The translations under genes and the position numbers were made by a program. DNA of 28,107 nucleotides, taken from the IMG/VR virus record IMGVR_UViG_3300036944_001199, positions 1 through 28,107 of that record. One strand, given 5' to 3'. Numbering within the stretch: the first letter of the stretch is position 1; each line of letters begins with the position of its first letter. The notes beneath the pieces are model-generated. The model had not been told where the DNA came from, searched no databases, and saw nothing but the letters and a program-made list of their open reading frames with translations. This document shows, piece by piece, positions 1 through 28,107 of this stretch. The stretch is from a virus.

Positions 1-2
1 CG

Positions 3-557
3 CAGGACGACGGCGCGGATGATAAAACGATCCAAGCCGCTGCCGCGGAAGGTGACGAAGGCGAAGAAGATGAAGGCGAAGAGCCTGAATCTACTGAGGG
101 CGAAGAATCTGCAGAAGATGATGATGCGGGTAAAATGACCAAATCTATGGTTCTGGATGGCGAAGAATATGAAGTTGTTGATGTTGAGCAACTTACTAAA
201 TCGCTAGCTGAGCACGATTCTCGTCTGCAATTGCATGATGAAACGCTGACTAAAGCGCTTCAAACTACGCTAGGCGCATTAAAAAGCCAAAGCGAACTAA
301 TCAAGTCCCTTAGCCAAAGAGTTGAGACTCTATCTAGCCAAGGACGCGGGCGAAAGACGATGGTATCCATCGCGGAAAAGCCCACAACTCTAGCCAAGTC
401 CGAGCCAGAACAAGATTCACCTGGTCAGATCATGGCTAAAGCGCAGAGCGCACATGCGGCAGGGCGCATCACTGGTCTTGACGTTGCGCGCTGTGAAGCT
501 GCTTTTAACTCAGGCGTAGCGGCTCCCGCTGACGTTCTGTCTAAAATTAATTAAACC
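3..557 (+). CDS. Capsid scaffold (or prohead protease-scaffold) protein, 3' part
   Basis: Open from the left edge of the window to a TAA at 555-557, so the true start lies upstream; the first ATG visible, at 135, is internal because the acidic reading continues unbroken in front of it. The visible first 44 residues are dominated by Glu and Asp, followed by a predicted coiled coil (about residues 45-120 of the visible part) and a compact Ala-rich C-terminal helix region ending ADVLSKIN. Acidic plus coiled-coil composition directly in front of the major capsid gene is typical of capsid scaffolds, often fused to or following the prohead protease; the scaffold C-terminus normally binds the capsid subunit. 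Role by position and composition, not by a recognised motif. It could equally be the tail of a protease-scaffold fusion, whose catalytic part would lie upstream. Confidence 0.6.
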
Positions 558-568
558 GGAGACTTTCC

Positions 569-2023
569 ATGGACTTTCTGACTAACCCCGACACCTCCGG
601 CGCTTCAATGGCTGGTGAGTTTGGTTCTGCAGAGCTTGCTGAGCTGCAAAAATCTTTAAACGCTGGATATGGTTCAGAGATGAGCTCGCTACAAGGCGGC
701 TCTGCGCTACGTATCCAATCACTGGATACTACATTACAGGCGACAGTGCAGGACAACCAGCATTTCTCTTTGTTCAACGCATTGCCAAAGCCTAAGGCGA
801 CAGCGGTACTTGACGAATGGACTGAGCAATCATCAATCGGTGGTTTCTTGGGTGATTCGTTTAACGATCAAGATGGCGCTGCCGATGAAACAAGTGGTGA
901 GTACGCTCGTCGCGTAGGTAAAGTCAAGTATATGACGACCTACCGTAAAATTCCTATCGTATTGCAGTCTCAGAACAACATCACCGACGCGGTTGCGCTG
1001 GAAACTGTAAACGGTACTAAACAGTTGCTTTCATCTATTGAATTCAGCCTGTTCGAAGGCAACGATCTTGTTATGCCGAAATCATTTGCTGGTTTACGTC
1101 AGCAAATGGAAGAGTTGAACTCAGCTGACCATATCATCGATATGCGCGGCGAACCGATGAACGATATCAGCCCGATCGCTCGTGCTGCTGAGACTGTTTT
1201 TGGTTACGGTAACTTCGGTAAAATTACCGATCTATACCTACCGCCTTCAGTGCAAACTGATTTAAACATCTCTCTTGATCCTGCATTCCGTGTTGCGCTG
1301 GATAATACGCCGAATAGTATCTCTTATGGTACTCACGTTCGCGCTATCCAAACTTCATACGGCGCCATCGCTACGAAAAACGATGTATTTATTCGTGACG
1401 AGAAGATGCAAAAACCATTCGAAACTCGCAATGCTTTACACGCTACTCGCGCCGTTGCTAACGCATCATTCAAACCTGCTGCAATGACTGCTGTTGCCGC
1501 TGCTGGTGACGCTACATCGCAATGGGCAGCTGGTCAGGCTGGAACTTACGTTTATTTCGTGACTGGCATCAACGAGAAAGGCGAAACTCAAACTACTGCG
1601 TCCACTGGCGGAGCGGTAACAGTTGCCGCTGGCAATAAGGTGACACTTACTATCACGGCTTCTGCTGCTGGCACTGAAACTGGCTATGTGATTTATCGCG
1701 GACGTAAGAACGGCACAGCTGCGCTGTCAGATGTTCGTGAAATGACTAAAATTGCTAAAACTGGTGTGTCAACAGTTCACGTTGATAACAACCAAGATAT
1801 CCCCGGCTCAACTTCTAGCTACGCGCTAAACTTGTCGCCAGTGGATCACGCAATTGCGTGGCGCCAATACCTGCCTATGATGAAAATCCCTATGGCAGCG
1901 GTAAACAGCCCTATCATTCCATGGTTGCAAATGATCTGTGGTTACCTCCGCATCACCAAGCGGAATCAGCATGTTCTGATTAAGAACATTGTTCCAACTA
2001 ATGCTGCTTGGAAGCCTTTCTAG
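569..2023 (+). CDS. Major capsid protein with Ig/FN3-like insertion
   Basis: A 484-residue protein immediately after the scaffold, with an SD-like CCGGAGA before ATG 569. The first 300 residues and the last 70 look like an HK97-fold capsid protein of the kind found in large myoviruses (an acidic GEYARR-KVKYMTTYRKIP stretch, a central core, and a hydrophobic C-terminus containing PIIPWLQMICGYL). Residues about 308-416 are of different character: Ala/Thr/Gly-rich beta strands ending in TGYVIYRGRKNG, which fits an Ig or fibronectin-type surface domain. It forms the icosahedral shell; the insertion would project outward. It is followed at once by an intrinsic terminator, consistent with very high expression. 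Function is supported by gene order and overall resemblance; the domain boundary is approximate. Confidence 0.88.
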   Translation: MDFLTNPDTSGASMAGEFGSAELAELQKSLNAGYGSEMSSLQGGSALRIQSLDTTLQATVQDNQHFSLFNALPKPKATAVLDEWTEQSSIGGFLGDSFNDQDGAADETSGEYARRVGKVKYMTTYRKIPIVLQSQNNITDAVALETVNGTKQLLSSIEFSLFEGNDLVMPKSFAGLRQQMEELNSADHIIDMRGEPMNDISPIARAAETVFGYGNFGKITDLYLPPSVQTDLNISLDPAFRVALDNTPNSISYGTHVRAIQTSYGAIATKNDVFIRDEKMQKPFETRNALHATRAVANASFKPAAMTAVAAAGDATSQWAAGQAGTYVYFVTGINEKGETQTTASTGGAVTVAAGNKVTLTITASAAGTETGYVIYRGRKNGTAALSDVREMTKIAKTGVSTVHVDNNQDIPGSTSSYALNLSPVDHAIAWRQYLPMMKIPMAAVNSPIIPWLQMICGYLRITKRNQHVLIKNIVPTNAAWKPF

Positions 2024-2037
2024 GCTGAAAATTAATT

Positions 2038-2062
2038 AGGGCGGCATTGTCCGCCCTTTTTT
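2038..2062 (+). terminator. Intrinsic terminator after the major capsid gene
   Basis: Perfect 7-bp GC-rich stem (AGGGCGG 2038-2044 with CCGCCCT 2051-2057), 6-nt loop, then a run of T to 2062. It starts 15 bases after the capsid stop codon. Downstream genes lack their own recognisable promoter, so it probably terminates only part of the transcripts. Confidence 0.85.
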
Positions 2063-2085
2063 GCATTAATGATGGGAGAGTTGCC

Positions 2086-2463
2086 ATGCGTCATGTTATT
2101 AAAGAATTGCCCGGCTTAATCGCCATGATCAACGGGGTTGCATTTCATCCAACTCTTGATGTGCTATCTGTCTCTGAGCATATCGAAAATGATGAGTTGC
2201 TAGAGCAATTTCTAGCGGTGCCAGGATACCGACTAGCTGAGGATGAAGAAATTCCTGACGCTATTCGCGTAAAAGTCGAAACGAAGCCTGAAACTAGCGC
2301 TCAAAAAAAGGCTAGAGAAAAAGCTGAAAAAGCCGAAGCTGAAAAATTAGCTGCTGAAGAAGCAGCTAATAAACAAGCTTTGGAAGATGAAGCGGCTAAA
2401 TTATTGGCTGGAGCGCCTGCCGCTGATGCTAATGCTGAAGAAGATACTGGTGAAGTTTTCTAG
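2086..2463 (+). CDS. Small head-region protein with charged coiled coil
   Basis: A 125-residue protein. ATG 2086 is preferred over the upstream in-frame TTG at 2047, because that TTG lies inside the terminator hairpin and ATG 2086 has a GGGAGAG SD at 2074-2080. Residues 1-65 are mixed alpha/beta with an acidic patch (YRLAEDEEIPDAIRVK). Residues 70-115 are almost entirely Lys, Glu and Ala, a long charged helix. Its place between the capsid and neck genes fits the small head-associated protein often seen there, but no family is recognised. It is co-transcribed with the 66-residue gene nine bases downstream. Confidence 0.7.
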   Translation: MRHVIKELPGLIAMINGVAFHPTLDVLSVSEHIENDELLEQFLAVPGYRLAEDEEIPDAIRVKVETKPETSAQKKAREKAEKAEAEKLAAEEAANKQALEDEAAKLLAGAPAADANAEEDTGEVF

Positions 2464-2472
2464 GAGAACGTC

Positions 2473-2673
2473 ATGACTGTAATTGAAACCGCTAAAAAAT
2501 TATTAAACAAACTTAATATTGGCACTAATCATCACAAAGTTGGTGATTTCTTAGTTGACCAAGCTACTCGACAAGGCGTGCATGTGCCTAATGCCGCTGA
2601 CGTGCCAACACAAGCAGAATTTAATGCTTTACTAACGAGTTTGCGCGACGCTGGTTTGATCGCGTCAGAATAA
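2473..2673 (+). CDS. Small hypothetical head-region protein
   Basis: A 66-residue protein starting at ATG 2473 with a good SD (AGGAGA, 2462-2467). It looks like a small helical domain (VIETAKKLLNKLNI, QAEFNALLTSLRDAGLI) with no cysteines, signal peptide or membrane segment. Position between capsid and neck genes suggests a head assembly or completion role, but nothing in the sequence proves it. Confidence 0.65.
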   Translation: MTVIETAKKLLNKLNIGTNHHKVGDFLVDQATRQGVHVPNAADVPTQAEFNALLTSLRDAGLIASE

Positions 2674-2704
2674 CGTAAGGCTGCGGCCTGTTATTATCTG
2701 TAAA

Positions 2705-2728
2705 GGCCGCTTAATCGCGGTCTTTTTT
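2705..2728 (+). terminator. Intrinsic terminator (possible attenuator) before the adaptor gene
   Basis: GGCCGC (2705-2710) pairs with GCGGTC (2717-2722, one G-U pair) around a 6-nt loop, followed by six T. An upstream GCGGCC at 2683-2688 can pair with the same 2705-2710 arm, so two mutually exclusive hairpins are possible. It sits just before the adaptor gene at 2741. Confidence 0.65.
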
Positions 2729-2740
2729 GTAGGAATCAAT

Positions 2741-3835
2741 ATGAGCACTATTATTGCTGGCGATCCCGCTAAAATTATTCAAAAAGTTCTTATAAACGGC
2801 AACCCAATACCGATTACTGGTGTTATTCAGGCTCGTATATACTCCATGGACGGTAAACAAGAGTATCTGCCAGTAAAGACACTGACAGATGCAGATGATG
2901 GCGCTAAATGGCTATCAGGGGTTGTGGCAATAAATCTAAGCCCTGAGGAAACAACTCCAATTCCTGCAGGACTGTCAATGCTGATCCTGCAGGGGCCATC
3001 TATCGGTATTAAGCGGTTTAGCTTAACAGTGGAGACGTTATTTTCCCCAACTAGAACATCGTTGTTTATCAAGGATCTTGTTGTTAATGAGATGCGTGAA
3101 GATCGACTCATGGCTGCCGCAGCTGGAGTATTTCAGAATATTAATGTTTCTGACGATTATATTTGGGACAAGATACGCGCAGCTGAGTCAGAGATCTCTC
3201 ATACGCTAAGGGTTCCGCTAGTTCCAACTCGATTTTTCCCTCTTAACCCGACACAAGCTCAAATCGATGAGTTAGAAGGAATGGCCTACGGCGTGGATCC
3301 GGCTTACGACTATACTCCGGATATGTTCCACTTTGAGAAGTGGGGTTATTTTGTAACTCGTCAACGGCCAATAATTTCAGTAGAAAGGTTGCGATTTGCT
3401 TATCCATCGCAAGACACTGGTTTTTTTGATGTGCCAAGCGATTGGATCAGAATTGATGCAAAATATGGGCATGTGCGCCTAGTGCCAAGTTCTCCTGCAA
3501 TATTCACGACAATGAACGCTTTCATTATGACGGCATTAGCCGGCAGTCGCAGCATTCCATTTATGCTGCAGCTTACCTATACTGCAGGCCTTTCTGATGT
3601 TGAAAATAAATATCCTGAGCTTCTTGATGTAATCAAGAAGAAGGCGGTTATGAAAGTAATTGCTGATGCATACTTGCCACAATCAGGATCGATCAGTGCT
3701 GATGGATTAAGCCAGTCTATCTCAGTAGACATGGCCAAGTATGAAGAAACTATTGAGCATGTACTGAATGGCCCTGACGGTTCTAACGGCGGGCTAATGA
3801 GCCAAATTAACGGCATTCGAATGATGGTGTGCTAA
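2741..3835 (+). CDS. Head-tail adaptor (gp6-like connector) with extra N-terminal beta domain
   Basis: A 364-residue protein with SD TAGGAA before ATG 2741. The N-terminal ~110 residues are beta-rich (VLINGNPIPITGVIQARIYSM and similar) and resemble the small Ig-like or BppU-type domains on some tail proteins. From about residue 115 the protein becomes helical, with DDYIWDKIRAAESEISHTLRVPL followed by a Trp/Pro-rich loop region and a C-terminal helix bundle (PELLDVIKKKAVMKVIADAYL). This is the pattern of gp6/gp15-type head-tail connector proteins that bind the portal ring. Position directly before the putative stopper agrees. The adaptor assignment is moderately firm; the N-terminal domain is an inference from composition. 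Confidence 0.62.
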   Translation: MSTIIAGDPAKIIQKVLINGNPIPITGVIQARIYSMDGKQEYLPVKTLTDADDGAKWLSGVVAINLSPEETTPIPAGLSMLILQGPSIGIKRFSLTVETLFSPTRTSLFIKDLVVNEMREDRLMAAAAGVFQNINVSDDYIWDKIRAAESEISHTLRVPLVPTRFFPLNPTQAQIDELEGMAYGVDPAYDYTPDMFHFEKWGYFVTRQRPIISVERLRFAYPSQDTGFFDVPSDWIRIDAKYGHVRLVPSSPAIFTTMNAFIMTALAGSRSIPFMLQLTYTAGLSDVENKYPELLDVIKKKAVMKVIADAYLPQSGSISADGLSQSISVDMAKYEETIEHVLNGPDGSNGGLMSQINGIRMMVC

Positions 3836-3844
3836 GGGGGCGTT

Positions 3845-4483
3845 GTGCAATTTAACCAGCAAGCATTTAACAGACATTTAAACAATATGGGCCAAAAAAT
3901 ACTGTGGGAATCGGCATTTACCTGTTCGTGCGTAAACCCTGACAGTGGCGCCGCAGATCCTAGATGCAAACTTTGCGGAAAGAGAGGGCGTATATGGGAT
4001 CCTAAGGTCGAAACTGTTTGCGGGCTATGCAAGCAGGATACTCAAGCGGAATGGGCTGATAGCGGGCTTTGGGAATCAGGAGATTTAGTTGTCACGATCC
4101 CCGAGTCATCGCCTATGTGGGACTCAGGGCAATTTGACAGAGTTACGATGCTAAACGCCACCGATAAATTTAGTAAACCGTTAGTGAGAGGCGGAAACCC
4201 TGAGCGCTTGCTTTTTGTGCCTGAACGAATTGATCGCGTGTTTTGGAAGGATCCAATTGATCAGCACTTAGTTGAGGGATCGCTGCCCACTATTGATGAC
4301 AGCGGCGTGCCTTCTTGGTCTGGAGCGGGAGCGCCGCCGGCAGGAGTCACTTACTCGCTTACAGGCTGGAAATACTCAGAGTATTTTGTTTTTGGAGATT
4401 TTCCCGCAAATAGAAATATGCATCAAGGGATGCGGCTACCTAAGCGCGTGGTGTTGAGACGATGGGATCTATACGGCAGATAA
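3845..4483 (+). CDS. Putative head closure (stopper) protein with zinc-binding cysteines
   Basis: A 212-residue protein starting at GTG 3845, chosen because AAGGGGG (3834-3840) lies 4-5 bases upstream. Cys27, Cys29, Cys41, Cys44, Cys59 and Cys62 form CxC, CxxC and CxxC pairs, enough for one or two zinc sites. The rest (LVVTIPESSPMWDSGQFDRVTML, PERLLFVPERIDRVFW, LPKRVVLRRWDLYGR) is a beta-barrel-like pattern common in head closure proteins. It is the second gene of the neck block, where the stopper normally sits between adaptor and neck protein. Transcription ends in a bidirectional terminator directly after the stop codon. Stopper is a positional inference. Confidence 0.6.
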   Translation: MQFNQQAFNRHLNNMGQKILWESAFTCSCVNPDSGAADPRCKLCGKRGRIWDPKVETVCGLCKQDTQAEWADSGLWESGDLVVTIPESSPMWDSGQFDRVTMLNATDKFSKPLVRGGNPERLLFVPERIDRVFWKDPIDQHLVEGSLPTIDDSGVPSWSGAGAPPAGVTYSLTGWKYSEYFVFGDFPANRNMHQGMRLPKRVVLRRWDLYGR

Positions 4484-4512
4484 ATAAAATCTGGCTAATC
4501 GCCAGATTTTAT
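4484..4512. terminator. Bidirectional intrinsic terminator between convergent genes
   Basis: Perfect 12-bp inverted repeat (ATAAAATCTGGC 4484-4495 and GCCAGATTTTAT 4501-4512) with a 5-nt loop. Each side ends in a T-rich run in its own direction, so it can stop transcription from the plus-strand stopper gene and from the minus-strand neck gene. Its left arm reaches the minus gene's stop codon (4495-4497) and its right arm overlaps that gene's last codons. Confidence 0.85.
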
Positions 4513-5322
4513 CTTTGACAGACTCATCGATATCGCTTTTGAAAATGCGTTCTCAGCCTTAGGACGCATTTCATCAGCTACATTCTTAGCTATATGTTGA
4601 CCAGGTTGAGCTGGAACAATCCAGCCCTGAGATTTTTCACTCATTGTTCTGAAAGTTAGGTAAGTGCTACTTTTGGCTCCGCCCGGCGTGCCAGTGTTAA
4701 ACTTGACCATTCCAGCATAAGGATCGCTATGATGCTCAGGTTTTATCTTTTGCCCCATCCCTGATGGCAATTTATCACCCCAAGCGTAGACGTTCTGAGG
4801 CACCATCATCTTTCCTTTTGAGTGAATGTTATATGCCCCTGTGCCTGACTCTCTTGATTTCAATCCTGTTATCACAGATGGAGTCATTTGTTTGGCCATC
4901 GCATAAACGCTTTTAGGCATGGCTTGGCCAATAGCATTACTGCCGGGTACATTGTGCCGGAACGGAATATAAAGGTAACGATTGCCAGCCTTAGACCTTC
5001 GCACTTTCAGGCTTGTTCCGAGCATCGCCTTCAAATCTCGAGCGGGGCGACCATTTTCTATTTGTTCTGCGTATTGATAATTGGTTTCAACAACAGCAGT
5101 AAAACCTCCAGTCATCGACCATGTTATGCTGCCTGCATACCGATCCTTTTCAACTGACCATAATTTTGCTTTCTGTATAGACTGCTGCCAATTGCTGGCA
5201 GTTTGTTGAGCAACAGCTTTTACAGCTTGGTTTAATAATGGGAATATTTGCTCATATAACTCAGATTTCAAATTAAACTGAGATCCTACGTCGAATGATA
5301 TTGAGTACCGAACTTCACTCAT
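4495..5322 (-). CDS. Neck/tail completion protein (HK97 gp10-like), inverted
   Basis: A 275-residue minus-strand protein with a strong SD (AGGAGG) in a 20-base leader and its own copy of the 16-bp promoter motif upstream. The N-terminal helix with many Gln (YEQIFPLLNQAVKAVAQQTASNWQQSI), then SITWSMTGGFTAVVETNYQYAEQIENGRPARDLKAML, matches the general plan of gp10-type neck proteins: a long helix, then a beta sheet with a Tyr-Ala-x-x-(I/V)-Glu-x-Gly motif. The Gly/Lys-rich middle is longer than in typical gp10 proteins (about 130-170 residues). It lies between stopper and tail terminator, exactly where this gene is expected, but on the opposite strand. Identification is moderate; the strand is certain. 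Confidence 0.62.
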   Translation of the reverse strand: MSEVRYSISFDVGSQFNLKSELYEQIFPLLNQAVKAVAQQTASNWQQSIQKAKLWSVEKDRYAGSITWSMTGGFTAVVETNYQYAEQIENGRPARDLKAMLGTSLKVRRSKAGNRYLYIPFRHNVPGSNAIGQAMPKSVYAMAKQMTPSVITGLKSRESGTGAYNIHSKGKMMVPQNVYAWGDKLPSGMGQKIKPEHHSDPYAGMVKFNTGTPGGAKSSTYLTFRTMSEKSQGWIVPAQPGQHIAKNVADEMRPKAENAFSKAISMSLSKIKSGD

Positions 5323-5348
5323 GGCCGCCTCCTAGAATGGTCGTTAAC

Positions 5349-5364
5349 AGTATGCTATCACGCC
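5349..5364 (-). promoter_or_regulatory. Phage promoter motif copy (minus strand, drives inverted neck gene)
   Basis: Reads GGCGTGATAGCATACT on the minus strand, matching the motif at all positions except the second (G for T). The hexamer CATACT is -10-like. Predicted +1 near 5342 gives a 20-base leader that contains AGGAGG before ATG 5322. It is back-to-back with the plus-strand copy at 5366-5381, with one base between. Confidence 0.65.
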
Positions 5365-5365
5365 T

Positions 5366-5381
5366 GTCGTGATGCCAAACT
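5366..5381 (+). promoter_or_regulatory. Phage promoter motif copy (drives tail terminator and sheath)
   Basis: GTCGTGATGCCAAACT, a full match. The hexamer CAAACT follows a TGn extended -10. Predicted +1 is 5388, one base before ATG 5389, so the transcript would be almost leaderless. No SD is present in front of ATG 5389 or the alternative ATG 5398. Confidence 0.7.
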
Positions 5382-5388
5382 TGCTCAT

Positions 5389-6225
5389 ATGATTACAATG
5401 ATTCAGCCTATTGCCAGCGGCAATGCCCTCAGAATATTTCTCAGCCCTCCTGCGGGCTCTTTGCGTTGGAGGGTTCTAAGAAATGGATCGGACTCATTTG
5501 CCAATGAATCTGATCCTAATGCAATTATTGCATATGAAGGGGATGATGAGATATTTGTAGACGTATCGTTTCTGCAAAACGAGGTAATGGCATTTTACCG
5601 GGCATATTATTTCGACGGCACATCATGGACGGCCAGCGCAACTGCTAATGGCACGCCTGTTTCTAATTATGAGGAATTCACCACTGATGTAATGTCACTG
5701 CTGAGATCCAGAATTGAAGCTGGGATGAAGGTTGAAGTCGAGAGGGGAAACATTATAGCGGAAGAGCTCGGTTACGTGCAGGTATATACCGCCCCGCCAT
5801 CTCTTGAGGGATCTCTGCGCTTCCCTTTAATAACAATGCATATGATAAATGAAAACTCTGGCATTCGCGGTATTGGTGAGAATATCAGCGGTGATGAGTT
5901 TGATGCCGTAGGGTTTGACTGGTTAGATTCTGAAGGTTGGATCTCAGACGTTCAAATGACGATTGTTTGCTGGTCATTAAACAGTGACGAGCGTATTGAA
6001 TTAAGAAAAGCCTTACGTAGAGTCATTATTGCCAATCTTCCAGTGCTATCATCCCAAGGCATTGAGCAAGTTAACGTTGGCATGCAGGACGTCGATGCAA
6101 TAAACGGTGAGTATGATGCAAATCTGTATCAAGTGGTTTGCAACTTCTCTTGCATAGCTCCAGTTCGAGTGGGAAGTAAAGTTGCGGCTATATCGGACGT
6201 AACAGTTAATGGCACAGGAAATTGA
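5389..6225 (+). CDS. Putative tail terminator/completion protein with N-terminal beta domain
   Basis: A 278-residue protein. The start ATG 5389 lies one base from the predicted transcription start; ATG 5398 is an in-frame alternative and neither has an SD. Residues 1-90 are an Ig or FN3-like beta segment (LRIFLSPPAGSLRWRVLRNG, MAFYRAYYFDGTSWTASATANG). Residues about 95-260 are the conserved half: a helix (VMSLLRSRIEAGM), a central beta sheet, an ERIELRKALRRVIIANL helix and final strands (NLYQVVCNFSCIAPV), the layout of tail terminators of the gpU/Tc1 type. It caps the tail tube and joins it to the neck. It leads a transcription unit that includes the sheath gene. Confidence 0.6.
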   Translation: MITMIQPIASGNALRIFLSPPAGSLRWRVLRNGSDSFANESDPNAIIAYEGDDEIFVDVSFLQNEVMAFYRAYYFDGTSWTASATANGTPVSNYEEFTTDVMSLLRSRIEAGMKVEVERGNIIAEELGYVQVYTAPPSLEGSLRFPLITMHMINENSGIRGIGENISGDEFDAVGFDWLDSEGWISDVQMTIVCWSLNSDERIELRKALRRVIIANLPVLSSQGIEQVNVGMQDVDAINGEYDANLYQVVCNFSCIAPVRVGSKVAAISDVTVNGTGN

Positions 6226-6227
6226 AA

Positions 6228-6437
6228 ATGAATGCAAAATTAAAAAAGGAACCGCAACAAGTTGAGACTGAAGTAGCTCTCACTTTGCATGATTTTTGTA
6301 CGCGATTATCTACGACAGAAACTAGAGTGGAATTGATCTCTGGTTTTGAGTCAGAAGAGCGCCGCAAAAACCGCCTAAAGGACACCCATTCAGCATTTGA
6401 TGGGCGTTTCAAGGCATTCATCAACCGACCCGCATAA
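6228..6437 (+). CDS. Small conserved-looking protein before the sheath
   Basis: A 69-residue, highly charged protein. ATG 6228 is chosen over an in-frame TTG at 6222 because ACAGGAA (6214-6220) sits at proper distance from the ATG. The sequence is helical (ALTLHDFCTRLSTTETRVELISGF, EERRKNRLKDTHSAFDGRFKAFINRPA) with no membrane segment. It lies 3 bases after the tail terminator gene and 12 before the sheath, so it is surely co-expressed with them. I do not recognise the family; a small tail-assembly factor is possible. Confidence 0.65.
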   Translation: MNAKLKKEPQQVETEVALTLHDFCTRLSTTETRVELISGFESEERRKNRLKDTHSAFDGRFKAFINRPA

Positions 6438-6449
6438 GCGAGGTAAAAA

Positions 6450-8174
6450 ATGTCTGTATTTTTTAATGGGCAGCTTCTGGTTACGCCCACTACTGCTAGC
6501 GTGGTCAATGACGATGCAATGCAAAACCAGAATCTAACAGTTGGCAATGCTATTGCATATGTCGGCAAATCTACTGGCGGAACTCCTAAGACTGTTCTGC
6601 GTTTTGGTAGCCCGCAAGAAGCTAAAGATGTGCTAAGAAGCGGTGAATTGCTAACGGCTGTGCTTAAGGGTTTTTCTCCTTCGGCAGAAACAGGCGCCCC
6701 TTCAGTTATTAACGCGATCAGAATCAATCCGGCATTGCAATCGGCGCTAGTGCTTAGCGATGCATCTCCATCTGCAGTTATCAACCTTAAATCAGTTAAC
6801 TATGGATTAACTGACAATCAGATAAAACTTAAAATTGAAAGCGGAACATTAGCTGGTAAGAAGGTTACGGTGCAATCCGAGGCTTCTGGTTTATCAGCAT
6901 ATTCAGATAACGTTGGATTATCTGCATTTAACATCGTGTATACCGGTGCAGAAGAAACCGCAACGATTACAGTGACAGGAACAACAGCGGTAATTCATGC
7001 GCCGGCTGCAACTGTTCTTGAAACAATTGATCTATCTGTATTTAAAACAGTTGGATCTCTAGTGGATAAAATCAACACACTTGCTGGATTTAGTGCTACG
7101 GTCCTTAGTGGTAGCGAAAATAAACCAGCATTAAATGGCCTTGATTTTATTACTGCTCAGGACTGTAAAACTGCAGCATATGTTGTTAGAGCGGATCTGC
7201 AGGCTATTGTAGATTGGTTTAATCTTTACGCTGGCAATATTGTTATTGCAACTAGAGCTGAAAATGCTGGCACATTGCCCGCCAATATACCATTTACATA
7301 TTTGTCAGGCGGAACAGAAGGCACTACAACCAATACCGATTGGTCTGATGCCCTAACTGCGTTGCAAACTGAAGATGTGCAATGGGTATCGGCAATAACT
7401 GGCGATGAAGCTGTGCACTCAATGGTTGATGCTCACGTTAATTTTTGCTCGACAATTTTACGTAGAGAGCGTCGCGCTGTTTCAGGCCTAGCTGCCGCAT
7501 CAAGTGATACTGTGGCAATAGCGTCAGCTAAGACGCTTAATAGCCCAAGATCATCACTGGTTCATATTGGGTACTATGACAACGACCCAGTGACTGGTGC
7601 GCTGACTTTAATGCCGCCATATATGACTGCGGCGCTTATCGCTGCAATGTTCGCTGGCAGCAACCCTGGTACTCCGCTGACAAATAAAACTATGAGTGTT
7701 AAGGGCCTTGAACGAAAACTCCGCAACCCTACTGATACAGACCCACTGATCCTTGGTGGTGTGCTATGTGTAGAGGACACACAGGAAGGTTTTAAAGTTG
7801 TCCAGTCAATTAGCACTTGGCGCGGCAATAATAAATACAATCTAGTTGAACAATCGACTGGCGCGGCGCTTGATTTCACTGTTCGAAATGTTCGTCAGGC
7901 AGTGGATGTTCTACGTGGTCAAAAAGGTAATCCACTGCTACTCTCTCGAGCTATCAGCATTACTGATTCAACATTAAAAGAGTTAGCTAGATCGGAGCCA
8001 GAAGGGCCAGGTGTATTAGCTGGCGACGCAGAAAATCCCGCTTATCGAAATATCTCAGCCTCTCTTGAGGGTGACGTAACACGTATAGAGTTTGAGTGCT
8101 CACCAGTGGTGCCGAGCAACTACGTTTTAGTCACGGTTTATGCTAAACCGTATAGCGGAGCAGCTGCCTCATAG
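6450..8174 (+). CDS. Contractile tail sheath protein
   Basis: A 574-residue protein with SD GAGG before ATG 6450. The opening (VGNAIAYVGKSTGGTPKTVLRFGSPQEAKDVLRSGELLTAVLKGF) is the classic sheath start: a structural strand, then a phrase on turning data into a ring position. The middle has PFTYLSGGTEGTTTNTDWSDALTALQTEDVQWV, the common sheath GG.dG...dw..AL..L pattern. The C-terminal 150 residues contain a hinge/handshake region ending PVVPSNYVLVTVYAKPY. The protein polymerises around the tube and contracts to drive it into the host. It is followed directly by an intrinsic terminator. The length is usual for sheaths with an inserted domain between strands. Confidence 0.93.
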   Translation: MSVFFNGQLLVTPTTASVVNDDAMQNQNLTVGNAIAYVGKSTGGTPKTVLRFGSPQEAKDVLRSGELLTAVLKGFSPSAETGAPSVINAIRINPALQSALVLSDASPSAVINLKSVNYGLTDNQIKLKIESGTLAGKKVTVQSEASGLSAYSDNVGLSAFNIVYTGAEETATITVTGTTAVIHAPAATVLETIDLSVFKTVGSLVDKINTLAGFSATVLSGSENKPALNGLDFITAQDCKTAAYVVRADLQAIVDWFNLYAGNIVIATRAENAGTLPANIPFTYLSGGTEGTTTNTDWSDALTALQTEDVQWVSAITGDEAVHSMVDAHVNFCSTILRRERRAVSGLAAASSDTVAIASAKTLNSPRSSLVHIGYYDNDPVTGALTLMPPYMTAALIAAMFAGSNPGTPLTNKTMSVKGLERKLRNPTDTDPLILGGVLCVEDTQEGFKVVQSISTWRGNNKYNLVEQSTGAALDFTVRNVRQAVDVLRGQKGNPLLLSRAISITDSTLKELARSEPEGPGVLAGDAENPAYRNISASLEGDVTRIEFECSPVVPSNYVLVTVYAKPYSGAAAS

Positions 8175-8189
8175 CCTACAACCAAATAA

Positions 8190-8220
8190 AAAAAAGCGCC
8201 GTATGGCGCTTTTCTTTTTT
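8190..8220 (+). terminator. Intrinsic terminator after the sheath gene
   Basis: AAAAAAGCGCC (8190-8200), loop GTAT, GGCGCTTTTCTTTTTT (8205-8220): a GC-rich stem extended by A-T pairs and a T-rich tail. It separates the sheath unit from the tube unit, whose promoter motif begins 9 bases later. Confidence 0.88.
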
Positions 8221-8228
8221 GTTTCATA

Positions 8229-8244
8229 GTCGTGATGACAACAT
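8229..8244 (+). promoter_or_regulatory. Phage promoter motif copy (drives tail tube)
   Basis: GTCGTGATGACAACAT, a match to the motif with -10-like hexamer CAACAT. Predicted +1 at 8251 gives a 30-base leader with GAGGAAAA upstream of ATG 8281. Placed directly behind the sheath terminator. Confidence 0.7.
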
Positions 8245-8280
8245 TCGTTAGCATGCAAATCGTTTACTCGAGGAAAACAG

Positions 8281-8703
8281 ATGAAAACGAACTTAAAAAC
8301 CCGCACTGGCAACCGAATAGTTGTCGTGCTGGATGGAAAACAGGTCGGGCTTCTCCAATCTGTTCGCTCTAATGATGACTATAGCCCTGAACCTGCTAGT
8401 GGAATTGGCGATATTCACGTTCAAGAACACGTACCTACAATGGCTCGCCACACGCTAAGTGTCAGCGCAATGGTATTAAATAAAGGATCACTTATTTCTG
8501 CTGGCGTGGCTATGGAAAATGGCGATGCAGTGCTGCAGGGCCTTGTTTTTGACTTTGAGATGTTTGATAAAGACGACGGCAAACTGCTGCGTAAATATAT
8601 TGGCTGCTCTTACGCCTCTGGTGACATTGACGTGTCTAAACATGCTATTGTTATGCAAAGCGCCCAGTTTAATGCGTTAGACGTAGCTGGTGCCGGCGTT
8701 TAA
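8281..8703 (+). CDS. Tail tube protein
   Basis: A 140-residue protein immediately after the sheath, beta-rich throughout (NRIVVVLDGKQVGLLQSVRSND, ARHTLSVSAMVLN, LQGLVFDFEMFDK, KHAIVMQSAQFNALDVAGAGV). Size and place fit the small myovirus tube protein, which stacks in rings to form the inner tube that the sheath drives through the envelope. It has its own promoter motif and its own terminator, isolating it as a highly expressed single-gene unit with read-through into the chaperones. No motif unique to tubes is visible, so the call leans on position and size. Confidence 0.82.
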   Translation: MKTNLKTRTGNRIVVVLDGKQVGLLQSVRSNDDYSPEPASGIGDIHVQEHVPTMARHTLSVSAMVLNKGSLISAGVAMENGDAVLQGLVFDFEMFDKDDGKLLRKYIGCSYASGDIDVSKHAIVMQSAQFNALDVAGAGV

Positions 8704-8721
8704 AATTGACTTATTAACTGG

Positions 8722-8752
8722 CCGCTCTCATCCTATGACGAGCGGTTTTTTT
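8722..8752 (+). terminator. Intrinsic terminator after the tube gene
   Basis: CCGCTC (8722-8727) pairs with GAGCGG (8740-8745); TCAT/ATGA extend the stem with one bulged C; seven T follow (8746-8752). There is no new promoter motif before the chaperone gene at 8774, so read-through must supply the chaperones and tape measure. Confidence 0.82.
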
Positions 8753-8773
8753 ATTTATTATAAGGTCTGAATT

Positions 8774-9127
8774 ATGCGAGCTAGAAGCGAAAATGATTTT
8801 AATGTCACGGTGGAAGGGGTTGGTAATTTTGTTTTCGGTCGTAGAAAAATGCGAGATGAGATCAATATACAGGTTGAATACGCCTCACTGATCCAAGGAG
8901 TTGAGCCAACTGCATGGCTGCAAACAGTTTGTGGGTGGATCGCGGCATTTAAAGTGCTGATGGTTGCATGCCCCGAAAACTGGGATCTCGAAGAGATGGA
9001 CCCGCTAGATCAGGATACCTACTCCAACATGACGAAAGTCTATGACGCGCTTCGCGACAAGGAGCGGGAGTTTCGAAAAAAACCAGCAGAAACAGGCAAA
9101 GAACAGAGCAAAGAAACAGTATCTTAG
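8774..9127 (+). CDS. Tail assembly chaperone, short form (gpG-like)
   Basis: A 117-residue protein between tube and tape measure, the canonical position of tail-assembly chaperones. The N-terminal half has beta strands (NDFNVTVEGVGNFVFGRR); the middle is a helical region (MRDEINIQVEYASLIQGVEPTAWLQTVCGWIAAFKVLMVACPENWDLEEMDP); the C-terminus is very charged (KEREFRKKPAETGKEQSKE). In other phages such proteins coat the tape measure and recruit tube subunits and are not in the virion. The final charged stretch overlaps the start of a second frame that continues to the tape measure gene (see the slip site and the 9042-9341 entry). Confidence 0.75.
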   Translation: MRARSENDFNVTVEGVGNFVFGRRKMRDEINIQVEYASLIQGVEPTAWLQTVCGWIAAFKVLMVACPENWDLEEMDPLDQDTYSNMTKVYDALRDKEREFRKKPAETGKEQSKETVS

Positions 9128-9341
9128 TTATGAGTTTTGGTTTAGGCAGCACTATAAATTAACTGAAAACGATCCTAGATATCTGGATATGACGCTAGAG
9201 CAAATCATGGAAGATTACTGGTCATATCAATATTTTAACAACCCTAAAATGGTTGAAGAAATAGAAGATGAGGATTTTGATCAGGATGATATATTGAAAT
9301 TGATGGAACAATTCCCCGACGACTGGCAGGAAATGATATGA
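9042..9341 (+). CDS. Tail assembly chaperone frameshift extension (gpT-like)
   Basis: This frame is +1 (equivalently -2) relative to the 8774 gene and has no SD of its own; its ATG at 9042 lies inside the upstream gene. The likely product is a fusion of the first 100 residues of the 8774 protein with 88 residues read from about 9075 to the TGA at 9339-9341, about 188 residues in all. The extension is acidic (DYWSYQYFNNPKMVEEIEDEDFDQDDILKLMEQFPDDWQEMI), as is usual for the T-part. It ends in an ATGA overlap with the tape measure gene. The alternative, separate translation from 9042, is unlikely because of the missing SD. Confidence 0.7.
   Translation: MTRFATRSGSFEKNQQKQAKNRAKKQYLSYEFWFRQHYKLTENDPRYLDMTLEQIMEDYWSYQYFNNPKMVEEIEDEDFDQDDILKLMEQFPDDWQEMI
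9071..9083 (+). other. Probable translational slip site in the chaperone pair
   Basis: TTTCGAAAAAAAC (9071-9083). Two mechanisms fit the required frame. A +1 slip at TTT-C lets the tRNA-Phe move to TTC, with a rare CGA codon waiting, giving GAA next. A -2 slip on the seven-A run lets tRNA-Lys re-pair perfectly. A -1 slip is excluded because the extension frame is not -1. Confidence 0.6.
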
Positions 9342-12280
9342 CAATAAAAATAGGCGTGCAGGCGTTCTTTGACTCTCAAGGTGTAACTAATGAGATCAAT
9401 AAGCTTGGAAAAACTATTGCACAAGCTAATAAGGCCAAATTTGATCCTGTCCCTGTCGGCGCCATCAAAAACATGGACGAAATTGAAAAGAGGTTTCAAA
9501 AACTTCTGCAATTAAATCGTGAAATGGCAAGAAGGGTAAAGGTCTCGGGGCAAAGTGGGACTAATTTTGTCGATCTTGACTGGGGAAAATTGTACGACAA
9601 CGATAAAACTAAATCTGCCAAAATGGCTCAGGCATTTCAGTTTGTCACTGGAACCAATTTTTCAGGTCAAAAAAATGCTAGCTCAGACTCTGGATTAGGT
9701 AATGCTGCAAAAAACGCCGCTGCTAGGGCCGCTCAGGCCGGACTAGGGGCAGCTAATGGCGCCACTGGCGGCGTTGGTAACGTCGCCAGTGGCGCGATTG
9801 GAAAGGGAATGTCAGCTGGGTTTGGCGCGGGGTTGATGGGCCTTGTCGGCGGGGTGATGGCCCTAGGAGTATCTAAAATTGTTAGCTCAGTAACTGAGAA
9901 AATGGGTGAGGCAGAAGCTAACTCCATTGCTAACGACAGGCTAAAGCGGGTTATAGGAGATGTATCCGTTTCGTTCGAAGCCCTCGAGTCATCGGTACGG
10001 TCTGCCGCCGATCAAAATCACGTTTTATATAGTGAAGGAGCAAAGTTAACCTCTGAATTCTCAAAACTAGCAAATATTAAGGCAGATGAATATAAAACTG
10101 TAGCAGGCGAGGCCGGAGTAGGGATCGGCTTATCCAGATCATTAGGCATTGACTCTAGCAATGGAGTTAACGCCCTTGGCGTCATGCGCGGTGTTGGCAT
10201 AACAAAAAATGACCAAGATACTCGCCGCATGGCTCTCCTGATAGGTGAGACTATAGGTAAATCTGATGCGTTTTCAAAATCGGCTGAGGTAATGGATGCT
10301 ATCTCAGGCTATGCCGCTATTCAAACAAAATTATCTCTCAGCGCCGCTAATGTGGGTGGGTATGCTGGGCTTCTCTCTGGAATGATTAGCAGCGGAACAG
10401 CTGGGCTGGATCCGTCAAACTCTGCCAATATTTTAAGCAAAATAGTGTCAACATTACAGCAAGGTGGCGGCGCTGGTGAAGCTAGTCAATTTTTCTCATC
10501 TATCGTATCTGAGAGAAACGGATTAAACCCAATTGCCGGATCTGTTTGGCGGGAAAGCCCACTTTCATCATCAAAAGAGGCATTTGGAGGTGATACCGCT
10601 GTTGGTAAATACCTATCCAAGCGCGGAGTGAAGTTGCCGGGAGCCGAAGGCGGCAGTTTTTATGGTCAGACGTTAGACTTATTGAAGCAACAATACAAGG
10701 ATCCTTGGATGCTGTTAGAGGCGTCATCTCGTCACCTGGGGATTAGTAAAGGCCAAGCGGCCGCGATGATCGATATTGAGCCTAAAAAAATGGGCGAGCT
10801 AGAAGGCCGGCTGGGTAAAGATTTCGATCTTAGCCAGCTTAAAGGCGAATCTATTGCTACCATGGGAAGAATTATCACTGGGGATAAAAACACGTTTAAT
10901 TCCGTCGCTGGTGACTTACGTAGCCGTACAGGTTCAGAAGGGCTCAGCACTGCTGAGCGTCAAAAACTTGATGATACTATGGCTAATGGTAGCGACGATG
11001 AGATAAAAGACCTCCTGCTATCATTTACGGCAACTAGAGGGCAAGAGCAAACTCAGGGTAAAGATATTCACGACAGCAAAGTTGCTTTAGATAACGTTAA
11101 AACATTAATGGCTAGCCAACTAATTCCATTAACTCAAGATATGCGCGCTGGGATTCTATATTTGGCTGGCAAAGATGATGGGCTTAGCGGGGTTGAGGTT
11201 CTTAATAAAATTGCGGAAGCAGAATCAAAATCAAGGGTTTCTAGGATAGAAAGGACCGCCGAGCAGGAAAAAGCTAATGCCAAAACAGACTATCAAAAAC
11301 AAATGGATGAGATGGCTCTTGATCCAAATAATAAAAAAATTGGCAGCAAGGATTGGTTTATTGATTATCAAGAAAAAGTAAAAAAAGGCACAGCTACAGA
11401 AGAAGATAAAAGAAATTACCTTGATAAATTTGAAAGCAGACGTTGGTCAGGAGGTCCGCAGGCTGTCTATGAAGATCACGGTGTAAAAGCCAATGAGTTA
11501 AAAAAAGAATTGGAGAGTAAACGCCGTCAAATTGAAGAAAACGCTAAAGCCTTAATAGAAAAAGAAGGTTTGCGGTTGGGCGTTGAAAAGATCAGCATTG
11601 ATAAAGCTGAGTCTGTCAGACTTCAGCAGCAGCAAGTGCCAGAAAAAAAGACTAATGACACTCAAAGTCTTAATTCATCAAGCAGAAATCCTCCAGAGTC
11701 GATTGCGAAACCATTTGGCGGTGCCAGTGACCCTGAGCTAATGAAAATGGTTCATGAGGCTGAGAAAGAAATAGGCGCACCTAAGGGGTTCCTGTGGGCT
11801 CAAATGGGCGTCGAAAGCGATTACCGATTAGATGCCAAAAGTGGCGCAGGAGCTCAAGGCCTAGCTCAAGTGATGCCATCAACATTGTCAAATCTTAATG
11901 AAAGAACTGGTAAGAATTTAGATCCATATGATAAAAATGATGCTGTATTTATTCAGAAAGAGCTAATGAAAGAGAATTTTAACAAATTCAAAAATTGGGA
12001 TGATGCAGCACGAGCATACAATGGGGGATGGTCTCCAGATAAATGGGCAAATAAAGAGACTCGTGAGTATGTTCCAAAAATAAAAGAGCGAATGAGGGAA
12101 GGCACTCCTATTGAGGCTTCACCGGCAGAGCGCCAGAGTAACGATCCTCAGCGATTTGTTATTGATGCATCACCAATTGAAATTATACACAGAAATGAAC
12201 GCGGGCAGCAGGTAATGCCTAGTCAGTCATTAACAACGACGATTAGACCAGCTGCACCATTCGGAACAGCGAGGGCGTGA
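9338..12280 (+). CDS. Tape measure protein with lytic transglycosylase (SLT) domain
   Basis: A 980-residue protein starting in an ATGA overlap with the chaperone extension, with SD CAGGAAATGAT. It sets tail length and helps DNA pass the envelope. Residues about 120-200 are Ala/Gly-rich and hydrophobic (GFGAGLMGLVGGVMALGV) and could enter the membrane. Residues 600-780 are long charged helices. Residues about 795-920 are an SLT lytic transglycosylase: GVESDYRLDAKSGAGAQGLAQVMPSTL with catalytic Glu826, then AARAYNGGWSP and the terminal helix. The tail can therefore cut peptidoglycan when DNA is injected. By the usual rule of about 1.5 angstroms per residue, subtracting the enzyme domain, I would expect a tail of roughly 120-145 nm (inference). 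Confidence 0.92.
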   Translation: MTIKIGVQAFFDSQGVTNEINKLGKTIAQANKAKFDPVPVGAIKNMDEIEKRFQKLLQLNREMARRVKVSGQSGTNFVDLDWGKLYDNDKTKSAKMAQAFQFVTGTNFSGQKNASSDSGLGNAAKNAAARAAQAGLGAANGATGGVGNVASGAIGKGMSAGFGAGLMGLVGGVMALGVSKIVSSVTEKMGEAEANSIANDRLKRVIGDVSVSFEALESSVRSAADQNHVLYSEGAKLTSEFSKLANIKADEYKTVAGEAGVGIGLSRSLGIDSSNGVNALGVMRGVGITKNDQDTRRMALLIGETIGKSDAFSKSAEVMDAISGYAAIQTKLSLSAANVGGYAGLLSGMISSGTAGLDPSNSANILSKIVSTLQQGGGAGEASQFFSSIVSERNGLNPIAGSVWRESPLSSSKEAFGGDTAVGKYLSKRGVKLPGAEGGSFYGQTLDLLKQQYKDPWMLLEASSRHLGISKGQAAAMIDIEPKKMGELEGRLGKDFDLSQLKGESIATMGRIITGDKNTFNSVAGDLRSRTGSEGLSTAERQKLDDTMANGSDDEIKDLLLSFTATRGQEQTQGKDIHDSKVALDNVKTLMASQLIPLTQDMRAGILYLAGKDDGLSGVEVLNKIAEAESKSRVSRIERTAEQEKANAKTDYQKQMDEMALDPNNKKIGSKDWFIDYQEKVKKGTATEEDKRNYLDKFESRRWSGGPQAVYEDHGVKANELKKELESKRRQIEENAKALIEKEGLRLGVEKISIDKAESVRLQQQQVPEKKTNDTQSLNSSSRNPPESIAKPFGGASDPELMKMVHEAEKEIGAPKGFLWAQMGVESDYRLDAKSGAGAQGLAQVMPSTLSNLNERTGKNLDPYDKNDAVFIQKELMKENFNKFKNWDDAARAYNGGWSPDKWANKETREYVPKIKERMREGTPIEASPAERQSNDPQRFVIDASPIEIIHRNERGQQVMPSQSLTTTIRPAAPFGTARA

Positions 12281-12283
12281 TAA

Positions 12284-13816
12284 GTGCTATCATTAAAAGA
12301 TGCGAAGCCTCAGATAAGCCTGAGGCTGTATAAAACGATCAGTAGAAAAACTATTGATGGCAATAAAGCTGTCTCTGCTCGCTATCAAGGCAAGGATGCC
12401 TATATTGATTTGACGCCTTTTTTGGGCGACGGTTCCAGTGTAACTACTACAAAAAGCGTTCGCGAACCTGCGGGTGCGTTCGCTATCACTTTTTCAGATC
12501 AACCTCAGGTTTCTAGCGGTATAGAGCAACAGTCAATGATCAAGGCGCTTGAGTCGATTTACGGGCTCGTCGAGCCAATGGATATGATAGAGATCAGAAT
12601 GTGGGGCGGCGTAGGCCCATGGGCCTCTGGTAAGCCGTACCCAATTAAGATGAGAGGATTTGTCTCTAAAGTCAGCCGCGGTATGGGTATGGGGCAAAAT
12701 GGGCAGCCATCTCGCACTGTGTCTATTTCAGGCCAAGATTACGGAAAGTTATGGCAAATGTATCAGGTTTTGTATTTACGAGCGTATGACGGATCCTCGC
12801 CGTATTTGACAGCCTACAATATGTTTGAAAAATTTGGCATTCAAGCGACCAATGTTCTTAAATCATCTGATTATATTAAGCTTTTGATTGATAAAATAAT
12901 CAATCCTTTTATGGCTGATTTTATACCTGATAATTCGCCGATGCCTAGGTCAATAAAAACAGAAACCTCAATATCAGTTAAGCATGGTGTGATAAATGGG
13001 GGCTATCAAAGTGCACAGGGATCGCTTTATGACCTAGCTAAGTTATACGGTGACGTAGGCGTTTGGAATGAGCTCTACACCGAGGATCGAAATGACGGCG
13101 TTCACGTCGTGTATAGGTCAGTGCCGGCTATGAATATCAGTAAGTCTGAGGGGGTTGATTCTAGCCTGATTCAAGACGATGCCATTATGCCAAATTATGT
13201 GAACATTCCTGATTATTACATATCATCAATGGAGTGTTCCCGTTCTGATGATAATGTGGCTAACTTTTTTTGGGTTAACAATCAAAAGTATGATTTAATT
13301 GATGATATTTATAGGAAACTATTTGCTGTTCAAGCTGACAAGGTTAGCCTGAACGATCACCCAAACTCTGCTGTAAAGTATTACGGCATTAGGCCAATGT
13401 ACTCTGAGACAAATCAGGGTGATGATGCAACAATAACAGAGTCAGGCGGACAATTAGCGGATCAGCAGGATAATCGCAGCAATCAAACAGAGGCGTGGAT
13501 CGACAATCGTAGACGCATTATGATGGACATTAACAAAGACAATGTTGTGCTTGAAAATGGAACCTGCAGCGTTAAGGGCGGGCAAATGAGAGCTGACGGA
13601 ATTGAACACTTGAAAGCTGGTGATTATGCTAAATTTCAAATTGGTGCTATGGAATATAGCGCTTACATAGTTCAAATAGTTGATGAGTTTATGCCATTTC
13701 AAAGCTACACGGCTAAATTGACGTTTGAGCGAGGAATGGGGTTTGTAACCAGATCTGGAATGGAAGGCGGGCGCCAATCGCCATGGCTAGCAGAGCAGGC
13801 TATTAGGAGAAGTTAA
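12284..13816 (+). CDS. Baseplate hub protein (gpD/gp27-like)
   Basis: A 510-residue protein starting at GTG 12284 with GAGGG eight bases upstream, 3 bases after the tape measure stop. The N-terminal half has beta strands around LTPFLGDGSSVTTTKSVREPAGAFAITFSDQP and IEIRMWGGVG-PYPIKMRGFVSKVSRGMG, ending with VSISGQDYGKLWQMYQV, a pattern typical of gpD/XkdQ-type hubs (tail tube-like barrels). The C-terminal part includes the strand IEHLKAGDYAKFQIGAMEYSAYIVQIVDEFMPFQSYTAKLTFERG, also common to hub proteins. It sits directly before the spike gene, where hubs are found, and probably carries the spike trimer. Confidence 0.82.
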   Translation: MLSLKDAKPQISLRLYKTISRKTIDGNKAVSARYQGKDAYIDLTPFLGDGSSVTTTKSVREPAGAFAITFSDQPQVSSGIEQQSMIKALESIYGLVEPMDMIEIRMWGGVGPWASGKPYPIKMRGFVSKVSRGMGMGQNGQPSRTVSISGQDYGKLWQMYQVLYLRAYDGSSPYLTAYNMFEKFGIQATNVLKSSDYIKLLIDKIINPFMADFIPDNSPMPRSIKTETSISVKHGVINGGYQSAQGSLYDLAKLYGDVGVWNELYTEDRNDGVHVVYRSVPAMNISKSEGVDSSLIQDDAIMPNYVNIPDYYISSMECSRSDDNVANFFWVNNQKYDLIDDIYRKLFAVQADKVSLNDHPNSAVKYYGIRPMYSETNQGDDATITESGGQLADQQDNRSNQTEAWIDNRRRIMMDINKDNVVLENGTCSVKGGQMRADGIEHLKAGDYAKFQIGAMEYSAYIVQIVDEFMPFQSYTAKLTFERGMGFVTRSGMEGGRQSPWLAEQAIRRS

Positions 13817-14649
13817 TGTTACGTCTTGGCGTTGTTGTAGAAACCCACTCAAGGGATAATGCTGTTGATCTCGTCATGACTGACGACGGAGCCAGACTGG
13901 TAGGCGTCCAAATCATGTCACTGGGTGCGAGCAATAGAACTGGCACAGTTGACCTGCCTGAAATTAAAGCAAAGCCTGACAAGTGGGACGTAACCAAAAG
14001 AAATGCTGATGATGAACAGGATTTGCTTGCTATCGTCGGTACGCTAGGCCGCAATCCGATCGTGATGGGGTTTATTTTCCCTCAATTAAATCAGATGCTA
14101 TTTGAGGACGGCAAACTTCGGCTGTATCGTCACCAGTCAGATGTTATGACAACAATTGATGGCGATGGCAATTTTCAGTATGACCACCCAGGCGGCGCTT
14201 TTATTCGAATAGCTGAAGATCCTGATCATGCAACTTTTACTAAGAAAAATGTTGATAAAAGCCTAGCAACAAACAGAAATTCAAATAGAAAAGTGCACGT
14301 TAGAATAGAGTTGGCTGAGCAGATGGTACAGCTGACATTGACCCCTGACGGTGATGCCAGCCTTAAAATAAAACGTAACTTGTTGATTGAAGCGGAAGGT
14401 AAGGCAGACATAAAAGTTACAGGTAACATGACGGCAGAGGTCGGCGGAAATATGTCTGCCACCATTGCAGGCACTACTACAGTGCAGAGCGAAGGGACTG
14501 CCACGATAAATTCAGATGGAGATGTGTTGGTAAACGCAACAAACATTAAGCTAAATAATGGCGCTGGCGTAGTCACAGGGGCTCACATTTGTCAGTACAC
14601 AGGTTCGCCTCACAGCGATTGCAGTAGCACTGTATTTGCGGAGAAATAA
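13816..14649 (+). CDS. Baseplate central spike (gpV/gp45-like)
   Basis: A 277-residue protein starting with a TAATG overlap with the hub gene and an AGGAGA SD. Residues 1-100 fit the OB-fold that binds the hub (RLGVVVETHSRDNAVDLVMTDDGARLVGVQIMSLG, then LGRNPIVMGFIFPQLNQ). Residues about 160-255 are short repetitive strands (IKRNLLIEAEGKADIKVTGNMTAEVGGNMSATIAGTTTVQSEGTATINSDGDVLVNATNIKLNN), a triple-stranded beta-helix. The end, GAHICQYTGSPHSDCSSTVFAEK, has spaced His and Cys residues where P2- and Mu-type spikes bind a metal ion at the tip. The protein pierces the outer membrane as a trimer. Recognition is strong. Confidence 0.9.
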   Translation: MLRLGVVVETHSRDNAVDLVMTDDGARLVGVQIMSLGASNRTGTVDLPEIKAKPDKWDVTKRNADDEQDLLAIVGTLGRNPIVMGFIFPQLNQMLFEDGKLRLYRHQSDVMTTIDGDGNFQYDHPGGAFIRIAEDPDHATFTKKNVDKSLATNRNSNRKVHVRIELAEQMVQLTLTPDGDASLKIKRNLLIEAEGKADIKVTGNMTAEVGGNMSATIAGTTTVQSEGTATINSDGDVLVNATNIKLNNGAGVVTGAHICQYTGSPHSDCSSTVFAEK

Positions 14650-14651
14650 AC

Positions 14652-14849
14652 ATGGCTCTTAACGCCTCAACACTAGAAGCACTAATTATACAAAAACTAA
14701 ACGCTGCAGGGATTGTGACTATTGGTCAGCACGCAAAAGCACAAGTTATGGCAAAGGCTATAGCAGAGGCGGTTGTTGAACATATTAAGGCTGAAGCAAA
14801 AGCCAACGTGACCGGCGGAGACTCATCTGGACAATGGCCAATTATATAG
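14652..14849 (+). CDS. Small baseplate-region protein
   Basis: A 65-residue Ala-rich protein with SD GGAGA before ATG 14652. It is a predicted helix (LEALIIQKLNAAGIVTIGQHAKAQVMAKAIAEAVVEHIKAEAKANV) with a flexible Gly/Ser tail ending GQWPII. A small gene of this kind follows the spike in many myovirus clusters and may be a spike-associated or assembly factor, but its role is not known from the sequence. It ends one base before a copy of the promoter motif. Confidence 0.68.
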   Translation: MALNASTLEALIIQKLNAAGIVTIGQHAKAQVMAKAIAEAVVEHIKAEAKANVTGGDSSGQWPII

Positions 14850-14865
14850 GTCGTGATGCCAGAAT
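14850..14865 (+). promoter_or_regulatory. Phage promoter motif copy (drives 14872 gene, leaderless)
   Basis: GTCGTGATGCCAGAAT, a full match, with hexamer CAGAAT close to the sigma70 -10 consensus. Predicted +1 is 14872, the A of the ATG start itself. There is no SD in front of this ATG. Confidence 0.7.
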
Positions 14866-14871
14866 AAAAAT

Positions 14872-16053
14872 ATGCAGAATAAAAACCCACCTAGAGATCA
14901 GAGAGCAGGAGTTCGTCCGATTGCATTTGTTTTGCAAGAGGGCGGGCGCTTTAACTCGCCTGTAACATTGAAGATCAGGCCTGAGGATCTTAATCGAGTT
15001 GAACCTTCCAGAGTTTCGATTACCCAAACTTTGGGGAGAGATGTTGGTGGATGGGTAGATAATTTTGGTGAGGGGCTGCCATCGGTCACTCTATCTGGAC
15101 ATACTGGCTGGCGACAAACATATAGTGGCGGCGTCGACGGGGCCACAGCTTTTGAGCAATTAAATAAATTGGTTGCTCATGATTACCACAAAGCAAAGCA
15201 GCGAGCTATTGATGCAGGGATAGATCCATCCACTATTAAATTGTTATTTGTCGATATGTTAGATAATTTCACATGGTCAGTTGTGCCCAATCAGTTTGTG
15301 CTAAGGCGCTCTAAATCTCGACCTTTATTATTTCAATATCAAATAACCTTGCAGGCCATTGATACTAATATTGACGTGCAATTTAAGGCCGTTCCGTTTA
15401 AAGGGAATGTTCCTGCAGGACTAACTGCGCTAAAGGGAGCTATAGCTACACTAGAGAGCCAAGCCGAGACAATACAAGGCATTATAGCTCAAGCCGTTTC
15501 ATACAAAGACTCTCTTTTGGCTCCAATAGGTAAGACAGTAAAAGATTTTGCCGATTTATCAACTCAGGTTTTTAATATCGTAAATGATACTGTTAAAGAG
15601 GCTCAAGACGGAATATATGGTACCGCAAACTCTTTGATTGAAATAGCATCTGATCTAGCTACTGTTGGCGTAAATATTAATAGAACCATTTCATCTGTTG
15701 CAGGCCTGCCTGCAAGTGTGCAGGCTGCAGTAAGTCGTGTAGCTAGCGCATATAACGAAGTTTTTTGTATTTTCCAAAATTCATTACGCCCTAGAAAAAC
15801 ATTTCAAGATTATGATGGATTATTTGGAGCCTCTAACTGTTCCTCTACCAGTGGAGGCAGGGCGGGCAGCGCGTATTCCAGTCAGAATGCCTTTGCAATG
15901 ATGCAGCTTAATAACGGACCTGTGACAGTTAGTAGCGGAGCATATTCTAGTGTTGCCGCAATCAAGAATGCTGACCCTGTATTATCGCCAATGTCTCTTG
16001 AGGAAGTTGATCGTAACCTTAAAGTTATCAACTCAGGAGTGGAAATAAATTGA
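14872..16053 (+). CDS. Baseplate protein, hub-associated tube-like domain with coiled coils
   Basis: A 393-residue protein starting at ATG 14872 with no SD; the predicted mRNA starts at the same base. Residues about 15-170 are beta-rich, including VTLKIRPEDLNRVEPSRVSITQTLGRDVGGWVDNFGEGLPSVTLSGHTGWR, a pattern seen in XkdP-type and tube-initiator-like baseplate proteins. Residues about 190-300 are helical, with heptad-like TLESQAETIQGIIAQAVSYKD and VFNIVNDTVKEAQDGIYGTANSLIEIASDLATVG. It lies between spike and the gp53/gp25-like gene and probably belongs to the hub or links hub to wedge. Exact family not certain. Confidence 0.62.
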   Translation: MQNKNPPRDQRAGVRPIAFVLQEGGRFNSPVTLKIRPEDLNRVEPSRVSITQTLGRDVGGWVDNFGEGLPSVTLSGHTGWRQTYSGGVDGATAFEQLNKLVAHDYHKAKQRAIDAGIDPSTIKLLFVDMLDNFTWSVVPNQFVLRRSKSRPLLFQYQITLQAIDTNIDVQFKAVPFKGNVPAGLTALKGAIATLESQAETIQGIIAQAVSYKDSLLAPIGKTVKDFADLSTQVFNIVNDTVKEAQDGIYGTANSLIEIASDLATVGVNINRTISSVAGLPASVQAAVSRVASAYNEVFCIFQNSLRPRKTFQDYDGLFGASNCSSTSGGRAGSAYSSQNAFAMMQLNNGPVTVSSGAYSSVAAIKNADPVLSPMSLEEVDRNLKVINSGVEIN

Positions 16054-16667
16054 ATGAATTTGAACGCTTAGAGCCGTCATACAGGCTTGCTGAGACGTAT
16101 TTTGGTGACGACCTTCAAGCTGTTTCTGCTAGAGAGCTGGGTGACGCTAATCGATGGGCGGAATTGGTGTGGCTGAATAATTTAAGGCATCCATATCTAA
16201 CTGATGACGCTCTATTAGCAAATGAATCAGTTAGGCTTAATGGAACGTTAATAAAAATTCCAGCGCCAGTTGGAGTTTACACTGATGATGCTAGTCGTGG
16301 TCAAGTGTATGAAAAAGACTGCATTCTAACTAATAAACTGCTTTCAGTTAACGCTGGCGGTGATCTTGCTGTGGCTTCTGGTGTGAAGAACCTGACTCAG
16401 CAGCTGAAGCACAGAATAGACACTCCTAAAGGGCAGGCTCGACGCCACCCTGATTACGGTTGCTTGGTGTGGCGCCTAAAGGGATCTGTCACTGGGCCAA
16501 CGGCTGAAACCCTTGGCAGCGAATACGTAAAATCTACACTCATTGCTGATTATAGAGTTTCATCTGTTGTTAGTAGCTCTGCAATAACAAATGGTGACGC
16601 AATCATGATTACAGCAAAAGTTGAGTCAATCGAAGGGGCTGGCATAGATATTAGCAATCTGTCGTGA
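16050..16667 (+). CDS. Baseplate wedge protein, gp53-like (LysM) plus gp25-like fusion
   Basis: A 205-residue protein starting at TTG 16050, which overlaps the TGA of the previous gene; AGGAG (16035-16039) precedes it. Residues about 8-75 read RLAETYFGDDLQAVSARELGDANRWAELVWLNNLRHPYLTDD-LKIPAPVG style, a LysM/gp53-like module with the typical W..L..LN..r.PY. Residues about 95-205 match gp25/gpW-like wedge proteins: LTQQLKHRIDTPKGQARRHPDYGCLVWRLKGSVTG, then a helix and a final beta pair. In T4 these are two separate wedge proteins. The stop codon TGA lies inside the next promoter motif. Confidence 0.75.
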   Translation: MNEFERLEPSYRLAETYFGDDLQAVSARELGDANRWAELVWLNNLRHPYLTDDALLANESVRLNGTLIKIPAPVGVYTDDASRGQVYEKDCILTNKLLSVNAGGDLAVASGVKNLTQQLKHRIDTPKGQARRHPDYGCLVWRLKGSVTGPTAETLGSEYVKSTLIADYRVSSVVSSSAITNGDAIMITAKVESIEGAGIDISNLS

Positions 16668-16676
16668 TGACAAACT
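16661..16676 (+). promoter_or_regulatory. Phage promoter motif copy (drives gpJ-like gene)
   Basis: GTCGTGATGACAAACT, a full match that contains the TGA stop (16665-16667) of the previous gene. Predicted +1 near 16683, giving a 32-base leader to TTG 16715. Confidence 0.68.
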
Positions 16677-16714
16677 GCAGAATAATCATGCAAAATAATT
16701 AGGATTGGTGCACA

Positions 16715-17815
16715 TTGGCTTTCCAGATAAAAGACTTTGCCAGTATAACGGCATCAATGATAAACCATGCGAGAGGCGTAACAAAGCGCATCTCTGACTG
16801 GCTGCCCGGCTCTGTTTCGCGAACGCTGGTGGAGGCGCCTGCTGTTGAAATAGAAGAGTTGTATCTCCAAATATTCACAGGCTTAAGGGAAGCTATTCCT
16901 GTGGCCGTTTTCAAGTCTTTTAAGTTTGAAAATTTACCCGCTAAATATGCTAGAGGATTTGTCACTGTACAGTCTCAAGATGCACTTACTGAAGATAAAT
17001 TGATTTTAGTAGATACCGAATTCAGAACTGATGATGGGCGGGTTTATCTTAGTACCGAATTAAAAACAATAGTAGCAGGCCAAACGACTGTAGTTGTTCC
17101 AGTGTCCGCGTCTGCCTCAGGATCTGCATACAATGCGTCGGCAGGATCGATTAATAGCTGTCCATCATTAGGAGCAGGGTATTTAATAAGCAATTCTGCA
17201 ATCTCAACAGGATCAGACGTTGAAACTGACAATGAAAAAGAGGCTAGATTTGCCGAATATGTAGAGTCATTATCCAGAGGCACGAATGCCGCATGTCTTT
17301 TTGCAGCTAAATCTGCGGTGATCAGTGATGATTTAGGTAATGCTCTTGAATACGTTACTAGAACAGGCAGTATTGAAACACCAGGATATCTAAAAATCTT
17401 TATTTACTCATCTGCAGGGGTGCCGTCAACCGGACTCATATCTAAAGCGCAATCAATAATAAATGGCAGCAGAGACGTTGACACACAAAAAATAATACCT
17501 GGTTATCGATCCGGTGGGATCAGGGTTGATATACTGCCAATGGTTGAGCGAGCAGTATCGCTATCTGCTCAGGTAGAAATGCTGACAGGATACGAGTTGA
17601 CTGGCGAGGTTATCCAATCGTTGACTGATGTTTACTCGACAACGCTATCAAACACTAATGCTGGCGCCGTTCTTTATCTTGGCACGCTAGAGACTGAGCT
17701 GCTTAGCGTTACGGGGTTAAAAAAAGTGGTCTTAGGGATGGACTCAAATATAATTTGTTCTCCATTTGAGGCGCTTAAGCCCGGCGTGATCTCTATTACT
17801 GAGCTGCCAATATGA
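16715..17815 (+). CDS. Baseplate J-like wedge protein (gp47-like)
   Basis: A 366-residue protein starting at TTG 16715 with AGGA (16701-16704) about 10 bases upstream; the first residues AFQIKDFASITASMINHARGVTKRISDWLPGSVSRTLVEAPAVEIEELYLQIFTGLREAI are the standard N-terminus of baseplate J proteins, which fixes the start. Middle strands (ASGSAYNASAGSINSCPSLGAGYLISNSAISTGSDVETDNEKEARFAEYVESLSRGT) follow the J family closely: ...AG.i......g......N......G.d.EsDee.r.R......s...G. The C-terminal third is the beta region with LSAQVEMLTGYELTGEV. It forms the wedge core that surrounds the hub. An ATGA overlap couples it to the next gene. Confidence 0.9.
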   Translation: MAFQIKDFASITASMINHARGVTKRISDWLPGSVSRTLVEAPAVEIEELYLQIFTGLREAIPVAVFKSFKFENLPAKYARGFVTVQSQDALTEDKLILVDTEFRTDDGRVYLSTELKTIVAGQTTVVVPVSASASGSAYNASAGSINSCPSLGAGYLISNSAISTGSDVETDNEKEARFAEYVESLSRGTNAACLFAAKSAVISDDLGNALEYVTRTGSIETPGYLKIFIYSSAGVPSTGLISKAQSIINGSRDVDTQKIIPGYRSGGIRVDILPMVERAVSLSAQVEMLTGYELTGEVIQSLTDVYSTTLSNTNAGAVLYLGTLETELLSVTGLKKVVLGMDSNIICSPFEALKPGVISITELPI

Positions 17816-18876
17816 CGTCATTAAGTAAGCTAGCTAAATATCCCCATAACGCAGTTTTTGACGTAGACCCACATGGTGATCATGCTTTTATTCTCGGGCA
17901 CGAAAATGAATGCTCTTGGTCCATTGCTGATGGGATTTTATCCGTCAATAATGGCGAGAACAGCTTTCTGTATGACCTGCAATTCTTTACGGTAGGAACA
18001 TTAGCTTCCGCCCTCATTATTGACGGGTTTCAAGTTTCTAATGTTTCAGCAGAATTTGTTCAATTGAATGCCTGCGTACTAATAGAGGGATCCGGCAGTT
18101 CGATATCTGGTGGCGCTATAAAAGGGTTCACAAACCTGCTTTACGCTTTCTTTGGCGGTTACGCAAAGGAAATCCGAGAAGCTGGTAAACAAGTAAAAAA
18201 TGCAATAACACAGATGGTAATTGCTGACGCCGAGGGCGAGTGGCTTGATGTGTGGGGCGGTTTATTTAGCCAGAAGAGGCGGCAAAACCAACAGGATGTT
18301 GATTACTCAATAGAGATCCCTAGAGAGGCTTTTAGAGAGAGGGTGAATGCCCTCGCTATTGAGAAGGCTATTTTTGAAATAACGGGCAAAGTTGTCAGGA
18401 TCAATGAGCCGTGGGAACTGATGTTTAGGCTGTCAGAGTCTCAGTTATCCGGTACCCATAAATTTTACAATGGAAATGAGGTCGGGCCATTTATATTGCA
18501 GCCAGTCTCCGACATTCCGATCGACTGGGCAGATGTATTACCGATAATTGAGCGAAATAAAGCTGCAGGAGTTATCGTCCTTGAGCCGGAAGTCAGGCCA
18601 ACGTTGATATGGAATACCCCTATTGACGGCACCATCTATATGGTAATGACAGAAATTCAGTTTCAAATGATTAATGGCGGACAAGAGGGCAGGCTGTCTT
18701 ATTTGCGATTGTCTGATGAGGAGTACATTAGGAACTATATGGCTGCTATTAGCACGGTCATAGGTATTTCTGTAGTTGCCGAGTCTCCGGTTGACGTTTC
18801 AATGCAAGTGAACGCATATACAGGCCTAACATGGCATTATGCCGAGGTTTGGGGGCCATTTACATGGAACTCATAA
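17812..18876 (+). CDS. Baseplate wedge protein, gpI-like
   Basis: A 354-residue protein starting at ATG 17812 in an ATGA overlap with the J-like gene. Residues about 115-190 (AFFGGYAKEIREAGKQVKNAITQMVIADAEGEWLDVWGGLFSQKRRQNQQDVDYSIEIPREAFRERVNALAIEKAIFEITG) match the gpI/DUF2612-type pattern of P2-like and other wedge proteins: a helix, a dw.g.lf...R....sD..YR.RI..e......G sequence. The C-terminal part is beta-rich. It partners gpJ in the wedge and often carries the fibre attachment. The first 110 residues do not resemble gpI and may be an extra domain. Confidence 0.75.
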   Translation: MTSLSKLAKYPHNAVFDVDPHGDHAFILGHENECSWSIADGILSVNNGENSFLYDLQFFTVGTLASALIIDGFQVSNVSAEFVQLNACVLIEGSGSSISGGAIKGFTNLLYAFFGGYAKEIREAGKQVKNAITQMVIADAEGEWLDVWGGLFSQKRRQNQQDVDYSIEIPREAFRERVNALAIEKAIFEITGKVVRINEPWELMFRLSESQLSGTHKFYNGNEVGPFILQPVSDIPIDWADVLPIIERNKAAGVIVLEPEVRPTLIWNTPIDGTIYMVMTEIQFQMINGGQEGRLSYLRLSDEEYIRNYMAAISTVIGISVVAESPVDVSMQVNAYTGLTWHYAEVWGPFTWNS

Positions 18877-18908
18877 GAATTTTAACAATTCTGCGATTAG
18901 ATAATCGC
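18876..18908 (+). terminator. Tandem hairpins after the gpI-like gene
   Basis: Two perfect short hairpins follow directly: a 6-bp stem at 18876-18892 with a TTAAC loop, then a 7-bp stem (GCGATTA/TAATCGC) at 18893-18908 with a 2-nt loop (or a 6-bp stem with a 4-nt loop). No strong T-run follows, so termination is weak or they protect the mRNA end. Confidence 0.4.
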
Positions 18909-18936
18909 GGTTAACTATCAAATAGAGGGCTTGGCT

Positions 18937-18952
18937 GTCGTGATGCCAGACT
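18937..18952 (+). promoter_or_regulatory. Phage promoter motif copy (drives 18969 gene)
   Basis: GTCGTGATGCCAGACT, a full match. Predicted +1 near 18959 gives a leader of only about 10 bases, beginning at the SD AGGGGG (18958-18963) before ATG 18969. This spacing is the tightest test of the proposed initiation point. Confidence 0.68.
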
Positions 18953-18968
18953 CAATCAGGGGGTAATA

Positions 18969-19451
18969 ATGGCCATTTTAACTAATCCGGGACGAAGCGG
19001 AATAGCTCAGCTAGTAAAGGATCAAAATCTTCACTTAGCATGGGGCTCAGGCAATCCAGACTGGGATGCAACTCCAGCGTTGCCGGACGTAAATGCCTCA
19101 TCATTAATTGCGGAAATTGGGCGACGAAAATCGTCTGATGTACGATTTTGCATACCAGACCCGTTAGGTTCAATAGTCGTTCCAAATGGCACATTTTCAC
19201 TGTCTGACGTACCGACAAAATATTTGTATATTCGGTTCTCCTTTGCCGCAGATGACTCGCCAGAAGGTCAAATTAGAGAATTGGCGGTGTTTTGGGGAAC
19301 TGTACCAAAAGTGACTGTGCCGGAAGGGCAAATGTACCTACTTCCTGCTGATGTGCTGGACTTTGGGAATATAATTAGCATAGAGCATGTGGACAAAATT
19401 GAACGTTCGCCGGCTATTCGTCAGCAGTTTGAGATAATCATACAGTTTTAA
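18969..19451 (+). CDS. Baseplate/tail-fibre junction protein
   Basis: A 160-residue protein with a strong AGGGGG SD. It opens with AILTNPGRSGIAQLVKDQNLHLAWGSGNPDWDATPALPDVNASSLIAEIGRRKSSDVRFCIPD, a pattern I know from conserved proteins in myovirus baseplate clusters that precede fibre genes. The remainder is beta-rich with an acidic loop (PDPLGSIVVPNGTFSLSDVPTKYLYIRFSF). It probably sits between wedge and fibres. Exact function unknown; no enzyme motif or signal peptide is seen. It has its own promoter motif, so it may be made in greater amount than the wedge proteins. Confidence 0.65.
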   Translation: MAILTNPGRSGIAQLVKDQNLHLAWGSGNPDWDATPALPDVNASSLIAEIGRRKSSDVRFCIPDPLGSIVVPNGTFSLSDVPTKYLYIRFSFAADDSPEGQIRELAVFWGTVPKVTVPEGQMYLLPADVLDFGNIISIEHVDKIERSPAIRQQFEIIIQF

Positions 19452-19466
19452 AATAAGGGAAAGAAA

Positions 19467-21395
19467 ATGACGCTTCCTGGTTATTACAATAGATTCAATC
19501 AAGATGACAATTTTGATGAGCATCTATTTAGAGCTGGATATGTATTGCAAAGTGCTGAGATGAATGAGATCCAGCGAGCGGCCGCTTACAGGCATAGCCA
19601 GCTCGGTAATGCATTATTTAAAGACGGCGATATTGTTCGCGACGCCCGCATTATTGTTGACTCTGACACCGGCGTCGTCACATGCGAATCGGGAGCTATA
19701 TGGCTAAGCGGAGCTGTTAGGGGTGTGCCTACAGGCAGCCTAACCATAACAATGATAGGTACTGAAGTGGTCGGGATTTACCTTGCCACAACAGAAGTGA
19801 CCGAAGTTCAGGATCCGTCATTGTTAGACCCCGCTGCTGAAACCAGAAACTATTCTGAGCCGGGTGCTGGCAGGCTGAAAGTAGAACCTAGATGGGGCCT
19901 GCAGGGAGAGGCTGTTGATGCATTTTTCCCTATTTATTATGTCGACGATGGTGTGCCTAGAGGTAAAGAGCCTCCGCCCCAGTTGGATAGCGTTACTCAG
20001 GCGATCGCACGATATGACAGGGACAGCGCTGGATCTAATTATGTTGTTTCAGGGCTGTCTGTTGCCCTGCTGCCTGATGATGGTGGAATGCAGGTTTATA
20101 ACGTTATTTCTGGAAGAGCTCGAGTAAACGGGTTCCCAATTCAGCTGAATAATTCTGTCCGTCTTAAATACAATGCAACGCCTGATCTAAGGCTTATCAG
20201 TAACGAACCACGAACATCAACTTCTGCTGGAACTCAGAGAATCAATGTCGATCGTCCGCCTATCGCAAGCGTTATCCAAGTTTCTATAACAAAGGAAACT
20301 ACAGATACGATCGTGCATGGCGGATTCTCCGGCGCTCAAGACCCTATACCAAATCCTTCAGTCATTTCGATTGAGGAAGTCACACAGGGCGGTACTACTT
20401 ACACTCTTGGCGTTGATTATCAATTAACCGCCGGAAAGGTTGACTGGTCATTAGCTGGCGCAGAACCGGCGCCGGGATCGACGTATTCTGTCAGGTATCG
20501 ACACATCACCAATGTGACACCTACTGATATTGATGATACTGGATTTTCTATAGTTGGTGCGGTGGTCGGAACTCTAGTGTTAACCACATACGAACTAAAG
20601 TTGCCAAGAATTGACCGATTATGTCTTGATGAAGAAGGTAAATTTGTTTGGGTTCAAGGTGTTTCAACTGACTACGACCCTGTAAGGCCTTCGGTCCCTA
20701 ACAATTTAATCGCATTAGCTCAAATCACCCAATCGTGGACCGATACTAGGGCAGTCATTAATGATGGCGTTAGAACTGTAGCAATGTCAGAAATTGAGCG
20801 GCTATTCTACAGAATGGATGCAATTACAGACCTAGTTGCTCAGCAAAAACTCTCTAGCGACATTAATCAGCGAGAGTCCGCGGCGAGAAAGGGGCTATTT
20901 GTCGATCCTTTTCTTGATGATTTGCAAAGGGATCAGGGTATCGTTCAAACCGCCGCCGTAGCTAACGGAATATTGACTCTTCCTGTTAATGGCGAGGCAT
21001 TGAATCCATCGATCTCACTTAGTAATGCTCAAACGTGCGCCTACACACTAGAGCCGTTATTGACTCAAGAGTTACGTACAACCAGCATGAAAGTTAACCC
21101 TTACATGGCGTTTGGGCTGCTTCCTGCTGGCGTGCAATTGAACCCGTCTGTGGACAGATGGACAGATGTCACAACAGAGTGGTTATCACCTATAACTCGC
21201 AGATTTGTGGTGGGTTGGGGGAATGCTAGCTCAGTTACCACTAAGACTAGCACTGAGTTGGTAAAAACTACTGATGTTGAAATTCAGACACTTAGACAGA
21301 TAGACGTTAATTTCACATTAACAGGTTTCGGGATTGGCGAGACATTAAATAACGTTATTTTTGACGGCATATCGGTGCCGGCCAATCCGATTTAA
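19467..21395 (+). CDS. DUF4815-like baseplate/tail protein
   Basis: A 642-residue protein with SD AAGGGAAAG before ATG 19467. The start (YYNRFNQDDNFDEHLFRAGYVLQSAEMNEIQRAAAYRHSQLGNALFKDGDIVRDARIIVDSDTGVVTCESGAIWLSGAVRGVP) is the DUF4815 hallmark: D.nf....F..G...Q..E.NE.Q..... ..g..lf.dGd...g. Family members sit at the baseplate rim of large myoviruses and anchor fibres. The middle has FN3-like strands, and the region near 430-470 (MSEIERLFYRMDAITDLVAQQKLSSDINQRESAARKGLFVDPFLDDLQRDQG) is a helix followed by a conserved DPF phrase. Function beyond a structural one is unknown. Confidence 0.78.
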   Translation: MTLPGYYNRFNQDDNFDEHLFRAGYVLQSAEMNEIQRAAAYRHSQLGNALFKDGDIVRDARIIVDSDTGVVTCESGAIWLSGAVRGVPTGSLTITMIGTEVVGIYLATTEVTEVQDPSLLDPAAETRNYSEPGAGRLKVEPRWGLQGEAVDAFFPIYYVDDGVPRGKEPPPQLDSVTQAIARYDRDSAGSNYVVSGLSVALLPDDGGMQVYNVISGRARVNGFPIQLNNSVRLKYNATPDLRLISNEPRTSTSAGTQRINVDRPPIASVIQVSITKETTDTIVHGGFSGAQDPIPNPSVISIEEVTQGGTTYTLGVDYQLTAGKVDWSLAGAEPAPGSTYSVRYRHITNVTPTDIDDTGFSIVGAVVGTLVLTTYELKLPRIDRLCLDEEGKFVWVQGVSTDYDPVRPSVPNNLIALAQITQSWTDTRAVINDGVRTVAMSEIERLFYRMDAITDLVAQQKLSSDINQRESAARKGLFVDPFLDDLQRDQGIVQTAAVANGILTLPVNGEALNPSISLSNAQTCAYTLEPLLTQELRTTSMKVNPYMAFGLLPAGVQLNPSVDRWTDVTTEWLSPITRRFVVGWGNASSVTTKTSTELVKTTDVEIQTLRQIDVNFTLTGFGIGETLNNVIFDGISVPANPI

Positions 21396-21405
21396 GGAGT
21401 TTTAA

Positions 21406-22620
21406 ATGTCAGTTGTTGCAGATTCCCAAGGAAAAGTAATAGGTAAATTTACCATACCAGCTAACATTCGAGCCGGTTCAAAGTCAGTTGTTTTTGCTGG
21501 TGAAGGCGGAAGTCAAGGTTCAGCGTCTTTTTTTGGGCAAGGGACGTTGGTTGAAGAAGTAAGACAAAGCATTACCTCAATTACAGAGCGCCTGTATGCC
21601 GTGGATCCGCTAGCTCAAACATTTTCATTGCCATCAATGAATCAGTTAGCTGGTGTGGATTTGTTTGTAGTAGCAAAAGGCACCAGTGATATTGTTGTGC
21701 AAATTAGAGAAACGCAGGTCGGCATTCCCACACAAACCATTCTGGCTGAAGGCCGATTAAAGCCATCGGGTATTACCGTTGACGCATGGAACAGGTTCCC
21801 GTTTGAAATTCCTGTTACGGTTATGGCTAATGTAGAGTATGCCATTGTTGTCATGGCAAATGATGCCGATGCAGCAGTAGCTGTGGCTGAGTTAGGGAAA
21901 TATGATCTAGCAAATGCTAAATGGGTGACTGGGCAGCCATACAGTGTAGGCGTGCTGTTAAGCTCAAGTAATGCTAGCACATGGACGCCGCATCAAGACC
22001 GAGATTTAACCTTTAGACTCCTTGCAGCAAAATATACTCAGTCTGAAAGGATTGTTGATCTAGGCACTGTTCCAGTGGATGGCGTTACTGATCTAATCAT
22101 TTTGGCAGTTGTTGATAACCCAACAACCAATGCATCGAGCGACATACAGATAACGTTGCCTGATTTAACTGTGCTAACAACTGGAGATAGCCAAGTCATC
22201 AAGTTAGCGGCAGCAATTACTGGAAACGTTGGCGTAAAAGCAAGACTTCGCTCAACTAGCTCGGCATCAGCAATGATTGCTCCTGGTGCACAGATTATTG
22301 CAGGAGAAATACAATCTTCAGCTGATTATGTATCAAGAGCTATGCCAGCTGATGCTACAGGATGCAATGTCCGAGTGATCATTGACGCATTTATACCATC
22401 TGGCGCCACTGTTTTAGTTTCCGTATCAGGTACAGATAGCGGGGACGTATGGGTATCAGTGCCACAGGTCGGCACGGCCAAACCGATAGGGAATGATTGG
22501 TTTGAAATTGAGTATTATTTAGCTGATATTACCGAGGCCAATTTAAGGACGAAGTTGTCATTAACTGGTTCGCCGGCAGCACGTCCAGCGGTGGCCAACT
22601 TACGAGTGAGTGTTACCTAA
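21406..22620 (+). CDS. Tail fibre/adhesion-region protein with DP-AQTF phrase
   Basis: A 404-residue protein with SD AAGGAGTTTTAA before ATG 21406. Residues about 60-100 contain ERLYAVDPLAQTFSLPSMNQLAGVDLFVVAKGTSDIVVQIRETQVGIPTQTILAEGRL, a phrase shared by many phage fibre proteins that follow or are fused with DUF4815 domains. The rest is beta-rich, probably a carbohydrate-binding-like jelly roll, with a last domain of about 110 residues (DSGDVWVSVPQVGTAKPIGNDWFEIEYYL). Probably a fibre shaft or tip piece. The gene stops in a TAATG overlap with the following fibre gene. Confidence 0.65.
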   Translation: MSVVADSQGKVIGKFTIPANIRAGSKSVVFAGEGGSQGSASFFGQGTLVEEVRQSITSITERLYAVDPLAQTFSLPSMNQLAGVDLFVVAKGTSDIVVQIRETQVGIPTQTILAEGRLKPSGITVDAWNRFPFEIPVTVMANVEYAIVVMANDADAAVAVAELGKYDLANAKWVTGQPYSVGVLLSSSNASTWTPHQDRDLTFRLLAAKYTQSERIVDLGTVPVDGVTDLIILAVVDNPTTNASSDIQITLPDLTVLTTGDSQVIKLAAAITGNVGVKARLRSTSSASAMIAPGAQIIAGEIQSSADYVSRAMPADATGCNVRVIIDAFIPSGATVLVSVSGTDSGDVWVSVPQVGTAKPIGNDWFEIEYYLADITEANLRTKLSLTGSPAARPAVANLRVSVT

Positions 22621-23252
22621 TGATAGACAACAGGACTCAACACCTAGACCTGCCTCTTCCAGATGTAAATAATCAACTGGAAGATGATGTTGTCAGATTG
22701 CAAGAGTCATTTAATGCAATAGACACTCACGCGCAAAGCACGGACTCTAGTATAGAGTCTATTAATGAAGAACTTAATGAGCTTGGTAATGCATCATCAA
22801 AGACAGTGACGGCCTCACCGCTAGATCAGTCGGCAGGGAAATTACTGCAAACTGGTGATGGCGGACTGATGGGCTCTGCAATAGATGGATTTGCAAACGT
22901 AACTATTGATGGCAATGTAAGAAACGCTTTGCCGGGAATTATTTTATCTTTTTCAGGAACAGAAATAGAATGTACCGCGGCAAACTTGCCATCGTTAGGC
23001 GGCGCTGACACAACATCAAGGACATGGATAGTAAAATCATCCGGATCGCCATTATTGCTGCTTATTGAAGCTGTTGAAATACTTGGTTTAACTGGTGGCG
23101 CTGGACGTTCTTTTTCATCCGTAAAGCAGGATGCATCATGGTCTCCGTGGATTGAAAGTTTTAACGGTAGCAATAAACCTTTAATAGTAGATGTGATCGG
23201 TCTAACAGGTCGATTAGATGAAATTGAAACATACGCATTAGCGGGGCTGTAA
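22620..23252 (+). CDS. Short tail fibre with coiled coil and pyocin-knob-like end
   Basis: A 210-residue protein starting at ATG 22620 (TAATG overlap). Residues about 15-60 (NQLEDDVVRLQESFNAIDTHAQSTDSSIESINEELNELG) are a coiled-coil trimer region. Residues about 110-185 end in RTWIVKSSGSPLLLLIEAVEILGLTGGAGRSFSSVKQDASWSPWIESFNG, which resembles the pyocin-knob module of Pseudomonas-type and phage fibres (W..W with a conserved variable face). The pattern suggests a trimeric fibre. The last 20 residues form another short helix (LIVDVIGLTGRLDEIETYA). It is coupled to the next gene through TAATG at 23250-23254. Confidence 0.65.
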   Translation: MIDNRTQHLDLPLPDVNNQLEDDVVRLQESFNAIDTHAQSTDSSIESINEELNELGNASSKTVTASPLDQSAGKLLQTGDGGLMGSAIDGFANVTIDGNVRNALPGIILSFSGTEIECTAANLPSLGGADTTSRTWIVKSSGSPLLLLIEAVEILGLTGGAGRSFSSVKQDASWSPWIESFNGSNKPLIVDVIGLTGRLDEIETYALAGL

Positions 23253-24514
23253 TGACTGCGATAACCACAAATTTAAAAACTCAGGTTCAAGCACAAATTG
23301 ATGCAGCTGATAGCTCTACAAGCTTAAAAGATCTTCTTGTTATCAGAAAATCTGCTGAAGGGCTAAGGTGCGATGAGTCTAACTTAGACACGTTGATGAG
23401 CGCAGCTATAGCGTCAATGAGCCCAAGCACTGCGCTAAAGGATTTATTGCTAGGTAATAAGGCCAGTGGTCTGCCGGGGCCTGTTAGCGTTCCTATTGGC
23501 GGATCTACTCCACTGCTGGCATCATTCCCGAGTCTTGTATCTATTGACGGTGCTTCATACCTTAAAAGCGGATATTATTTAACCACTGGATTTGATGAGT
23601 CATTAATGCCGTATATGAGCGGCGGAAGAGTTTGGGCAAATAACCCAGCCAACATTATTGGTTCAAATACTATTCAGGCCATAAAACATGATAACGGATT
23701 ATGGGTTGTTGCTGGCGATAACGGAATGCTATCAACATCTCCTGACGGAGTGACATGGACACCTAGAACGTCAGGCTTTGGTACGACGCGCATAAAGGAT
23801 GTGTCTTTTGGTAATGGTCTATGGGTTGCTGTTGGCGATAACGGAATGCTATCAACATCTCCTGACGGAGTGACATGGACACCTAGAACGTCAGGCTTTG
23901 GTACGGAGATCATTTCTGCGGTTGCTTACGCTAATAACTTGTGGGTTGCCTCCGGTACTAACGGAAAGCTGTCAACATCTCCTGACGGAGTGACATGGAC
24001 ACCTAGAACGTCAGGCGCTAGTACAAATTTAGGTGCTATTGTTTACGGGAAAGGGGTTTGGGTTGTCGCAGTACAAACAGGCGCTCCAATTATTTCTTAT
24101 GACGGAATAACTTGGTCGGCGGCTTATGTTTCTGGTACAACGACAAGCTTTACCACCGTGGCGTTTAACGGAGAAATATTTGTTGGTTGCTCAGGAACCA
24201 ACATTGGTTATTCTGTAGATGGTTGGTATTGGGCGCCTGTTGCACCAAATATACCAGTTGCCGCAGTAAATAAAGTAATTTGGAATAAAAAAGATTTGTT
24301 TGTTTTTACGTCATCTAGTGGAGGAATGCCTATTTATACGTGCGATGCTAATTTAAAAAATTTCAAATCAAGGGCGAACACTTCTTCATCTGTTGCAATA
24401 GGTACAGATGGTCTAGTTTGCATTGCAGGCATTAGTGCAGGCACTTACCGAAAAAGTGAAGCAGTATTATGTTTAGAAAGCGAAAATAAAAATGATTTCT
24501 TGAGGATCTTATAA
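23252..24514 (+). CDS. Tail fibre/receptor-binding protein with seven propeller-like repeats
   Basis: A 420-residue protein starting at ATG 23252. After a helical N-terminus containing a duplicated T-(S/A)-LKDLL phrase (residues ~25 and ~67), residues about 130-420 hold roughly seven units of about 40 residues. Units 1-3 share the phrase LSTSPDGVTWTPRTSG; units 4-7 diverge (IISYDGITWSAAYV, IGYSVDGWYWAPVAPNIPV, and so on). The Ser-x-Asp-Gly-x-x-Trp core resembles BNR/sialidase-type blades, and seven blades would make a closed propeller. Such domains often bind receptor sugars. Three repeats are almost identical in DNA (see repeat entry). Receptor binding is an inference from fibre position and fold. 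Confidence 0.7.
   Translation: MTAITTNLKTQVQAQIDAADSSTSLKDLLVIRKSAEGLRCDESNLDTLMSAAIASMSPSTALKDLLLGNKASGLPGPVSVPIGGSTPLLASFPSLVSIDGASYLKSGYYLTTGFDESLMPYMSGGRVWANNPANIIGSNTIQAIKHDNGLWVVAGDNGMLSTSPDGVTWTPRTSGFGTTRIKDVSFGNGLWVAVGDNGMLSTSPDGVTWTPRTSGFGTEIISAVAYANNLWVASGTNGKLSTSPDGVTWTPRTSGASTNLGAIVYGKGVWVVAVQTGAPIISYDGITWSAAYVSGTTTSFTTVAFNGEIFVGCSGTNIGYSVDGWYWAPVAPNIPVAAVNKVIWNKKDLFVFTSSSGGMPIYTCDANLKNFKSRANTSSSVAIGTDGLVCIAGISAGTYRKSEAVLCLESENKNDFLRIL
23701..24024 (+). repeat. Three near-identical 120-bp tandem coding repeats
   Basis: Units begin at 23701, 23821 and 23941, exactly 120 bases apart (40 codons). A run of about 50 bases, including TCAACATCTCCTGACGGAGT and the following 30 or more bases, is identical in all three. 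Units 1 and 2 are identical over most of 84 bases. Near-identity at silent sites means recent duplication or conversion. Confidence 0.9.
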
Positions 24515-24924
24515 TGGAAAATATTCCAATACAAATTCCGGTATATTTGCCAGTAGATGAGCGAGTTGGTGTTGCATTATTGAATATGCTAATTACCATC
24601 AACGGCTCTCCAGCAACTAAATTTGCAGGGAATTATTATTGCCAGCCCGGGGACACTATCGGCATTGATGGCACGCTTGATTTGCCTGATCTCTTTACAG
24701 TGCCCGTCACGTTAAAAATGCCATTAGTTAGGCATGCTGATGGCAAGCCTACTACTGATGAAATTTACTTAAACGTAACTATAACAAATAGTCATGTTTT
24801 GAGTTCTGGAACAATTCCGTGGTCTGGAGACTGGAAGGTTTTGATTGAGCGGAATAATAAAGCGCTTGAAGTTATCGGCGCGCCATTTAAAATCATCGCA
24901 GACAACTTAACCTTCTTGGCGTAA
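24514..24924 (+). CDS. Hypothetical beta-rich protein after the fibre genes
   Basis: A 136-residue protein starting at ATG 24514 (TAATG overlap with the fibre gene). It reads as an Ig-like sandwich (VALLNMLITINGSPATKFAGNYYCQPGDTIGIDGTLDLPD, LNVTITNSHVLSSGTIPWSGDWKVLIERNNKAL). No signal peptide, membrane segment or enzyme motif. Being coupled to the fibre gene, it may be a fibre assembly chaperone or a part of the fibre, but I do not recognise it. Confidence 0.62.
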   Translation: MENIPIQIPVYLPVDERVGVALLNMLITINGSPATKFAGNYYCQPGDTIGIDGTLDLPDLFTVPVTLKMPLVRHADGKPTTDEIYLNVTITNSHVLSSGTIPWSGDWKVLIERNNKALEVIGAPFKIIADNLTFLA

Positions 24925-24926
24925 AC

Positions 24927-25346
24927 ATGGAAAAAATAAAAGTTATTTTTGCGAAAGGCCGCCACCCATATAGTTATTTAATCAGAGTCAGATACCAATC
25001 AAGATGGTCCCACGTCGGGATCATTATTGATGGGATGGTGCATGAAGCTGAAAATCCGCAGGGCGTAATAAAGACGCCGCTGAAAGAATTTATAAAGCGC
25101 TATGGCGAGGATCGGATTGCATTTGCTGATTGTTACGTCGAGCCGGGATGGCAAGATAGAGCCAAAGAAATGCTTGGTCTAGGTTATGATTTTTGGGGTG
25201 CGTTTGGAATGGGAATTTGTACCACAAAACTAGACGATCCAGATAAAGTTTGGTGCAGCCATCATGTTGGGTACGTCCTCGGAACATTTAGACCAGAGCG
25301 GCTGCTTAAACTTAGTCCTGAGCACATCTGGATGGTTAGCAAGTAA
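24927..25346 (+). CDS. Permuted papain-like (NlpC/P60 superfamily) enzyme
   Basis: A 139-residue protein starting two bases after the previous stop. The catalytic order is circularly permuted: His29 in WSHVGIIIDG, Glu40 in VHEAEN, then Cys110 in KVWCSHHVGYVLG. This matches YiiX/LRAT-type permuted papain folds, which include amidases, peptidases and acyltransferases. There is no signal peptide or membrane segment. It lies between the fibre genes and the lysis cassette, so it may be a virion peptidoglycan enzyme, a lysis helper or an enzyme acting on lipids; the sequence cannot decide. The three predicted catalytic residues are all present, so it is likely active. Confidence 0.75.
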   Translation: MEKIKVIFAKGRHPYSYLIRVRYQSRWSHVGIIIDGMVHEAENPQGVIKTPLKEFIKRYGEDRIAFADCYVEPGWQDRAKEMLGLGYDFWGAFGMGICTTKLDDPDKVWCSHHVGYVLGTFRPERLLKLSPEHIWMVSK

Positions 25347-25377
25347 AACCAAGACGCAGACGTAGCCGTCAATGACA

Positions 25378-25393
25378 GTCGTGATGACAAAAT
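25378..25393 (+). promoter_or_regulatory. Phage promoter motif copy (drives lysis cassette)
   Basis: GTCGTGATGACAAAAT, a full match; hexamer CAAAAT. Predicted +1 near 25400 lies at the far end of the 5' arm of the hairpin below, so transcripts from here would lack nearly all of that arm. Leader about 22 bases to ATG 25422. Confidence 0.7.
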
Positions 25394-25420
25394 GCCCTTA
25401 ATGACAATTGAGGGCATTTT
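25389..25420 (+). promoter_or_regulatory. Hairpin that sequesters the holin Shine-Dalgarno
   Basis: A 13-bp stem (25389-25401 with 25408-25420, one G-T pair) and a 6-nt loop. The 3' arm contains the SD GAGGG (25410-25414) of the holin, 7 bases before ATG 25422. In read-through mRNA the SD is buried; its TTTT tail also permits some termination. Confidence 0.7.
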
Positions 25421-25421
25421 C

Positions 25422-25742
25422 ATGAGTAACTTTGAAAGTTTGAGCAAACGATTAAAAGCGTTAATCGATAAATCCGCGCTGATCCTGATCATTCCAGCGC
25501 TAATTGCAATGTATTTCATAGATCCAGCTATGGCAAAAACGCTAGTAGACTGGACTGTTTTCGCACCAATTATGGCGGGGATTGCTGTAGTTGTATCTCG
25601 CATCGTATTTCATAGAATCGAGCTAACCAAGCTGATTGTATTAACCGAAAAAGGCAATATGGCGGCAGCCGTTCTAGCATCCGCTATAGTCTTGTTTGTT
25701 GCTATCGTTTTTATGGCGTTAGTCATGTGGGTTAAGGCGTAG
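25422..25742 (+). CDS. Putative holin
   Basis: A 106-residue protein. ATG 25422 is chosen over the in-frame ATG 25392 because the latter is inside the promoter/hairpin and has no SD, while GAGGG precedes 25422. There are three predicted membrane segments, about residues 18-34 (SALILIIPALIAMYFID), 45-62 (VFAPIMAGIAVVVSRIVF) and 80-103 (MAAAVLASAIVLFVAIVFMALVMW), with Lys/Arg loops between. Size, topology and place directly before an exported endolysin fit a holin, which times lysis by depolarising the inner membrane. Not matched to a named holin family. Confidence 0.75.
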   Translation: MSNFESLSKRLKALIDKSALILIIPALIAMYFIDPAMAKTLVDWTVFAPIMAGIAVVVSRIVFHRIELTKLIVLTEKGNMAAAVLASAIVLFVAIVFMALVMWVKA

Positions 25743-25744
25743 TC

Positions 25745-26449
25745 ATGAAACTGATTATTTTGCTGGCAATATTTAGCTTTAATGCTCTTGCTCAAGATCT
25801 GCCTTTAAGGGCTGCAGAGCATTTGCCGACGCTATTATGTTCTCAGCAAAAAATATGGCCAGATGCACCTATACCGTCTTTTTTAGCTTCTCAGGTCGAG
25901 CAAGAAAGCTGTATAAGCCTAACTCACTCCAAATGCTGGAATCCAAATGTTCAGCTAAAAACTAGCAGAGAGTGGGGCCGAGGCTTAGGTCAGGTTACAA
26001 CAGCATATAACTCCGATGGCACTGTTAGATTTGATAAGCAAGAAGAGCTTAGGCTAAAGTTTCCATCGTTACGTGGGTGGACTACCGATCGGTGGGCTGA
26101 TCCAGTATATCAATTAACTGCTATTGTCGAGATGGATCATTCGATATACAGAAGGCAAAAAGGCGCGGCGTCAGAGATAGATCAGCTCAGCTTTACGCTC
26201 TCAGCTTACAATGGCGGCGAAGGAGGGTTATTGCAAGACAGGAGGTTATGCGCTAACACTGACAGCTGCGATCCTAGCAAATGGGCAGGCAATGTAGAAT
26301 TCACTAGCTTAAAATCTAAAATGCCAAAGCCAGGATATCGTCAGTCCTTTTTCCACATAAACCGTGAATATGTCTCAAATGTCATTTATGTGAGACGCGA
26401 AAAGTACATTGATTTTTTTAAAAAAGGGCAGGGGACGCGATGCAAGTAA
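25745..26449 (+). CDS. Endolysin: exported lytic transglycosylase
   Basis: A 234-residue protein starting two bases after the holin stop. A Sec-type signal peptide (MKLIILLAIFSFNALA, probable cleavage after Ala16) means the host exports it. The catalytic Glu54 lies in ASQVEQESCISLTHSKCWNP, the SLT-type Glu-Ser motif; RGLGQVT and FTLSAYNGGEGGLL follow, as usual in goose-type/SLT enzymes. The product cuts the glycan by forming anhydro-muramic ends. Several cysteines (Cys32, 56, 64 and near residues 170-180) suit periplasmic disulfides. It is unlike typical cytoplasmic endolysins because it does not need holin holes to cross. Confidence 0.85.
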   Translation: MKLIILLAIFSFNALAQDLPLRAAEHLPTLLCSQQKIWPDAPIPSFLASQVEQESCISLTHSKCWNPNVQLKTSREWGRGLGQVTTAYNSDGTVRFDKQEELRLKFPSLRGWTTDRWADPVYQLTAIVEMDHSIYRRQKGAASEIDQLSFTLSAYNGGEGGLLQDRRLCANTDSCDPSKWAGNVEFTSLKSKMPKPGYRQSFFHINREYVSNVIYVRREKYIDFFKKGQGTRCK

Positions 26450-26643
26450 ATCCAGAAGATTTCCAAGAGCTAAAAACTCAGGTTTCTAATTTAAATCTAA
26501 CTGTGAAACATCTGCAAAAAGACATTGAGGATTTTGTTAGTAAGCAGGAATTCGCGCCAGTAAAGCTAATCGCATATGGTCTAGCAACAGCTGTCATGAC
26601 GTCGGTATTTATGGCGATAATGGCTAAGGTACTTATAAAATGA
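26440..26643 (+). CDS. Small coiled-coil/TM protein (XhlA-like)
   Basis: A 67-residue protein; ATG 26440 overlaps the last 10 bases of the endolysin gene, with AGGGGA shortly upstream. Residues 1-40 are a coiled coil (PEDFQELKTQVSNLNLTVKHLQKDIEDFVSKQE) and residues about 43-65 a membrane segment (LIAYGLATAVMTSVFMAIMAKVL). This two-part plan matches XhlA-like proteins, which help holins in some phages. Alternatively it is an antiholin. No direct proof. Confidence 0.72.
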   Translation: MQVNPEDFQELKTQVSNLNLTVKHLQKDIEDFVSKQEFAPVKLIAYGLATAVMTSVFMAIMAKVLIK

Positions 26644-27098
26644 GAATCCCCGCCGAAAAAAGCATGAATGCCATGGTAATTGCCAGCTGCTACTTAGTGG
26701 CCCTTTATTTGTCTGGATTTATTATGTGGTGGATGGTGCTTGTAGGCGGGGATCCAATTACAGTTAAAGAGGCATACCTGACTAATGAATCAAACCAGAT
26801 AACTCAAATTATGCATGCAGGGGATCCGTTTGCAGTTAGAGGCGTCATTTGCTCTTCTGAGGACATTGGTGTAGAGGTCTATCCCTCTCTTGATGGAAAA
26901 GATAAGGTCAGGTACCCGCTGAGTAGTACAGTTTATTTAGCTAAAAAAGGTTGTTACAAAGCCGCCATGGGCGGGATCGTTCCATCTGTTCCTGCTGGGG
27001 AATATTCCCTGAATGTAACAATAAAATATCAAAATAACTTAGTCGGACGTGACGGCACATCGATGCTGCCATCATTGCCGCTAAAGGTGGTCAAATGA
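26640..27098 (+). CDS. Membrane-anchored periplasmic protein of unknown role
   Basis: A 152-residue protein in an ATGA overlap with the previous gene. One N-terminal membrane segment (VIASCYLVALYLSGFIMWWMVLVGG, about residues 13-37) is followed by a periplasmic beta-rich domain with two cysteines (Cys70 and about Cys104) that may form a disulfide. Its place between XhlA-like and Rz suggests a role in lysis control, for example an antiholin-like inhibitor or an exclusion protein. No family recognised. Confidence 0.66.
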   Translation: MRIPAEKSMNAMVIASCYLVALYLSGFIMWWMVLVGGDPITVKEAYLTNESNQITQIMHAGDPFAVRGVICSSEDIGVEVYPSLDGKDKVRYPLSSTVYLAKKGCYKAAMGGIVPSVPAGEYSLNVTIKYQNNLVGRDGTSMLPSLPLKVVK

Positions 27099-27505
27099 AT
27101 GCAATACCAATGCAATACAAAATATTACTTGCGGTAATAGCGTTGCTAACAGCTTTCTCTGGTGGTTTTAAATTTGGTGATACGGTTGGCTCTGCAAGAA
27201 CTGAAGTGGTCTGCTCATCGGCCAAGCAAGGCCTTAATGAAAAAATTGAAAGCCTTAACACTTCCGTGCTCAGCTTGGCTAATTACAGTTCAGAGCTAAA
27301 GTTAAAAATAGTTGAGTATAATGGGGCTATTGACGCTGAGAAAGCCAGAGCAGATGCCGCCGAAGGAGCAAAAGCACAGGCTGAAAAATTACTAGCTCAA
27401 TTGAAATCTCAGAGCGACAGCAGGATAGGTAAGTTAAATAGTGACACTAAATCAGAAGTAACGTGCGGGCCAGTTTTGAAACGGTATTGGGATCTCAGAC
27501 AATGA
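27095..27505 (+). CDS. Rz: Inner-membrane spanin subunit (Rz-like)
   Basis: A 136-residue protein in an ATGA overlap with the previous gene. One N-terminal membrane segment (ILLAVIALLTAFSGGFKFG), then a long coiled coil (about 40-115, ending KAQAEKLLAQLKSQSDSRIGKL) with two Cys, as in i-spanins. It reaches across the periplasm to the outer-membrane lipoprotein encoded next, and the pair fuses inner and outer membranes at lysis. Assignment is by architecture and neighbour; Rz proteins have poor sequence conservation. Confidence 0.8.
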   Translation: MNAIPMQYKILLAVIALLTAFSGGFKFGDTVGSARTEVVCSSAKQGLNEKIESLNTSVLSLANYSSELKLKIVEYNGAIDAEKARADAAEGAKAQAEKLLAQLKSQSDSRIGKLNSDTKSEVTCGPVLKRYWDLRQ

Positions 27506-27774
27506 AATTGTATTTAATTGTGATGTTTATTTTGCTTACCGGCTGCCAAGCTAACAGCGCCAAGCCTGAGCCTGAGATCGTGACGGTTAAAGTGATGGTA
27601 AAGGAAGCCTGCATTGAATCGACGCCAATTCGTCCAGAATTTAAAACTGGTACAGGGCCTTATCCTGGCGATAAGGCGGCCGCAGCAATTTTAGCAGAAG
27701 ATTTTGAAATGGCGGAGCAATACGCTAATGCTTGGGAAATGGCTGTAGTTGGATGCATAAAGAAAAAGCCTTAA
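27502..27774 (+). CDS. Rz1: Outer-membrane spanin lipoprotein (Rz1-like)
   Basis: A 90-residue protein. ATG 27502 is preferred to an in-frame upstream ATG at 27463, because it leads directly into a lipoprotein signal (MKLYLIVMFILLTGC, lipobox LTGC, lipidated Cys15) and overlaps the Rz stop in ATGA. Proline- and charge-rich behind the lipobox (QANSAKPEPEIVTV) with two further Cys. It is unusually not nested fully inside Rz but overlaps it by only 4 bases, so this is an overlapping rather than embedded spanin pair. Partner of the 27095 gene; target is the outer-membrane inner leaflet. Confidence 0.82.
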   Translation: MKLYLIVMFILLTGCQANSAKPEPEIVTVKVMVKEACIESTPIRPEFKTGTGPYPGDKAAAAILAEDFEMAEQYANAWEMAVVGCIKKKP

Positions 27775-27978
27775 TTATTCCTCTTTTGATTTGCATGTTA
27801 CGCATAATTTGTACCCATATTGACGCCTGACTAATGGCATGCTTTCATCACATTTGATGCAGAGCTCGGGGCCAAATTCAGCATCTTTTTGACTAAATTT
27901 AACGACGGGGTTTCTGGCTCGATTGTTGAATTCCCACTCTTTTAGCTCTACATCTTGAGCTAGATTTTCATTAGACAT
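27775..27978 (-). CDS. TraR/DksA-family C4 zinc-finger protein
   Basis: A 67-residue minus-strand protein with SD TGAGGAAA before ATG 27978. Residues 40-62 form CIKCDESMPLVRRQYGYKLCVTC, a C-x2-C-x15-C-x2-C finger with the conserved RR before the second pair, as in TraR, a DksA relative carried by plasmids and phages that enters the RNA polymerase secondary channel and alters promoter choice. The N-terminal 39 residues are polar and acidic (ENLAQDVELKEWEFNN), consistent with TraR's short helix. It abuts Rz1 end to end. Upstream are a hairpin and a promoter motif. It may redirect host polymerase late in infection; inference. Confidence 0.82.
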   Translation of the reverse strand: MSNENLAQDVELKEWEFNNRARNPVVKFSQKDAEFGPELCIKCDESMPLVRRQYGYKLCVTCKSKEE

Positions 27979-27992
27979 AATTTCCTCAAAAT

Positions 27993-28017
27993 AAAAAAGA
28001 AGCCCTGATTAGGGCTT
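27993..28017. terminator. Intrinsic terminator/leader hairpin before the TraR-like gene
   Basis: On the minus strand AAGCCCT (28017-28011), loop AATC, AGGGCTT (28006-28000), then CTTTTTT. It may end transcripts of the upstream minus-strand gene and lies within the predicted leader of the TraR-like gene. On the plus strand the same hairpin, with a weaker T-tail, may end lysis transcripts. Confidence 0.72.
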
Positions 28018-28026
28018 GATTTAAAA

Positions 28027-28042
28027 ATAATGCTATCACGAC
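28027..28042 (-). promoter_or_regulatory. Phage promoter motif copy (minus strand, drives TraR-like gene)
   Basis: GTCGTGATAGCATTAT on the minus strand, with hexamer CATTAT and TAG in place of TGn. Predicted +1 near 28020; the leader of about 42 bases starts with the hairpin at 27993-28017. It overlaps by one base the stop codon of the gene on its upstream side. Confidence 0.65.
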
Positions 28043-28107
28043 TAAATAGCGGCGACCAATTTAGTTGCAGGATTACTCCAAGCGAGCGAGATGACGTTAC
28101 TAACAGT
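28042..28107 (-). CDS. Unidentified minus-strand gene, 3' end only
   Basis: An open frame enters from the right edge and ends at TAG 28042-28044, giving a 21-residue C-terminus (TVSNVISLAWSNPATKLVAAI). Too short to identify. Support for a real gene is that a terminator follows in its direction. It shows that minus-strand transcription continues past the window. Confidence 0.4.
   Translation of the reverse strand, partial: TVSNVISLAWSNPATKLVAAI

Follow-up and report, generated by a model that had tools for sequence, protein, structure and literature searches.

Motif copies in the window and the genes that they face

The window, that is, the whole stretch of 28,107 nucleotides analysed here, is the virion and lysis part of a temperate myovirus lineage of about 90 kb, which comprises Aeromonas phage ST4, Pseudomonas phages Dolphis, Jeremy and Touem01, Yersinia phage fHe-Yen8-01, Enterobacter phage phiT5282EW, Bordetella phage PHB04 and many IMG/VR contigs. 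ST4, Dolphis, Jeremy, PHB04 and Touem01 are laboratory isolates. No match was obtained when the GenBank phages were compared with the window by megablast. The first-pass annotation had reported eight copies of a 16-bp motif in this region, and all eight were found with the coordinates and strands given, each one lying between genes or starting at or overlapping the upstream stop codon, and each one facing the next gene on its strand. The CGTGA block was indeed invariant among these copies, the six TGn and two TAG variants and the constant final T were as described, and the proposed absence of a -35 consensus held, since the 30 bases upstream of the motif contained at most 0.19 bit per position.

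Two predicted promoters stand between divergent genes, one copy per strand, an arrangement also found in Dolphis, G018, L024 and L031. The first one (GGCGTGATAGCATACT, 5349-5364, minus strand) has a predicted +1 near 5342 and some 20 nt of leader, in which AGGAGG occurs, ahead of the gene at 4495-5322 (minus strand). The second one (GTCGTGATGCCAAACT, 5366-5381, plus strand) would start transcription at 5388/5389, where the ATG of the head-tail adaptor gene lies, so that its mRNA would be leaderless; leaderless starts are annotated for the orthologues in ST4, fHe-Yen8-01, phiT5282EW and Touem01. Also on the plus strand, the predicted promoter GTCGTGATGACAACAT (8229-8244), located just downstream of an intrinsic terminator that was identified from the sequence after the sheath gene (8192-8220, plus strand), would start a leadered transcript near 8251, with GAGG and then the ATG of the major tail protein gene at 8281. 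The copy GTCGTGATGCCAGAAT (14850-14865, plus strand) comes right after the stop codon of the open reading frame 14652-14849, and its predicted +1 at 14872 is the A of the ATG of a phrog_1011 gene, again a putative leaderless start. Two further plus-strand copies are predicted to give leadered transcripts: GTCGTGATGACAAACT (16661-16676), which overlaps the stop codon of 16050-16667 and precedes the baseplate J gene (TTG at 16715), and GTCGTGATGCCAGACT (18937-18952), with a leader of about 10 nt containing GGGGG before the ATG at 18969.

The remaining two predicted promoters are associated with hairpins. The plus-strand copy GTCGTGATGACAAAAT (25378-25393), whose predicted +1 at 25400/25401 adjoins an ATG (25401) in the frame of the holin gene (another in-frame ATG is at 25422), overlaps a hairpin followed by a T-run (25390-25420, plus strand). 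The folding energy of this hairpin was -20.1 kcal/mol in a read-through RNA versus -1.2 kcal/mol in an RNA starting at 25400. The minus-strand copy GTCGTGATAGCATTAT (28027-28042) has a predicted +1 near 28020 and is separated by a hairpin and then a T-run (28000-28017, minus strand) from the gene at 27775-27978 (minus strand), which encodes a 67-aa TraR/DksA-like zinc-finger protein (phrog_54, E 7.6e-6).

The abundance of the motif in the window far exceeds chance. The pattern CGTGATNNCANANT gave six matches versus none for the reversed control, and the looser pattern [GT][TG]CGTGA[TC]NNNANNNT gave nine versus 0.25 in Markov shuffles. The ninth match, at position 1392, falls within the head gene and does not begin with GTC; it probably arose by chance.

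Distribution of the motif and its distance to the AUG

The sequence GTCGTGA[T/C]-NNN-A-NNN-T was found repeatedly at late-gene junctions across the lineage. A survey of 26 genomes or segments gave 159 matches to the strict motif versus a mean of 3.3 with 60 permutations of the 7-mer, and when an ATG at +6/+7 was included there were 81 matches versus a mean of 0.07 (maximum 1) in the permuted controls. The comparison of coding with intergenic frequencies, which the first-pass annotation had put forward as a check, was carried out with 11 genomes or segments and showed that the motif is depleted in genes: 21 of 111 strict sites were located well within ORFs of 100 aa or more, versus 165 of 205 sites of the permuted motifs. 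About one fifth of the strict sites thus lie deep within long ORFs, and these were counted against a promoter function. In the whole of IMG/VR the motif occurred in 115 stretches versus two with the control pattern, and a scan of 85,000 bacterial and archaeal genomes gave 44 scattered matches, about the number expected by chance, a few of them resembling phage contigs. The largest motif-free stretch spans the integrase/replication/early block in most genomes, with weak statistics for each genome.

The distance between the motif and the ATG was examined in 140 distinct sites, where the offset was 6 nt in 45, 7 nt in 20 and 8 nt in five. An ATG was therefore located 6-7 nt downstream in 65 of the 140 sites, and GTG or TTG was never found at that distance; the conservation of the motif, its fixed spacing and the AUG-only rule are shown at the level of sequence. 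PHB04 and Touem01, which were added later, also fitted the spacing rule (11 and 13 sites, respectively). When the conserved A and T are read as -11 and -7, the +1 falls on the AUG or one base before it, implying that about half of the promoters should, as judged from this spacing, give leaderless mRNAs. The placement of the +1 at the AUG in roughly half of the sites, and of some sites on terminators, had been overlooked in the first-pass annotation. In six GenBank phages compared by hand, the predicted leaderless AUG was the start annotated by the submitters in 18 of 29 cases and differed from it in the other 11; in fHe-Yen8-01 and phiT5282EW, one mismatched AUG opens the two-codon frame AUG-UUU-UGA.

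At many of the non-leaderless sites a Shine-Dalgarno (SD) sequence precedes the next start, suggesting that many promoters not placed at an AUG may yield short SD-bearing leaders. Terminator-type hairpins were found at 10 of 64 of these sites versus 1.1% of random places, an overlap that is evident in the sequences themselves. At some junctions, transcription reading through from upstream would fold the hairpin of a terminator overlapped by the promoter, and RNA begun at that promoter would be without the left arm of the hairpin, so that the right arm, in many cases GAGGG, would be available as SD.

A -10-like block with an A and a T emerged even when it was not part of the selection. With sites selected only as GTCGTGA-N9-N6/7-ATG, A(-11), T(-7) and A/C(-8) were each present in 98-100%, and a pyrimidine was found at -1 in 87-95%. 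The claim that the right half of the motif is an extended -10 was only partly sustained: the A....T block stood, and the TG did not hold as a general rule, because C is commoner than T at this position in the relatives (C at -15 in 63-68% of the leaderless sites). The sites do not conform to the sigma70 extended -10 (TGn plus a TATAAT-like hexamer), given that position -12 is also mostly C (65-77%). The invariant block is GTCGTGA, and the label "extended -10" is not quite right.

Probable promoter class, related systems and candidate specificity factors

We consider, with a probability of about 0.8, that the 16-mer is the promoter core for late genes across the lineage, used by the host RNA polymerase together with a phage factor. 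This reading, based on sequence comparison, relies on conserved synteny, strand agreement, the -10-like A....T block, the pyrimidine at -1, the fixed AUG distance, the SD where this distance is longer and the near restriction to one lineage. Comparative evidence favours the phage-specific promoter class proposed in the first-pass annotation over the other readings; in the absence of mapped 5' ends, promoter identity and start position are inferred. GTCGTGA would lie at about -22 to -16, replacing the -35 element, and CANN(A/C)T would be the -10 element, with A at -11, T at -7 and an unusual C at -12. Initiation is inferred 7 nt past the conserved T, on a purine preceded by a pyrimidine. These promoters would drive virion, lysis and accessory genes, and their late timing is inferred from gene function alone. 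The redirection of the host RNA polymerase to the motif by a phage factor is likewise an inference.

The late promoters of P1, activated by Lpa (gp10) and dependent on host SspA, are among the closest known systems. P1 is also a temperate contractile-tailed phage of about 90 kb, and in both P1 and the lineage a conserved box stands just upstream of the -10, without a -35 element, at late operons. The P1 -22 box AAGTNACTT has GTGA in common with GTCGTGA, and LP26 and LPpmgL are also arranged back to back. However, GTGA stands 4 bp further from the -10 A in P1, and the P1 late promoters inspected precede leaders without an AUG at +1. The P1 box with its -10 (AAGTNACTTNNNNNANNNT) had no matches in 16 lineage records, and the GTCGTGA motif was not found in P1. 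A search for an Lpa homologue among the 995 proteins encoded by the window and by nine relatives gave no phmmer match and only chance-level blastp matches; Lpa relatives are confined to P1-like and D6 phages. The lineage promoter resembles the Lpa class, but its box, spacing and activator differ.

Transcripts of Thermus phage P23-45 are largely leaderless. Its middle and late promoters belong to an extended -10 class used when gp39 disfavours -35 recognition (PMC7403470). The host is of another phylum, and a plain extended -10 needs no box such as the invariant 7-bp GTCGTGA. In the sigma appropriation of T4 by AsiA/MotA, a phage activator box stands in for the -35 (PMC7403470). The lineage motif would also have an activator box in place of that element. 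The MotA box is near -30, unlike the lineage box, which touches the -10. The Ogr and Delta proteins of P2 are small phage zinc-finger activators of late genes, with sites near -55. Their zinc finger (PF04606) was not detected in any of the 16 lineage records, and the controls did respond.

Concerning the phage factor, the option of a phage-encoded sigma found no support, as neither region 2 (PF04542) nor region 4 (PF08281) gave anything over the cut-off; a diverged phage sigma is not excluded. The search for a single-subunit (T7-like) RNA polymerase (PF00940) gave 0 of 16 records, with the positive control likewise silent. Among the mechanisms suggested in the first-pass annotation, a phage activator or a sigma-remodelling factor remains. 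The TraR/DksA-like protein was set aside because DksA/TraR proteins act in the secondary channel of the polymerase without DNA specificity and its own gene is behind a motif copy.

The best candidates are the adjacent zinc-finger proteins Zn174 and Zn122, found only in phages of the lineage. Zn174 is encoded by 25 of 26 large motif-bearing contigs, the motif is present in all 23 Zn174-bearing records, and Alfacinha1 and 45 kb of HJ05, with related tail genes, lack both. The window comes from a fragmentary phage sequence that lacks the Zn174 region. Zn174, the motif and the structural genes are co-inherited, so this co-occurrence is no proof that the motif is read by Zn174. No strict copy occurs in Mec66, which retains homologues of both proteins; the use of Mec66 as a contrast to pinpoint the regulator failed, as degenerate motifs occur at orthologous junctions. 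Zn174 (model pLDDT 87) had no fold match in the PDB and no known DNA-binding domain, its one confident viral match being an unnamed 90-aa entry, and the model of Zn122 was poor (pLDDT 71.5). That one or both proteins are the phage factor is a tentative proposal which we would not yet back. We regard as rather doubtful the complete scheme, in which the tandem Zn174/Zn122, for which neither relatives nor a fold match are known, would be a new type of specificity factor that directs the host RNA polymerase to promoters made up of GTCGTGA and a -10 without a -35, with a large share of the virion genes expressed from leaderless mRNAs and terminator-overlap cassettes insulating each late unit.

We lean slightly towards a real promoter with a different factor, which could be a phage protein akin to sigma that has escaped recognition, some other DNA-binding protein of the phage or a factor of the host. 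This possibility challenges no more of the explanation than the part on Zn174/Zn122. The lack of a direct link between these proteins and DNA, the many uncharacterised genes of the lineage phages and the C at -12, atypical for sigma70, speak for it, against the silent sigma searches and an HMM core-gene search in which Zn174 was the only one of the near-universal core genes to have no role in structure, replication or DNA modification. Phages of Yersinia, Enterobacter, Pseudomonas, Aeromonas and Bordetella all share an identical motif, which makes a host factor unlikely.

Non-promoter readings and significance

The constant AUG spacing at about half of the sites could also suggest an RNA-level translation element, in which GUCGUGA...U, placed six bases ahead of the AUG, stands in for the SD or is bound by a phage regulator of translation. 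We give this very little credence: the other half of the sites, approximately, are off that spacing, many with an SD further down, such an element would not be expected to show a -10-like A/T block or a pyrimidine at -1, and the opposite-strand pairs between divergent genes and the terminator overlap fit initiation at the DNA level. Equally improbable is a repressor, silencer or other architectural intergenic site, for although small HTH proteins occur in the lineage phages and the stoperators of mycobacteriophage L5 are also repeated, asymmetric, oriented and mostly intergenic, stoperators would not hold the 6-7 nt AUG distance, the pyrimidine at -1 or the A(-11)/T(-7) pair.

Leaderless mRNAs in Proteobacteria are usually regarded as rare exceptions. 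With the motif read as a late promoter, a whole phage lineage seems to build them into late expression through promoter position. If this is true, several annotated starts, placed too far downstream by gene callers, would be corrected (the head-tail adaptor of Dolphis would start at 14320, not at 14482), the motif would allow the late regulons of many uncultured phage contigs to be predicted, and the finding would point to a protein, possibly of a new kind, that redirects the polymerase.

Distribution of the motif in the lineage

The eight copies of the 16-bp motif that the first-pass annotation had reported before late genes were all present at their positions, and [GT][TG]CGTGA[TC]NNNANNNT matched the window 9 times versus 0.25 in Markov shuffles. 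The window, a virus record of 28,107 bp, encodes, in order, the major head protein, head/neck proteins, sheath, tail tube, tape-measure/transglycosylase, baseplate, fibres, holin, endolysin and a TraR/DksA-like protein, and this order was kept across relatives of mostly ~85-97-kb. A sheath query gave 28 loci in IMG/VR, the gene at 19467 led to the GenBank phages ST4, Dolphis, Jeremy, fHe-Yen8-01, Mecenats66 and phiT5282EW, and Zn174, a zinc-finger protein of the lineage, added Touem01 and PHB04; ST4, Dolphis, PHB04 and Touem01 have annotated integrases.

Orthologous genes were preceded by the same motif in phages whose hosts ranged from enterobacteria to Bordetella and whose GC contents ranged from 43 to 69%. 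GTCGTGA[TC]NNNANNNT occurred 159 times in 26 genomes or segments, while sixty permutations of GTCGTGA gave a mean of 3.3 and a maximum of 14. The proposed comparison of intergenic and coding hits, run on 11 genomes or segments, upheld the motif, as only 19% of the strict sites there lay deep within long ORFs versus 80% for permuted motifs. Extended through the ATG, the motif was found in 115 stretches in all IMG/VR versus 2 for a control with two letters swapped, and across bacterial and archaeal genomes totalling 257 billion bases its 44 matches were near the chance level. Late timing was inferred from gene content only, without transcript data. No published description of the motif was found in the open-licence literature, where PMC9503643, the single paper comparing phages of the lineage, leaves promoters unmentioned.

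Alphaproteobacterial contigs L241/L260 (Mesorhizobium MAG contig, 92,981 bp) and L271/L277 (Mesorhizobium soli) bore two copies each; they probably belong to the lineage, as phages or prophages of new hosts. A lone reversed gene among the window head genes (4495-5322, minus strand), kept in place and orientation in relatives, has its own copy, back to back with that of the next gene. Elsewhere in the window, overlapping ORFs at 8774-9127 and 9042-9341 (plus strand) match successive stretches, positions 32-126 and 116-208, of phrog_25000, a single family of tail assembly chaperones, probably representing a programmed frameshift, and a putative fibre gene (23252-24514) contains three 120-nt tandem repeats (23689-24048, plus strand), the encoded repeats including LSTSPDGVTWTPRTSG.

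Inferred promoter geometry and predicted leaderless starts

In 140 distinct sites, the ATG lay exactly 6 nt after the motif in 45, 7 nt in 20 and 8 nt in 5, with background counts at other offsets and no GTG or TTG at 6 or 7 nt. Proteobacterial leaderless initiation depends on a 5'-terminal AUG, so this exclusive use of ATG fits the requirement of a leaderless mRNA. When sites were picked only by GTCGTGA, distance and ATG, leaving the intervening bases free, the A five positions after GTCGTGA and the T ending the motif were each 98-100% conserved, and a pyrimidine preceded the ATG in 87-95%. Judged from sequence, such features typify a -10 element (A-11, T-7) and a pyrimidine/purine start site; setting the motif T at -7 places the predicted +1 on the first base of the ATG or on the base just before it. 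On leaderless initiation, PMC5312081 cites Brock et al. 2008.

Window sites 5366 and 14850 are predicted to be leaderless and 25378 almost leaderless; leaders follow the five others, and in most of these an SD can be recognised. By hand comparison in six GenBank phages, the predicted leaderless ATG was the annotated start in 18 of 29 cases (7 of 8 in Touem01), and some mismatches look like annotation errors: the head-tail adaptor of Dolphis reaches orthologue length (277 aa) only from the leaderless ATG. In Dolphis (MT711888), leaderless ATGs at 14320 and 23688 yield orthologue lengths, and the annotated starts, 14482 and 23748, probably lie too far downstream. Ahead of the prohead protease of fHe-Yen8-01 (L059, 3748) and phiT5282EW (31009, minus strand), the leaderless ATG opens a two-codon ORF, AUG UUU UGA, with the real start 22 nt farther downstream; translational coupling is possible.

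Overlap with terminator-type hairpins

A GC-rich hairpin with a T-rich tail began near the motif end at 10 of the 64 sites lacking an ATG at 5-8 nt, versus 1.1% of random positions. Examples were drawn from fHe-Yen8-01, phiT5282EW, Dolphis and the window: the left arm covers about -6 to +3, the T-run reaches as far as the start codon, and most have the SD on the right arm. Folding energies at window site 25378 were -20.1 for the read-through RNA versus -1.2 kcal/mol for the promoter-initiated RNA, and at three other sites -13.1/-2.3, -14.8/-1.3 and -18.5/-5.3 kcal/mol. The hairpin would probably serve to terminate or silence transcription running in from the unit upstream while sparing the local promoter. 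This logic does not explain site 28027, because its hairpin starts after the predicted +1.

Candidate factors reading the motif

A core-gene analysis of ten genomes left only one near-universal protein with no role in structure, replication or DNA modification, Zn174 (~175-aa, several Cys pairs; Dolphis 66689-67213). After it comes Zn122, a second zinc-ribbon-like protein (Dolphis 67210-67578); the two share an identical set of nine GenBank phage records and occur in none besides. Zn174 was encoded in 25 of 26 large motif-bearing IMG/VR contigs, and all 23 Zn174-bearing records tested had the motif, with almost every copy on a single strand; three motif-bearing Zn174 fragments, all short, lacked the sheath gene. 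The window's own phage is a fragment without the Zn174 region. The predicted structure of Zn174 has good confidence (pLDDT 87), and no resemblance to solved structures was found. We tentatively give about one chance in three that Zn174 and/or Zn122 is the factor reading the motif; the co-occurrence of Zn174 with the motif may reflect shared descent. The TraR/DksA-like protein, set aside as that factor, could itself reprogramme host RNA polymerase; this 67-aa zinc protein (27775-27978, minus strand) lies under a motif copy and adjoins the integrase in relatives. The earlier suggestion of a phage-encoded sigma factor found no support, no sigma-factor domain scoring over the cut-off.

The closest known system is P1, whose late promoters carry a '-22 box' just upstream of the -10, read with Lpa (record annotation; PMC8198154). 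Since box sequence, spacing and protein all differ, the inferred lineage promoter is P1-like in its working but not a member of that system. Among systems in which a phage protein that binds sigma governs extended -10 late promoters, P23-45 comes closest (PMC7403470). Mecenats66 (OL614104) has Zn174/Zn122 homologues but only degenerate motif copies, GTCGTGATGGTTTAAT, ATCGTGATGGGATAAT and GTAGTGATAATAAAAT, at orthologous junctions near 39560, 46183 and 64878, with a more AT-rich -10; judging from these copies, this branch may be undergoing a drift in promoter specificity.

What the first reader, a model, noticed from the sequence alone, without database searches (positions are those of the whole stretch)
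25378..25424. Late promoter inside a hairpin that hides the holin SD
The 13-bp stem buries GAGGG. Transcripts reading through from upstream would be silent for holin, but transcripts starting at predicted +1 (about 25400) lose almost the whole 5' arm and free the SD. This is the logic of the T4 lysozyme (e) gene leader and would restrict holin to the late promoter, setting lysis timing.
Basis: partly seen in the sequence, partly recalled or inferred. Interest (0 to 1): 0.72.

Follow-up and report, generated by a model that had tools for sequence, protein, structure and literature searches.

The report
Phage promoter built into a hairpin
Just before the gene that opens the host cell, this phage has a promoter sitting inside a hairpin that hides the gene's ribosome-binding site, so probably only messages started at that promoter make the lysis protein; the same promoter, reused across a family of phages, often begins messages exactly at the start codon instead.

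Summary
The hairpin is real: a 13-bp stem (25390-25402/25407-25419, 4-nt loop, fold z = -5.3) with the holin SD GAGGG (25410-25414) in its 3' arm. GTCGTGATGACAAAAT (25378-25393) is one of six copies, all on the + strand at gene boundaries. It belongs to a late-promoter family, GTCGTGA-YGN-CANNMT, found in about ten related ~90-kb myophages. Of 82 family sites, 38 have ATG exactly 6 or 7 nt after the -10 (leaderless starts), which places +1 at 25400 here. Initiation there removes 10 of the 13 nt of the 5' arm. Eleven of 14 homologous holin leaders have such a gate with compensating stem changes; calculated RBS opening cost falls from 9-20 to 3-7 kcal/mol. The other three have an ordinary terminator upstream of the promoter instead. 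The logic is that of the T4 e/soc/49/I-TevI leaders, with a different promoter in unrelated phages. In seven leaders the hairpin is also terminator-like. Two corrections: the gate is not holin-specific, and upstream transcripts come from the same late-promoter class, so it insulates holin from read-through rather than demonstrably timing lysis. No RNA data; mechanism inferred.

The parts
25378..25393 (+). Late promoter element GTCGTGATGACAAAAT, predicted -22..-7: GTCGTGA block 25378-25384, extended -10 TGA 25385-25387, -10 CAAAAT 25388-25393
   Evidence: Six + strand intergenic copies in the window; family of 82 sites in 10 phages, reversed control 0-1 per genome
25400..25400 (+). Predicted transcription start (+1, A)
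   Evidence: 6 nt after the -10, the position at which 27 of 82 family sites have the A of ATG
25390..25402 (+). 5' arm of the hairpin; 25390-25399 lie upstream of +1 and are absent from promoter-born RNA
   Evidence: Fold
25407..25419 (+). 3' arm of the hairpin, holding the SD and the short U tract 25416-25419
   Evidence: Fold; terminator-like when the stem is trimmed to GCCC..GGGC followed by ATTTTCAT
25379..25384 (+). UCGUGA of the promoter block, predicted to pair with UCAUGA 25420-25425, which contains the holin AUG
   Evidence: Fold of the long RNA; similar pairing in L001, G002-G004 and PHB04
25410..25414 (+). Holin Shine-Dalgarno sequence GAGGG
   Evidence: Sequence, 7 nt before ATG 25422
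25422..25742 (+). Holin, 106 aa
   Evidence: phrog_8226, E 3.7e-27; homologues align from this ATG
25745..26449 (+). Endolysin, 234 aa, downstream in the same unit
   Evidence: phrog_669, E 1.6e-20
5366..5381 (+). Second copy of the promoter; ATG 5389 at +2 (leaderless, 278 aa)
8229..8244 (+). Promoter copy after a terminator-like hairpin; SD-led ATG 8281; no gate
14850..14865 (+). Promoter copy; ATG 14872 at +1 (leaderless, 393 aa)
16661..16676 (+). Promoter copy before the baseplate J gene; no gate
18937..18952 (+). Promoter copy before ATG 18969 (baseplate wedge); a likely source of read-through into holin

Best explanation
25378-25424 is a late promoter laid across the 5' arm of a hairpin that covers the holin ribosome-binding site. 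RNA that reads in from the tail genes contains both arms. It folds, burying the SD and part of the start codon, and because the stem is followed by a short U tract it may also terminate there. RNA begun at 25400 lacks 10 of the 13 nt of the 5' arm, cannot form the hairpin, and presents GAGGG and AUG 25422 in an open 22-nt leader. Holin is then made essentially only from its own promoter and is insulated from upstream transcription. Shown by sequence: the promoter family, the start register, the hairpin and its conservation. Inferred: actual initiation at 25400, reduced translation of read-through RNA, partial termination, and the benefit to lysis control.
For: Promoter family with strand and intergenic bias, re-found in two genomes not used to define it. 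Start register fixed by 38 of 82 sites with ATG at 6-7 nt, several being annotated starts. Hairpin z -5.3. RBS opening cost 18.5 kcal/mol in long RNA, 4.7 in short RNA. Eleven of 14 holin leaders gated; own arms pair at 100% of positions -6..-1, arms exchanged between phages at 72%, with compensatory types G-C/C-G/A-T. The three ungated leaders have an upstream terminator instead. A perfect complement of -6..-1 lies downstream in 15 of 87 non-leaderless promoters against 1.15 expected, and in 8 of 173 leaderless ones against 4.4.
Against: No transcript ends or expression data. No sigma factor or RNA polymerase to read the element was identified. The promoter element itself could be some other repeated signal. 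PHB04 has its SD outside the stem. Equilibrium folding may not apply to translated, transcribing RNA. Many leaders are related, so I count about seven independent cases.
Confidence: 0.74

Rival explanations
1. The hairpin is mainly an intrinsic terminator for the upstream tail/amidase transcripts. It abuts the holin gene for compactness; the SD in its 3' arm and the U tract as SD-AUG spacer are by-products.
For: Seven of 14 holin leaders have a terminator-like hairpin over the promoter, with U tracts of 6-7 in Entero, Yers, Mec66, G004 and PHB04; four others have a terminator just upstream, and no leader has both. In PHB04 the SD is outside the stem.
Against: ST4, G002 and G005 keep a hairpin over the RBS without a U tract. 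The window's own U tract is only four long and the terminator scan does not list it. Gated sites in other contigs often lack a U tract, e.g. L226, L214, L166.
Confidence: 0.17
2. The holin has two starts, as in lambda S: a leaderless start at ATG 25401 (+2) adds MTIEGIF to the 106-aa holin begun at 25422, and the hairpin sets the ratio of the two products.
For: ATG 25401 is at +2, the N7 register used by leaderless genes, and is in frame, adding MTIEGIF.
Against: One extra T in the otherwise identical L001 leader makes that frame end after 9 codons. No other holin leader has an ATG at +1/+2.
Confidence: 0.06
3. GTCGTGATG is not a promoter but a repeated RNA or DNA signal (processing site, operator), and the hairpin is unrelated to transcription start.
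For: No cognate factor found; no -35 element.
Against: A at -11, T at -7 and YG at -15/-14 match the key positions of an extended -10; ATG sits at a fixed 6-7 nt from it; A is the commonest base at +1 even in sites without ATG (24 of 44).
Confidence: 0.07

Closest known systems
T4 lysozyme (e) leader and its kin soc, gene 49, I-TevI (PMC3014915, PMC2988022)
   Same: Long RNA hides the SD in a hairpin; a late promoter immediately upstream starts RNA without the 5' part of the helix, freeing the SD
   Different: Different promoter (T4 late promoters are TATAAATA read by gp55, from general knowledge); unrelated phages; the upstream RNA appears to come from the same late-promoter class rather than early RNA; the hairpin is often also terminator-like; the device recurs at many genes and phages
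Intrinsic terminators overlapping a downstream gene start
   Same: GC stem followed by a U tract in seven holin leaders
   Different: The 5' arm is made of the promoter's -10/+1 gap, so RNA from that promoter cannot form the terminator; some leaders lack the U tract
Leaderless mRNAs (e.g. lambda cI from PRM, from general knowledge)
   Same: AUG at or next to +1, no SD
   Different: Here a whole late-promoter family of structural genes appears to use them; the holin site is an SD-led exception

Membership tests
T4 e-type gated leader (as a mechanism) | SD (and/or AUG) paired in RNA that reads in from upstream | tested here: met
   GAGGG in the 13-bp stem; opening cost 18.5 kcal/mol
T4 e-type gated leader (as a mechanism) | Promoter placed so that its RNA lacks the 5' part of the helix | tested here: met
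   By prediction only: +1 at 25400 from the family register; 5' end not mapped
T4 e-type gated leader (as a mechanism) | Strongly lower translation of the long RNA | not testable with these tools
   Needs expression assays
T4 e-type gated leader (as a mechanism) | Read-through RNA belongs to an earlier temporal class | tested here: inconclusive
   Upstream promoters 16661 and 18937 are the same family; no time-course data
T4 late gene set (by lineage and promoter) | T4-type late promoter (TATAAATA) in a T4-like phage | tested here: not met
   Element is GTCGTGA-YGN-CANNMT; sheath relatives are Dolphis, ST4, PHB04
Intrinsic terminator | GC-rich stem, short loop, run of T directly after | tested here: inconclusive
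   Not listed by the scan; passes a looser test with ATTTTCAT; clearer in Entero, Yers, PHB04
Lambda S-type dual-start holin | Two in-frame starts conserved among relatives | tested here: not met
   Frame broken in L001; no upstream in-frame ATG at +1/+2 in other leaders
Any Rfam family | Match above gathering score | tested here: not met
   Only sub-threshold chance-level hits

The most novel reading that the evidence does not exclude
A widespread phage late-promoter family (GTCGTGA-YGN-CANNMT) couples translation to the mRNA 5' end across the late genes. Genes are either leaderless (AUG at +1/+2) or carry an anti-SD arm in the -10/+1 gap of their own promoter, so each is translated well only from RNA begun at its own promoter and hardly from read-through RNA. 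The holin gate is one instance of this general insulation.
Probability: 0.5. Interest if true: 0.82.

Novelty: new variant of a known kind. Interest (0 to 1): 0.7.

Why it matters
The T4 e, soc, 49 and I-TevI leaders were isolated examples in one phage group. Here the same logic recurs, with a different promoter, before the holins of phages of Aeromonas, Yersinia, Enterobacter, Morganella and Bordetella, and before other late genes. With the leaderless starts it makes a testable case for late gene expression keyed to the 5' end of each message. Holin dose is known to govern lysis, so insulating it from tail-gene read-through is a plausible reason for selection. It also gives exact predicted 5' ends and suggests corrected gene starts in some annotated genomes (e.g. 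the ST4 portal gene).

Tried and rejected
Sigma-70 scan of the region: no promoter found; the element is atypical. Sigma-54 (-24/-12) reading: spacing and bases do not fit (by inspection). Holin starts at 25392 or 25401: rejected on the frame break in L001 and on homologues. A short leader peptide from GTG 25381: no SD and not conserved (by inspection). Phage sigma or single-subunit RNA polymerase as cognate factor: no Pfam hit above cut-off; the RNA-polymerase search rang in no control genome, so its absence is not shown. Rfam: nothing above threshold. A genome-contig scan for prophage relatives: none. L283, found by pattern, looks like a chance match with no gated gene start. A simple fold test was also skewed for leaderless sites (52 of 173 at p<=0.05), apparently because -6..-1 often pairs back with the promoter motif, so the specific downstream-complement count was used instead. 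Paper searches found no description of this promoter, but most subscription papers are not held.

Full report
What is there. The window is a 28,107-base fragment of a tailed-phage record. It carries tail and baseplate genes followed by a holin (phrog_8226) and an endolysin. Its sheath protein is closest to those of ~90-kb myophages Dolphis, Jeremy, ST4 and PHB04. Between the 139-aa amidase-like gene (ends 25346) and holin ATG 25422 lies the reported hairpin: 25390-25402 paired with 25407-25419, with GAGGG at 25410-25414 in the 3' arm. The fold of 25370-25440 is -23.9 kcal/mol, z -5.3.

The promoter. A sigma-70 scan finds nothing at this place. However, GTCGTGATGM occurs six times in the window, always on the + strand and at gene boundaries: 5366, 8229, 14850, 16661, 18937 and 25378. 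The full element GTCGTGAYGVCANNMT gives 10 matches with up to two mismatches against 1.03 expected. The same element, mostly on the structural-gene strand, occurs repeatedly (6-15 matches with up to one mismatch) in each longer relative; the reversed control pattern gives 0-1. Mecenats66 has no close match except a variant before its holin. The element was found again in Dolphis and Touem01, which were not used to define it. Over 82 sites all information lies at -22..-7: GTCGTGA, then YG at -15/-14, then CA at -12/-11, M at -8, T at -7. This is an extended -10 with an unusual upstream block and no -35. I infer a promoter read by host RNA polymerase with a phage factor, or with a phage sigma; no factor was found.

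The start point. Twenty-seven of the 82 sites have ATG exactly 6 nt after the -10 and 11 have it at 7 nt; no other spacing exceeds 7 sites. Of these 38 ORFs, 34 are at least 40 codons long, and many are orthologous (MTDxALEV portal, MNxDEQLLADIP protease, MITxIQPxxIGNALR). Several are the annotated CDS starts: Yersinia phage 10896, ST4 60253, Dolphis 4551, 8005 and 14258. These genes are therefore very probably leaderless.

The gate. With +1 at 25400, 10 of the 13 nt of the 5' arm are never transcribed. The calculated cost of opening the RBS falls from 18.5 to 4.7 kcal/mol. Homologous holin leaders from relatives (holins 37-93% identical to this one; 44-65% for the metagenomic ones) show the same register. 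The six bases between -10 and +1 are GCCCTT, GCCCTC, ACCCTC, GCACCT, GCCTCT, GCGGTT, CCGCTT or CTGCTT, each fully paired with its own 3' arm. Arms exchanged between phages pair fully in 17% of cases. Eleven of 12 leaders tested have p of at most 0.026 when the free promoter positions are randomised. In G005 the 5' arm is a different part of the promoter, again upstream of +1. The lineages are related, so I count about seven independent cases.

Not holin-specific. Equivalent gates precede other genes: ST4 45873, Entero 12879 and 69916, PHB04 702, G003 L090 and L094, G004 L107, Dolphis 28081 and 36146, and independent contigs such as L226, L145, L230, L214, L166 and L202. Over all sites collected, a perfect complement of -6..-1 lies downstream in 15 of 87 non-leaderless promoters (1.15 expected) but in 8 of 173 leaderless ones (4.4 expected). 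In the window itself, 8229, 16661 and 28042(-) have no gate.

Terminator or gate? In seven leaders (window, L001, Entero, Yers, PHB04, Mec66, G004) the hairpin is also terminator-like. In G003, L019, L273, L144 and the lysis-region promoter of Touem01 a terminator lies upstream of the promoter instead; no leader has both. ST4, G002 and G005 have a hairpin over the RBS with no terminator. The three holin leaders without a gate (L019, L273, L144) all have the upstream terminator. This substitution pattern is the best evidence for what is selected: protection of holin from read-through of the tail genes, by termination, by RBS hiding, or both.

Comparison. Published accounts of T4 e, soc, 49 and I-TevI describe the same logic: long RNAs hide the RBS, and a late promoter immediately upstream starts RNA without the 5' part of the helix, with about 100-fold less lysozyme from long RNA (PMC3014915; PMC2988022). 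It works like these. It is not a member of the T4 set by promoter or lineage, and its upstream transcripts are late-class as far as can be seen. The claim that it sets lysis timing is therefore untested.

Limits. No transcription or translation data exist for any of these phages here. Folding was at equilibrium on isolated RNA. Leaders are phylogenetically related. The window's U tract is short. Literature coverage is partial.

Noticed in passing
window 5366-5391 and 14850-14874; many sites in relatives: Late promoters whose predicted +1 falls on or one base before the ATG, with no SD: apparent leaderless late mRNAs for structural genes, 38 of 82 family sites.
   Followed up: partly
window 5349-5381: Back-to-back divergent promoters: GGCGTGATAGCATACT on the - strand (5364-5349) for the - strand gene 5322-4495 and GTCGTGATGCCAAACT on the + strand; a similar pair lies in the Yersinia, Enterobacter, G003, G005 and Dolphis phages.
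   Followed up: partly
window 28042-27978 (- strand): A promoter variant GTCGTGATAGCATTAT followed by a terminator hairpin (28017-28000) before a 67-aa gene with two CxxC pairs; Dolphis and Touem01 carry a gene annotated TraR at this place. A possible attenuated leader; no Pfam match.
   Followed up: no
window 25378 and L001 about 2955: Near-identity between the window and L001 begins almost exactly at the promoter (GTCGTGATGAC...); the genes upstream differ completely, so the module boundary lies at the promoter.
   Followed up: no
window 24927-25346: Permuted papain-like (Peptidase_C92/YiiX-like, just below the Pfam cut-off) gene directly before the holin promoter, absent from that place in L001.
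   Followed up: no
window 23689-24048: Three 120-nt direct repeats inside the 420-aa gene 23252-24514, 100/84/68% identical to the reference copy.
   Followed up: no
leaderless sites in relatives, e.g. L080, L089: In many leaderless promoters -6..-1 is complementary to the promoter's own ACGCC/TGNCA stretch (e.g. GACGCCaccatGGCGTC-ATG), which could hide the AUG in read-through RNA or be a DNA dyad.
   Followed up: no
OL614104.1 (Mecenats66) 82725-82651: Weak sigma-70 region 4-like match (E 7.9e-4, below the Pfam cut-off) in the one relative whose promoter element has diverged.
   Followed up: no
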